In this document: positions 1 through 64,000 of the stretch, one piece after another | Position numbering within the stretch: the first letter of the stretch is position 1 | How the letters are laid out: each line of letters begins with the position of its first letter | Assembly: GCA_019096065.1 (NCBI GenBank) | Contig: JAGUCH010000009.1 | Coordinates: forward strand, 6,148,001-6,212,000 | Source of the DNA: Paracyclopina nana | Lineage: Eukaryota > Arthropoda > Copepoda > Cyclopoida > Cyclopettidae | Reading direction: 5' to 3' | DNA: 64,000 nt | The notes under the pieces: generated by a model | What the model was told of the DNA's origin: nothing | Databases searched by the model: none | What the model saw: the letters and a program-made list of their open reading frames with translations, nothing else | Made by a program: the position numbers and the translations under genes

Positions 1-677
1 CTATCTTCCTCAGCCTCCAATGGCACATTCGAGCCCGAAGGCTCAGGCTCGGCTTTGATCCTCTTGACATCCAGCTCTTCGACAACATCGTCATCATCGT
101 CATCGTGACTGGCAGGAGTGGGTTTGGCCTTCTTGGCAGCTCCAGCATTGGGAGCCGTCGCTGGGGGAAGGGATGATTTTCGCTTAGCTGGCACAGCCTT
201 TTTTCTTTGGTCATTGGTTGTCGACTCTGAGTTGGTTGAGGATTTGCCATCTGTGGTCAAGCCTTTCACGGCCAATTCCTCGGCCACAGCAAGGAAATTG
301 TTCAAGGCGTCTTGAGCAACATTGACCTCGCCATGGTACATGAAGTTGAGCACAGCTTGGAGCTCTTTCAGCTTGATGCCTTTCAGGTAAAGAAACGGGT
401 TTTGTGTGTGCTTCTGGTGGGCCAAGATCTTCCGGAAGAGGGGCGAGCAAGCGGCCAAGATCACTTTGTGGGCTTGGACCACATCAGTCCCATTATCGCA
501 GCAAAGGGTGACGTCAAAGAACTCGGAATCTTGCCGAAGTTCGCGGAAACTTGTGCTGATATTCGACTCGAAGTCGTTCCACCTGAAACGCCAAGGATGC
601 CCAAGATATTAACGGATTCTGGCAAGGAAAATAACGGCCATTGCTCACCTCAGACAAAAGTTGTCTGACGATCCCAT
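1..677 (-). CDS. BTB/POZ (tramtrack-type) transcription factor, N-terminal part, runs off left edge
   Basis: Two coding exons read on the minus strand: 677-649 (Met-Gly-Ser-Ser-Asp-Asn-Phe-Cys-Leu-Arg) and 592 to beyond position 1. The join gives the signature start FCLRWND, then FFDVTLCCDNG, QAHKVILAACSPLF, FMYHGEVNVAQDAL and LAVAEELAVKGL. This is the arthropod BTB-TTK fold of tramtrack, lola, bric-a-brac and Broad proteins, which dimerise and recruit chromatin factors. The splice sites are good (donor GTGAGC at 648-643, acceptor GTTTCAG ending at 593). After the BTB comes a basic stretch (PAKRKSS, a likely nuclear localisation signal), an acidic run of six Asp, and VKRIKAEPEP, which holds a SUMO-type consensus. 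Any DNA-binding domain (zinc fingers, HTH or none) lies outside the window, so the exact family member cannot be named. Confidence 0.87.
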
Positions 678-689
678 GATCGCGGATTG

Positions 690-1190
690 CTAAGCTCTCC
701 AAGCACGTTTTTAATTGGTTTTTTGGCTTCAAATAAATGAATTCCTGGAAATGAGAATGAAAAGTCAACACTTTGTTGTTGTTAAAAAAGAGCACAATTG
801 TTGAGCGTAAACAAAGCACGGATTTTCCGCGGAATCGAACGAGGTCAAATTCACTCACCTTTTGGGCATGAAATCCCAGCCTTAATTAAGAATCTCGAGC
901 TCTATCCTCGTTGCAAAGTCCTCTTGAGAGACGACGGCAAAATATGGCGGATTTCAAGAGTTGCCAAATGGTTTCACTCAAAAAAGGCTGAATGTTGGTG
1001 AAATCAGCCAAACTGGAGGAGTTTCTCGGCTGAGAGCGGACTCTGGTAACGCTGGCGTCCCCGGCCTTTTCTCTCAGCCAATCAGAAGCTGGCGTCGGTT
1101 GGCCCGGCGCGCCTTTTTCGTGGGGCCCCACGACGCTGATTGGCTGACACCAACAGAGAAATTGGCGCCAAATTCAAATTTCTCCGGACT
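690..1190 (-). promoter_or_regulatory. 5' UTR, 5' UTR intron and probable promoter of the BTB gene
   Basis: Upstream of the BTB start codon a short non-coding intron is supported by donor AAAAG/GTGAGT (858 downward) and acceptor CATTTCCAG (ending at 745). Further upstream the DNA becomes GC-richer and holds two CCAAT boxes facing each other as a perfect 11-bp inverted repeat, CAGCCAATCAG (1075-1085) and CTGATTGGCTG (1136-1146), plus a GGCGCGCC octamer between them and TTGGCGCCAA near 1162. No TATA box is visible, which suggests a CCAAT/NF-Y type promoter. The transcription start cannot be fixed from sequence. Confidence 0.45.
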
Positions 1191-1212
1191 GGAATTTTTT
1201 GAAATTTATGAC

Positions 1213-1218
1213 TTTATT
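1213..1218 (-). terminator. Poly(A) signal AATAAA of the GH16 gene
   Basis: AATAAA on the minus strand lies about 16 bases past the GH16 stop codon, so the 3' UTR would be very short. Confidence 0.6.
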
Positions 1219-1234
1219 GCGTTTTGAGGGCCAG

Positions 1235-2257
1235 TTAAAAGCCATAAACTTTGACACTCTTGATCCTCATGTATTGAGGCTGGCCATCGATGAAGCATTC
1301 GCCAGGGTTGAACACCTGGGGGAAATCCCCACCCTGGGCCAGGTTGATGAGCAGGGAGAAGCCCTCAGTGTTGAAAGAGTTGAAAAAGTCATAGTAGTCA
1401 TTGTTGCCATTCTTGAACAAGGACTTGGTGGTGTGGGCTGACTGCCAAGAATTTGAGCCCAGGTCAAACCAAGAGGTCCACCAGGTCAAGTCAATTTGGC
1501 CTTGGTTGTCCTGGACATTCCACTCAAATCCTGCTACCAAAGGAGTCTCATCAAGGTTGGCATCGATGATGTAAGGATTGGCAGGGGGATGCTGAGGCCC
1601 ACCACCAAAGAAATTTGTTGAATGGAGGGACATGACAATTTTGGGCTCACCATTGACAGCCTAAATAAGGATAAGTCATTAAGTTATTCAAGCTTTGGTC
1701 TCAGTTACCTCCATGATGTCAATCTCTCCATGCCTTGGCCACTCCCAGCCATTGCCTGATCCCAGCATCCAAATGGCAGGCCAAGATCCTCTGAAGTTGC
1801 CTCCATTGGTTTTGATTGGCAAGGTTGACTCCACTTCCAGGTAACCTCGGTACTTGATCTCATTGGACTGAGCAGTGCTCCAAACCTTGTAGGTTTCAAG
1901 CCTGGCTGAGGTGATTCGGTTGCCATCTTTCCTGGCTGTGATTGTGATCTCTCCAGATCCTAGGATAAAAAAAAAAGAATTTTTTCTTACAAATTAAAAA
2001 AAATTTTTTTTAATAAGTATACCTCCATCTTGGGAAGCATTTTCTGGCAGGTATTCTTGGAGCTCATGATTCACTTGTCCTGCTGGCCAAGTTTGAGGCA
2101 CAAAAGCTCCCAAATGCTGTCCAGGATAGTTCAGGCCAGGCTGAGAGTTGGACAAAAGATCATATTTGAGTATGGCACCAGGAGGTCCTGCTTTGGGGCT
2201 TGCAGGGATGGCTAAGGCAGTGCCAATGGCAAAAAGGAGGATCTCCAAAGAGGCCAT
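1235..2257 (-). CDS. Glycoside hydrolase family 16, beta-1,3-glucanase (laminarinase)-like
   Basis: Three exons, 2257-2023, 1959-1709 and 1660-1235, splice in frame to 303 residues. Residues 1-17 are a signal peptide (hydrophobic LEILLFAIGTALAI), so the product is secreted. Residues 155-162 read HGEIDIME, the GH16 catalytic motif: Glu157 is the expected nucleophile, Asp159 the helper and Glu162 the acid/base, all present. Other GH16 landmarks are PAIWMLG, the WP at the motif and a Trp-rich C-terminal half (DLTWWTSWFD). Exon 2 ends exactly after Glu162 (donor GTAACT), so the active site straddles no codon. Family enzymes hydrolyse beta-1,3 or beta-1,3/1,4 glucans of algae or fungi. In arthropods they serve digestion or, when the motif is lost, glucan recognition; here the motif is intact, so an active enzyme is likely. 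A TATA box lies just upstream. Confidence 0.93.
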
Positions 2258-2265
2258 TTTTCAAC

Positions 2266-2302
2266 ACTGACTTTAATTTGCCTCAAAGCAACTTCTTTTA
2301 TA
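2266..2302 (-). promoter_or_regulatory. TATA box and initiator of the GH16 gene
   Basis: On the minus strand TATAAAAG (2302-2295) precedes an arthropod initiator TCAGT (2270-2266) by about 30 bases, with the ATG at 2257. The spacing fits a focused core promoter, as expected for a strongly expressed secreted enzyme. The resulting 5' UTR is only about 10 bases. Confidence 0.6.
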
Positions 2303-4023
2303 TTAACTCAAGCTTATCTTTTCTGTTAAAGTTCACAAGAAGAGTCTCAAAACAAACATTGGCTTAATGCAAAGCAAACACTTTAATCAGTTTTTATCAA
2401 AGAGGACTTTTGATCACTTTTTAATTCTCAGTTTTGCAAAATGGAAAAGTGAGAGATCGTTTTTATGGCCCGATCAAGCCTTCAAATTGGTCAGAGTAGC
2501 AAGAAACAAGTAAAAATTAAATTTTTGGTCACTTGGAATTTTTTTTTGTTTTTGCCAAGCCTAAACTTAATCAAATGCCACCAAAAAACGCTGCAACAAC
2601 AAGTAGTAACATTATGGATCAATGCAAAAATGCCCTAAAATTAGTTAACAATTGCCCAAGAAAAACATAACAAAAACAACTCGACTTAAGCGGTTTTGAA
2701 CAGCCACATAAATTAAGGTGCCTTAACAAGTAACAAACAAAATATAGCACAATAAGCATATTATAGTAATTTTAGGCACAGAAAGTTGAAATTTTAAGAT
2801 TTTAGGCTCAAGTTTGGATGTGTGCTCCAATGACATCATTGATTGATCTTGGCAGATGCTCCATCAATCATCATCAGTTTTTGTCCTCCAATCCTCTTGT
2901 TTTTGTCCATCTTTGATGAATCCTTGGCCTTTTGGGTCCAATTTCTTTTTTCTTAGTGGATCACAAATGATCTTAGTTTGGCATTTTATAATTTTTCTCT
3001 AACATTTCTTTCAATCTGGAGAGCTTTGAAGATCCAGAAGGATTTGAAATTAGGTTGTGTCAAGAAGATAACAATTTTCTCAAGCTTTCTTATTTTTCTG
3101 GTTGTGAGAAAGCCAAAGTTTCTGTTGAATTGATGAACTATGCAACCATCTTTGTATTTAGATAGGAAGGCCAAGGTTATTGGTAAACATTTTTGGTATT
3201 CCCTGATGGAATGCAAATATGAGCTTGCCTTCTACTTCAAAAAAAGGAAAAATAATAAGATGGAACCTCGCTACTGCTCGGACGTGTAAAGATTCACTTG
3301 GTTATTTTATTCAGCATTTAGAAACATCCCTCAAAAGTTTTCAGGTGAATAGAAATATGCTTTAAGAAACTGTTCTGCTTGTAAAAGTGTGAAATCATAA
3401 AAACTGAAGATTCAAAAGGTGAGTTTATAGTCCTCGCTACGGCTCGGGCTTGGAAAGTTTCACTAGGACCTTTCTTGCTGAAAATCATAATTCAATTTCT
3501 GAAGACTCCTTTTTCATTCCAGATGCTACCAATAATGCTAATGGAAGAACAGTTAATTAATTCTCCTAATTTTCCCAGTCCCTTGATTAATTTCAGTTCT
3601 GGCTTAAAATTAATGCTAAAAATACTTTTAGTAAAACTTGGTTCAATTAACAATATTACAGAATTAGTTGTGTGATGTATGGTATCACATTAAAAAGTTT
3701 TTGCTGTAAATGGCCAAATGCATCATGATATACCCAAAAAAAGGTAAACATTCCTGAGCAGAGATCCAATTACATTCTTATAATGAAAAATGCTTAGAGA
3801 TTGCATTGATTTGTTCATCTAAAAATATTGGCCTTAGTATTTAAAAAAAGTACTTAATTTTTTTTTCAAAATTTGATATGCTTAGAAAGCTAAAACATTT
3901 TGTCAACATAACCAACAAAACATTTCATGTATTTTTACTACATATTTGTTGTTGTAATACCAGGGAGAGCCATGCTGTTTTGACATTAACTTCTCACAAA
4001 GCAGCATGCATATTACATTTACT
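2303..4023. other. Intergenic, AT-rich, no gene seen
   Basis: No frame has a credible exon. Short frames at 2986-3216, 3475-3675 and 3878-4090 are low-complexity AT-rich readings without family motifs. The only structured items are two copies of the dispersed CCTCGCTA motif. Confidence 0.5.
3266..3467 (+). repeat. Two copies of the dispersed CCTCGCTA...GCTCGG motif
   Basis: Copies start at 3266 (CCTCGCTACTGCTCGG) and 3432 (CCTCGCTACGGCTCGG). Each is followed within about 5 bases by an AAAG(T/A)TTCACT-GG tail, giving a unit of about 36 bp. The same unit recurs elsewhere in the window on both strands. GC-rich in an AT-rich background. Confidence 0.7.
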
Positions 4024-4358
4024 AATGTGGTGTTCATCTACTTGCATTACATTGAGCGCTTTAAATTATTTGGGAAAAAAGTACTCCTAATTCTCTCATA
4101 GCTATTTTAAAACAGCCCGGTTTTACACTCCCGTCCTACACAAAAATAGATATTCTTTGCAAAATTTAACTTTTTATTCAATTTATTAAAATTGACAGCT
4201 ATTTTTAATTTTTTTCTAATTTTGGTGAAACATGCTTTTCTATTTCTTGAAGGTAAAAAACACTTTGAATTATAATATGTTCTTAGTAATCAGGTTTTTT
4301 TTTCAGTTGCAAGAAGTGAAATTATAAGGAAATTTCTAGTAGATGAACGGCGCTTTAT
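4024..4358. mobile_element. MITE-like element with GTTCATCTA inverted ends
   Basis: Left end AATGTGGTGTTCATCTAC and right end GTAGATGAACGGCGCTTTAT are inverted repeats of one another over about 17 bp with a few mismatches. The roughly 335-bp interior is AT-rich and non-coding. The ends match those of elements at 8133-8379 and 13286-13514, so this looks like another member of the same non-autonomous family. Confidence 0.45.
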
Positions 4359-4884
4359 GTGGAAGCCAGGACAGAAGAAATATTAATCTTTTTAGTTACA
4401 TAATCCCATTATATGGATCCCATGCACAGCAGAATGATTGGAATTGCATTTTTTGTATGTGTGTGCTTTTTTCCCACATTTTTCCATCAATTCCTGCAGA
4501 AGAAAATATCATTATCATTATTATTATGTAAGCAAACAAATGTAGTTAATGAATTATATTAGGCATGATTCACTTTGCTGCTCATGGTCATTCCCAATTA
4601 AATCATCATTATTGAGCAGGGGGAAAAAAGCTCAGTAATTTGCAGCCATTTTTTCCAAGTTGGATTCTTGTCATTTCATTTCCCACTTTTTTGATGTTGA
4701 CACAAAATGAGTTGACTTTCCCATTATCATCAAAGGAATTCCCCAGGGTGAAATACTTGCGAGATGGAATGATGCAAATGCATTTTTCCTTTGTTCAGAT
4801 TGTGAGCAACATTTCTCCAAAAAAAACATAATTTGACTTTGTCTTACCTTTTTAATGCTCAATTAAGGTAAAGAGAATTAAAAG

Positions 4885-5261
4885 AGCCCGAGCACTTAAT
4901 TTTCCGCCCGAGCGGTAGCGAGGTCAAGAATGAATTTAGAAGACACAAAAGTGAAAATAGTTTGTACTTATCTGATGAAAAAAGAAAGTTAGTCCTTTTT
5001 TATGCTCATTACTAGTTATAATAGTATTAATTAAAGATTTTAAAAGGGGAAGAGACTAAGAGCCCGAGCGCTTATGTTTTCACCCGAGCGGTAGCGAGGT
5101 CAGGAATGAATTTAAATGCTAGTATTTAAGCCTTTAACACCAAAAAGTCAATTTCTTGAAAGTTTTTCATGCTCAATTATTAGTAGTAATAGTTCTTTTG
5201 AGAGCTTGAAGTTATGTTAAATATCGAGCACAAAATTTTCCTCCCGAGCGGTAGCGAGGTC
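4885..5261 (-). repeat. Three closely spaced copies of the CCTCGCTA motif, inverted
   Basis: Copies at 4885-4925, 5061-5101 and 5225-5261 read CCCGAGCGGTAGCGAGGTC on the plus strand, i.e. the motif on the minus strand. Spacing is about 170 bp and the AT-rich DNA around each copy is also similar (AAGTGAAAATAG, AAAGTTAGTCC, AATGAATTTA), so a 170-bp unit including the motif appears to have been tandemly duplicated. Confidence 0.65.
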
Positions 5262-5379
5262 CGGAATGAATCAAAATACACACAAAAGTGAAAAAAGATT
5301 GTTCTTATCATTGTGTAATGAAAAAAGTTGTATTTTGTGCTTAAACTAGAGTCCTTCTTCTTTTTAAAGCAGTTGTGAA

Positions 5380-5640
5380 TTCCAAAAGAGCCATTTCTGA
5401 GTGGATTTGAGATTGGAAGAGAGGAATTTTGGGAGCATCAGCGGCTCTTGGATGGCGCCAAAGAAAGGAAGTCTCTCAGTCATTCGGAGGCCTCCATTCT
5501 GAAAAGTGGCGGGAGACTTTCGCGCTTTTTATTTCCGGCAAAGCAAACTCCATTTCGCGGCTAAAACCCATCAAAAGTTGACACTTTCTCCTACTAAAAT
5601 ATTTGCTGAGGAGTTGGCGCCAAAAAAGCAAGGTAAACAA
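5380..5640. promoter_or_regulatory. GC-richer island with E2F-like sites and a splice donor; possible promoter/5' exon
   Basis: This island stands out from AT-rich flanks. It holds TTTCGCGC (near 5518), TTTCGCGG (near 5552) and TTGGCGCC (near 5614), all close to the E2F consensus TTTSGCGC, and ends with CAAG/GTAAAC (near 5630), a plausible 5' splice donor on the plus strand. It could be the first non-coding exon of a gene to the right, for example the 7TM receptor 10 kb away whose first coding exon starts with a splice acceptor. That link is inference. Confidence 0.25.
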
Positions 5641-5710
5641 TTTTGAAAGAATTTACTCAGCCTATGCAAGTTGTAAACTAGAATAAATTGGGTGGAACTA
5701 ATGGATACTG

Positions 5711-6190
5711 TGAAAAGGCTTTTAGCTCAAAGGCGACATGTGAAAAGGCTAATTTTGTATAAAAAAGGCTAATTTAGTATTAAAAAAGGCTAATTTTTTA
5801 TAAAAAATAAAAGGCTAATTTTTTATAAAAAAGGCTAATTTTTTATAAAAAAGGCTAATTTTTTATAAAAAAGGCTAATTTTGTATAAAAAAGGCTAATT
5901 TTTATTAAAAAAGGCTAATTTTTATTAAAAAAGGCTAATTTTGTATAAAAAAGGCTAATTTTGTAAAAAAGGCTAATTTTGTATAAAAAAGGCTAATTTT
6001 GTATAAAAAAGGCTAATTTCGTTTTAAAAAGGCTAATTTTGTGAGAAAAGGCTGATTTCATAAAAAAGGCTTATTTTGTAAAAAAGGCTTATTTTGTAAG
6101 AAGGCTAATTTTGTGAGAAAAGGCTATTTTTGTAAAAAAGGCTAATTTTGTAAAAAAGGCTAACATTGTAAAAAAGGCTAATTTATTGCT
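5711..6190. repeat. Minisatellite, 19-20 bp unit (AAAAAGGCTAATTTTGTAT)
   Basis: About two dozen direct copies of a unit built on AAAAAGGCTAATTTT plus 4-5 variable bases (GTAT, TTAT, TATT). Unit length varies with the A-run. Copies are most divergent at both ends of the array. No coding potential. Confidence 0.95.
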
Positions 6191-6489
6191 GTTATTCACT
6201 AATGTTGATGTCTTTAGGCTTTTTCCAACAAGATTTAGCCTTTAGTTGGCAACTGTATAATATGTGGTACAGTCCAAAAAAGTGGATACATTTATTTGGA
6301 CATGATTTATATTCAGTAATTACTCACAGTTTCTCAAAAGAATTGAGTGGCAAAAGCTGAGAGAAGAAAGTTGAGGGAGAAACCACAGGAACTGTATGCA
6401 TTAGCTCGAAAATTATTCTTGATGCAGTACAGTTCCTAATTAAAAAAGTGCATGAATCAAGGAAAAGGTTTCAGGTCACTTTGTAAATG

Positions 6490-6930
6490 TATTTTTTTTA
6501 CAAAAACCCTCATTTTTTGACAAAATATCTTTTTTGACAAAACCCCTCATTTTTGACCTTATATCTTTTTTGACAAAAAAGCCTCATTTTTGACAAAATA
6601 TCTTTTTTGACAAAAAAGCCTCATTTTTGACAAAATACCTTTTTTTGACAAAAAAGCCTCATTTTTGACCAAATATCGTTTTTGACAAAAATGCATCTTT
6701 TTTGTCAAATATAAAGACTTTTGGTAAAAAATGAGGCTTTTTAAAAAAAAGATATCTTGTCAAAAATGAGGCTTTCTTTGTCAAAAAAGATATTTGGTCA
6801 AAAATGAGGCTTTTTTGTCAAAAAAAGGTATTTTGTCAAAAATGAGGCTTTTTTGTCAAAAAAAGGTATTTGGTCAAAAATGAGGTTTTTTGTAAAAATG
6901 TCTTCATTTTGTGGAAAAAAGTCTTTACAT
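6490..6930. repeat. Palindromic minisatellite: TTTTTGACAAAAAAGCCTCA array and its inverted copy
   Basis: From 6500 to about 6700 the array reads CCTCATTTTTGACAAAATATC repeated; from about 6715 to 6900 it reads the reverse complement, GATATTTGGTCAAAAATGAGG. The turn-around lies near 6705-6720. The two arms make a near-continuous hairpin of roughly 200 bp per arm, itself made of short repeats. Confidence 0.85.
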
Positions 6931-7315
6931 TCAACCAGTCTCCTTTTTCAGAAAATGGCCTTCATTTTTCAAAATAGTCTACATTTTCACCAAAAAAATA
7001 GATGAACATGGCTCTAATGTGCTGGATTTTTTAAATTAGCTAGAAAGCCTGCTTGCAAAGCCTTTGCTGTTTGTTATATGGCAGAGTTTTTGCAATAACA
7101 ATCAGAATTGCGTTTCCTACATCCTCGCTTCAGGTATAAATTGCCATAGAAGTTGTAGTGTATTTGCTCGCAAAAAAAGTACACAATTCTTCTTCCACTG
7201 TGTGTGTATTTTAGTATAGAGGAGAAAAATCTGCTGGAAAATCCCAACTATTTCTTGCCTAGAAGGAATCAGAGATTTTTCCCATTAGAGTTTTTTCCTA
7301 CTTTTTTGTAAGTTC
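6931..7315. other. Spacer between minisatellites, nothing recognised
   Basis: AT-rich, no frame of interest. It contains a TAGATGAACATGG fragment resembling the end of the MITE-like family (near 7001). Confidence 0.4.
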
Positions 7316-7860
7316 ACATTTTCGACAAAAAGTCTTCATTTTTAAAGTGGATTTAGTTGACAAAAAGTTTTCATTTTTGACAAAAAGTCTTCATTTTTGA
7401 CAAAAAGTCTTCATTTTTGACAAAAAAGTCTTCATTTTTGACAAAAAAGTCTTCATTTTTGACAAAAAAGTCTTCATTTTTGACAAAAAAAGTCTTCATT
7501 TTTGACAAAAAGTCTTCATTTTTGACAAAAAGTCTTCATTTTTGACAAAAAGTCTTTAAAGTTGACAAAAAGTCTTTAAAGTTGACCAAAAAGTCTTCAT
7601 TTTTGACAAAAAGTCTTTAATGTTGACAAAACCCTACATTTTGGAAAAAAGTCTACATTTTGAACAAAAAGTCTACATTTTGAACAAAAAGTCTACATTT
7701 TGAACAAAAAGTCTACATTTTGAACAAAAAGTCTACATTTTGGGCATAAAAGTCTACATTTTGAACAAAAAGTCTACATTTTGAACAAAAAGACTACATT
7801 TTGGACATAAAAGTTTACATTTTGGGCAAAAAGAAGTCCTCGTTTCTGACAAAAAGTCCA
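7316..7860. repeat. Minisatellite, 20 bp unit (AAAAAGTCTTCATTTTTGAC), two subfamilies
   Basis: About 26 direct copies. The left half uses AAAAAGTCTTCATTTTTGAC, then a block with TCTTTAAAGTTGAC, and the right half AAAAAGTCTACATTTTGAAC, so the array expanded in at least three steps. The shared core TTTTTGACAAAAA links it to the arrays at 6490 and 9296. Confidence 0.95.
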
Positions 7861-8132
7861 TATTTTCTTTTATCTGAGTTTCTAGGGAAAAAATTGCCAC
7901 ATTTTAGCAATGCAATGGAGAAGTATGGATATGAAAACCTCATTAGCTCATCACTCTCGAGAAATTCCCATCAGCCAAATGTCCTTTGCAATATCTTGCC
8001 AAAAAAAGCCATTGGAAATGTGCATCACGCAATATACAGGCTGACCCACCAAGATAAACCAATGTTGATGGATCACCCCGTACATACGCAGTTAATTTAT
8101 TATTTAAGGATCCAATTTATTTACATGTCATC

Positions 8133-8379
8133 ATGCGATGTTCATCTTATCTAATAGTTATAGCAAAAAAAGAAATATTGACGTGCATCAACTTTTGTAC
8201 TTTGTGTTTTAATTCAGTTTTGCAAACTGAAAACAAATTGGTCTAATGTCAATTGAGTGACATTAAAATGAGCGATGATTGTTACAAATTGTTTAGATAA
8301 AAAGTACGATAAGAATCAAAACATCGTCAACATTTTATGTCAAAACACAAAAAATAGGCAATAAATGAACATAGTACAT
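8133..8379. mobile_element. MITE-like element with internal CTGAAA hairpin
   Basis: The left end ATGCGATGTTCATCTTA and right end AAATGAACATAGTACAT are imperfect inverted repeats. The middle holds the family hairpin ATTCAGTTTTGCAAACTGAAAACAAATTGG and, on the right, CATCGTCAACATTTTATGTC. No protein is encoded, so it would need enzymes from elsewhere. Confidence 0.55.
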
Positions 8380-9295
8380 CATTGATACCCAAAATGAGTT
8401 TCGATGTTTTACAAATATTGTGCAGTATGAAAACATGCTAACAAAATATCCTGTAAAATGATTGCAGTTGAGCAAAAGTTTGTTGGCTTTCAAAGCTTGG
8501 GTTTGTGGTAGCAAAATTAGGCAGCCAAACATTGATGTTTACTCTTCAAGCAAAGCATGGCTGGAATTTTTTGTGCTGCTCAATTTTCCCCCTTTTCCCC
8601 ATATTCTGAGATAGGGCTTAGCAAAAAGAGGCTTATAGCTCTCAATAATACCTCAGGGGTGACAGATTTGCCCCACATTTCTGCTTTTGGTCAAAAAATT
8701 CAGCAAATACATAAAAGTGCTTACTTTTTTGTGCTCACAGGGGAAAAAGTTTTCCTCCCAATTGTCAGAAAAGAGAGTTTTCCCCCTTGCAAAAGCTTTT
8801 TTGGGCTTTTGGCTGCCAATGTCTCTCATTAACATTTTTTTGCAGTAAATAGCACGATTTCCAACATAGATCCCTCAGATTTGCCAAAATTGGGCCACAA
8901 CCAAAAGCATTTTATTTTAATGTCGTGTTCATGTACTAAATTACTTTTTTTATCGAACTTTTCAAGCATAGGAGAATAATTTGTATATTAGTATATTCAT
9001 TTCAATTCAACTAATTAATAATACAAATATTTACAATTTTGACGTTAAACATACTTCTTTTTGTGTAAATAATAATATTTACAAATCTGGCGACGTTTTA
9101 ATCAGATGCAATTGTCATTCATCCAATTGATTGTCAGTGCCCAAAACTGAACTCTTACTCAAACTTGCTAAGTTGTAGCACGTCAAGATTTATTTTTAAA
9201 GCTGGCAGTTTGTGCTTTACGTCAAATACAATATAGTACAAGTGACCACATTCTACATTTTCTAAAATACGTACATTTTTGGCAACAAAACAAAA
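8380..9295. other. Intergenic, no gene seen
   Basis: AT-rich. The frames of 91 and 60 residues near 8557-8835 overlap on opposite strands and have no domain, codon bias or splice context, so I do not call them. Confidence 0.4.
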
Positions 9296-9575
9296 CTTTT
9301 AATGAAAAGTTCACATAATCGACAAAAAGTTCATTTTTGATATAAAAATCCACATTTTTGACAAAAAGTCCACATTTTTAGCAAAAATCCACCTTTTTGA
9401 CAAAAAATCCTCATTTTTGACAACAAATCCTCATTTTTGACAAAAAATCCTCATTTTTGACCAAAAATCCTAACTTTTCACAAAAAAATCCTCATTTTTG
9501 ACTAAAGTCCACATTTTTGACGAAAGTCCACATTTTTGACAAAAGTCCACATTTTCCACGAAAGTCCACATTTTT
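9296..9575. repeat. Minisatellite, 20 bp unit (AAAAAATCCTCATTTTTGAC)
   Basis: About 14 direct copies with variants TCCACATTTTTGAC and TCCTCATTTTTGAC. It has the same TTTTTGACAAAAA core as the arrays at 6490 and 7316, so the three are diverged branches of one satellite family. Confidence 0.92.
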
Positions 9576-11419
9576 TACATTACACTAATAGTGAACACAG
9601 ATGTGCATGTATGTATGTCATCTTGGTAAATGGTAAATAATCTGGCGTATTTGTGGTTAGTAACAGTTTTATCTCCTGGAGCAGGGAAACAAAGGCTTTT
9701 TCTGGCCTTTTTCCTCTTCCTTTGTATTCAACAGTAGTGTCGGACTTTTATTGCTTGGGTCAGCACTTTCTAATAGAAAGCTTGAATCTGGGTCATGAAT
9801 TCCACAAACAGAGGCCCTAAAAATGATGACTCCCTTCCAAGCCAGAATAAAAATGGAGCGGGAAACTTTTTTGGCAGAAAATCGCAGCTCAAGGGAATTT
9901 CCAGTTCATGATTTATAAGGCTATTAAAGGTTCTTTTGCTTAAAAAAACTTCAGGCAAACTTTTTCCCAATAGAAAATGATCTTCTACTTTTACTTTGTG
10001 AAATAAAGCATCATATTTTAAGAATAATGCAGAGTTTCAAGTTTTTGGTGCTCCGCGCGCTCGGGAGAGCAAATCTTCACTCGGCTTGCTTCTTTTTTCA
10101 TGACATTAATCCAAGTAAGGTTTGTAAATAAGTAAGGTTCTTCCTTTTTGTACTTTTGTAGGTAGCTTAGGGAAACTTTCTTTTGCCTAATGGCTGCCAT
10201 CATTATCATGGTCAGCCACTTTCACAGCCATTTCTTAATGTAATGTAGCTGTAGGTAGAAAACAAAATGCCAAGCTTTTTGTTGAGTGTGTCCTTTTCTC
10301 CTTTTCCCCCTACAAATGTAATTTTAGGCATGAAATTGGGCAGTTTAAATGCTGACTCTGATTTAAACAATGAAAGACACTGATAAAATTACAGCCCTCG
10401 CAAGCTCGGCCTTGTAAAGCTCAACTCGCGTTTTTCATTTATCCTAACTAAGTACAAATAATAGGAACGCTACATAAAAAAAGTAAATTAATTAAATAAT
10501 GCTTAAAAAAGGGGGGCACCTCTAAAAAGCGCACATTACAAAAGAGCACACTTTTACCAAAAGCTCAATGAAAAAGAGCCAAAATTGTGTTTTTCTCTAG
10601 TCTACAAAATAATGACATCCTCATTTCTGGGTCGTGAAGTTTGCTAGGAGGGGAAATTGGATGAAGGAAATATGAGAAAAGAGTGCCTTGGAACCACTTT
10701 CTCGTTAAATGAGATCTTACTCGAGATAGATAGAGCTAGTGGTGACAATTCTGCTTCTGGTGTTTTTTGCACTCACCCTCCCCACACTGTGCTACAGCTC
10801 TCTATCCCATAAGAACCCTTCAGTGTACATTACATGTGACACCACACAATGTTATTCCAGCTTGCTAAAGGGTCGCTCAGAAACAAAGGAAACAACTTTC
10901 ACGTCCCCCATTTTCACATTGAGCAGTTCATCAATTTTTCAACTGTAAACATGAAAAGGTGAATAGCTTAGAGTTAAAGTGGTTAAATTGCTGCCTCGCT
11001 ATGGCTCGGCCTATGAAAGTTTCAATAGGTTTCCCATATTAACCTCGCTATGGCTCGGGCTATAAAAGGTTCACTAGGTACTTATTGGAGCCCACTTTTA
11101 TGGTCTACCTTTAGGCATAAATAAATATGAAAAAGGTGCATCCATGTACAGCAATGAAAATGCGAAAAATTGCGGTTGTAGATGACCTGCATAGTGAAAT
11201 CCCTTTCAGGATTTTCCCCCTCTGTATCAAGAATCACCAAGTCAGTCTACAGAAATGTCAAGAGCATTTGGGGAGTTGAGCATTTTTTCTGCACGTCAAG
11301 CTGAGTTGGGTTTCCTCAAAGCTCCTTTCAGAATCAAAGGCGCTGAAGCTGAAAAAAAAGGAACCTGCCAAAAATATGCCACCACATTTCATCAAAAGGA
11401 CAAACATTTGAATGTCAGC
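9576..11419. other. Intergenic, no supported gene
   Basis: Apart from the CCTCGCTA motif copies nothing is structured. A hydrophobic 69-residue reading at 10739-10948 begins with GTG rather than ATG and has no homology I recognise. The frame at 11255-11524 runs into the GC-rich minisatellite. Confidence 0.4.
10050..11078 (+). repeat. Four copies of the dispersed CCTCGCTA motif
   Basis: Copies near 10050-10087 (degenerate), 10396-10430, 10994-11030 and 11043-11078. The last two sit in direct tandem about 50 bp apart (CCTCGCTATGGCTCGG each, followed by a TGAAAGTTTCA- or AAAGGTTCACT-type tail). Confidence 0.6.
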
Positions 11420-11992
11420 TGTTGCGCGGGCGCTCTGTTTATTTTTACGCGGGCGTTCTGTTTGTTTGGGCGGGCGCTCTGTTTGTTTGCGCGGGCACTC
11501 TGTTTGTTTGCGCGGGCACTCTAATTGTTTGTGCGGGCGCTCTGTTTGTTTGCGTATGCGCTCTGTTTGCTTGAGTTGTGCGGGCGCTGTTATTGCACGG
11601 GTGCAGTTATTGCGCGGACGCTCAGTTTGATTGAGCGGGCGCTTTATTAGTTTGCGTGGGCGCTATGTTTTTTACGCGGGCGCTCTGTTTGTTTACGTGG
11701 GCTCTTTGTTTGTTTGCCCTGGCGCTCTGTTTGTTTCAATTGCGCTGGCGCTCTGTTTGTATGTGCTGGCGCTGTTATTGCGCGGGCGCTGTTATTGCTT
11801 GGGCGCAGTTATTCCGCGGACGCTCAGTTTGTTTGTGCGGGCGCTCTGTTTGTTTGTGCGGGCGCTCTGTTTGTTTGTGCGGGCGCTCTGTTTGTTTGTG
11901 CGGGAGCTCTGTTTGTTTGAGCGGGCGCTCTGTTTCGTTGTGTGGGCGCTCTGTTTGTTTGCACGGGCGCTCTGTTTGCGTTGGCGCGCGTT
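11420..11992. repeat. GC-rich minisatellite, 21 bp unit (GCGGGCGCTCTGTTTGTTTGT)
   Basis: About 25 copies of a 21-bp unit, with interspersed GCGCTGTTATTGC variants. Because 21 is a multiple of three and the unit holds no stop in several frames, long open frames appear on both strands (for example 11656-12045 plus and 11775-12002 minus). They are readings of the repeat, not genes. The array is the most GC-rich minisatellite here and rich in CpG. Confidence 0.95.
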
Positions 11993-12189
11993 TTAGATTC
12001 ACCCGTATGTCTCTCAGTTTATTGGAAGTGTCTGCTTCTAGTTAATCCAAGTTGCCAAAGTTGGCGTCTGTTGTTAATGCAATGTTGGGCAATTGGACGC
12101 AATGGCTAATTAGTGTTGCGCACCAGATTGAACAAGTTTAAACAAAGATTGCCTAGATTGCCTTATATGAGATAACTTTCCCAAAGGGA

Positions 12190-12415
12190 ACCGTTCATCT
12201 ACGCAATCTGGTTAAATCTTTTTGAAAACATCTTTTTCGTTTTGAGATGCATTTCAGTTTTGAGAACTGAAAACAAATCTGGAAGATTTTGATTGAGTTT
12301 AATTTTTTGTACATTTGTTTTGAAAATGTTGTTTTGTCAAACACTGCTTTATAAACAACATGAATTAAAATGTCGTCAAATTTGTGTTTCAAAAGGGAAA
12401 AGATTGCCCTCATTA
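12190..12415 (+). mobile_element. MITE-like element, CTGAAA-hairpin family, copy A
   Basis: Starts at CCGTTCATCTACG, contains the hairpin TTTCAGTTTTGAGAACTGAA followed by AACAAATCTGGAAGATTTTG, then GTTGTTTTGTCAAACACTGC and AAAATGTCGTCAAATTTGTG. The order of blocks is the same in copies at 12655 and 13286. A partial copy (hairpin GTTTCAGTGCTGAGAACTGA) follows at about 12470-12600. Confidence 0.6.
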
Positions 12416-12654
12416 GAAATTTAGAAATACCTTTTCTTAATTAATGATTCAAATCTAAATTGATCTTTTCAAAAAACAACTTTCTTACTTTGAGTTATGT
12501 TTCAGTGCTGAGAACTGAAAACTAGTAGCAAAGATTTTATTCTGCTTCGTCAAATACTTGCTTGCTAATTGACGGCATAAGTAAAAATGCCGTCTTAGTT
12601 TATTCCATAGAGAATATACTGGCTTCACTAGATAGCTTTTGATGCCATCCGGTT

Positions 12655-12856
12655 AAACATGTATGTTAAAAAACAACTACTTTGTTCTTAAGTACAATTC
12701 AGTTTTGAGAAATGAAAGCAAATCTGGAAGATTTCGATTGGGTCTCAGTACTTTGATATTTGTTGCAAAGATGTTGTTTTGTCCAAGGCTGCTTAATAGA
12801 AGACAAGACTTAAAATGTCGTCAAATTAAGCAATCTTCTCTCGATGAACACTGCAT
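12655..12856 (+). mobile_element. MITE-like element, CTGAAA-hairpin family, copy C
   Basis: Same block order as the neighbouring copies: ATTCAGTTTTGAGAAATGAA, then GCAAATCTGGAAGATTTCG, then GTTGTTTTGTCC, then AAAATGTCGTCAAATTAAGC, ending in TCGATGAACACTGCATG, which matches the family terminus. Confidence 0.6.
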
Positions 12857-13285
12857 GTAAGTGGGAGCATGTGTGGCAGCCAGGATTTCCTTTTAGAAAA
12901 TGGGGTTATAGAAGGCAAACTTTTACCACTCGGTTCCGGCCCTTTTGATCAATAAATTGCTTAGAAGCCTTCAGGCTTTTCGTATATGTAGCAGAATATT
13001 TTATGCAAATGCACCACAACCCTACCATAGAGTAGTAAAAGAAGCATGGGACATTTCACATGTAGAAGAAAACTGCGCACATCTGGTTGAAGACCTACAT
13101 TAATATTCAAGATTATTTCCACTAGCATAACTGCAAGAATGAAAAGGGATCTTGTCCAAAAATGGAAGGTTTTGATTGGAGATTAGCCTCGTTTTTCTGG
13201 CCTTTGATACCTCCATAAGCCATTTGAGAAAGTTTTACTGCTACCAAGGAGAGACAGGGCGGGAAATCGAGCCTAAAAAGCCTTC

Positions 13286-13514
13286 ATGCGGTGTTCATCT
13301 ACTGCATCGAGAATGCAGCAAGTTTTGACGATGTTTGCACAATTGTCGTCAAATTAACACTTTTTGACAAAACAACCATTGCAAAACAAATATGGAAGCA
13401 CTGAGTGCCAATCGAAATCTTCCAGATTTGTTTTCAGTGGCCAAAACTGAATTGTATTTCAAAGTGGTATCGTTGTTTTTTAATGCATGTATACTACGTA
13501 GATGAACGCTGCAT
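13286..13514 (-). mobile_element. MITE-like element, CTGAAA-hairpin family, complete copy
   Basis: The best-defined copy, 229 bp. Its ends ATGCGGTGTTCATCTA and TAGATGAACGCTGCAT are inverted repeats (14 of 16 matching). Inside, read on the minus strand, are the family hairpin, the CAAATCTGGAAGATTTCGAT block and the GTCGTCAAA block. It is inverted relative to copies A and C. A clear target-site duplication was not found by eye. Confidence 0.65.
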
Positions 13515-13959
13515 TATTTCGTCTACCAGCAGCTGCTGCTGCAGTAGAGGCATAAAACAAATGGCCAGTGGTAATGCAAACATATTCTACAAAGCAAATT
13601 TGCCTTCTTTTATTTCCCCTTTTTTTGTTGGTGAGGCCCAATATTACAGCACAGAATGTGGTGCCAAGCAAATCTCATTCAAGCAATGTTCTCCCATAAA
13701 CAGGAAAATCCCATTTGGACAGATTTTGACAGACATTTTGACAAAATTCAATTGAGCACACAACAAATTACTTTTTTCCACAATGTATTTGCTTCTGAAA
13801 AGTGAAAACAACAACAATGTAAAAAAAAAGCTTCAAGTTCAATTTTTGGTGGGAAATTGAGGCCTAGACAATTTTGCTTGCTTTGGTTTAAGCCTGGAGA
13901 AAGAAGAGAGTTAGTTGGCTAAGCTTCTCTGAAAAAATTGTGTTCATGCTCAACAATCA

Positions 13960-15140
13960 TTAATCTTGGTGTCATAAACTGAAAGGCAAACTAATTTCAA
14001 GCTTGCAGCACCCTGAAAAGCTCTTTTTTGGGCTGCAAGCAAAGTAAATCCACCCAGAAATGAGACTAAAGTCATTGTTGACAAATAACTCTCAGAATGC
14101 GTATTTCCAACTCAATTCAGTTTTTGACGTGAATAACACTTTTTATGGTAAAATAACGCTGAAATGTCGAGATGATGAAACTTACTTAGTAGCTTTCAGT
14201 TGCTTTCTCAGCTCACAAAAGTTACATTGATACCAAGTGAAAATAGTTGACGCTTAATCCAGTTTTTGTATTAATAATAGGTGAACATCACATCAGTGAT
14301 TTAACAATATCAAGTTAATTTGAATGGATGAAAGTTGAATGAAGATAAACCGTGAAGTTTATGTAAATGCTCAGACTGATTTCTATTGAAGGCGATCCAT
14401 AAGTATCTCAAGTTGTGCTAGTTTGATTATTCCTTTATTAGTTTTCTGAAAAGGCTTTGTTTGGTGGAGGTAATCTTGAGTGCCCTTCATTACCAAAGTT
14501 CTGGCATCTTCTACAGCCTAAATGAAGCCAATCACATTAATGACCTGGCTTCCTAATAATGTGCGTGGCATTTTCAGCCAAGAATCCATTTTCCTGAAGG
14601 CAAGCTCCCATCAATATAGAGGATATTACATCACATAAAACCAAGCCATAAAAAGGCCATTTTCTACCTAGGCATAGCAGCATCCAAGCAGAAGTCAGTT
14701 GTTTTCGGCTATTATGGAAATCAGCCTGAGCATTTACATAAACCTCGAGGTTTACTTGCATTCAACTTTCATCCACTTAAATTAACTTGATATTGTTAAA
14801 TCACTGATGCGATGTTCACCTATTAAAAAAACGAAAACTGGATGAAGCGTCAACTATTTACATTGAGCTTATATACCAGCAGTTTTTTTAGCGTAGATTG
14901 GAAATGTAAGTTTTAAACTTAGTTTTGCCGTCTCGACATTTCTTTAAAGGTGTATGTCGCCAAAAAAAGTGTAAGTCATGTCAAATATTAAAATAAGTTT
15001 TGCATTTTTCCTTCGTGCCAGCAATGACTTAATTCTCATTTCTTGGTGGATTTACTTTGCTTGCAGCCAGAAAAGAGAGCTTTTTAGGGAGCTGCAAGCT
15101 TGAAATTTGTTTGCCTTTCAGTTTATCACACCAAGATTAA
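13960..15140. mobile_element. Large foldback element, arms of about 430 bp
   Basis: The left arm starts TTAATCTTGGTGT (13960) and the right arm ends with its complement ACACCAAGATTAA (15140). Matching blocks continue inward for about 430 bp: AAACTGAAAGGCAAAC, CAAGCTTGCAGC, GGCTGCAAGCAAAGTAAATC, GTGAACATC, TTAACAATATCAAGTTAATT, GGATGAAAGTTGAATG and GTAAATGCTCAG all reappear inverted in 14700-15140. About 310 bp lie between the arms and hold no convincing frame. Arms differ by many small changes, so the event is old. It is either a foldback DNA transposon without its own enzyme or an inverted duplication. Confidence 0.8.
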
Positions 15141-15672
15141 TAAAAAAAAAACATCGCAAAGCCATTTTGATTTGAAAGGCCAATAGTTTCCACACAAGTG
15201 CTATTGAAAACTGATTTGCAGGCGCTCGAAGGTGTTTTGACCAGCAAACGTGAAGAGATTACCAAATGATCGAAGGAGAGACCTTTCCCAATATAATACC
15301 CTTAATGCTTCCACAGTGGGGGCTTCACAATCAACTTCCAAAGCCTTTTTTGCTCAGCTTGCCCCAGTGTGAACCTGTGCCCTTTTAATGCAGTGGATGA
15401 GAAGCTTGGCCCTGAATTTTTATTCGCGCGGGCACTTTACACAGCAGCTGCAAAACTTTGCTGTCCTGCTTTCTAAAATACAAAGATTTGCATTTTTGAG
15501 CTATCTTGCAGATTTTTAAGCCATATGAATAAAAAAAAACCTTTTCTGGCCTTGAATAGGACTTGACATTGATTCCCTACCTCGCTCGCTCGTCCGAGGA
15601 AATTAGCACTCGGCAGCCTCAGCTGCATAAAACACATTAGGACTCTGTTGAATTGCATTGCTTTTTATTTAC
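15141..15672. other. Intergenic upstream of the 7TM receptor
   Basis: No exon seen. A CCTCGCT-type motif lies at 15580-15618. The segment ends in a polypyrimidine tract and acceptor (TTTTTATTTACAG, near 15674) of the receptor's first coding exon, so at least part of it should be a 5' UTR intron. Confidence 0.4.
15580..15618 (+). repeat. Degenerate copy of the CCTCGCTA motif
   Basis: ACCTCGCTCGCTCGTCCGAG followed by AGCACTCGG; it keeps the CCTCGCT and CACT-CGG halves of the unit. Confidence 0.4.
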
Positions 15673-15678
15673 AGGGAA

Positions 15679-18600
15679 ATGCAGTCTACAAAGGAGGAAT
15701 ATCATCTCACCAGGGACTCTTTCCCACCACAAGATGATGAAACAGAGGCTGCCAAGCTTTTGCTGCACCAAAAAAGACTTGTATCTCAAGACATTTACCA
15801 GGCAGCAGTTGTTGGAGCCTCCAAATTATTGCCCATGAGAAACTCACAAACTGGGTGAGCATAAGAAAACTAGCTCATAGTCACTAGGAAAAAAATTAAG
15901 ACTTTTCCCTAAATAGTTGATGAAGGTTGGCTTAAGTTGGTAGCTCATGAAAAAGGGTGTCAATTTGTCACAATCTTCTCCAATTTATGGCCTTTCTGCT
16001 GCTTTATCCGGAAATCTCCACGTGCTAGCTAATAGATTACAACAGTCTATCTGACATTGTCCTAGATTGCTGACGCTTTAAGGCTTGGATCAGCTGCTCT
16101 TGATTGCAACTTTAAGCTCAATTTCTGCTCGTGGCTGAAATTGGCTCCCAATTGAAATTGATCAGCTTCAACTGGAAACTGAGGTCCAATCTTGGCTAAC
16201 TTGGCAACAACGCAACTAAACAAATAAGAGTCGACAAAACCTCATCGATTTCAATTAATCACTTAACGCTTTGTACGCTACTTCTTTTAACTTTGCAATT
16301 TGTATTTTTTAACATTTTCAAGGCATTAAAAAAGATGCATAATGAGCGCATTATAAGATAATCACAATGCGAGCTTGAATTGATCGCTGTTTTGGTAGCA
16401 ATTGGAGCACAATTTTGGTGGGAATAATCTCAGCAAAATTAACTGGTGATCCAGTCCTTGATGTAGTGCCAAATTAAGCTTGCTTTTCCTTCTGCTCAAG
16501 AATAAAGATACATGACTTTGTTTGGGGCCTGTTTCAGTGTGTACTACAAATAATGTCAGGCAGTGTAATTACCTTGTGTACTCTGCTAGCAATTTGCTCT
16601 CACAAAGTCAGCAGAGAAATTGAGTTATGTGCTTGAAGATTAAAGCCACGTTTCGCAGAGTTTGTTAACAAGATGAAAGTGGAGATAAACTACTAGCAAC
16701 CTTGCTGAGATTCCCTCCAACCTTGCTTGCATTTTAAATGCTGCAAACCTTGATTAACTTCTGAACATCAAAGCTAACTTCATGCAATCTTCTTCAAAGA
16801 AACCTTAGCTAACTTCAAAGCAACTTAAAGGCAGTCTTGATTAACTTTGAAGCAACCTTGATTAACTTTGAAGCAACCTTGCTTAGCTTTGAAGCAATCT
16901 TGAAGAAACCTTGTTTAACTTCAAAACAACTTTGACTAACTTTGACAGAACTTTGACTAACCCTTGAAGCAATTTTGACTTCAAACCTTGGTCAACTTCT
17001 AAGCAACTTTTACTAACTTAGATGCAACCTTGCTTACCTTTGAAGCAACCTTGATTAACTTTGACCGAACTTTGACTAACCCTTGAAGCAATTTTGACTT
17101 CAAACCTTAGTCAACTTCAAAGCAACTTTTACTAACTTAGATGCAACCTTGCTTACCTTTGAAGCAACCTTGATTAACTTTGAAGCAACCTTGGTTAACT
17201 TTGAAGCAACCTTGATTAACTTTGAAGCAACCTTGGTTAACTTTGAAGCAACCTTGATTAACTCTACAGCAACTTTGAATAACTTTGAAGCAATCTTGAA
17301 GAAACCTTGTTTAACTTCAAAACAACTTTGACTAACTTTGACAGAACTTTGACTAACCCTTGAATGACTTCAAACCTTGGACAACTTCAAAGCAACTTTT
17401 ACTAACTTAGATGCAACCTTGCATAACCTTGAAGCAATCTTGATTAACTGCAAAGCAGTTTTGAACCTTGGTCAACTTCTAGCCCTTCTTTATTACAAAA
17501 GGACTATATCAAATCAAACCTTGCTTTCTAAAGCAACCTTGCGTTAACTTCACAGAATCCTATCTAGGAAACAAGGAAACCTTGCTAAGAAAATTGCAAC
17601 CTTGCTATTAAACAAAGCAACCTTACATAGATGCAAAGCAACCTTACTAAAATTAAAAGGAACCTTACTGAGATCCAAAGCAACCTTACTAAGATTCAAA
17701 GTAATCTTACTAAGATTAAAAGGAACCTTACTAAGATACAAAGGAACCTTACTAAATTCAAAGCAACCTTTATAAGCAAAAGTCAACCTTAATTACTAGT
17801 AACCTTAACTAATAAGCAACCTTGCATTTCTGCCCCTAATTTGCTAAAAGAAACTGGCTCTAAGCAACCTTGATTCAACCTGTGAGTAATCTTAAAGCAA
17901 CCTTGGTTTGGATAATGACCATTCGCAACCTTGAAACTCATATAGCAGCCATTTTACTTTCTTTTTCTTCTTTCAGGTCAGAGAAGGTTTTGGTGGTTCT
18001 GCTGGTGGCATCAGCAACTGTGTGCTTTTTGACAAACCTTTTAGTGCTCTTGATTTTGACTTGTTCCACTCGCAGAGCGTTCAACCGAGGCCGCAGGGTC
18101 AAGCTCATGCTGAGGTACCAATTGATGAGGAATCAGGCTCTTTTTGGACTTTGCACTGCCACACTGGTCATCTACCCACTCAGAGTGAGTTTGTTTACAT
18201 TTCTATCATAGAAGTGAGGCCCCTTTTCAAGGCCATTGTTGCTCATGAAAATTCTCCAATTTTATGAGCCCACTGAAATTGAATTTGGAAATGCATCAGA
18301 ATTGCTGCTGCCATTTTATGGTGCCACTCAAATTTGCCAGCTGACTTTGATGGATTCCTTGCAAAATTGCCACAGGATGAATATGAGAAAATTGCAAAGG
18401 TTGAACCCATCCTGGACCTGCTGTTAATTTACACTTGATTAATTCCACCTTGATTGTGATCAAATTGTGAACAAAGCAATATAAGAACTTAAAGAATGCG
18501 ACAATTTTTCTTCGATACCTAATTCATTTCATGCACAGATTTAAAGTGTGAAAAACAAGGAAATGGATTAATAATGAACATAAGGAAGAAAGCTGAATGC

Positions 18601-19707
18601 GCATAAGTAATAACCTTAACAAAAGTTTTACCGACACTAATTTGTTTAGTTTCGCTGTTGACAAGTTAGCCAAGATTGGACCTCAGTTTCCAGTTGGAGC
18701 TGATCAATTTCAATTGGGACTCAATTACACAAAGTAGCAGAAATTATGCTGACAGTTTGATGCTTTTTCAGGTTTTGGCCTTGTCGTTTGATCACCAAGT
18801 CAAGAGGAAAGCCTGGCCCTTTTTCAACTCTGAAACGAGCTGTTTTATGGTCTTCACCCTGCCTTTGGTGTCTTGGCCTTTATTGTCCTTAAGCCACAGC
18901 CTTGCTACTTATTGCGAGCTAATCCTAAGGTCATTGAGTTTACAAAAGCACTCAGTCCTCTCAGCCAGCCAAAAGTTGGTGACCAAAGGCCTGCTCTTTA
19001 TGGCAGCCTGGCCTTTTGGCCTTGCAGCCTTCTCCTTGGCACCTCAAATGACCAATTTCCAGCAGATTTGCTACAGACCCTGGACTATGACTTATTGGGC
19101 CATCCTTATGGCCTTGCTGGCCTTGCTGACACTTATGCTCAGTCTGGCCTTTGGCCTCCACTGGATCACGAAGGCCAAATCTCCAAATTGCAAGGACCCT
19201 TCAGCCGATACCACCAGTCTGATTTCAGCAAACTCCTTCCACAGTGCCAGATATGCTGGGTGCCAACAACTCAATAAAAAGGCAGCCTCGACAGCAGCCT
19301 CGAGTGGCTCACCAACATCATCAACGACAGCCTTCATGATGATGGTCCACACGGTGGACCCACCACCATTTTTGGACCTCTCATTGCCCACTGCAAGCCT
19401 TCTTAACTTTGTTATGAACGTGTTGTTGTACATCCCTTGTCTGGTTCATTTGAGGCCACTGCCCATGACCTCAAAAGCCGCTGAGGTTGCTGAGGCTGCA
19501 AATGACGCATTTCTTCTTTGGATGTACGTGCTGATACTCATTGGAGGCTCAGTGACACCAGTAATACATTTGATGACCGATGAGGCCTTGAGCTCTTTGG
19601 GCCTAGACATTGTACGCAAAAATGCATGTCTGACTTTAAGTGGCAAAACGAAGCACAAAAATGAACAGGGACAAACCAACGAAGCTTGTAGCAACGATTC
19701 ACTATGA
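15679..19707 (+). CDS. Orphan rhodopsin-like (class A) seven-transmembrane receptor
   Basis: Three exons, 15679-15854, 17977-18184 and 18772-19707, join in frame (phases 2 and 0, all GT-AG) to 439 residues. The first 58 residues are a hydrophilic N-terminus. Then come TM1 (VLVVLLVASATVCFLTNLLV, with the Asn of 1.50), TM2 (ALFGLCTATLVIYPL), an ECL1 Trp and a Cys at the start of TM3 (KAWPFFNSETSC), TM4 with AAWPFGLA (Trp 4.50), an ECL2 Cys (QQICYRP), TM5 (AILMALLALLTLMLSLAFG), a Ser-rich third loop, TM6 and TM7 (VLILIGGSVTPVIHL). The DRY motif is replaced by CEL and NPxxY by TPVIH, so signalling may be unusual. I do not recognise the ligand class. AATAAA lies at 19716-19721. Intron 1 holds a large minisatellite. 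The alternative is a non-GPCR multi-pass protein. Confidence 0.62.
16700..17960. repeat. Minisatellite, 21 bp unit (GCAACCTTGATTAACTTTGAA), in receptor intron 1
   Basis: Over 40 degenerate copies. The central block (about 17140-17270) is nearly perfect. The right part (17580-17780) uses a variant AAAGCAACCTTACTAAGATN, and copies thin out before the exon 2 acceptor. The array fills more than half of the receptor's first intron. Short frames such as 17149-17331 are the repeat read as protein. Confidence 0.93.
18185..18771 (+). other. Receptor intron 2
   Basis: Bounded by CAGA/GTGAGT and TGCTTTTTCAG. It contains open but unsupported frames (18236-18427). Nothing else is recognised. Confidence 0.5.
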
Positions 19708-19839
19708 AAAACTTGAATAAAGGCTACACTATAGCATGTTTACAATTGCTGTCTAAAGGCTTAAAAGCAACGTACAACAACTTGCATAACATCGAAACAT
19801 TTTTTGGTTATTCAACAATTTGTTAACTTGACATTTGTG

Positions 19840-21190
19840 AGCCTTCTTACCTTTGCTTTGTTATGAGAGTGGTTCATCTGAGGCCACTGCCCATGACCTT
19901 GAAAGCCACTGAGGCTGTTGAGGCTGCAAATGACGCATTTCTGACTTGGACATATTTGCAGATACTCATTGGAGCCTTCTTAACTTTGTTATGAACGTGC
20001 TATTGTACATCAATAGTCTGGATCATTTGAGGCCACTGCCCATGACCTCAAAAGTCGCTGAGGTTGCTGAGGCTGCAAATGATGCATTCTTGCTTATAAA
20101 GGCTAAAGGCTTAAAAGCAACAACAACTTGCATAACTTCGAAACATTTTTTGGTTATTCGACAATTTGTTAACTTGACATTGGCAAGCATTGTTTACTTT
20201 GTTAAGAATGTCTGGTTCATTTGAGGGTGATACCCTTGACCTTGTAAGCCACTGAGGCTCTCGAGGCTGCAAATGACGCATTTCTGACTTGGACATATTT
20301 GCAGATAATACTCATTGGAGCCTTCTTAACTTTGTTATGAACGTGCTATAGCACATCAATAGTCTGGATCATTTGAGGCCACTGCCCATGACCTCAAAAG
20401 CCGCTGAGGTTGTCGAGGCTGCAAATGACGCATTCTTGCTTATCATAAATGTGTTGATACTCACTGGAGGTTCAGTGACACCAGTAATACATTTGATGAC
20501 CGATGAGGCCTTGAGCTCTTTGGGCCTAGACATTGTACGCAAAAATGCATGTTTGACTTTTAGTGGCAAAACGAAGCACAAAAATGAACAGGGACAAACC
20601 AATGAGGCTTGTAACAACGATTCACTATGAAAAACTTGAATAAAGGCTACACTACAACATGTTTACAATTGCTGTCTAAAGGCTTAAAAGCAACAAAAAC
20701 TTGCATTATATCGAAACATTTTTTGGTTATTCGACAATTTTTTAACTTGACATTTGTGAGCCTTCTTACCTTTGCTTTGTTATGAGAGTGGTTCATCTGA
20801 GGCCACTGCCCATGACCTTGAAAGCCACTGAGGCTGTTGAGGCTGCAAATGACGCATTTCTGACTTGGACATATTTGCCGATACTCATTGGAGCCTTCTT
20901 AACTTTGTTATGAACGTGCTATTGTGCATCAATAGTCTGGATCATTTGAGGCCACTGCCCATGACCTCAAAAGCCGCTGAGGTTGTCGAGGCTGTAAATG
21001 ACGCATTCTTGCTTATTATAAATGTGTTGATACTCACTGGAGGCTCAGTGACACCAGAAATACATTTGATGACCGATGAGGCCTTGAGCTCTTTGGGCCT
21101 AAAAATTGTATGCAAAAAAGAATGACTTCATTTTTGTGGACAAATGAAGCACAACAATGAACAGGGACAAACAAATGGAGCTTTGATCAA
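19840..21190 (+). pseudogene. Decayed tandem copies of the 3' end of the 7TM receptor gene
   Basis: Segments of the receptor's last exon (TM6, TM7, tail) and its 3' UTR recur in order at least four times: partial copies starting near 19855, 19970, 20315-20640 (tail nearly identical to the parent, with the same stop and AATAAA context) and 20780-21125. Each copy lacks TM1-TM5 and carries internal stops or frame changes, so none can make a receptor. Recurrent landmarks are GAGGCCACTGCCCATGACCT, TGATGACCGATGAGGCCTTG and GGCTACACTACAACATG. Nested copy boundaries imply repeated unequal crossing-over. Confidence 0.85.
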
Positions 21191-22318
21191 TAAAGTCAAT
21201 TTTGATGTTTGAATAGGGCCCATAAATATTTGAAAAGTCAGGCTACACTTTGCAAATTTGGCAATTGCAACTTGAGCCATTGAGCTTTCTGCCTTTCAAA
21301 TCCTAACCAATGATTTTTGGGTAATATGCAAATATGTCCTTAAAACTTTTGACTTGTGAACTTTTAAATGAACCAGTTGGATTGTCAAGTTTTATAATTT
21401 TAAATTGAACTTGAACCTTTTTACCAAGTTTTTTAATCTAAAATATTCAAAAACCTTATTAGAATCTTGGATTTTCCTGGATACTGCATAAAAAAGATAA
21501 TTAACTTTTTTAGAATTTGGCTTCATTTTTTTTCCTGCACTTATTCATAATTCAGGCATAATTGCAGCATTTGTCGCAATCCTATCATAATGCAGCTTGT
21601 TCAGTTCTAAAAAATCAAACCACATTCAGACATTAACATAATACCCAGCTATTTTTAGCGTTGCTCTGGTGATCACCAATTCATTTCTCACCAACACTTC
21701 AAGTTCAGTTCAAGTGTGATATGACTACTTATCAGGTGAGAAAGTAATTTGCTAAAGTTTGCTTCATCTATTTTGAATATAATTTCCCCCAAATTTACTG
21801 AATATACTGAAGAATATGAATCTTTTAATTTTTGTAAAATACATTTTTGTTTACACTAAATTATTATTATTAACTAGTAATTAGAAATTAACTAGACAGT
21901 AATTATGAACAATACATATCTAGTTTTATTTGAGATTAAAAATTACTGGAATTGTGAACTTGATTTTAATAGAAAAATTGCTGGCAAGAAAGTAGATAAA
22001 CATGTAACACCTCATTTCATGCACATAGTGTGTTGCTCCTTATCAATATGGCAGCCTTCATCAAAAGCTCCTAGATAACACCTTTATGGGCTGCATTTTT
22101 AGTGAGAAAAGTATCCTCAGCTAAATTGATGAGCAACAGTTGGAAAAATCACAATATTGTCAGGTCTGATTGATTGATTTACTGCTGTCACAAAATTGAC
22201 CAAAATGGTATGATAACAGAACACACATGCACATCTGTTTGTGTGTGCAAAACAAGCAGATTTCACCTTTTTACACCATTATTATTAGCAGGATTCTACT
22301 GAAGTCAGGTGGCAAAAC
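21191..22318. other. Intergenic between receptor copies and the GT8 gene
   Basis: AT-rich; no exon, repeat array or clear promoter element recognised. The GT8 promoter should lie in the right part. Confidence 0.4.
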
Positions 22319-23789
22319 ATGAAAAGAAGGCTGTTTTATGTTTTGGGACTCTTGCTTTTCTGCTTGCTGGCCTGGCTACACACTCTCAGATTCAACCATC
22401 AAAAGGTGTTTGAAGAAAGTGTGATTGTCAACATTACCAACCAACAGCACATTGGAGCTGATGACATCAAGGACAGTAAAATGTCATCACAATACAAGTA
22501 TGTGACCAATGGTGCCAATATCAATTGTAAAAAAACTTGTTTGGACACGTCAACTCCAAGCGAAAGCAAGTTTGCGTATGTGTGGTATGCGACAAATCAT
22601 GACTATTTGTGCTCAGCTTTAGTGGCCATGAAACAGTTGCAAACACTGCGCAAATCTCAGCTGAAAAGGTATTATTAACGCTTTATTGACGTAACTGGAA
22701 AAAGAAATTTTGAGTCAGTGACTAAAACTGAAAGCAAATTGGAAGGCTACCAAGTAAACCTGATTGCTTTTGCGTTTGATTTCAAAATGTTGGCTTGCCA
22801 AAAAATTGCTTTCAATATTAAAACAAAGTAATTTCAGCGTGATCCAAGTGGACTACGTTTTGATCTATCGTGGTGACAAAAGGGACAAATTACTCAATGC
22901 CTGGGTTGTCGAGGGTGGACTTGTTGAAATTGCCAAAGAGCTGCCCAATTACTTGGAAGACAATTACTACAAATTTTGCTTGCACAAATTCGATGTCTTC
23001 AAGCTGACCAAATACACTCAAGTAGTGTTTATGGATAGCGATGCTTTTGCGCTACAAAGTCTGGACATTTTGTTCCATCTGAAATTCCCTGAGAATACTT
23101 CGATTGCGGCACCACAAGGGTATTGGTTTCCAAATGAGGGATTCATCAAGTCAAGGTCACCCAAAGAGTGCTTTTTTGAAGGTGACCTATAATATTTCTT
23201 TTTTCCGCCATTGAAAACAATTTTTTGGCCAACCAACATTTCCAAAACAAATCTCAACACAATTAGATTCATTTGTGCTCCTTCCAATTTGCTTTCAGTT
23301 CTCATCACTGACGCCAAATTTCTTTTTTACTTAGACAAAGACGGCTTTCGATTGAGCGAGAAGAAGCCAGAACTTCCTTTTCCTGTGATATCGAGCATTC
23401 TTCTGGTGGTGAAACCAAGTGACAAATTGTACCAATCTGTGGCACCGTATTTTGGCAAATGGATTTTGGACGACAAGGGCAAACCACAGCGACAATTGTT
23501 TGACATGGACATCATCAACAGGAAATTTTCCTGCCATGGCAAAATTGTTGTGTTGCCCAAACATTTTGGAACTTTGAATGCTGAATACATGGACAGTGAG
23601 AATCTGAGCAGGCGATTTGGCAGGTGCAAAAACATAACTCAGGTGCATTTGATGCACTTCAGTGCCCAAGGCAAGCCTTGGACTCAAATCACCTCATTGG
23701 ACAGGCAGAAATATGTGCTCAGATATGCAAGGGAAGCAAGACCTTTTGTGCAAAAATGGTTTGATTTGCAAAACCAAATGTGCCACTAA
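22319..23789 (+). CDS. Glycosyltransferase family 8 (glycogenin-like), type II Golgi membrane enzyme
   Basis: Exons 22319-22668, 22838-23181 and 23299-23789 join in frame (phases 2 and 1) to 394 residues. A short basic N-terminus (MKRR) precedes a hydrophobic anchor at residues 5-22 (LFYVLGLLLFCLLAWL), the layout of a type II Golgi glycosyltransferase. The catalytic core begins with FAYVWYATNHDYLCSALVA, continues to VVFMDSDAFAL, whose Asp183-Ser-Asp185 is the metal-binding DxD motif, and ends with HFSAQGKPW, the GT8 His/Lys motif. Family members transfer sugars from UDP donors with retention. The closest layout is eukaryotic glycogenin-like or GlcNAc-transferase-type GT8 proteins; the substrate cannot be told. 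AATAAA is at 23794-23799. Intron 1 carries a fragment of the CTGAAA-hairpin repeat (near 22725). Confidence 0.87.
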
Positions 23790-23861
23790 CTCAAATAAAC
23801 AAATGCTATTTTTTCTAGACATGTTACTTTTTGTTTTTAAGGCTCAATAAGAGGTGCATAA

Positions 23862-23900
23862 CCGAGTGGAAATTTGCCCGGACGAGCGTAGCGAGGGCTT
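23862..23900 (-). repeat. Copy of the CCTCGCTA motif
   Basis: CCGAGTGGAAATTTGCCCGG followed by ACGAGCGTAGCGAGG on the plus strand; the unit in reverse orientation just past the GT8 poly(A) signal. Confidence 0.55.
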
Positions 23901-24239
23901 CAACACTCTGAAGCTAAATGTGTCGTGGTAAAATGAAAAAGCAAAAGACTTTCCTCGGACTTTTGCCAATTCCACACCTTTCTTGCTCTGAAAAAATTCC
24001 CACGGGGGGAAATGTTAGCCTATGCTTTACAAGATTAAACTGAAATGTTATTTTGATTTTGGTGTGTTCTTTGAAATTTTCGCCCATCTGCTTTGCAAAC
24101 TTTGGAGATGAGGCTGAAGGGTTCAGTTGATGGTCCTTTTGATTCAAATTGTGAAAGTTTCACCTTTCCCCCATAATGAAAGGCGAAGCAGATCATCAGC
24201 ATAAAGTGGACATTGAGGGGCGCGCAACTAAGATCGACC

Positions 24240-25085
24240 ACTGAAAAATTAGTTTCTAAGTACAAACCTAGTTTCTAAGTACATGCCTAGTTTCTATGTA
24301 CATACCTAGTTTCTAGGCACAAACCTAGTTTCTAAGTACAAACCTAGCTTCTTTGTTCAAACCTAATTTCTATGTTCTAACTTAGGCTCTATGTACAAAC
24401 CTGATTTCTAAGTTCTCATCTAGTTTTTTAAGTTCAACCCAAGTTTCTAAGTTCTGACCAAAACTCTAAGTATGTACAAACCTATTTTCTAAGTTCAAAC
24501 TTGTTGCCTAAAAAACTAATTCAAAATAAAACTACTTTCTCAAGAGAAAACTAGCTTCTCGAGAGAAAACTAGTTTCTCAAGAGAAAACTAATTTCTTAA
24601 AAGCAAACTATTATTTAAAAACTAATTGTTTAACAGAAAACTAATTTAAAAGAAAACTTGTTACTTAAGGGAAAACTAGTTTCTTAAGAGAAAACTAGTT
24701 TCTTAAGAGAAAACTAGTTTCTTAAGAGAAAACTAGTTTCTTAAGAGAAAACTAGTTTCTTAAGAGAAAACTAGTTTCTTAAGAGAAAACTAGTTTCTTA
24801 AGAGAAAACTAGTTTCTTAAGAGAAAACTAGTTTCTTAAGAGAAAACTAGTTTCTTAAGAGAAAACTAGTTTCTTAAGAGAAAACTAGTTTCTTTAGAGA
24901 AAACTAGTTTCTTAAGAGAAAACTAGTTTCTTTGAAGAAAACTAGTTTCTTTGAAGAACACTATTTTTAAAGAGAAAACTAGTTTCTTAAGCAAAAACTT
25001 TGAAATTGCAATGTTCAAAAGAAAACTGACTTAAAAGAAAACTTGGTTCGTAAGAGAAAACTAGTTTTTTAAGTGAAGCCTAGTT
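24240..25085. repeat. Minisatellite, 19 bp unit (AAAACTAGTTTCTTAAGAG)
   Basis: Two adjoining blocks share the core CTAGTTTCT. From 24240 to 24520 the unit is CTAGTTTCTAAGTACAAAC; from 24530 to 25085 it is AAAACTAGTTTCTTAAGAG. About a dozen consecutive units near 24660-24900 are almost identical, so this part expanded recently. CTTAAG and ACTAGT palindromes recur every 19 bp. Confidence 0.95.
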
Positions 25086-25399
25086 TCAAGAGTTTCGCAA
25101 ATTGAAGTTTTTAAAATTGTACTTTCAGCTCTGTCTCTCCTAGTTAGTCTCGTTGATCATGTTCTACAAATCAGCTGAGGGTTAAAGATGCACAGTGGGC
25201 AGCAGCCAAGAAGATTTTGGCCCACCTTGGGCAACATTGTTAGTTAGTAGCAAGAAGAAAGTTGAATTTCGAAAGCTTGCAGCAACAGCTTACTACTTTC
25301 TTGCCTGTGTGCAAACTTAAACGTGGACAGTTTCCGGCTTTTACCTGACAACAATCATGGCTACTTTTGCGGACTGAAAAAGAGGAAAAAAAAGCAAAT

Positions 25400-28300
25400 A
25401 TGCTGCTGCAAACTTGCATCAGTTGCCTCCAATGGCAGCGGCTCATTGTGATCTCATTGGCAGTCATCTGGCTGTCAAATTCCATAAGTGTTCAGGCAGA
25501 TGGTAAAACAGGTAATTTCGGCCTTTTTTTCGAGAGCTTCCAAAAAAAAGAGCTAGCTAAAATTAGACCTTCACAGTCTTTAAAGATATTTTTCTTTAAT
25601 TTTGCATTTTTTAATGAGTGGCAAGTTTATAGAGCTAAAAAGTGAATTCTTACCTTATTTAAGAATCAAGAAAAAAATGTCTCAGTTTTTCGTTTTTCTG
25701 CGAGAAATTAGTTGCACTGATTTAAGTTTCGTCGATCACAACTTCACGCGCCGCGCGCACAAAAAAGTAAACAAAAAACAAAACAAAGTTTCGCGGAAAT
25801 TGGAGAGGAAGTCGCGCGCGCAACCTCTCTCAATAAATCTGTTTTTTCCTCATTTCTTTCCACAAAGCCTGTTAACTTTCATCCAAATATTTGCTTTCTT
25901 ATGATAAAAGTATTAGGCTTTTTTAGTATTTTTTTCAAAAAAATGCGTTTTAAGTATTTTTCAAAAAATGATTTTTTAGTTTTTTTCAAAAAAATGCGTT
26001 TTAAGTATTTTTCTAAAAATGCTATTTTTAGTTTTTTTCAAAAAATGATTTTTTTGTATTTTTCAAAAAATGCTATTTTTAGTACTTTTCAAAAAATGCG
26101 TTTTATTTTTGGCATTAAAAAAATCGGGTTTTTTTGTTGTTGTTTTTCAAGGTTGTCAGCTGATCGGGCCAGGAACTTGCAGAGGCCCGAAATGGAGCGA
26201 CGATGAAGATTGGCCCCAAACTGCGGACTCTGGCAAAACTCAAGAGGAATGCTGTCAGCTGTGCCAAAAGACCAAAGGCTGTACGGCTTTCAGCCTTGGA
26301 AAAGGCCAAAAAGCAAAGAAGCAATGCACCCTCTTCAACCATCAAGATGTTAAGCCGGCCTCATCTTTGGGTGGAGAATGCTTCAAAATCCTCGGTGAGA
26401 CTTTGACCCAAAAACCTTTTATTTTTTTTGCCAAAATTAATTCACTAAAAATTGTGGATTTTTTTTAAAAAAGGTCATTTTTATTAAGATTTTTGGGATT
26501 TTTTCATTGGCTTTGAGTTAATTCAGTTTTGAAAATATGATTTATTTTAGGAAGGGCTAAATTGGGCTAATATTGGAAAGGGCAAATTTGGGCCAACTAT
26601 TTTGGTAAGAGCTATTGGGGTTCCTCTTTTGGTTGGGCCTGTTTAGGGCTAATTTTGTAAAGGCTAAAATCGGGCTAGTTTTTGAAAAAATCAGTTAAGG
26701 TTTTTTTGGAAGGGGCTACATTGGCCTCATTTTGGAAAGGGCAATTTTGGGCCAACTATTTTGGTAAGAGCTATTAACGTTACTCTTTTGGTTGGGCCTT
26801 TATAGGGCTAATTTTGTAAAGGGCAAAATCGGGTTAGGTTTTGAAAAGAGTTTGTAAGGTTAATTTTTTGGTAGGGGCAAAATTGGGCTCATTTCGAAAG
26901 GGGCAAATTTGGGCCTTTTTTGGTTTTTTTTTGCAAGGTCTAAATAGGGCTGTGTAAGGGCAATTAAGGGCTGTCTAAGGTTCTTTTTTGGGTTATTTCC
27001 GGCTACATGGAAAGGGCAAGTTTGGGCTCATTTACAAACAATGTTTTTGTTACTCTTTTTTCTTTTTTGCAAAAACTTTTTGGTAGGGTCTAAATAGGCT
27101 ATTTTAAGTGCGGGCAATTAAGGGCTGTCCAGGGTTCTTTTTAGGGCAATTTTGGGCTTTATGGAAAGGGCAAGTTTGGGCTAATTTGCAAACAACTTTT
27201 TTTCCTTCTTTTTGCCATCCAAAACAGCATTTCATAGATTCTTTTGACTCCGAATTCCATTGAGGAAATATTTGGCATGTTTCATGGGACGCAAAAAAGT
27301 TTGAACCATGAAGAAAAAAGCCCTTCAAAAATCCAAAGAATTCAAGGTAGTCAAAAAAAGCTTCTAATATTTGCATACATTGAGAGCACAGCAGCCAAAA
27401 GATAAATCTGGAATTTGCACACTTGCACTCAGCTTCAGCAAAGGGAAAGCTTGACATTTTGGCACGAGCGGGTTGCTAATGACGTCATTGAAAGTAGCAA
27501 CAAGTTCCAAAAAAGTCAACGGTAAGCTTTTTTTTAAAAAAAAAGTTGGCAACTTGCAGCTCATTCTCAGCCCAGAACTTGAGCAAGAATGAAGCTACTG
27601 AAATTGAGGTAAAAAAAAATTAATCGAGCTTCAAATTATTTTTGAAGTGCATTCAATACCCAAAAATAGCCCAAATTTGCCCGAAAAAGACATTACTGGC
27701 TAAATATACAGCCAATTTAAACTTTCGTTTGAACCTTGTTTTTTACTTTAGTTATTTTTAGCTTGGATTTAAAGAGTAATATTAATCAAAAATAGCCAAA
27801 AATAGCCCGAAATAGCCCCACAATTCCAGTATTACTTTAATTAAGATAAAACTGGGAGCTGTTGCATATTATGTTATATTTAACCTAAGTCTAAAGGCCA
27901 AAAAGGTATGAAAAGGCCATAAAAGGCCAAAAAAGACCAAAAAGGCATTAAAAGTCAAAAAAGACATATAAGGCCTAAAAGGCCAAAAAGGTCAGAAAAG
28001 ACCAAAATGGCATCAAGGCCAAAAAAGGCCAAAAAGGCCATAATGGCCAAGAAAGGCCATAATGGCCAAGAAAGGCCATAATGGCCAAGAAAGGCCATAA
28101 AGGACAAATTAAGAAGTTTTTGTAATTATTAAAGAATAAGCATACTAATTTGTTTATTGTTCATCAACTTAATTAACATTAAATGAATGTGTAACAATTT
28201 GGAATATTTGTGATGTCTGCTTTTTTTGTTCACTTTTTTCATACAAAAATAGACTCCATAAGAGAAGATGATGAGGAAGAGGACGAGGAGGAATCTTCAC

Positions 28301-31300
28301 CAAAGGCCAAAAAGGCCAAAAAGAGGCTGAAGAAGATTTTGGATGCTGCCAAGAGTAGTGGTGAAGCCAATATTGGCAGAAGGGATCCGGTTGAAGAGAA
28401 GAAGGCAAAAATAAATGCCAATAAGAGAGACGTAAATGCGCAAAGAATTGCGAGAATCAGGAAAAATGGCCAAGAAAATGACAGTGAGGAAAAAAACAAA
28501 AACACAACAAATAACCTAAACAATGAAACAAAGCAGCATAGTGAGTTGCCATTATAATATTACTCATATTAGATTAATTTTAAAGGTTTCATTTTAATTA
28601 GAATTCTGTTTTATTTTCAGGCCCTGGGAGAGCAAGTCAAGGTGGGAAGGAAGAGGTGAAGCCAAATGCTGACAAGGTCAGTAAAAACAAGGTTCAACCA
28701 GAAGAGCCCAAATCTCAGCAAAAACTTGAGAAAAAGGAAAAGAAGCCTCATGATAACCTAGAGAAAAAGGAAAAGAAGCCTCATGATAACCTAGAGAAAA
28801 AGGAAAAGAAACCTCATGATAACCTAGAGAAAAAGGAAAAGAAACCTCATGATAACCTAGAGAAAAAGGAAAAGAAACCAAATGATAACCTAGAGAAAAA
28901 GGAAAAGAAGGAGGATAAAAAGGAAAAGAGCGAAGAGAAAAAGGAAAAGAGCAAAGAGAAAGAGGAGACAAAGGAAAAGAAAGAAGAGAAAAAGGAAAAG
29001 AAGGAGGAGAAAAAGGAAAAGAAGGAAGATATTAAGGGGAAATATCAGGATAATAAGGAAAAGAAGCAAGAAGAGCCTAAAGTTGAGAAGCAAGAAAAGA
29101 AAGAAGAAAGGAAAAAGGAGAAAAAGGAAAAGGAAGCTGATGAAGGGAAAAAATCAAGGACCAAGAGAGAAAGCGAAAAGTCTGATCAAAAAGCACCTGC
29201 CCAAGGTGCTGATAAGATCAAGAAGCCAAAAGCAGCTGAAAAGCCAAAGCTATGTAAGTAATGACATTCCAGTCGCTTTCTAGCAAGGTACTACACGAAA
29301 TTCTTATCTCCTAACTGAAGCTACTTTGGGTATTAGCATATTATAATTCCTACTAGTTCATCTATAATAGAGAAAAGGAATCACTAAGAAAAATCAACGC
29401 ACTTTTGAATGATTCCCAATTGTCTTCCTTCCAATTTACTTTCAGTTCACAAAGCTGAAATTAGTTCCAACTGTAAATTATTGCTGCACACCCAGATTTT
29501 TCTTTCTGTATCGTCATTTATCAGGATATAAAATATCTTCAATATACTGAAGTAAGTTTGCTTTTCTCCCAGATGATGGAAAGCTGCTTGTCAAAATCGG
29601 TGATGGAGGCTGTCGAGGTCCTGAGTGGAGCAAAAAAGGCTGCCCCAAGTTCATTGGCAGAGTCAGCTTGGATGCATGTGCTCAGGAGTGCAGGCAAAGC
29701 AGCTATTGCACTGCGTTCCATGTGCTCAAGTACGACAGCAAGGCGCAAACTTTTGAATGCCTCATTTTTGGACACAAAGAGGTTGTGGCTGTCAAGACTC
29801 TCGGTGGAACTTGCTACACCCTCCAATCTCCGGAAGAGCTGGAAGATGATGAAGATGACGAAGAAGACACTCATTCAGGTACATTAAAACATTTTTGGAC
29901 ATGTCATGTTAACCAATCAACGCACTTTTGAATGAGTTTCAATTGGAATCTTGCCATTTTGGATTCAGTCCACCAAACTGAAATTGATTCCAAGTGTTAA
30001 ATTTGGCTGCACGCTAAGATTTTTTTTCTTTGCGTTGATGCTACATCGTCAATGTTTTGCATGGAGGCTCGTAATTTGATTTAGGCCACCTTTTTCTGTC
30101 CTGATGCAAAGTTTTTTCAACTTGAGGCCAAAACATTTTTGTTGCGCTTAAAAATTGTAAAAGTTGCATTTGACATAATTCCTTTGCCTATTGTGGTCAA
30201 ATGTGTACTTTCTCTATTTTACCATATTACTTACAGTGGCATGCCTAAGGTCATTTGGAAGAAAGGTTAGGAATCATGTTTTCAAGCCAATGCCCAAAAT
30301 GCATTTTTCATTATTTACCCTGGCCACAAGAAATAGGATGGCTTTTGCACACCACAGCCTTTCTTTGCTGTGATCTGATTGGCTTTTTGATTAATGGCCT
30401 TTGAGGTTGGAGCACCTTTTTCTGAAAATGCAGCCTCGGATTTCTTACCATCATTCCTTTCCTTTCTTATAAAAAGTTAGCGTACTTTAACAACATTAGA
30501 GGCAAATAAAGATGTTAAGCAATGTTTTACACTTGGGATTGATTTCAGTGCTCTGAACTGAAAGCAAAATGAAAAGATGACAATCGAAACCCTAACAAAA
30601 GTATGTTGATTGCGATGCATGATTTGGGCAAAAAATCATGCGTGTACAGCCATTTCGGCCAATTTGGCCGTGCAGCCAGCCAAGAAGAAGCGCCACCTGG
30701 TGCCTTAAATAGTCCCTAATTTTATTATTATTGCAGTTGGTCCAGTTCGAATGGTTGAAATTGGCACCGGTGGCCTTTGCCGAGGCCACGGTTGGGCCTT
30801 TGACAAATGGCCCATTGATAAAGGCCTGACAACTGCTCAAGAGTGCGCGGACTTTTGTGCGCGCAAAAAAGGCTGCACAGCCTTTGACCTGTCCAACAAG
30901 TCTGGCAAGAAATTCTCCTGTTTTCTCTACGGTCACAAGGATGTGGAGCCCGCCAAGGCCTTGAAGGGCAACTGCTACACCTACTTTGGCAACCTCCACA
31001 CTGAAGATCTCGCCAATGAAGAAGTCCTTGATGAAATTGAGGACCAAGAGGATGAACTGGACCAGAAGGATCCCGCCAAGTTCCAATGGATAGGTAAGTT
31101 GATTACTTGAGAACGTCTGACCGGGACTCGAGCCAAGGATCTTAGCACTTGAGTTCAGAGCCTAAACAATAGTGCCACAAAACGCCAAGTTAAATTGGAG
31201 AGGTAATTTGATTAGTTGAGAACAAGTCTGACCGAGGCTCGAACCTGGGATCCTTGCACTTGAGCTCAGAGCCTGAACAATTGAGCCGCAAAAATGTTCA

Positions 31301-34300
31301 AATATCTTATTTTAAACATTATTTATATTTTTTCAAAATAGGCAAAGGAGCTTGCAGGGGGCCTAATTGGCAATTTGGCAAGTGGCCAGTTGACAAGGGG
31401 ACAAAGACGAGACAGAAATGCGCCAATTGCTGCAAAAAAAGGCCAGGGTGTGTGGCCTTCGACTTGACCCCAGTGGACAAGGCTGGGGATAAGACGGACG
31501 CGGCCAAGGGCGAACTGCAGTGTATTTTGTACGGACATGCCGAGGTCATTCCGGCCTCTGCAGTTCCAGGAAATTGCTATAGCCTTATTGGAGCCATACC
31601 CATAGAAGAAGGCCACTCCGAGAGCCATGGTGAAAAGGCCAAAAGGCCGATAATTGATGATGGAAGCCTTGATAAACTGACTGCAAAAGGTAAATTGTTG
31701 GAAGTGCACTCCATATATACTTTGTATCCGTGCTTTTTGACCCTCCTTATTTGCCCTTTGAATTTGCCCTTTTTGTTTTAGTTTGCCCTTTTTAGTTAGT
31801 TTCCCCTTTTTAGTTGGTTTGCCCTTTTACTAAAATTGCCTTTTTTAATTTAGTTTGCCCTTTGAATTTGTTTAGCTTTTTTTATTTAGAACTGCCTTTG
31901 AAATTACTTGGCCCTTTTTCACCCTTTAAATCTAAAACTCAGCTTAAAACTTGAATATTTTGCCCTTTAACCATTTGCCCTGTAATGTGACATTTGCGCC
32001 TATTCCATTTACCCTTATAAAATTTGCCCTGCTTACTAATTACTTATTTTTATCTGTTGCCCTTTTACCATTTGCCCTTGGATATGTCAGCCCTTAAGCA
32101 ATTTGCCCATAATTTCATCAGTTGCCCTTGAACAATATTCTGAGGGCAAAATCAAATTCAAAATTAGATAATTTTAAATAGTTGCCCTAATTAAAAGAGA
32201 AGGCAAAACTGATCAATTGGGCAAGAGTGCAAAATAATGGGAAGGGCAAAATTCAAGGGTCAATTGTCCTGTAACCAAATGTATAAAGCAAATCTTATGT
32301 GTTTCAGCACCTGATTTCACCCTGGTTGGAAAAGGCCTTTGCCGGGGCAAAGGCTGGCAAATTGAGGGCCTTTGGCCCAAAGACGAAGGCATCGAGACTT
32401 TTGACCGGTGCGCGCTCCAATGCAAAAAGGACGAAGCGTGCACGGCCTTTGATGTGTCCCCAAGTGAGAAAAAGCAAATGTTCTATTGCCACCATTTTGG
32501 ACATGACAAAGTCACAGCTACAAATGCTGTCAGCCTTAGGGGACGCTGCTACAGGATGAAAGGCCGCAAGGCCATCAGGAATGCAAGGCCAAAGCCCACG
32601 TTCGAAAAGGCCAGCAATGGCGGCGGCGCAGACCACAAATTCCTCGGAAAAGGTATACAAAAGCGCCACCTGTTGAGCGTTTCTCGAGTCAACTACTTCG
32701 AAAAACAATGGCGCACCCTATAACAGTTTATGTCCATTGTGTTGGAAAATGTGTTAAAATTTGGCAGACATTCATGGAAAGCTGAGCTTTCCAGCTTTCC
32801 ATTGGCTTGCATCAGGTTTTGTTTCGTTTATCTTTTTAAGTCATTGAAAAACCTGATTAATGGGAAACTAAATTGAAACATTATTTACATGAAAACATAC
32901 AGCATTTTAAATTATGTTATAAATACTTAATCATTAAATTGATACACGCTTCTATGTATTTAAGAACTAAACATGAAATGAGTTATTGACAAAACCGAAT
33001 GCAAGCCCTTGGAAAGCTCGAAAGATCAGCTTTCCATGCTCTTCGGATTGATTTACAAAGGTTTTCGAACGCTTTAAGCATAAACTTATGGAGGGTGCGT
33101 CATTGTTTTTTTTTTTTTTTTGGATTAGACTCTAAAATCCGTCTGTTGTTAGGAATGTGTCGTGGTCAAGGCTGGCAGAATGAGCCTTGGCCTCTAATCA
33201 TGAAAAATAGGACCAGCGAGCAAGGCTGTTCGGCGGCGTGCAAGAAAAACAAAGGCTGCACGGCCTTTGAAATTGGCCCTCCTCAAAAGAAGGACAAATT
33301 CACTTGCAGCCTTTACGGCCATGATGATGTTCAAGTGGCCGACTCGTTGACCTTGAAGGCCGGAAACAGGAGATGCTTTCGAATGCCTGGGAGGATGTCG
33401 ATTGTGGTGAGTCCGAAAAAGGCCATCAAGGCCACGATCAAGTCCGTCATCCCCACCAGCATGGACTCTACAGAAGTGATCGATTTGGGCAGTGGCCTTT
33501 GCCGCGGGCCGAAATGGCAGAAGAACGGCTGGCCGAAGGACGAAGGCCTGGAGACCTTTGAGGCCTGCTTCAAGGAGTGCAAAAAGGCCGAAGCTTGCAC
33601 GGCCTTTGACCTCACTCCAACTGAGGTGAGGGACAAATTTCGATGCTACCTATTCGGCCACAACGAAGTTGTTCCGGCCACAAGTACCTCGTTTTCGGCC
33701 AGCAACTGCTACAAAATGGCCGGCCGAAAGGCCATTCCAGGTGCACGGCCGGCCAAGGCCGAGATGAAAAAGGTCAAAAAGGGCCCTTCAAAGCCCTATG
33801 CGATGCTCGGCCGAGGCCTTTGCCGCGGGCCGAATTGGCAGGCCGGAAGCTGGCCGAAAGATGAAGGCTTCGAAACTTTGGCGGATTGTGCGAAAGAGTG
33901 CGAAAAAAGGCCGGGATGCACGGCCTTTGATTTGACGCCAAATGCAATGATGGCCAATGAGGCCAAGCAGCGTTGCATTCTTTTTGGCCACGGCCAAATT
34001 GAGTTGGCCGATGCAACAAGTTTGCTTAGTAGCAAATGCTACCGAATGCTGGGAAGGTCGGCCGGCCTTCATACTGAGGCCAAGGCCAAAGTGCCAAAAT
34101 CGACTGGGCAGGGCTACGACGATTTGGGCCCTGGCCTTTGCAGGGGCCCAAATTGGCAGGACGATATTTGGCCCAAATTGCTTGGCCTTCAAACCTTGCA
34201 AGATTGCTATGGCGAGTGCAAAAAGGAAAAAGGCTGCACGGCCTTTGACCTGAGCCCCTCAGCCGCAGATCCAAAGGCCAAGAAATACAGCTGTGTCCTC

Positions 34301-37300
34301 TTCGGCCACAATGATGTTGAGGTGGCCAACAGCTTGACCTTGAAGGCCAGTCGATGCTACCGCATGCAAGGCCGAACGGCCTTTGGACTTGGCCCCATGG
34401 CCTTGGAAGGCCAAAATGAGGCCTTTTATCCACTTGGCCCTGGCCTTTGTAGGAGTGAGGATTGGCAGTCGGCTGACAATGTTTGGCCTCAAAATGGCGG
34501 CATGCAAAGCGTCGAAGGCTGTGGCCTTCGCTGCGATTCCACACCTGGCTGCACGGCCTTTGATACCTCTGACTATGACAGAAAGGCCAAAAAGTTCAAG
34601 TGTTGGCTACATGGCATCCAGGCCGAAATTGAACTGGCCTCAAGCATCGAAGGCTCCATGTGCTACAAGATGGCAAAGGCCATGAAGGCCATCAACAGTG
34701 GCCTTGTTGAAATCGGCTCTGGCGCTTGCAGGGGCCCAGGTTGGCAGGCCCGTGGTTGGCCTTTGATCAAAGGCCCAAAAACCCTAATGGAGTGTGGAGA
34801 GCTGTGTGCAAGCACTATGGGCTGCACGGCCTTTGACCTTCGGCCTTTGGAGTCGAAAACAGCCTTTGATTGCACCCTCTTTGGCCATGCTGATGTGGAG
34901 CCGGCCTCTGGAGTGCCAGGAACTTGCTACAGGGTCACAGCCAGCTTTGGCCTTGCCAAGGCCAAAAAAGGCCAGGCCAAGGCTGAGGTGAGGAAGAGGA
35001 AGTATGTGGTGCCAGACTTTGAGGAGCCCACAGTCATCGAGGAAGATGAGAGTGCTTACTACCAAGAGGAGCCTCTTTTCCAGCCTCCACCAAAGGAGGT
35101 GAGGTCAAGGGCTCACATTGACAAGATCCTCGGCCTTGCTGAGGCTGAAAGTGACCTTGGCAAAGCGACCTTGAAGAGCCTCAAGAATCTGTACGAGACC
35201 TCAGTGGTGCCACTGGAGTCAACTTACAAGTACAAGGAGTTGAGTCATAGGCACTTTGGTGACCCCGAGATCTTCTCCAAGCCTTTGATTGTCCTTATGG
35301 GGCCTTGGTCTGGAGGCAAGTCCACCATGATCAATTACATCCTGGGCAATGAGTTCAACATGAATGCCATCAAAACAGGTGATTGAATCGAGAAAGCGTG
35401 CGTGTTTGTTGTTGTTTATATGCATGGCGTGCCGCGCCGTGACGCGCGCACTGCCAAAGGTAAACAAAGCAGTTCATTGGCTATTCCTCGGTCTCCCCGA
35501 TTCAGATTCAATTTTTAATGGTTTTGCCAACCAACTTTTTCCCCAACACAAACGAGGCTTTCAGGTCATGCAATTTTAATGGGCGCCAAAGCAGAATTCT
35601 TTAAACTTGCACGAACTCGATGTTTTGAAACAATTTAAAGAGCAACTAATATTTGAGAATCGTTGACTTGGACAGCAGTATTCGCTTGTCATCTTTCATC
35701 TTTAGTTTCAGCTCTCGATACTGAAATTAGTCAAGACATGAGTTGAACTCATCTTTTGATGTACGTCTCAACTTACTGATTTTTTTTCATTGAAGGAGCT
35801 GAGCCGTCCGAGGGATTCAACTTCAATATAGCCATGTATGGCAACATCGAAGAGGAGATTGAGGGCACTGAGCTGGCTGCTGAGTTCACATTTTCGAGCC
35901 TGCAAAAGTTTGGCCAGGAATTTTTGACCAAGCTGAGGGGCAAAAAGATGCCAAATGCTCTGCTTAAAAAGGTACATCATCATCATAAGATGGAGGCAAA
36001 GAACTCTTTGAGGCCAACGAAGAATCAATGCTTGAGCATCCATAATGCTTGACAGGCTGCTTCCGGAGTAGTGGAAAGTTATCTTCTCCAGTAGCCTGTT
36101 AGGCGTTGTGATTTGCTCATAAAAATCATCGTTCATCCACCTCTGAGAGAGAATCAGTCCAATCAAGGTTTCAGTTTTGAGCGCTGAAAATTAAGAAGAG
36201 AGATGACAAGCGAACTTTGCTGTGCAAGTCGTCGATTTGCAGATATTTGTTTGCCAAAGCATTGTGCAAAAACATCGTTAAAATTCAATTCTCCTTTCCT
36301 TTTTCAAGGCCATTTTTGCCGAAATCCCCGGATTATTGGAGCATGGAAGCAAGAAAATTGATCGACGCTATCCCTTCAATGATGCGTGTCAGTGGTTCAT
36401 TGACCATGCTGATCTGATCCTGCTTGTCTATGACTATGCCAAATTGGACATTGGACCAGAAGCTGAGGCTCTCCTGGACCAGCTCAAAGGCAGAGAATCC
36501 CAAGTGAGCACTACGATCTATATCAAAAAGGCTTTTGGAATAAGTGACCTCGCTACTGCTCGGCCGTGAAAGTTTCACTCGGCTGCTACTAAAAAAGTCT
36601 TGCTCTTTCCAATTAGGTGAGGATCATCTTGAACAAAGCGGATGAGATCACTGCCACTGAGCTGCTCAAGATCCAAAACAACCTGGTGTGGAATGTGTCT
36701 CCACATATGGCGAGTCTGGAGCCTCCAAGGCTCTATGCTGGATCCTTCTGGAGCCACCCCTACAAACCAGGAGCCCCCAAGGAACTGCTGCAAAACCAGG
36801 AAGCCTCCCTGCTCAGGGACATCAGGGATGCCATCAACAAAAGGGTGGAGAACAGGATTGCCACAGCAAGAAGATTTGCGGTAACAACCCTGGAAACATA
36901 CTAAATAATTTATTAGGTTTAAAAAGTAACTTAAAATAAGCTTGCCTGCCTTTAAGTAAGCTAAGGCAATTGAAGCCAAGTTTCTGCAACAGAAAAGCTG
37001 GCCTTGGAGGTGATTTAGAATGAGAAAAAATGACTTTTATTTAATTTTTAACTAGCATATTAATCGAGATCATCAGTGGCACTGGGGGGTTTACCAGAAG
37101 CTCCTCCTGGGCCTGGGGGCGGGGCAGCCCCGCCTCCCATGCCTCCCATGCCTCCAAATCCAGGGAAGCCTCCTGGCATTCCAGACATCCCAGGCATTCC
37201 TGGCATCCCAGGCATTCCTCCACCTCCCATTTTGGATGCCAGTTTGGTAATGAGTTGCATCACCTTTGGATTGCCTTGGTACTTCATCAAATTGGCAGGA

Positions 37301-40300
37301 TTACTTGTGATGTCAGCGAAAGCTTGGGCCACCTCCGGATCATTCAGAGCACTCATCAACTCAGGGTCGCTGAAGAGGCCACCAAGGCCACCTGGTAGAC
37401 CAGGGCCATCTTCAGGGTCATTGTTGGTGCCAAACTCAGCTTGAGCTTTGGCAGCTCTCTCATTGGCCTCTTTAGCCTTTCGCACTCGCTCCTGCCTCTC
37501 CTTGAGCTCCTTCTCCTCCTTCTTGATTTGCTTCTTCCTCTCATGCGCTTCAATCTTCTTGGCCTGAAGGAAAATTAATAATTAATAATTAATAATTAAG
37601 TTGAAAAATTGCCAATTTGGAGTGTCTAATTGGTGGGACACAAAGCTTTTGAAATTATGTCAGCGTACTTTTTTGCTGGGAAATTGTGATTTAGGCTGCA
37701 TTCGAACTGATTTGTTTTCCATTAGAGACCTCTTTGAAAAATATGCCATGTTAGCTCAACAACTTTTGAGCATGACTCTGAGAATGGCCATGTTGTTTTA
37801 AGTTCTATTCAGGAGCACGCTAAGATAACTTACCAATTACAGTTTATAGATTCAGTCAATTTCACTTCAATTAAAGCCATCAACTTTGTATGGAATGAGC
37901 AAAGCACAATTCTAGGCAGGAAATGCATGACACGTCATAGGCTAATATCTTCTGTGTCTTTTATCGTGGCATGCTTATTATGGTTGTTATTAGAGAAACT
38001 TCATAATAAGAGAGCGGCGAACACTCATCGCGCGCTTTTCAGTTGACCGCAAAGGGAAAGATTGGCGGAATTTTGAGCAAAAACTCACTCAACCCTTCGT
38101 AATTTTATTGTCAACTGAAAATGGCTCAAGTAAACCCAATCTTTAGCTTCAATTTAAAGCCTATTCCTTGTGTAGTTATGGTTTACAACATGTAAAATGA
38201 ACAACTACTCATAGGTTTTAAAAATATAGTAAGCGATATTTAATGCTGTTAAAAGGGCAAATTGTTAATTTTTCCCTTCATAAAATGCCTCAAAAATGCA
38301 TGGCTCGCTTCACGATTCCCTTTAGCGAATTTCGAGAACACGGGAACTCTCAGTACTTTTGTGTCCGCCGATCTCTTACTATGCAGTTTCTCTAGTTGTT
38401 ATCGCTTCTTATTTACTGTCATCGCAACCTCATCAGTAAATAAGAACCGATAGAAACCGCAACAATGCTACGACCAAAGACACAGAAGATAATGAGCCAT
38501 ACAATAAAAAAAACTTAAAACGAAATAATTTTTAAGTTAAATAGAAAAATAACCAATCAAGAAGCTTCTAATAGTTTATACATTTTGCTTTTTGAATGAC
38601 GTCAGCGTACTTTTTAGCTTGGAAATTGTGATTTATGCTCAGTTAGAATTGATTTGTTTACATTTAGAGACCTCTAAGACAAATAAGTCATGTCCTTTTC
38701 ACAACTTTTATGAAGAAATGGAACCAGACGACGACCACAAGTAGGTCACGACGCCCGATCTCTCTTTTTTTGGCTCTACGCGCACGCCGTTGGTATATGT
38801 TACTTCTACCTGCATTTTTACTTCAGTATGCTAAAGTTTGCTTCGCTCACTTCACCCTAGCAAATAAAGTATACTCAAACCCGTTTCATCACTCTTCTAC
38901 TCATAAAACTGTTCGAACCCAGTTCTTCACCTCCATTTCATCATAGTTGGCTCCCACGGAATTGTATCAAGATCACGAGTGGTAGTGAAGTGCTTTTTCC
39001 AGAGCGGGGGAGAAATAATATCATCTAAAGAAGACCTAGCCAGTCTAATTTGGATCGACTCCCTCAACAAAGTCGTACAGTGCTCCATCACTACATCTGA
39101 ACCATAAAGGTAACCTTGCCTTAGACGAGATTAGCTACCTCAAAAAAGGACACTTCCGGCTACGCGCCCATATAAGTTAAAAGAGGCCCTTAATTCAGAG
39201 TCCCGTGTTGTGACTTACAGCTCAAACAAAGCCCTTAAGGCAATCTGGGCGGAGCATAGAAGTTCTTTCCTATCAACAACTTACTTTCACGTACATTAGG
39301 TTCAAAAATGGCTGAATCTGGTGCTCATCATCATGACCACCACGAAGAGACTTTAGAGAACGCCATACAAAACGAGCTACTAGGCATTGCAGCTCGCATG
39401 GCCGTGCCTCCAAATGAAGTTTCACAAGATCGCAGAGCAAAACTTGCCACCAACAGGAAAATTGAGAAGCTTGAGAGAAACCTCCTCAAAATGCAAGAAA
39501 ACGTCGACACCAGCTTCTCAACCATCACCAGAGCATTGAATGATGTTCATGAGTCAAACAAGGCCATTCTACAGCGCATGGAACCATCTCCGGACTCACC
39601 TCCACAAGACCAACCTGAGCCAAGAAGATCTCGCCGATCAAGTGTGGCATCCTCCATCAGAGGAGACTCTCGAGCACCATCTCCTCATGCCAATGCTGGA
39701 GTAGCCCCACTCTTCCAAAGCTTGGCTTATGGAACTAGCAACCTTCTCCAAGGGAAAACTCATAAATATGAAAAGTCCCTTAAGGATCTGAAGGAATATG
39801 CTCGTCACAATTCAGTCCAAAACAGGGTGGAAATGGAACGAGATATTATCGCAGCAGAACTCAGGAACGACTTCCTTCAACTCATTCCAAAACTCATCCA
39901 AACGCAAAGAATTCCATGCCTGAAAACCGTACCTTTCATTCCCGGATCTGATACAAGAGAGTCCAACGCGCTTTTTGTCCAACTAAAAAGAGAAAACTTG
40001 AAAGAGTTCCCGAGGTTGAGCAAGGCAAGCCCAGATGTGAGGCACATTATTGAAGCTATGGCTGAGCGACACGCAGGCGAGCTAACAGCCAAGCAGTTTG
40101 CCAACCTCATTATACACCAGACTAACTCTCAACTCAAGGACACTTTCACCAACATTTTCAAGAGTCATGATGATATTAATGAAGCTATCAAGGAAATCCT
40201 TGAGAGCTATTGTTGCAGCAAGAGACCAGACGAACTCTTGTGCGAGTTTTATGACTCCAAAATTGACACGAAAAAGGTCGATGACTCGCTAACCAAGATA

Positions 40301-43300
40301 GTCGAAAAGGCTCGTTTGGCCTTCCCAGAACAAAGGAACGATGCCTTGACTAAGTTAGTTATCGATCATGTCATTCCCCAGCTGCCTTCAGAGGTACAAA
40401 AGGCAGTTAACCTTGAACGGACAAAGATTGCGGAACTCCAAAAAATATCACCCTTTGTTCCACCCATGGATTTGAACACGTTCAAAAACATGGTTACATC
40501 CCATCCTTCCATGACAAAAAGGGTAGTAAAAAACTTGGAAGCAGCCCCTCAAGCCATAAATAATGAGCATACCACAACCGCAAGCATAAAAACCGGTTCT
40601 TCCAACCACTCCAATGGCCATTTCGCTGCTAATAATCAAATCATCTCTGAAATGAAAGAAACGAACCAGTTATTAATGAAAACTGTGGCTGCACTCGAAA
40701 ATCAGCCCAAGACTTACCCAAACGAAAAGGGAGGATACAACAGACCTCAAAAGTCTAAGCTGATTGTCTACAAAATTTCTGACCCCAAATTTTCAGAAAT
40801 AGCAGCCAAGTTTGACAACAAAGGCCCTCTTATGAATGTTCTTCTCATGGAAATCGATTCGTATGAACGAAACACCAGAAAGAGAGGCCCAAAGCTCAAG
40901 ATGCTGGATGATCCACATTCGCGAATTCCCTACAAGTTTGACAATCTTGGACGCATTATTCCTGAAAATGCACCAATTGACTTTCCAGTATTTGTTGAAA
41001 CTCAACCGGGAAAGTATCGCATCTCTTTGAAAACTCTTGAAAGAATCTCTATTTCTTGTGCGAGATGTGGACATTTACTGTGTGGATTCAACGCTGAAAA
41101 TTGCATTTACAAGAGCTCCACTCCTAGCTTCAATGCATGCTCCAAATGCATGCAAGGTTTCCATCTTGATCACCAATGTCGAGCAGTTCCTTTAAACTAG
41201 CTCGGCCCTTTCCAAAAACAGCAACTGTAAAAGAAGAAATATCATTAGTCACATTCTCAGACATTTCACTCGCAGATATTGACACTGAAGATGATGACAA
41301 TCCCACCATTTCCTCTTCAATCGAACCTGACTGGTTAGATTCAGATGCTGCCTTGGAAATCGCATCCTCATTAGACTATCAAGAAATTTCGCAAGTCTCC
41401 AAAGTTCTTACTCCAGATATCATTTTAGAAGGACTCGATCTTCCAGTGATCAACGAAAGTCCTCTAAAAACAGCTTTGACAACAGACTTTGGCCTAAAAG
41501 TCGACTTCACTGTCGACTCAGGTGCACAAGTCTCAATTCTCTCCGTCAAAACTTTCCAAGAGCTTCCTAAAGACAAGTATTCCCTTTCTAATGAACAACT
41601 CACATTGGTCGATGTCCAAAAGAATGAAATACCACAATACCAGTGTCCAATCGAACTAACCTTCAAACTACAAGGATTTCAGTTTAAGCACACATTTTTC
41701 ATTGCCTCTTCAAGCAATCTACTTGGTTTAGATTTCATAACCACTCACAACCTTCAAATAATCCAACAAAAAGGTAGAACAAACCTCATCATAAGCTTTG
41801 AGCAAAGATCTGAACAAAAGTCTCTGCCATCTCCGGAAGGCTTAGACTCATGGGCTTCAGTGGATGAGATCGAAGTTCTACCCGGATTAAATGAGGTCAC
41901 TGGCACTCTGGATCTTCCGGATGGCCAATATAACTTGTCAATTCCCCGTGAATCACCCTTAAAGACAGTTGGATCACTTTCAGTCAGAGGGGGAAAATTC
42001 ACTACCACCATGGAAAACAAGTCTACTTCAAGATTCCCACTTTCCTGCAATGAAATCATTGGAAAAGTAACCACTGAGGATGAAGCCACCAACCAAATAG
42101 ATGAAGAGACAGTTGAACCAACCGGATTCCCATGCTTGATTACAGAAGAAAAAGATGACAGGAAAATGATTATTCGTGATAATCATTCTCACATCGATAA
42201 ATCTGCAGTTGAAGACATCATATCATTCATCGAAAAGGAAACACCCAATCTTTTCAGCACACATGAATCCGACATTGGAAAGATCCATGAAAAGTTTGAA
42301 ATCTTCTTTGACATAGAAACTACAACTGAAAAACCTGTCTACATCAAACCTTACACCTTGGATCCGCTCAGAGAAGCTCAACTGGCTGACCAACTCGCTG
42401 AACTTGAGAAAATTGGAGTTCTGAAAAAAGGATTTTCACCATGGGCCATGCCATGTTTCTTGGTCACAAAAAGGAATGGAACATTAAGAGCAGTGTATAA
42501 TGCTCGTGAACTGAACAAGGTTACAAAACCTGTTAAGTTCCCCTATAAGCCAATTAACACCATCATCGAAGAAATCTCATTGGCCAACCCCAAATACTTC
42601 ACCACCATTGACATTGCCTCAGCCTTTCTCTCTATTCCCATGACAGAGAGAGCACAAAAGATCTGTGCAATTGTCACCAATTCAGGTCAGTGGCTTCCCC
42701 TTCGAATGATCTTTGGTCTCTCTAATGCTCCATCCTACTACAATTACTGCATGAGCCGCATCCTTGATACTGCAGACAAATCTCCGTGTAAGAGCAACTT
42801 TGTGTGCAACTACTCTGATGATGTCTGTCTTTATTCAAAAAGCTTTGAACTCAACATTCAGCAAACCAAAATCATACTCAGAACACTTTACAATGCTGGA
42901 ATCAAACTACGACCAAGAAAATTCCAGTTTGCCCAAAAAAGCATCGAACTTCTCGGCAAACATTTGGACCAAAATGGATTTTCCATTCTTCCTCGACACT
43001 TGTCTGCTGTCAAGAACTTTAAAAAGCCTGAGGACAAACACACTTTGATGTCCTTCATCGGCTTGGCTCAATGGAACGCTAACTTAGTTTATGCCTTTTC
43101 TGAAAAATTGAAGCCACTCACCAAACTTTTACGGAAAGATGAAGACTTTGCCTGGGGTACCGAACAAGATCAAGCCTTTGACGATATTAAAAATGCCATT
43201 ATCAACTCTACAACGGTGTACTTTGTGAACTATGACGAACCACTCTATCTCCATTACGACAGCAGCCTCAATGCCATCGCTGGCTATTGCTATCAGATCA

Positions 43301-46300
43301 AGTCCTTCTCCAGGGAGGAAGTCTCCAAATGGCATGAAGAACTTTATCAAGAGGAATCCCTCGATAGCAAGTCAAAATTGAACACAAAACATCCAGTCAT
43401 CCCTCCATCTGGAAAAAATAATCCAGGAATGGTAACACTGTCACCAATAGATGAAGCACTGAAGCAATATGAAAGTAACTTGAAAACCAACAACGAAGAG
43501 CTCTTCATCAGAGACATCAGACATGAAGAACTTGACGAATTGGAACCCATCTCTACATATCTTCAGGAAAAGGACAAATTACACATAATTTGTCCTGTGG
43601 GTTTTTACAGTGCAACGCTCAACAAACAGCAATCCAGATATACCATTCTGGAACTTGAATGCCTTGCCCTTGTGAAATCACTCGAACATTTTGCTCATCT
43701 ACTTCATGGAGTTCCGACAACTTTTGTTTGTGGTGATAACATGGCACTTCTGTGGATACTCAAATCATCCAAGCTGTCCCCAAATCCACCTCCAAAGCTA
43801 GTGAGATGGTGCATCACGATTAGCTCAATGCCATTCAAATGCATCTTCCTACATTGCCAAGGAAAATACAATTTGTGTGCAGATGCCATGACTAGAAACT
43901 TTCCCATAGTGTATAAAGCTGTTCAAAATGATGGTCAACTAGAACCCATTCTCATCACTTCACCGTTCAAGCTTGGTAAGGTTGTCACTTTAAATGATCT
44001 CCAAGAATATCTAGAAAAAGTCTATGAAGAAGGTTTTGAGCCCAAGTTCAATGGAGAACAAAAGCTTGGGACACGCAAGAAAGACCCTAAAAAGACTTTT
44101 TCCTACATTGACTCGATTCCGGAGAAGATCCAAATTAACTACATTGGTAAGAAAAATCCAAAACATGAACTCGCTGAACTGCTTACTCTTGATAACATCG
44201 CAATGGAACAAGAAAAGGATGCCAATATTCAAAAAATGAGGAGAAATCCACCAAAAGGCTTTGCTTTTGAACAAAATGTTCTATACAAAACTGTTCAAAA
44301 TCCAGACCAATCCACTCAAAGGAGCCTTATTTATATCCCCGATTCTCTCCTTGGTGTACTTTTAGCCTATCTTCATTTGGATTGTCATATAGGAGGAACA
44401 AGCTTGGCACGAATGGCTGCTATGACTCATTATCATCCCAAGTTATTTAAGTCAGCTTTAAACTTCACGATCCAATGTTATCTTTGCCAACTCGCCAAAC
44501 CCAATCGACTTGGAAAGGCCAAGCTAAAACCTATCTCATATGGAGAATCACCAAAAGGCCATACCTTTTCAATTGACATCCTCGAAGGCTACCCCGAGTT
44601 TTACAAAAGCTCCAAGATCCTTGTCATGATTGAGTACTTTACTGGTTACAAGATCATAGTACCCGTCAAGAATGCGACTGGTGACGAAATCGCCAAGATT
44701 ATTGAACAATACATCATAGCAGTGTTTTCACCACCTAAAGTCCTCATCTCTGATGGTGCCTCCAACCTTGTTTCCTCATCAAAAGTCAGAAGACTTCTGG
44801 AGTATTATGACATCCACCCACATGTGACAATGCCATACTCTCCTCAAGCTCACTCAATTGTGGAAAATGCAGTTCAACAAGTCAGCAACCTCATCCGGAT
44901 TTTGACCAATCAACTTAAACTACCCTGGATCAAACTCTTGTATCTTGTTCAACTATCCTTGAACACTCGCCCCTCACCAAGAATTGGCAACATTAGCCCC
45001 ATTTATGCTTACTTTGGAGTTGATCACGACAGACTAAGACCAGTTACAGAAAAGGACATTGTCGAACCAAGCACAATCAAAGACATCTGGAAAGCTCATG
45101 ACGCCATTATACAAGAAGCAATCAATAAGAACACTCAGCTCAAAAAGCAAGCAAGAGAAAAGATTCCTGGAAAAGACATCAACTATGAGCCTGGCACTTA
45201 CGTTTTCATGCTTGATAAGAGAAAACACGAAAAGCCAAAGATTTGGGTACGTTATCACACGAGCCCTTACCTGGTCCTCAAGAACTTGCAAAACACATGC
45301 CTTCTAAAAAGTTTCAATGGAGTTGTCTTTCCTGCTCACAAGAATCTCCTGAAGAAATGCTCTCCTCGCTTCGCTGAGCTCTATGGAAATTTGCCATTAA
45401 GTGTTAGATTCATGCTTGGATCACACTTCACATTGGAGTCTCTCGCACCGTACATGGAAATCCAAAAGACTCCTGAATTCTTCGATGAGGACATTTTCAA
45501 GCCCATTGAAAAGGGCCGTGTAATGACACGTGGTGAATCAAAAAGACTAAAGGAGCAAGAAAAAGCTCAAAGTGTCAACTCTCAGCTTCCAATCATTGAC
45601 CAGATGTTCCTGGATGATGAAGAAGAAGAACAAGCAATGCCATATGAACCTACTGTACATTTCGCAGAATGAATATTAGACAAATGTGATACAAATGATG
45701 ATGGATGAATGATAACCTCTACACTCTACTTTGACTTCTAGCCCAACTATGAGTACAAGGATGAAACAACTTCTGTGGAGTTTGGCGTTGGCAACACTGC
45801 TCCACAACACGAGTGTGACAAGCACTCCCTTCTGCAAGGCTTACAGCATTGTGTCCTTGTCAGAAACACTCAATCAACTACATCAGCTCCTAGAGCCTCT
45901 AGTTGATGCCATCTCGAACCAAATTACTGATGTGGAGACTTTTGCAAAAGGTCGCATTGTCAACGACAAAGTTTACAAGCTGATCAATGTTCAAGACAAG
46001 TTTGCCACTTCAAAATTGGTCTGCGAGATCGAGAAGATGACTTTCATCAAGCCCAAAGGTGATTTTGCATCTGTTTTAAAGAAGATAGAGGCAGGTGTGA
46101 GAGACCCACCTAACTTCAAATTCGATGACAAGAAAATCTGGGTAAATCTTCAATATGACAAAAGAACTGATTCTTACTATTTCGATGGTGAACCATTTCC
46201 ACTATACTGGGGAGACAATGTTGAGAATCTAAGTGTCAAGCCTACTTCATTTGATGAAAACAAGTGCTATCGGATCGTCGTACCAAACAATTACGACGAC

Positions 46301-49300
46301 AACACTATTTTTGTAATTGAAGATGTGGCTTGCAGGAACGGACAAGCTTTGACACTGTGTGAAGCTGCCATTCCGGACAATTATGAAAAGTACACTTCCC
46401 TTCGAAAAGTTTACTCAGCAGAACTCACTACTATCAAAGACAACTTCCCAAATGGAAAAGAGTTAATCCAAGAGTTGAATCAAGCTGATTGGTGCGATCA
46501 ATATCAAGAAAGCAATGTGGATGAACTCTTTCTGGACCACCCTTTACAAGAAGTGAAGAATCTACTAGAATCTACTCCACCCAATATGGAGCTGATCTTT
46601 GACCTTCTTCCTAATCTAGTGAATGATTATGTCACAGCGGACAATATTATTCAGAGATTGGATAATAGTGCAAAATCTATGGATGGCAACCAAATTTGCA
46701 TTTGTGATGAAGAAGAAAAACAAAACTCCGCTGAAATCAACCCTCCTACTACAGTTATTAATGGCTCTATACCCACTAAGACAAAAAGGCCAAAGGTGAT
46801 AAAAACACTTCCAGCTGATAAGCCATCAATCAACATCACTGAGATTTTTGATAAGGCAAAAGAAAAACTGCCAGATTGGATCACTAAACATACAAATCCT
46901 AAAGTGCTGGATATTATATTTAGTATCATAGGCGGTATATCTGGAATTGTCACCTTGATCACAAGCCTTTTCCTCGTCATAAGAAGCTGTCGGAAAGATG
47001 GATTTATGTGCCATAAAAGAAAAAGATTTGTTGCTTTTAAAGTACCTGCCAACAAGGCGAGTCCCAAAACTACCAATCGTAATGAAACTGAAATGGCCAC
47101 TTTTCTCCCATCAAAAAAGGACTCTTCAAGCGAGGGGGAAAATGATAAAAGTGATGTCTATTTTGTGACTCAAGATTCAAAATCAAAGAAACAAATGGAC
47201 AATACAAAACCTTCAAGACCACCAAGAAGAAGCCCAAGAGCCAAAAGATCTGTAAAAGTGATTGATGTTGCTCATGTCCATAGCATTGATCCCAGGAGAC
47301 ACAGCAACTATTCCTGTTACACAAGTGAGGATGAAATTCAAGCAGCAAGCAAAATTCACCCCTACTATGACTAATGGATATGCAACATCAACTTTTCGCC
47401 TTCAAATACAGTATAGCCAAGCATTTTACATCTAGTTCAACACAACAGCAATTTTAATGAGCCATTATTGCACATTAAGCACGAAGAAGATACACTATCA
47501 AATTGCAAAACCTCAGTCTCATCTACTACCAAGAAGAAGCAACATGAGTCCACTCCAATTCTTCGTCATCACCTTAAGATTGATTTCTGCCATAGAAGCC
47601 AAATCAATCTCTGAGATTGAATTCCTCAATAACTATGTCCTCAATCAACAAAGACTAACCACCTGTCTTGCATCCGAAGCTGAACTCAAGGAAAACAACC
47701 AGGAATTGAAGACCAAAATTACCACCTTGACTGATCAACTTGACAAGTGCCAAACAACCTATGCTGCCATGATAACAGAAGAGAAGGAGAATAACAAATC
47801 TACTTATCTGGATCCAACGGCAGACACCGATCTTGAGGAGCAAGAGGCTCTTTTTCAAAACATAAGTGTGGCCTCTCAAGATTTGATCAATGCTTCATCC
47901 AGATTGAATCCCAATCAAGCTCTCCGTGATGTCCCTTGTCAAAGAAAAGTCATCATCCTGGAAAAACTCTATGATTATGCCAAATCCAAGGTTGAGGATA
48001 TGCTAATTACCATGTCAGCTCAAGAAGAACGCCTCAATACAGAAATCCTTAACCTCCAAAAGGATCTATCCAATCAAAAGGTCCTCAACATTGAGCTCCA
48101 AGCTACAATTGCCTCACTAGAAGATGTCAAGACTGGTACGGTCCCCATTTATGACGAATTGATTGGAACCCCTGGATTCGACACCGCTCTGAGAAACAAT
48201 CCCACCTTGACAATGTGGCTTACCATCCCCACCTCGATCTTAGTCATCCTGGCTTTGGCATTGTTCACATATCTCCTCCATAAGTGCTCAGAGAACAACT
48301 TTTTCCTTCTGAGACAGCTTGGAATTAGAGCTAGAAAATACGTGAAACGTCAAGACAAAAAGTTGAGATCCAGAATCCAAGTACGACTTACCAAGATGAG
48401 GAAAGCCAAGGACTCCATGGAAAATGAAAACTTCGACGAGGATATTCTTGACCCTTCGAAGGACATCTTAAAGTCTGTGGAGAAAAGCATTATCAAAAAT
48501 GAGCGTAAACTTGAGGCCATGAAGCACAAAAAGGCCAAGCTCATGGAGATGATGCCAAAACCTGGAAACTCACCTTCAACTCTACCCAACACTCCCACTA
48601 TTCACGTCGAAACCGCAGTAGAAGTTCATGTCGCTGATGACAACAATTCTGACGACGTTGTCGAAACCGCAGTAGAAGTTCATGTCGCTGATGACAACAA
48701 TTCTGACGGCAACAACGTCGAAGATGACGACAACATTGAGGTGAACACTTCTTCCACTGAGAAAATCGTCGCTGATGTCACTGCGGCCTCCCAAGTTGAA
48801 AAGGCCCAGTGTAAAACTGATTAAAATGCATTTGGAATCACTTGCATCCACTTTCGAATAAAATTAACAAAATCACTTTGTTTTGCCATGCTTTAGGAAA
48901 ATGTCAACAAAAATTAAGTTGGTCGGAAAAAATAGCTCGATCTAGACACTTCATTTTCCAACCTGATTCTCCATGGATCCAAACGCCAAAATCCTCACCA
49001 ATTGGCGCCCTCGATGGCGTAATGGCATTCTCTGATTATATTTTCGCAAAATCTATGAAAATGATCAAAACCATCAAAGCAAGAATTTTCCCAAATTAGC
49101 CTTAAAAATAACTCCTCGATTCACACGGCTTGATGATTAGTAAACAACAACAACTGTCATGTGGACCGTGGGAAAATTCATCCTCATTCATCTATCAGCT
49201 GATGTTTTGACAAGTCATCTCAGGCCTACTTCCGGACGCCATAATAAGGAAAGTAAATCTGTCAATTATAAGGAATCTTCAAAAATCAGTCACATCACAC

Positions 49301-52300
49301 CTTTAAAAAGTAATTGCCATATATTGGTCATTTGCTGGCTTAACATCATAACAATTATTAAACAAAGTGACTAGATTAAAGCTTCCTCTTCTGTAAAAGG
49401 ACAGCCATTCGAGCTGACCTCCTCTCTTGGGCCATCTTGGCCCTAATGGCCATCCTCCGACTCGGGACTTCCATTGGAGTTGGGGCAACCTGGCTGGAAG
49501 AATCCAGGCCCCCCTTGACGAAAGGGCTGCTGCCCTTGACCCTCCTGGTCACCGACGACGCCATTGCCATTACTAGCCAGTCCAGCCGAGGCCACTACCT
49601 CGCCGTTATCGCCGACAGCATCATAAATGCCATCCTCGAGGTTGACATCCTCAAAAGGTGCTGATGGGGTAGGCCAACTCGATTGACCTGACTCCACATC
49701 TTCGGGCCATCTCGGCAAACGGGGGAGGATGAGGTCACGGACCAACACTGTCCTCTCTGTGGAGCCTGGCGGGTGGAAAACGAGAGAGAGGTACTCGCCA
49801 GACAATACCTCTCTCACAAACGCGTCATTCCCATCGAAGTTCGTGGCTAACAAGTAAGGCAGGACCACGCGCACCAAATTGGCCAACGTCTGAGCAGCCT
49901 CCGTAGGCTTCGGCCTCACTGGCAACTGCTCCTTACCGCACATGTCATGAAAGACATACCCCAGGAATGGTCCAAACGTCAGCGGGAAGAACACAGCTGC
50001 CAGGAACTTGACAAAGATGTCAAGCCACACATTCCGGAGAGCCTTGAAGAACACAGGAACAGTGAAAGTGAAAGCTGCCTTTAAAATTCATATCAACTTA
50101 CTTTACGAGTGAAAAACCCGTACACCATGTACGCGAGGAAGACGAGGAAGACGAGGACCATGTACACCATCACCACCAGGAAACCGAGCTCACCAATCAA
50201 CAGTGACCCTACACCTTCTTCAGGCTGACACATATTAGCCTTAAGCCAATTCGGATCCACAAACTTGGACACCTCATTCCGGATCTTGCCGACCTCCGAT
50301 GCCACCTTACTGAGCCGGTACTCGTTCATACGCTGAACTGACGACATGACGCTGAAAAGTCAATGATTAAACAAAGTGATTGACAGTAAAGCAAAACTAG
50401 CAAACTTAAAAAGGCTGAGGAAACATCTATTTACAAAAGCTTAACAGAAAGGAAAAAGAGGGAAGAAGAAACAGAATGGAGAAACTGGTGGCGAATAGGA
50501 CATGGTTTGTGACACCACCAGGATCATCAACACCATAGCCATCAATCCGTATCGCCTGGTTGACCCTGACCAGACGAGGACTCCATAAAAGAGGCTGGCA
50601 AGGCCTCCAGCCAGGCCTACAATGATGCCAATCAGAGCCAAGATCAGCCTTCTCAAAAGTCTTCGTCGCCATCTCCCAGCTTCCACTCTACTTGGCCCTC
50701 CATAGTAATCCCGCCATGCCATCCGATAGTCAAGTGATGCCAAGGCCAGAATGGCCATGGCAAGGACCCAAAGAGCCCTTAGACGAGGTGACAAGCCCGA
50801 CGCAGCCTCCGTCAACGCCTCCAAATCCACAAGGAATCTCTTCAAAAGGCGAATTACTTCTTGACTAGAATCGTTGGCCATCCAGAATTGGAGGCCATGG
50901 GCAATAAGCTCCGTTATGAAATCAGCCATCTACAAATCAAATGTTTCCACAGCCCTGAAGAAAATGCTAAAGTGTAACTTACCTTGACAAAGACTCCGCA
51001 AAAAACCGTAATGGTGACTGACCGGGAATGAAAATTCGAATGACCTGGCTTATGAATGCTACCCAAAAAAGTTGACCTCATGTCCCTGCTTCTCAACCTC
51101 ATGCAAGAGACAGGTTAATACAGCCCATTCAGCCCGCTACAGGTCCACACTCCTGACTTCACCTGTTGCCACCACAAGTCTGTTCAGCTATACGTGCACT
51201 CCTAAGCCGAATTCAAGCTAGTTGCCTGACAACAGCTACCAGACAAAGATGCATCTTTTGCAACTATTGCTCGAAAGCACCAATCTAATCATGCAAACAT
51301 GGCTTACCTTGGCCTCGTTCATTTGCATGATCATTGGAGCGTTTACGATCGTGGCCAAAATTATCTCATTAAGAAAAATGAAGAAAACTCAAATCATTCA
51401 TGTGACCATTGGCATCTCTAAAATCTTGAAAGCCTTCAATTTAGTGACATTTGTTGAAGCTTCATCAAACTCAACCATAGAATATCACGGAACACTTTGT
51501 CGCATCATCATCAACTACTCTTTCTGCAACAACTATTTTCACTTCCTTATGGATTCGTCAATCAAAAAGATCAATTTCATTTGTGAACCGCACTCAATTG
51601 AAGAACTCATTCTGGACATTGATGAATTAAGCAGATTGAAGTCCATTGAAGACACAGTACAGAAACTTTACAGGCTTGCCTTCAGGGGAAACTCCACTAC
51701 TAACCGCCAAAGAGGACTCGCCCGACATGAAGCAAGAAACAGGTTTTAATACCAGCCCACAACGAAATCTACAATAAGTCCACATGGAGAAGATCAACCC
51801 AAAAACATCACTAACGATTTATTCATCATCTTTCTCATTCTCAAAAGTATCATACTCTAATGATATTTCATCACACAACATGACTTCCCTGGAAACAACT
51901 TCCACTTGGTCATCTTCATCACCCATATTTGAAATAGTAATCTCAAGACTCTCTCTTGTCTCCATCATAATGCCTGATCCGGATTTTGAAGATGACGCTG
52001 CCCTTATTTGGTTGGGGTCCTCTAAAACCAGATCACGGAAATATGACAAGTCAATGTGAAGATTCTTCTCAAGAGCCCTCCGCACTTTTCTCCTGAATAT
52101 TGGTGATCTCTTCAAATACCGGCACACCTCCTCGTACTGTCTCCTTTTCAACGACAAAATGATCCTTTTCAACGTATTCACCACTGATGCGGCCTCCAAC
52201 CTAAAATTGACACTTCTCTGGTCTACCCCATCGCCATTCCCCAGTTCGTCCATGGGCAAACGATGGATCATCATAAGAAGATCGACATAGGCAATGCAAA

Positions 52301-53106
52301 TCGACACCTAAATTGGAAAAATCACATTATTATAGACGTCGTGATTCATTTCTTCAATCATACCTGACTGGTCCTAGCCTTCATCGTGGAAGGCTAGCTT
52401 CTTCTTCCGGGGGGATATCTATGAAGAAATGGAACCAGACGACGACCACAAGTAGGTCACGACGCCCGATCTCTCTTTTTTTGGCTCTACGCGCACGCCG
52501 TTGGTATATGTTACTTCTACCTGCATTTTTACTTCAGTATGCTAAAGTTTGCTTCGCTCACTTCACCCTAGCAAATAAAGTATACTCAAACCCGTTTCAT
52601 CACTCTTCTACTCATAAAACTGTTCGAACCCAGTTCTTCACCTCCATTTCATCATACTTTTAAGCATGATCATGAGAATGGCCTCGTTGTTTCAGGTTCG
52701 AGTGAGGAATCATGCGAAAATGGTAGACGTCTACTTGTCCACGATGAACAAGAAGAAGGGCATGTTTGGCAGTGCCAAATCTGTCGCAGAGGACATTGTC
52801 AACTACCCTGAAAAGTACCACATCTACGATGGAATTTCAACCATGACAAACATCTCCAGGTACGACCTGCCAGACCCCCAAACCTACAAGACCTTTTTTG
52901 GCCTTCATCCCCTTTCCGAATTCCCCACATTGCAATCCACATGTACCTACTTCAAAGGCTGTCCCATCAACAAAATGGACCAGGCCATTTCCTATGAATT
53001 ACCCGAATTGCTCACTGACTACAGAAGGAAAAAGCATGCCAAGACCATTAGTGGTAATGATAATAGCAAAGACGAAAAACCTAAGAAGAATGCCAGCAAA
53101 AAATGA
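25400..53106 (+). CDS. SRL: Sarcalumenin-like dynamin-superfamily protein with eleven PAN/apple modules
   Basis: Thirteen exons: 25400-25511, 26152-26394, 28253-28540, 28621-29253, 29573-29878, 30737-31093, 31342-31689, 32308-32652, 33153-35378, 35796-35971, 36309-36503, 36617-36880 and 52696-53106, summing to 1,967 codons without a stop. Residues 1-34 are a signal peptide. Eleven PAN-like modules follow (consensus C-R-G-P-x-W-Q-x3-W-P, GCTAFDL, LFGH, CYRM; six Cys each): exons 2, 5, 6, 7 and 8 one each, exon 9 six. Exons 3-4 encode an acidic then Lys/Glu-rich stretch with five EKKEKKPHDNL repeats. The C-terminal part is the sarcalumenin/EHD G domain: P-loop GPWSGGKST (about 1594-1602), NKAD (1749-1752), RYPFNDACQWFIDHADLI, and the final exon with [20 protein letters not shown]. 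Vertebrate sarcalumenin is a calcium-buffering protein of the sarcoplasmic reticulum lumen, so a muscle ER role is inferred. The last intron is 15.8 kb and contains ST13's last exon and an LTR element. Confidence 0.9.
25915..26120. repeat. AT-rich minisatellite in sarcalumenin-like intron 1
   Basis: Degenerate copies of TTTTTCAAAAAATGCGTTTT or TTTTCAAAAAATGATTTTTT, ending just before the acceptor of exon 2. The open frame across it (25901-26206) is the repeat read as Phe/Lys. Confidence 0.8.
26560..27190. repeat. Irregular GGGCTAATTTTG-type repeat in sarcalumenin-like intron 2
   Basis: Recurring GGGCTAATTTTG, GGGCAAATTTGGGC and AGGGCTGTCTAAGGTTC blocks, with a longer period of about 170 bp (compare 26560-26720 with 26720-26900). 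Non-coding. Confidence 0.7.
27191..27894 (+). other. Remainder of sarcalumenin-like intron 2
   Basis: No exon seen. Frames at 27104-27564 on the minus strand cross the repeat and have no domain. Confidence 0.4.
27895..28105. repeat. Minisatellite, 19-20 bp unit (AAGGCCATAATGGCCAAGA)
   Basis: Copies of AAAAGGCCAAAAAGGCC grade into perfect AAGGCCATAATGGCCAAG units near 28020-28090. GGCC palindromes recur every 9-10 bp. It lies in intron 2; the GGCCAAAAAGGCC core also appears in exon 3 (codons for Lys-Ala-Lys-Lys), so the array may have been seeded from coding sequence or the reverse. Confidence 0.85.
28737..28895 (+). repeat. In-frame 33-bp coding repeat in exon 4 of the sarcalumenin-like gene
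   Basis: Five tandem copies of an 11-residue unit EKKEKKPHDNL, the last with Asn for His. The DNA copies are almost identical, so copy number is probably variable between individuals. It continues into irregular EKKEKKEEK repeats to about 29130. Highly charged and likely unstructured or single-helix. Confidence 0.92.
29390..29535 (+). repeat. CTGAAA-hairpin repeat in intron 4
   Basis: TCAACGCACTTTTGAATGA, then the hairpin TTTCAGTTCACAAAGCTGAA, then CTGCACACCCAGATTTTTCT and ATCGTCA. The same order occurs at 29918-30060 in the next intron, so the two are copies of one element. Confidence 0.6.
29918..30060 (+). repeat. CTGAAA-hairpin repeat in intron 5
   Basis: TCAACGCACTTTTGAATGAG, hairpin ATTCAGTCCACCAAACTGAA, CTGCACGCTAAGATTTTTTT and CATCGTCAATG. 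It is the sister of the intron 4 copy. Further lone hairpins of this kind are at about 30548, 35705 and 36170 in the same gene's introns. Confidence 0.6.
31106..31295 (-). mobile_element. Two tandem tRNA-derived SINE heads in intron 6
   Basis: Two related copies about 95 bp apart. On the minus strand each has a pol III A-box-like GCGGCTCAATTGTTCAGG and a B box (GGTTCGAGCC in the right copy, GGCTCGAGTCC in the left). They resemble a tRNA gene but lack a full acceptor stem and cloverleaf, so I read them as SINE heads or tRNA relics, not working tRNA genes. Confidence 0.6.
31740..32170. repeat. TTTGCCCTTTTTAGTTAG-type repeat in intron 7
   Basis: Irregular copies of TTTGCCCTTTT with 5-10 variable bases over about 400 bp, degenerate at both ends. 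Non-coding. Confidence 0.75.
32700..33110. repeat. Foldback (inverted repeat) in intron 8, arms about 130 bp
   Basis: AACAATGGCGCACCCT, ACAGTTTATG, CATGGAAAGCTGAGCTTTCC, AGCTTTCCATTGGCTTGCAT and GGTTTTGT on the left (32704-32825) all return inverted on the right (32990-33108, reading CATTCGGTTTTG outward to AACAATGACGCACCC). The loop is about 160 bp. It ends directly before the T-run of the exon 9 acceptor, so the hairpin could form in the pre-mRNA next to a splice site. Confidence 0.75.
36548..36583 (+). repeat. Copy of the CCTCGCTA motif in intron 11
   Basis: CCTCGCTACTGCTCGG, then CCGTGAAAGTTTCACTCGG. This is the clearest copy: the tail contains GTGAAAGTTTCAC, a perfect palindrome around a central G. 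It fills a third of a 113-bp intron. Confidence 0.7.
37036..37041 (-). terminator. Poly(A) signal AATAAA of ST13
   Basis: AATAAA on the minus strand lies about 19 bases after the ST13 stop codon. It sits inside the last intron of the sarcalumenin-like gene. Confidence 0.7.
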
Positions 53107-54687
53107 GGAGAATGATGATGGTATCAACCAATAAAATTACTTACATTTGGAGTCACTTCCTTCAGCCACTCGTCCGCTTGCTCGTCAAAGTCGATTTTAC
53201 AGGCCAATCTCAAATCTTTGGCAGCTTCCAAGAAATTGCCCAACAGCCTGCAAATTGAATTGGATTATTCGAGCAATGCAATGGAGCTTTGATTTATCTG
53301 GCTTGAGAAATAATTCATTCATATTTTGTAAAAGAGCTTGAAAATCTTGTTGCCCAATGGTTTAAGCAATGATTTCAAATGTTAAGGTCCCAGGTTCGAG
53401 CCATGGTCACACTTCATTAACTAATAGAAGCGAAACGCAACTTATTGAAAGTTGTGTCATCCCAGGCTCTTTAATCTTCAAATGAGATCAAAAACCCATT
53501 GCATAAAAAGGGAATGAACTCATTTACTGAGAAGCTAGGCTTCGCAAGATTGCAGCATTGGGATTAACCAGTGAGCTCGACCCCTGAATTTTAGGGCAGC
53601 AGCGATATCTGGAGCGTGAAAACGGTTAAAAATCTTATTACACATTGGTTCAAGCAATGATCTCAAATAATATGGTCCCATGCCTGCTTCTAACTTAACA
53701 AAGCGATGGACAAATTATTTGAAAGTTATGTCATCACAAGCTCTGTGCAATACCCAAATGAGATCAAAAACCCAAATCATAAAAATGAATAGAACAATTG
53801 GTTTTGCAAAACTAGTTAGTTCATCGTTTGAACCATTGTAGCGCAATGGTTCAAGCGATGATTTCAGATGTTCAGGTCCCAGGTTCGAGCCATGGTCACA
53901 CCTAACTAACTAATAGAAGTGAAACGCAACTTTTTGAAAGTTGTGTCATTGCAGGCTCTGTAATCTTCCAACGAGATCTAAAATCCATTGCATAAAAAGG
54001 GAATGGACTCATTTACTGAGAAGCTAGGCTTCGCAAGATTGCAGCATTGGGATTCACCTGTGTGCTCGACCCCTGAATTTGTGGGCAGCAGCGTTATCCG
54101 GATTGATTTCGATGGCTCGATTGCAATCCCTGATGCAGGCATTTGGCTTTTTGATCTTCAAATAGCAAGCTCCTCGCTTGACGAATGGCATTGCAGACGT
54201 GGCATTGAGCTCGATGGCCTCCGTGAAGAGGTCAATGCTTCTTTGCCACTCGCCTTCGCTGAAGGCAGCCATGGCCTCACTCCGCTTGTCATTGAACTTG
54301 TCCATGTTCTCTTCGCTAACCTCCAACTCATCCGGATTGCCCATGGATTGAGGAGCATCGTTGTCAGACTCGATGACTCCTTCCATATCCAGATCAACAT
54401 CAGACTCCTCAGACTCAATGCTGGTGGGCTCTTCTTCCTCCATAGGTTCTTCTTTCGCTTTCGAGTCTTCAGTTGGTGGAGCTTTCTTCGACAAGGGTGG
54501 AATTGAACCACCAAGCGATTCCAGATACCTGAAATTGGAACAAATACCAAAAAAAAGGTGTATTTAATGCTTGGAAAACTCACTCTTTGAAAAATAAAAG
54601 GTCCTGATGGTGCAAAATGTCAGGGTTGGCCTTCAAGACCTTGACAAATGCCTGGAGCTGAGCCAAATGTTCCTTTGGAATGTTCAT
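37060..54687 (-). CDS. ST13: Hsc70-interacting protein Hip (ST13)
   Basis: Four exons on the minus strand: 54687-54584, 54528-54058, 53247-53145 and 37563-37060, giving 393 residues (human 369). Residues 1-45 are the Hip dimerisation domain ([18 protein letters not shown]), followed by an acidic stretch ([10 protein letters not shown]) and three TPR motifs (about 108-215; [58 protein letters not shown]). A highly charged helix ([19 protein letters not shown]) and an STI1/DP domain ([29 protein letters not shown]) follow. Hip binds the Hsp70 nucleotide-binding domain through its TPRs and stabilises the ADP state in the cytosol. Oddity: the Gly-Met-Pro-rich tract comes after the DP domain, whereas in human ST13 it comes before. 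The last intron is 15.6 kb and encloses the final exon of the opposite-strand sarcalumenin-like gene plus an LTR element. Confidence 0.95.
37640..37810 (+). repeat. Diverged duplicate of the region around the last sarcalumenin-like splice acceptor
   Basis: This segment (GCGTACTTTTTTGCTGGGAA ... ATTGTGATTTA ... GAGACCTCT ... CAACTTTTGAGCATGA ... GAATGGCCATGTTGTTTTAA) matches 38600-38708 joined to 52657-52715, the sequence that leads into the true acceptor TTGTTTCAG/GTTCGAG. Here the acceptor reads TTTTAAG/TTCTATT and the following exon-like part is degraded, so it is a dead or alternative copy. Confidence 0.75.
37930..38512. repeat. Inverted repeat remnant in the shared intron
   Basis: TAATATCTTCTGTGTCTTTT (near 37947) and its inverted match AAAGACACAGAAGATAATGA (near 38476) enclose further smaller inversions: TTTTCAGTTGAC (near 38037) with GTCAACTGAAAA (near 38110), and ATCGCTTCTTATTTACTG with CAGTAAATAAGAACCGAT (near 38401-38450). 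Nested hairpins of MITE type, decayed. Confidence 0.45.
38709..38945 (+). repeat. 5' LTR, 237 bp
   Basis: Ends are TATG...CATA, with a longer imperfect inverted terminal match (TATGAAGAAATGG against CCATTTCATCATA). It contains AATAAA at 38863-38868. Confidence 0.97.
38946..39307 (+). other. Element leader between 5' LTR and gag
   Basis: Non-coding leader. TGGCTCCCACGG two bases inside the LTR is placed like a primer-binding site; I cannot name the tRNA. No other structure recognised. Confidence 0.6.
39308..41200 (+). CDS. LTR element gag-like ORF (630 residues)
   Basis: Begins at ATG with a His/Glu-rich start, followed by a predicted coiled coil (about residues 40-90), a Ser/Arg/Pro-rich linker, a largely helical central region fitting a capsid, and a Cys/His cluster near the C-terminus ([10 protein letters not shown] ... 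[14 protein letters not shown]). The cluster is not the classical CCHC knuckle. Its end overlaps the next ORF in the -1 frame, the arrangement for which this family is known to use frameshifting. Confidence 0.9.
   Translation: MAESGAHHHDHHEETLENAIQNELLGIAARMAVPPNEVSQDRRAKLATNRKIEKLERNLLKMQENVDTSFSTITRALNDVHESNKAILQRMEPSPDSPPQDQPEPRRSRRSSVASSIRGDSRAPSPHANAGVAPLFQSLAYGTSNLLQGKTHKYEKSLKDLKEYARHNSVQNRVEMERDIIAAELRNDFLQLIPKLIQTQRIPCLKTVPFIPGSDTRESNALFVQLKRENLKEFPRLSKASPDVRHIIEAMAERHAGELTAKQFANLIIHQTNSQLKDTFTNIFKSHDDINEAIKEILESYCCSKRPDELLCEFYDSKIDTKKVDDSLTKIVEKARLAFPEQRNDALTKLVIDHVIPQLPSEVQKAVNLERTKIAELQKISPFVPPMDLNTFKNMVTSHPSMTKRVVKNLEAAPQAINNEHTTTASIKTGSSNHSNGHFAANNQIISEMKETNQLLMKTVAALENQPKTYPNEKGGYNRPQKSKLIVYKISDPKFSEIAAKFDNKGPLMNVLLMEIDSYERNTRKRGPKLKMLDDPHSRIPYKFDNLGRIIPENAPIDFPVFVETQPGKYRISLKTLERISISCARCGHLLCGFNAENCIYKSSTPSFNACSKCMQGFHLDHQCRAVPLN
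41176..45672 (+). CDS. LTR element pol ORF: protease, reverse transcriptase, RNase H, integrase
   Basis: 1,498 residues. In order: aspartic protease ([13 protein letters not shown]), reverse transcriptase (palm motif YSDD), RNase H ([18 protein letters not shown] region), integrase with an HHCC-type zinc site and a DD35E core ([22 protein letters not shown]), then a C-terminal tail. This domain order defines Ty3/gypsy rather than copia. An insertion of about 100 residues splits the RNase H region. The frame is open throughout. Confidence 0.96.
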   Translation: MSSSSFKLARPFPKTATVKEEISLVTFSDISLADIDTEDDDNPTISSSIEPDWLDSDAALEIASSLDYQEISQVSKVLTPDIILEGLDLPVINESPLKTALTTDFGLKVDFTVDSGAQVSILSVKTFQELPKDKYSLSNEQLTLVDVQKNEIPQYQCPIELTFKLQGFQFKHTFFIASSSNLLGLDFITTHNLQIIQQKGRTNLIISFEQRSEQKSLPSPEGLDSWASVDEIEVLPGLNEVTGTLDLPDGQYNLSIPRESPLKTVGSLSVRGGKFTTTMENKSTSRFPLSCNEIIGKVTTEDEATNQIDEETVEPTGFPCLITEEKDDRKMIIRDNHSHIDKSAVEDIISFIEKETPNLFSTHESDIGKIHEKFEIFFDIETTTEKPVYIKPYTLDPLREAQLADQLAELEKIGVLKKGFSPWAMPCFLVTKRNGTLRAVYNARELNKVTKPVKFPYKPINTIIEEISLANPKYFTTIDIASAFLSIPMTERAQKICAIVTNSGQWLPLRMIFGLSNAPSYYNYCMSRILDTADKSPCKSNFVCNYSDDVCLYSKSFELNIQQTKIILRTLYNAGIKLRPRKFQFAQKSIELLGKHLDQNGFSILPRHLSAVKNFKKPEDKHTLMSFIGLAQWNANLVYAFSEKLKPLTKLLRKDEDFAWGTEQDQAFDDIKNAIINSTTVYFVNYDEPLYLHYDSSLNAIAGYCYQIKSFSREEVSKWHEELYQEESLDSKSKLNTKHPVIPPSGKNNPGMVTLSPIDEALKQYESNLKTNNEELFIRDIRHEELDELEPISTYLQEKDKLHIICPVGFYSATLNKQQSRYTILELECLALVKSLEHFAHLLHGVPTTFVCGDNMALLWILKSSKLSPNPPPKLVRWCITISSMPFKCIFLHCQGKYNLCADAMTRNFPIVYKAVQNDGQLEPILITSPFKLGKVVTLNDLQEYLEKVYEEGFEPKFNGEQKLGTRKKDPKKTFSYIDSIPEKIQINYIGKKNPKHELAELLTLDNIAMEQEKDANIQKMRRNPPKGFAFEQNVLYKTVQNPDQSTQRSLIYIPDSLLGVLLAYLHLDCHIGGTSLARMAAMTHYHPKLFKSALNFTIQCYLCQLAKPNRLGKAKLKPISYGESPKGHTFSIDILEGYPEFYKSSKILVMIEYFTGYKIIVPVKNATGDEIAKIIEQYIIAVFSPPKVLISDGASNLVSSSKVRRLLEYYDIHPHVTMPYSPQAHSIVENAVQQVSNLIRILTNQLKLPWIKLLYLVQLSLNTRPSPRIGNISPIYAYFGVDHDRLRPVTEKDIVEPSTIKDIWKAHDAIIQEAINKNTQLKKQAREKIPGKDINYEPGTYVFMLDKRKHEKPKIWVRYHTSPYLVLKNLQNTCLLKSFNGVVFPAHKNLLKKCSPRFAELYGNLPLSVRFMLGSHFTLESLAPYMEIQKTPEFFDEDIFKPIEKGRVMTRGESKRLKEQEKAQSVNSQLPIIDQMFLDDEEEEQAMPYEPTVHFAE
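45749..47374 (+). CDS. LTR element third ORF, envelope-like membrane protein
   Basis: Starts at ATG 45749 with a signal-type hydrophobic segment ([11 protein letters not shown]), a Cys-containing ectodomain and one transmembrane helix near the C-terminus ([20 protein letters not shown]), then a basic, Ser-rich cytoplasmic tail. The layout is that of an envelope-type glycoprotein, but no family was recognised by sequence. Confidence 0.7.
   Translation: MSTRMKQLLWSLALATLLHNTSVTSTPFCKAYSIVSLSETLNQLHQLLEPLVDAISNQITDVETFAKGRIVNDKVYKLINVQDKFATSKLVCEIEKMTFIKPKGDFASVLKKIEAGVRDPPNFKFDDKKIWVNLQYDKRTDSYYFDGEPFPLYWGDNVENLSVKPTSFDENKCYRIVVPNNYDDNTIFVIEDVACRNGQALTLCEAAIPDNYEKYTSLRKVYSAELTTIKDNFPNGKELIQELNQADWCDQYQESNVDELFLDHPLQEVKNLLESTPPNMELIFDLLPNLVNDYVTADNIIQRLDNSAKSMDGNQICICDEEEKQNSAEINPPTTVINGSIPTKTKRPKVIKTLPADKPSINITEIFDKAKEKLPDWITKHTNPKVLDIIFSIIGGISGIVTLITSLFLVIRSCRKDGFMCHKRKRFVAFKVPANKASPKTTNRNETEMATFLPSKKDSSSEGENDKSDVYFVTQDSKSKKQMDNTKPSRPPRRSPRAKRSVKVIDVAHVHSIDPRRHSNYSCYTSEDEIQAASKIHPYYD
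47457..48824 (+). CDS. LTR element fourth ORF, coiled-coil membrane protein
   Basis: A hydrophobic start ([17 protein letters not shown]), two heptad-rich coiled-coil stretches, one transmembrane helix ([20 protein letters not shown]), a basic juxtamembrane stretch and an acidic tail with a direct 17-residue repeat ([15 protein letters not shown] twice). It could be a partner of the preceding ORF. Not recognised. Confidence 0.65.
   Translation: MSHYCTLSTKKIHYQIAKPQSHLLPRRSNMSPLQFFVITLRLISAIEAKSISEIEFLNNYVLNQQRLTTCLASEAELKENNQELKTKITTLTDQLDKCQTTYAAMITEEKENNKSTYLDPTADTDLEEQEALFQNISVASQDLINASSRLNPNQALRDVPCQRKVIILEKLYDYAKSKVEDMLITMSAQEERLNTEILNLQKDLSNQKVLNIELQATIASLEDVKTGTVPIYDELIGTPGFDTALRNNPTLTMWLTIPTSILVILALALFTYLLHKCSENNFFLLRQLGIRARKYVKRQDKKLRSRIQVRLTKMRKAKDSMENENFDEDILDPSKDILKSVEKSIIKNERKLEAMKHKKAKLMEMMPKPGNSPSTLPNTPTIHVETAVEVHVADDNNSDDVVETAVEVHVADDNNSDGNNVEDDDNIEVNTSSTEKIVADVTAASQVEKAQCKTD
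48825..49442. other. Element segment between the sense and antisense ORFs
   Basis: No convincing ORF on either strand. This is where transcripts from the two directions would have to end. Confidence 0.4.
49443..50929 (-). CDS. LTR element antisense ORF cluster (three frames, membrane-type)
   Basis: Three antisense frames follow one another: 50929-50441 (starts [13 protein letters not shown]; several hydrophobic helices, Arg-rich loops), 50347-50093 (starts [10 protein letters not shown]; one long hydrophobic helix) and 50054-49443 (hydrophobic start, then a polar Pro/Gly-rich tail; its first codon is not ATG). Splice-like GT and AG dinucleotides lie at their edges, suggesting one or more spliced antisense transcripts. 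Codon use looks less AT-rich than in pol. Not recognised. Confidence 0.5.
51249..51749 (+). CDS. LTR element small sense ORF near the 3' end
   Basis: About 166 residues from ATG 51249, with one hydrophobic helix near the start ([20 protein letters not shown]), then a polar region. Function unknown. Confidence 0.4.
   Translation: MHLLQLLLESTNLIMQTWLTLASFICMIIGAFTIVAKIISLRKMKKTQIIHVTIGISKILKAFNLVTFVEASSNSTIEYHGTLCRIIINYSFCNNYFHFLMDSSIKKINFICEPHSIEELILDIDELSRLKSIEDTVQKLYRLAFRGNSTTNRQRGLARHEARNRF
51819..52307 (-). CDS. LTR element antisense ORF next to the 3' LTR
   Basis: A 162-residue antisense frame, helical and charged, with an acidic C-terminus. The first codon of the open frame is not ATG; internal Met codons follow at once. 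It lies where an antisense promoter in the 3' LTR would first transcribe. Unrecognised. Confidence 0.4.
   Translation of the reverse strand: MSICIAYVDLLMMIHRLPMDELGNGDGVDQRSVNFRLEAASVVNTLKRIILSLKRRQYEEVCRYLKRSPIFRRKVRRALEKNLHIDLSYFRDLVLEDPNQIRAASSSKSGSGIMMETRESLEITISNMGDEDDQVEVVSREVMLCDEISLEYDTFENEKDDE
52420..52656 (+). repeat. 3' LTR, 237 bp
   Basis: Reads the same as the 5' LTR over its whole length. AATAAA at 52574-52579. Followed by the CTTT duplication. Confidence 0.97.
53130..53135 (+). terminator. Poly(A) signal of the sarcalumenin-like gene, on top of an ST13 splice donor
   Basis: AATAAA 24 bases after the stop codon at 53106. Cleavage 10-30 bases downstream would fall at about 53145-53165, inside ST13 exon 3 (53247-53145) on the other strand; the ST13 donor GTAAGT is read from 53144-53139. 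Confidence 0.7.
53341..54057. mobile_element. tRNA-derived SINE copies and a tandem duplication in ST13 intron 2
   Basis: Two near-identical copies, about 53345-53600 and 53838-54100, with a shorter diverged copy near 53640-53770. Each main copy has a pol III A box (TAGCGCAATGG at 53839-53849) and B box (GGTTCGAGCC at 53393-53402 and 53882-53891), typical of a tRNA-derived SINE. The right copy runs into the end of ST13 exon 2; the left copy carries a matching exon fragment (near 53555-53600) in which the donor GTGAAT is changed to GTTAAT with further mismatches, so it is a ghost of the exon end. Confidence 0.7.
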
Positions 54688-55318
54688 CGTGGATCAAGTC
54701 GGCAATTGCTGGATATTTCGATTTCCTCAAGCCCGAAATTGTGCTTATTCGCAATCAAAATCGCTTTGGTCACGCGTCTGGAGTTGCTGATGTAAACAAA
54801 TATTCACCAGCTGCGATTTGACGAGAAATGCCAAACTGCGCGTTTATTTGCGCGGAAAAAGCCGTTTTGGTAAACTGCAGAAAAATCTAGAAAGAATAAG
54901 ATTGTTTTTTAATTGTAAACACTTTGTGATATTTTTTATGATTTCATTTCAAAGTGCTTAAAACTGAATTTATGAATTGTGTGCCAAAATTAGAGCTTTT
55001 AACGACTTTATTGGCTTTTATAGCTAAAGTAAAAACAAAAACGTAGAAACTCGACTCTATTAAATTAGGGCAAAATGTAAAATTCCATCTTAATGAAAAA
55101 ATTAAAATATTATAATTTGATAATTTTGAATGGATGAAAATACAATTGAAAATTAAATAATTTGATATTATGTTCAAAGGTTCCGTTTTAGTGCGATTTA
55201 ATATAAAGAGTCGTCAAAATATTGTAGGATCGACTTGGTTTTTCGATCTCTCAGAGCAGTTTTTGAAGAATGAAGCGAAAACAAGAGTCAGTAGTTGTCA
55301 GAGTTTGAAGCCGAAAAC
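54688..55318. promoter_or_regulatory. Shared upstream region of divergent ST13 and the S28 peptidase
   Basis: The two start codons are 631 bp apart, head to head. The ST13 side (54830-54870) holds TTTGCGCGG, an E2F-like site, in GC-richer DNA; the middle is AT-rich. No TATA box is obvious on either side except weak TATAAAG (near 55203) before the peptidase. A bidirectional promoter is inferred from spacing only. Confidence 0.4.
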
Positions 55319-58259
55319 ATGGAAATAAGAACCTTGCTGGCCTTTTTGGCCTTTGCCTCCTTTGTCAGCCTTGCAAACGCAATTGAAGCTGTGGGAAATT
55401 CGCCTCAATCATTGTCATACCAATACCAAACAAAATGGTTTCGCCAAAGAGTGATTTGTTTACATTTATTTGGTTTTTTTTCATTTCATTTGACGCACTT
55501 TCCTTCATTTTCCAGATTGATCACTTCAGCTTTGCTCAAAATGGATTCTACAAGCAAAAGTATCTGATCAATGACACCTATTGGGACCAAGCCAGAGGTG
55601 GGCCCATTTTCTTCTACACTGGCAACGAAGGAAACATTGAAGCATTTGCTGAAAACTCTGTAACAACTTCAAATTTGAATTTCTTTTAGGATCTGCTAAT
55701 TAGTATGTTTTAGGGCTTCATTTGGGACTCTGCCCCACTTTTCAGCGCCTTGATCATATTTGCTGAGCATCGATACTATGGAGAAAGTTTGCCATTTGGC
55801 AACCAATCCTTGACTCCCAACCCTATGTACAATGGGTACTTGTCTTCGGAGCAGGCGTTGGCAGATTTCGCCAACTTGCTCACTTACATCAAATCGACTA
55901 CGAAGGGAGCTGAAAACTCACCGGTCATTGCTTTCGGAGGCTCTTATGGAGGAATGTTGGCAGCTTGGTTTCGCATCAAGTATCCTCACATTTGTGCTGG
56001 AGCAATCGCTGCATCTGCTCCAGTCGCTCAATTCGATGCTCCTTGCGATGCATTTGGAAGGATTGTCACTGCAGACTACACTGCTCAAGGCGAATTCTGC
56101 TCGCAAACCATCAGGAACTCGTGGGCGGCTATCGACAACGTGACTGCGACAAGTAAACTTAAGAGCAAAAAGCATAATGCAATGATTCAGTTCCGTGCCC
56201 TGGATCATCACAAAAGAAACCCATAATATTAAATGAACTTGATCAAAGATGAAATTTGGCCAGACATGGTCTAGTAAAGTTAACGATGTTTGGCCTCGAT
56301 CATCCTATGTAACTTGACAGCTTCAAGCCATCGACAACCGAGACAGCAACAAGTAAGCTTATTGGCTTGAGAGTTGAACGATATAGACATATTCAAAGGC
56401 TTGAAGCTGTCAAGTTGCGTAACTGGATTGGTGCCAAACATCGTTAACTTTTTTAGATCATGTCTGGCCAAATTTCATCTTTGATCAAGTTTATTTAACA
56501 TTATTGGTTTCTTTTGCACTGATCAAGGGCACCTAACTAAATCATCATTTTATGCTTTTTACTCTTGAATTATATATAGTTACATGGGTCAATGAAAGGA
56601 TGAACAAGCTTAAAGATTGCGTAAATGCTTTTCAAGGACATTTCATGTTATTGTTATGTCATTCCAGAAGAAGGACTTGATTGGATCAACAACGAGTTCA
56701 AGTTTTGCAAACCGCTCACAAGCAAGGATGATGTAACAAAGTTCAAGGGATATTTGAACAACTTGTGGACAAACATAGCGATGATGGATTACCCTTACCC
56801 GACAACTTTTCTCATGCCCCTCCCAGGCAATCCTGTCAAAGCTGCTTGCGAAGCCATCAATGCAAGGCTGATCATGTCGAATGAGACTGATCATAACAAG
56901 TTCATCATCGATGCCATAAATGGAGGAGTCGAACTCTACACCAATTACTCAGGTTTTAAAATCTTTTCAATTTAATAGTAAGAAAATATTGTTTTCATTT
57001 GCAATGCAGGCAATGCTCATTGTACTGATATGGATGATGAAGACTCGATTGGAGCCAATATGTGGGACTATCAAGCATGCACTGAAATGGTGATGCCAAT
57101 GTGCTTTGATGGCAAAAACGACATGTTCGAAAAGGCCCCCTGGAATTACACTGCCTATGCTGAGGACTGCAAGGCCAGATGGAAGGTGGAGCCAAGGCCA
57201 AGCATGGCTGATTTGATGTATGGATCAAAAGACTTGAATGCAGCCAGCAATATTATTTTCAGGTATTTAAAATCAGTTACAATCGGTCCAAATTTTAATC
57301 TTGTCATCAGCTGAGACTATGCCAAGTCCTCTGCCTGTCCCATTGATTTCCAGTGCCCAAATTCTACCAACAGGCCTTGGATTGGCCTGTTTGATGCTTT
57401 GCTTCACTTCTTTCATGAACATGGATTTGATTTTCGCAGGCAAAATCATTCGGGAGAAGACTGCGAAAATCACCCTTTCATCTTCTTCGTACCTGATGAT
57501 TTCATGCAATCTTGATTGCAGTGAGGCCTCACTTTCCTCCTTCAAAATGATGGCCTTCTCGTAGAAAATGTCCTTGTTGCCTAAAGTTCCAATGTAGTTA
57601 TTGACGTATTTCGACATATCCTTTGCAGACTTTTCTTCCACTTGTGACTTCTTCAGAGCATTGCTTTCCAGCAAAATTGGCTAGAAAAATCATCATTCGA
57701 TTACTGTTTTAAATTGCAATCGACAAGAAAAGCAATGAGGCCCAATTGGAAACTTGCAAGTTTGTTTTCAGCTCTCGAAACTGAAATCAATCCCAATTAC
57801 GAAAAGTTGTTTTATATTGAGAACTTGCTTTTTCGACAAGCAACAACACATTTGTTTTGTAAATTACCTTCAATTCCTCTTTGTCGAGCTTTTGTATAAA
57901 AATCAAGTCTGTCATGTTGGCCTTTCGAAGCTTCACTACTCAATGAATATTCCTTGAAGGGATAAGCGAAGAAGAAAGCTCATGATTTTTGTTTACGATT
58001 TTTCAGTAACGGTCTTCTGGATCCTTGGTCATCCGGAGGAATCATGAGGGACATCAACAAAAGTGTCGTGGCATTGGTGATTCCGGAAGGCGCTCATCAT
58101 CTGGATTTGCGAGGATCTGATCCAGAAGATCCTCAATCGGTGGTCAAGGCTCGTGACATTGAAAGGCAGTTCATCAAGAAGTGGATTGACCAAGCCAGAA
58201 AGCAGAAAAATTCGGGCCAGAAATTCGGGCCTGGACCTGAAAGTATCATAGTTGGATAA
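55319..58259 (+). CDS. S28 serine peptidase (lysosomal Pro-X carboxypeptidase / dipeptidyl peptidase 2 family)
   Basis: Exons 55319-55450, 55516-55659, 55714-56152, 56668-56952, 57010-57262 and 58007-58259 join in frame to 501 residues, the usual family length. Residues 1-20 are a signal peptide (TLLAFLAFASFVSLANA). Family motifs in order: RIDHFSF, GGPIFFYTGNEG, FAEHRYYGESLPFG, GGSYGG with nucleophile Ser169, AMMDYPYPT, WDYQACTE, SNGLLDPWSSGG with Asp423, and EGAHHLDLR with the catalytic His448/449. The triad is complete, so an active lysosomal or secreted enzyme cutting after or before proline is expected. The sequence mixes features of PRCP and DPP7, so I do not choose between them. Intron 3 holds a foldback repeat, and intron 5 hosts a small antisense gene. 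Confidence 0.94.
56158..56572. repeat. Foldback (inverted repeat) filling intron 3 of the S28 peptidase gene
   Basis: Left-arm blocks AAGAGCAAAAAGCATAA, AAAAGAAACCCATAATATTA, AACTTGATCAAAGATGAAAT, TTTGGCCAGACATG, GTTAACGATGTTTGGC and AACTTGACAGCTTCAAGCC return inverted up to 56572. Arms are about 170 bp and the loop about 70 bp. It occupies most of the 515-bp intron, beginning only a few bases after the donor. Confidence 0.85.
57273..57915 (-). CDS. Unknown small protein, nested antisense in an intron of the S28 peptidase gene
   Basis: Two exons on the minus strand, 57915-57868 (MTDLIFIQKLDKEELK) and 57680-57273, joined at AAG/GTAATT and TTTTTCTAG, give 151 residues. The whole gene lies within peptidase intron 5 (57263-58006). 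The protein has no signal peptide or transmembrane helix. It is mostly helical and charged, with KSAKDMSKYVNNYIGTL, EKAIILKEESEASLQSRLHE and a C-terminal GRIWALEINGTGRGLGIV that could be a beta hairpin. I do not recognise a family. Support is the clean splice, the start codon context and sustained non-repetitive coding composition. Its intron contains a CTGAAA-hairpin repeat. Confidence 0.58.
57720..57855 (+). repeat. CTGAAA-hairpin repeat inside the nested gene's intron
   Basis: GTTTTCAGCTCTCGAAACTG then ATTGAGAACTTGCTTTTTCG. It matches the reverse complement of 58425-58500. Confidence 0.6.
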
Positions 58260-58424
58260 TAACGTAACCCTTTTGTCAGATATCGTTACACTGAAGATTC
58301 TCATTATTATAGTATAATTCCTTTATACCTTTTAACAATGTACATGTACTATGATCAAATATATTTTTGGGACGAGTATTTTGACATTTATGTTGTGCTT
58401 TATCAATGATCGTTTTTAGGAAAA

Positions 58425-58560
58425 AAGCAAAATTCTCAATATTTAACAATTTCTTCAGTTTGAGATTGATTTCAGTTTCGAGAACTGAAAACAAATCTGG
58501 AAGTTATCAATTGTGCAATATTTAAAAGTGGGTTGATTTGATTTCTGGCACGCTAAATGA
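58425..58560 (-). repeat. CTGAAA-hairpin repeat downstream of the S28 peptidase
   Basis: TTTCAGTTTCGAGAACTGAA followed by AACAAATCTGGAAG, the family signature, in the orientation opposite to the copy at 57720. Confidence 0.6.
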
Positions 58561-60100
58561 AAAAGCAATCTACATACATCAATTGGTGATCATTTGCTTA
58601 CATTAAACAGATATAATGAGAAAAGTTCACTTTAATACGCAATTTAGAATTACGTTATTTTGACCTTTGATTGTTGTACATTACATAAAAAGACATTTTC
58701 CAACTTTTTCAATCCAGTTTTTGCTGATTTGTTATGATGTTACTTTAAAATTTATTGCAAGAAAGCCAGATGATGATTATCATGATTAAATATACTTTTT
58801 TTAAAATAGTGTTTCTTTTTGTATAGTATTTTGATTTTGCCCTCTATTTTCTTCTTAAATATTCTATAAAAGCATTTTAGGTGCCTTGAAAATTAAAATC
58901 AAGTTAAAAGCTGATTTTATCATTTTTCTTTTATCATTTACTTTTAAAATGATTATATACTTATTAAGAAATTTGCTTCTTTATTATATCAATAATAATA
59001 ATATTTCATGAAAACTTTTTGTCCTTTTTTTCCACTTCAGCTAAGAAACGAGACATTTTGGCCTGAAAAAACGCAACCTCAAAGCTATAATAATGTTTTA
59101 TTGACAAAAACTTATAAACAGCAATAAAATAAATTAAGTTGAGTTCGAAATCAAGTTTCATTTCGAAGAGTCGGGCCACTTTTTTAAGGGCGAGTTATTA
59201 TGATAAATCGTTACTTTTACTTCACTTACACTTCGCATCAGGATATTAAGTATCTAGCAGTTATTTTCGATTTTTAAAAAACCTTTCTATTTCTATTTCA
59301 TGAAGAAATCCTTTATAAAGCTTGATTGCTTACTTATTGCTTGGGCCTTTATTTCGACTTACTTCTCGAGCACTCTCAGCTGCAACTCCCAGCTGTTGCC
59401 CATAACGGCCGCTAGGATCGCCCTGCATCAATGTTATTGTTATGATACCAATGCGTATAGATTTGGGAACTGCACTCACTTTCATTTATCTAGCATTTTC
59501 TCGGGCAATTTCATGATGCACTGTGGGAAGTTCTTTGTTCAAAATGGTCTCTTTTTTTATCAGATCATTCTGAAATTGCATAAAATTAATTTTAAAGCAA
59601 GAAAGCCAAAATACAGCAATATTTCCTTGTAAAAGTTTTTGATTGTTTATTGCATTTATTTATTGCCTACCTTTTTGAATATTTTTTTCAATTTATTTTG
59701 TGAATTTAGTGTTGACAACTTGTCAAGAAAAAGTGAGCTGTCGTCAAAAGTCTTTATCTGCTGCAAATCTTCGCCAAAAAGGTCTAATCTCGAGAGTTGA
59801 ACAAACTCTGAAATTTCCCATATGAAAAAAAGTCAGCCATGATTATTGCAAAAATAATTCCATCTACTAGATTCCGTCAAATCGGCGGGGTGAAAAAACA
59901 AATATTTTATTCAGGTAAAAGACACAAATCCCGCCCCTTATTTCGCTATGAAGCACTGTTCAAGCCATGAAGCGCTAATGGGACGGTCGTTGCGCGCGCG
60001 CGCGCGATCGCGCGACTTCATCTCACAACAAAAATAATAAAAGAAAAAATATTGATTTCTGATCCATTTATTGGCGAAAAAGTGTAATGATGCCCTCGCT
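58561..60100. other. Intergenic between the S28 peptidase and caudal
   Basis: AT-rich to about 59950; a 110-residue frame at 59300-59632 starts with a hydrophobic segment but has no domain or splice support. GC content then rises sharply. A run of alternating CG (GCGCGCGCGCGCGATCGCGCG, about 59994-60014) marks the start of the caudal GC-rich region and is a sequence able to adopt Z-DNA. Confidence 0.45.
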
Positions 60101-60470
60101 CGCGCTTTTACACGCGCGTAGTTGGCCGACTCGCGCCTACATAGAGCTTTGCTCCCAGCAAAATGTGATAAGGTGTGTGCGCGAAAAATAGTCCGCTGTG
60201 CGCAGCAGCTGCGCCCAGTTTAACTCGTGTCCAAAACTCAAGAAGAAGAAGTTCACGCACCATTTGGCGGACAAAAGCTAAAGTGGACGAATTTCGTGGA
60301 AGATTTTTGGTGGTGAAGCAGCGCAGCGCGCGCGACTTGGCGAAGTGCGACAAATTACCCAAAAAGTGGAATTGGACCCGCGGTCCCAGCAGTGTCACCA
60401 GCGAGACGACGACAAGAAGGGTTTTTAGTCACCCCCAAAATCTCGGCCGAGGTGGACGCAATTGAAGAAT
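60101..60470 (+). promoter_or_regulatory. cad: CpG-rich 5' region of caudal
   Basis: CpG-rich DNA just before the start codon with no TATA box seen. It probably contains the 5' UTR; the start site cannot be set. Confidence 0.4.
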
Positions 60471-61362
60471 ATGGTGTCCTACTACAACCCCCTCAGCCCC
60501 GCCATGTTCCCCAACCCGCCCCAAATGGGCGTGGCCAGACATCAGGCCAACGGCTCGGCGAGCGTGGCGGGGAGCAGCGCGGCGGCGGCAGCGGCGGCGG
60601 CCGCCGCGGCCGCCAGCCACGCCCACTTTCACAACTACTACTCCACGGCCTACGGCCACGCCCACGCCCACAACGGCCACGCCTACGGCGACTTCAACTC
60701 CAACATGTACAATCATCATAATTCGGCGGCGCAGAACGGGCAGATGGGCGTGGCCGCCGCCGCCGCGGTGGCGGCGGCGAGCGGAGGGGGCGTGGCGGGC
60801 AACGAGTGGGCGGCGGCTTCGTCGCAGTGGCCGCAGTTCGGCCACGCCCACCAGCCCAGGTTCGACCTCTGGCAACCCGGCAATGCACACCACGCCGAGG
60901 ACCACTCCCCGCCCACGCCCACAAACACCACCCAGCTCCCGCTCGGCTCCTCCTCCGGCGGAGGGGGGCGTGGCCTGCACTCGCCCAACGGCTACGCCTC
61001 GCAGAGCCACAGCTCCGGCTCGCCCTCCGCCACGCCCACGCCCTCCTCAGCTCAACAGTCCTTCCTCCTCCACAATGCCACGCCCCCCGAGATGTTCAAG
61101 TTTGGTGGTGGAAACCAGTTAGTGTCGACGACCACGCCCTCCTCCGGCTTCTCCCCGCCCACCGCTCAGCAGGCGGGTCAGCAGCAGGGCAGCTTGACCC
61201 CGCCCCTGAGTAATAATGTTCTGCCCGACGGCCTTCATAACAACTTGGGCTCGCCCGGGGCAGCCTCCAGCCTGGCCTCGCCCTCGTCGAGGCCGCAGCC
61301 CGCGAGGTCGCCCTACGAGTGGATGAAGAAACCCTCTTACCAGTCCCAACCGGAAAAAAGTG
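60471..61362 (+). CDS. cad: Caudal (Cdx-family) homeobox transcription factor, first coding exon
   Basis: One exon of 297 codons plus one base, starting MVSYYNPLSPAMF, a caudal N-terminal signature, and ending SPYEWMKKPSYQSQPEKS followed by donor GTAAGC. YEWM (282-285) is the hexapeptide that contacts the Extradenticle/PBX homeodomain. Between them are low-complexity tracts: an Ala run (about residues 40-52), His-rich stretches, a second Ala run, Gly- and Ser/Pro-rich regions. Caudal sets posterior body identity and gut fate in arthropods. The homeodomain (expected to begin KTRTKDKYRVVYT) is not in the window, so intron 1 is at least 2.6 kb. The exon is the most GC-rich coding sequence here. 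Confidence 0.94.
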
Positions 61363-63590
61363 GTAAGCGAATTTATTTTAATGATTTAACAATGAAATAG
61401 CAAACATCTATGTATCAATTGAAATTGGTTTGTAAAAGTTGGCTTTGGTTTCAATTTGGGTGGGAAGCAACTTTTGATGCTCCAAACGAATTTCAGTTTG
61501 GCGGACTGAAAAAGACTCAAATAGAAGGCATCGTTACTTGAAAAAGTTGAGTTTCGTCAGTTTGGCGTACTCCCTTAAAATGTTATTATTCATCATGTCA
61601 AGAAAATCGTTGAAAGTTCAGTTTCAATTTTTTCAGTTTAAAGTTTAAATTGACTCGTCTATATCTTTGATGATCAAGTAGGTTTAAAACAATATGAATC
61701 GAACTAGTTATGCAAATGAAATGTAAAACATCGCTAATTCAATTAAAATTTAAAAAATGCCGAAAGAAGCGAGGTTTTCAAATAAGTTTACAATGAAATG
61801 TAAAACATCGATGTATCAATTGAAATTGGTTTGTAAAAGTTGGCTTTTATTTCAATCTGGGCTTTTCTCAACTTTTGCTGCTCCTAACTAAATTCATTTT
61901 AGCTGAGTGAAATTCATATAGAAAAAGGTCAGAAAGGGTCATGTGAAATATGGGAGCATAGTTTCACATCATCAACATCTTTTGATGATATTATTGGATT
62001 AATTGCCAATAATTTGATATCGGCGTCGGCGCTCTTTGGCCAACAATTCAATTTGTCAGCGGCGCAAAAGCGCCGAAATTTCATCTTCAATCGCGCCGAT
62101 GTAAATTCAAAAATTTCCCTCATGAGAATTCCAAAAATATGACTTTCTGGAGCCGGAAAAAAACTGCATTTTTCAATTAAGACAGAAGGACTTAAGCAAG
62201 GGCTTAGCAGGACTTAAAAGGACTTGAAAAACATGAATAAATTCATGGATTCGCGCGGGCTCTTTCAAGTGTTTTTTTTTTTTTTTCAAAGCTCCAATTT
62301 GTCAGTTAGTTTGGGCCAACCAAATGTCTTCCAAATTTTGAGAATGGGCAGTTGAAAACACATTTACCTGCTTTATCTGGGGGATTTATCTTGTCAAGTT
62401 GCTCAAGTTCAAAATCAAAGAGAGGAAATTTTTTTTTTTTTTGAGGTGAGCCATAAAAAAATTCCAGGCCAATTTTTGATGGGGATTAGATGCCTGTGGA
62501 AAATTGGGGAAATTAGGGTAGAGACCTGTGGATATGTGTTTTCCTCAATTTTGGCACTTTTGGCACTTTTTATGGCTTTTTGATCCATATCAACTGCACT
62601 CAGCGTGCAACTGCCGAAATTTCAAAACAAACAACAACAAAAATTTGCTCAAGCTGAGTTGGGTTATTTTATATAGGAGTGTTTTGACTGATTCAATGAT
62701 TTGAGTGTTTTACAATTTTGTCACTTTGCACCATAAATATACCAGAATGAGGTCGTTCTCATACTAGGTTAGACTCCCAGTCTGCTTTGCTCACATTTGA
62801 GTAAACTCAACTTCTTTTTAAAATTATTGTAATTCAAATCCAAAAAACAACAAAACGATCGAAGAAAAGTAATGTTTTTTTCAATATGAGTTTTTCATCC
62901 ATTATTACAGATTTTTTTTCAATGAACACAGCAAAAATCTAACTTTTTCAGCCATTAAAAACTTTTTGAGAAAAATTTTTTTTTAAGAAACCATTGAAAA
63001 CTTTATTGAAAACATCAATTTTTGTTGAGAAAAATCAATTTTATTGAAAAAAATCAATTTTATTGAAAAAAATCAATTTTAATTTTGAATAAAGGAACAC
63101 ATAGAGCGAAATCATTGAACACAAAAATAGCTAACGAAAACGATTTTTTTCTTAAAATTTTGTTTTCATTACAATTTGCTGACCTATCTAAGTTTGCTAT
63201 TTTCAAATTTGAAATCGAGCTCGGTGTGTGATGTGTCCGACCTGTCAAAAGGGTTGAGAGCCGTTGGTCAACAGTGAGCACAATGGGAGGAGGGGATTAC
63301 TCAGTTTCCTGACTACTGAAAAATCAAGATCATCTGGAAAATGGCCATGTTTTGCACTATACATTAGTCATTTGTCAAAAAATCTCTACTTAATCCCCTG
63401 ATAAGCAAATTTCATCATTTTTGTAGGTATGCTCTCAGCAGAAGAAATGATCATCAGTAAGCAACATTTTTTTAATTTTCCCACGTTACTGGCGTTACTG
63501 GGACTTTTTTCTACATTCAATAATGGGACTCTTCTGTCCCAATTGTTTTACAAGGCGTGAAAAAGGGTCTCTTTTGCAACATCTTTTAGA
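61363..63590 (+). other. Caudal intron 1 (continues past the window)
   Basis: AT-rich. Contains a CTGAAA-hairpin copy (AATTTCAGTTTGGCGGACTG near 61490), a duplicated segment (GTATCAATTGAAATTGGTTT near 61411 and again near 61812), and a short AAAAATCAATTTTATTGAA tandem near 63010-63090. A 30-bp stretch at 63427-63456 has acceptor and donor consensus and keeps phase, so it could be a micro-exon; see findings. Confidence 0.5.
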
Positions 63591-64000
63591 GCTGAGACAG
63601 ACTAACCTAATTCCAGTGTGAAGCCAATATAACCCGACCAGCTTTTTATTTCCCGCCGAAATTTTTTTGGGGAAAAAAAAACCAGCCCTGACCTTGGGAC
63701 ATTGGGACAGCAGCTAGCGAATATTGACCGCCATAAAAGCATATTCAAATCTTTTACTAGCCGTGACTCTGTTGCCCCAAAAACGGCTATTCCAAAATGT
63801 GCATGAAAAAAGCTGGTATTCATGATTTTATTGGACCCTCAGCAGAGTATTTAAGCACACTCTGCCTTGTTGTTGTTGCTCTGCTGTAATAAAACTGGGA
63901 CTCAAGTCTGCTCTTGAGACACAACACAAATTTGCCTTAGAAAGGCCGATTTTAGCCTGAATTGACAACATTAGCGCCATCTACCGACTTTTTGGGTTGG
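63591..64000 (+). mobile_element. Possible LTR-like sequence at the right edge (fossil, unproven)
   Basis: TATTTAAG (63848-63855) is followed 35 bases on by AATAAA (63888-63893) and a TCTTGAGACACAACA-type end, spacing that resembles the core of a retroelement LTR. No second copy is in the window and no coding part follows, so it may be only a promoter-like intronic sequence. Confidence 0.2.

What the first reader, a model, noticed from the sequence alone, without database searches (positions are those of the whole stretch)
36617..53247. Interleaved opposite-strand genes: ST13 and a sarcalumenin-like gene swap terminal exons
On the plus strand the sarcalumenin-like exon 12 (36617-36880) splices to exon 13 (52696-53106). 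On the minus strand ST13 exon 3 (53247-53145) splices to exon 4 (37563-37060). ST13 exon 4 lies inside the sarcalumenin-like intron and sarcalumenin-like exon 13 lies inside the ST13 intron. All four exons keep frame, splice consensus and family continuity. Simple tail-to-tail overlap is common, but mutual exon interleaving of two unrelated conserved genes is rare. Neither gene can be transcribed fully without reading antisense through the other's last exon, so expression may be mutually exclusive or produce double-stranded RNA.
Basis: partly seen in the sequence, partly recalled or inferred. Interest (0 to 1): 0.88.

Follow-up and report, generated by a model that had tools for sequence, protein, structure and literature searches.

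The report
Two opposite-strand genes with interleaved ends
In this genome two unrelated ordinary genes on opposite strands each appear to have their last coding exon inside an intron of the other; this layout is striking but already known in animals, and most of the gap between the pieces is a recently inserted jumping element.

Summary
On the + strand an EHD/sarcalumenin-type GTPase gene joins 36617-36880 to 52696-53106. On the - strand ST13/Hip joins 53247-53145 to 37563-37060. Both junctions are GT-AG and phase 0, and both proteins stay collinear with solved relatives across them. Own-genome searches found no second copy of either gene. An assembly misjoin is unlikely: a decayed tandem copy of the pre-insertion sequence (37571-37826) is collinear with both flanks of the repeat between the exons, and the repeat has a matching 4-bp target duplication.

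Its LTRs are identical (0/237), and I count 11 LTR pairs in the genome. Without it the introns are 1.6 and 1.9 kb.

'Rare' is overstated: non-nested intron/exon overlaps are 160 of 1,766 human overlaps in one survey, and another paper calls interleaved genes 'fairly common in metazoan genomes'. Predicted mature mRNAs barely overlap, so a double-stranded RNA switch has no support here. Expression could not be tested.

Best reading: a genuine, older interleaved antisense pair, recently stretched by a retroelement. How it arose is unresolved.

The parts
33153..35378 (+). SRL-like gene, large exon with repeated PAN/CRGxxW modules and start of the EHD-type GTPase domain (upstream PAN-type exons from about 26151 on not modelled in full)
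35796..35971 (+). SRL-like gene, GTPase exon
36309..36503 (+). SRL-like gene, GTPase exon
36617..36880 (+).
   Evidence: EHD4 homology
37060..37563 (-). ST13/Hip last coding exon (charged linker, STI1/DP domain, GMP-rich tail), stop TAA at 37060-37062; lies inside the SRL intron
37036..37041 (-). poly(A) signal AATAAA for ST13 (second one at 36909-36914)
37571..37826 (+). R1: decayed tandem copy of the sequence upstream of SRL exon 13, with a dead acceptor (AA) and about 12-26 nt matching the exon-13 start
37990..38398 (.). multi-copy repeat (about 405 bp, ends partly inverted; MITE-like)
38395..38501 (.). multi-copy, partly palindromic repeat (about 107 bp; MITE-like)
38511..38708 (+). R2 left part: 73% identical to R1; interrupted by the LTR element and continued after 52656
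38705..38708 (.). target-site duplication CTTT, left copy
38709..52656 (+). LTR retroelement, 13,948 bp, same orientation as the SRL-like gene; protease-like, RT, RNase H and integrase-like regions in that order, further ORFs on both strands
38709..38945 (+). 5' LTR, 237 bp, contains AATAAA at 38863
52420..52656 (+). 3' LTR, 237 bp, 0 differences from 5' LTR, AATAAA at 52574
52657..52660 (.). target-site duplication CTTT, right copy
52661..52695 (+). R2 right part, ending in the SRL exon-13 acceptor tttcag
52696..53106 (+). SRL-like last coding exon, stop TGA; lies inside the ST13 intron
53130..53135 (+). poly(A) signal AATAAA for the SRL-like gene, beside the ST13 exon-3 donor
53145..53247 (-). 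ST13 exon 3, donor gtaagt
54058..54528 (-). ST13 exon 2 (TPR region)
54584..54687 (-). ST13 exon 1 (HipN, ATG)

Best explanation
A genuine pair of unrelated, convergently transcribed protein-coding genes whose last coding exons are interleaved: ST13/Hip exon 4 sits in an SRL-like intron and SRL-like exon 13 sits in an ST13 intron. Each gene works by ordinary splicing. The other gene's exon is simply antisense intron sequence, ignored because its splice sites read only on the other strand (inferred). The layout is probably older than the local repeats: a decayed tandem copy (R1) suggests that ST13 exon 4 and SRL exon 13 once lay about 0.24 kb apart, 5' end to 5' end. MITE-like repeats and, very recently, a 13.95-kb LTR retroelement then stretched the shared introns; the LTR element alone took them from 1.6-1.9 kb to 15.6-15.8 kb. 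Shown: coordinates, frames, splice sites, homology, copy number in this assembly, element, TSD, tandem copy. Inferred: expression, splicing in vivo, relative dates.
For: Open frames and GT-AG sites. Pfam HipN, TPR_1 and STI1-HOP_DP over cut-off for ST13; EHD_N over cut-off and Dynamin_N at 26.9 against a cut-off of 27 for the SRL-like protein. Solved Hip and EHD4 align across the two junctions. Codon bias peaks in the stated frame for both exons. Own-genome protein searches: 4 of 8 ST13 matches and 3 of 6 SRL matches are the window's own exons, the rest weak paralogues. LTRs 0/237 different with TSD CTTT; 22 LTR matches at 98-100%, the window's two included, which I pair into 11 elements; one other copy has its own 4-bp TSD TAAT. 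R1 is collinear with the left flank (37571-37767, 73%, E 4e-25) and the right flank (37769-37814 against 52663-52708; 0 of 2000 shuffles reach the score) of the insertion. R1 was the only other match to the R2 part of the query (24 of 24 candidates scored).
Against: No transcript evidence for either junction. The 14-kb element is a near-identical multi-copy repeat, the classic place for a misjoin, though TSD and R1 argue against it. Sense-strand AATAAA signals in both LTRs could stop SRL transcripts early, so this allele might express poorly. The SRL upstream exons were not modelled completely.
Confidence: 0.88

Rival explanations
1. Assembly artefact: two loci were joined at the near-identical 14-kb repeat, so exon 12/ST13 exon 4 and exon 13/ST13 exon 3 do not really lie together.
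For: The element has 11 LTR pairs by my pairing, LTR identity 98-100%, and what separates the exon pairs passes through it.
Against: Matching TSD CTTT on both sides. R1 preserves uninterrupted sequence that matches both flanks in one collinear run. Both halves carry parts of the same two genes, of which no second copy was found.
Confidence: 0.05
2. Origin (not exclusive of the best explanation) by terminal-exon swap: an ordinary tail-to-tail pair suffered tandem duplication of the segment holding both last exons; each gene then kept a different copy and lost the other, which leaves exactly this interleaving.
For: The region underwent tandem duplication: R1/R2 include the start of SRL exon 13 (9 of the first 12 bases match) with a dead acceptor in R1, and R1 starts 8 bp from ST13 exon 4. 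Another local duplication covers the end of ST13 exon 2.
Against: No significant remnant of a lost exon 13 between SRL exon 12 and ST13 exon 4 (50 of 300 shuffles score as high) nor of a lost ST13 exon 4 after SRL exon 13 (195 of 300). R1/R2 fit at least as well a later duplication in an already interleaved locus.
Confidence: 0.2
3. The layout is regulatory: transcription of one gene shuts the other off, or antisense intron/exon pairing makes dsRNA.
For: Geometry: each primary transcript is antisense to the other's last exon. Opposite nested pairs in C. elegans are on average less co-expressed than neighbours (PMC12274878, passages).
Against: Predicted mature mRNAs share at most some 20-30 nt (from poly(A) signals). 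In the same C. elegans study co-expression is 'not rare' and a nested gene induces its host. No expression data here.
Confidence: 0.08
4. This allele of the SRL-like gene is impaired: the recent sense-oriented LTR insertion stops transcripts at LTR poly(A) signals, so the far junction is rarely made.
For: Sense AATAAA at 38863 and 52574 in the LTRs; reading on past the exon-12 donor gives only VTTLETY and a stop. LTRs identical, so the insertion is recent.
Against: Exon 13 is open, conserved and codon-biased, though that only shows past function. That introns with LTR elements are often spliced normally is recalled, not tested.
Confidence: 0.12

Closest known systems
Non-nested intron/exon overlapping gene pairs in vertebrates (PMC2151771, Table 1)
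   Same: Two genes overlap without nesting and without exon/exon overlap; for a convergent pair that by logic makes last exons interleave (my inference).
   Different: That class mixes orientations and is not limited to coding exons; here both interleaved exons are coding and conserved.
'Nested and interleaved genes' of metazoans (PMC2291194, one passage seen)
   Same: Interleaved gene structures, named as fairly common and as not predictable by the gene finders of that time.
   Different: The passage names no pairs; its counts and cited sources were not seen.
Opposite nested genes (C. elegans, 567 pairs; PMC12274878, passages)
   Same: Opposite strands; transcription of one runs through the other's exons.
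   Different: There the whole guest gene sits in one intron; here the sharing is reciprocal.
ST13 / Hsc70-interacting protein (Hip)
   Same: HipN, TPR, charged linker, DP domain, GMP-rich tail.
   Different: Only four coding exons here, the last 15.6 kb away in this assembly.
EHD / sarcalumenin GTPases
   Same: EHD_N, dynamin-type GTPase, following helical region.
   Different: A long series of PAN-like repeats in front; no EH domain reported by Pfam at E 0.001.

Membership tests
Interleaved (non-nested, intron/exon) antisense gene pair | Genes on opposite strands | tested here: met
Interleaved (non-nested, intron/exon) antisense gene pair | Last exon of each gene inside an intron of the other | tested here: met
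   (as gene models; not by RNA)
Interleaved (non-nested, intron/exon) antisense gene pair | No exon/exon overlap | tested here: inconclusive
   Coding exons do not overlap; 3' ends are only predicted from AATAAA and an overlap of some 20-30 nt of UTR is possible
Interleaved (non-nested, intron/exon) antisense gene pair | Both genes transcribed and spliced | not testable with these tools
   no RNA data on hand
ST13/Hip | HipN, TPR and STI1/DP domains in one protein | tested here: met
   solved Hip 4j8d/4j8f are the best PDB matches
ST13/Hip | Hsp70 binding | not tested
   needs biochemistry
Sarcalumenin (EHD-related, no EH domain) | EHD-type N segment and dynamin-type GTPase | tested here: met
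   EHD_N 32.4 against cut-off 21.5; Dynamin_N 26.9 against 27.0, just under; EHD4 E 2.6e-49
Sarcalumenin (EHD-related, no EH domain) | Closer to sarcalumenin than to EHD proteins | tested here: inconclusive
Ty3/Gypsy-type LTR retroelement (38709-52656) | Two LTRs with TSD, protease-RT-RNase H-integrase order | tested here: met
   the protease and integrase matches are below Pfam cut-offs; that this order marks Ty3/Gypsy is recalled
Ty3/Gypsy-type LTR retroelement (38709-52656) | Envelope gene | tested here: inconclusive
   two long ORFs after pol have no Pfam match

The most novel reading that the evidence does not exclude
The two last exons became interleaved by tandem duplication of a tail-to-tail exon pair followed by reciprocal loss. 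The decayed exon-13 start beside ST13 exon 4 would be a fossil of that process, a neutral route by which convergent genes exchange terminal exons.
Probability: 0.2. Interest if true: 0.5.

Novelty: new member of a known kind. Interest (0 to 1): 0.3.

Why it matters
It is a clean, coding-level case of reciprocal gene interleaving with a partly readable local history (tandem copy, MITE-like repeats, a very young LTR insertion). It is useful for asking how such pairs arise, how both genes tolerate antisense transcription and a sudden eight- to tenfold intron expansion, and as a test case for gene finders, which by one paper could not predict interleaved genes (PMC2291194).

Tried and rejected
Misjoin at the repeat: considered first and made unlikely by TSD and R1. 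Second copies or alternative last exons elsewhere: none found (4 of 8 matches are window exons at 69-99%, the other 4 at 23-29%; 3 of 6 are window exons at 85-98%, the other 3 at 25-32%, presumably EHD-family, not tested). A simple inversion as origin: on paper, inverting the ST13-exon-4/SRL-exon-13 segment gives a non-functional order, so set aside by reasoning only. Remnants of lost terminal exons: not found (six comparisons, shuffles reaching the score 50, 14, 260, 147, 195 and 20 of 300; the 14 of 300 case is an AT-rich intron match, the 20 of 300 case a 30-base match of the reverse strand; neither is counted given six tests). R as a dispersed repeat: rejected (24 of 24 candidates scored, one relative of the R2 part), with R1, scored only 40 of 303 candidates. 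Rfam on the window: nothing at gathering thresholds. A one-line register check ('first12', 3 of 12) was off by one base and is replaced (9 of 12). (TPR_1 family in the own genome) served to place the window in its genome. Literature: eight searches. The three terms 'interleaved genes', 'opposite strand' and 'intron' together gave 0 papers. No paper on an SRL/ST13 interleaved pair was seen in those listings, but no search named that pair. Also seen without changing the verdict: PMC8493703 (abstract and outline), PMC3689595 (passages), PMC12167791 (passages).

Full report
What is there. On the + strand the exon 36617-36880 ends in a gtaaca donor and exon 52696-53106 follows a tttcag acceptor; on the - strand exon 53247-53145 ends in gtaagt and exon 37563-37060 follows ccttcag. 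Both introns are phase 0. The ST13 coding model is complete: ATG at 54687, exons 54687-54584, 54528-54058, 53247-53145, 37563-37060, 393 residues, one stop at the end. The last five SRL-like exons (33153-35378, 35796-35971, 36309-36503, 36617-36880, 52696-53106) give one open frame.

Identity and continuity. The ST13 protein has HipN, TPR_1 and STI1-HOP_DP matches over Pfam cut-offs. Solved Hip (4j8d) aligns over residues that cross the exon 3/4 junction, '[15 protein letters not shown]' against 'EVQPRAQKIAEHRRK'. The + strand protein has PAN matches, EHD_N over cut-off and Dynamin_N just under it (26.9 against 27.0 bits). EHD4 (5mtv) aligns from before to after the exon 12/13 junction. That it is a sarcalumenin rather than an EHD protein fits the absence of a reported EH domain, but I could not test it against a sarcalumenin sequence. 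Codon log-odds, trained on the other modelled exons of both genes, are highest in the stated frame for both terminal exons (SRL 0.231, the other five frames at most -0.323; ST13 0.694, the others at most 0.181).

Copy number. The assembly has 91,952,342 bases in 10 contigs. The ST13 protein gives 8 matches: 4 are the window exons (69-99% identity as aligned), the other 4 lie elsewhere at 23-29%. The SRL C-terminal part gives 6: 3 are the window exons (85-98%), the others 25-32%. No retrocopy or alternative terminal exon was found.

Between the exon pairs lies an LTR retroelement at 38709-52656, in the same orientation as the SRL-like gene. Its two 237-bp LTRs have 0 differences, begin TATGAAG and end ATCATA, and are flanked by CTTT on both sides. 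Pieces of its pol ORF match protease, reverse transcriptase, RNase H and integrase families in that order (protease and integrase below cut-off). Six further ORFs on both strands are 95-99% identical at protein level in the one other copy I compared. The LTR has 22 genome matches at 98-100% identity, the window's two included, which I pair into 11 elements: ten with LTRs 13.6-13.7 kb apart and one 10.1 kb apart. There is also one 80% match. Without the element and one TSD copy, SRL intron 12 is 1,863 bp and ST13 intron 3 is 1,629 bp. Two further multi-copy, MITE-like repeats lie at 37990-38398 and 38395-38501.

Why a misjoin is unlikely. A near-identical repeat is where assemblies go wrong, so I tested it. 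The sequence 37571-37767 is 73% identical to 38511-38709 just left of the element (E 4e-25). The next bases, 37769-37814, match 52663-52708 just right of it: 0 of 2000 shuffles reach the score, and the five best-listed placements of 52657-52725 elsewhere in the window all overlap this spot. So R1 is a paralogous empty site, showing that the two flanks were contiguous before insertion. The R2 part of the query has one relative, R1, among the 24 of 24 candidates scored, so this is a local tandem duplication. R1 also runs into the start of exon 13 (9 of the first 12 bases match) with the acceptor AG read as AA.

What this says about age (inference). Since R contains the SRL exon-13 acceptor and R1 begins 8 bp from ST13 exon 4, the simplest reading is that the two terminal exons already lay 5' end to 5' end, about 0.24 kb apart, when R was duplicated. 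The interleaving would then be older than the duplication (copies now about 27% different) and much older than the LTR insertion. A more daring reading, reciprocal loss after tandem duplication of both terminal exons, is allowed but not supported: remnants of the lost exons were sought and not found.

How it works. Each pre-mRNA carries the other gene's exon as antisense intron sequence. ST13 has AATAAA signals at 37041-37036 and 36914-36909, both between its stop and SRL exon 12. The SRL signal at 53130-53135 lies next to the ST13 exon-3 donor. With cleavage some 10-30 nt beyond a signal (recalled), mature mRNAs would overlap by at most some 20-30 nt. More double-stranded RNA would need unspliced precursors. 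In C. elegans, opposite nested pairs are on average less co-expressed than neighbours, yet co-expression is not rare (PMC12274878, passages). So mutual exclusion is possible but not implied. A more concrete prediction is that the sense-strand AATAAA in each LTR (38863, 52574) may cut some SRL transcripts short in carriers of this recent insertion.

Novelty. Non-nested intron/exon overlaps are counted in vertebrates: human 160 of 1,766 overlaps, mouse 163 of 2,053, zebrafish 161 of 1,026 (PMC2151771, section with Table 1 read). I infer, not the paper, that a convergent pair in this class has to interleave. [quoted passage not shown] A Drosophila paper calls 'nested and interleaved genes' 'fairly common in metazoan genomes' (PMC2291194, one passage). 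[quoted passage not shown] Coding terminal exons, as here, may thus be the less usual form; I saw no count of them. I file the pair as a new member of a known kind.

Noticed in passing
window 38709-52656: The LTR element is long (13.9 kb) for its 237-bp LTRs and carries, after pol, two long + ORFs (45716-47371, 47436-48821), one more + ORF (51222-51746) and - strand ORFs (50087-49446, 50359-50093, 50929-50444, 52307-51822). The six of these seven compared with one other copy are 95-99% identical at protein level; Pfam names none of the five I scanned.
   Followed up: partly
window 53347-53613 and 53836-54102: A 267-bp direct repeat (90%) copies the end of ST13 exon 2 and its donor region into the intron behind it.
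   Followed up: no
window 26178-34940: The SRL-like gene carries about eleven CRGxxW...CTAF PAN-like modules ahead of its GTPase domain, an architecture I do not recall for sarcalumenins.
   Followed up: partly
window 55714-56223: Peptidase_S28 match on the + strand; its presumed start near 55.3 kb would lie about 0.6 kb from the ST13 start, head to head with it.
   Followed up: partly
genome contig C9, 6119938-6133823: Another LTR pair of the same element lies only about 53 kb before the one in the window.
   Followed up: no
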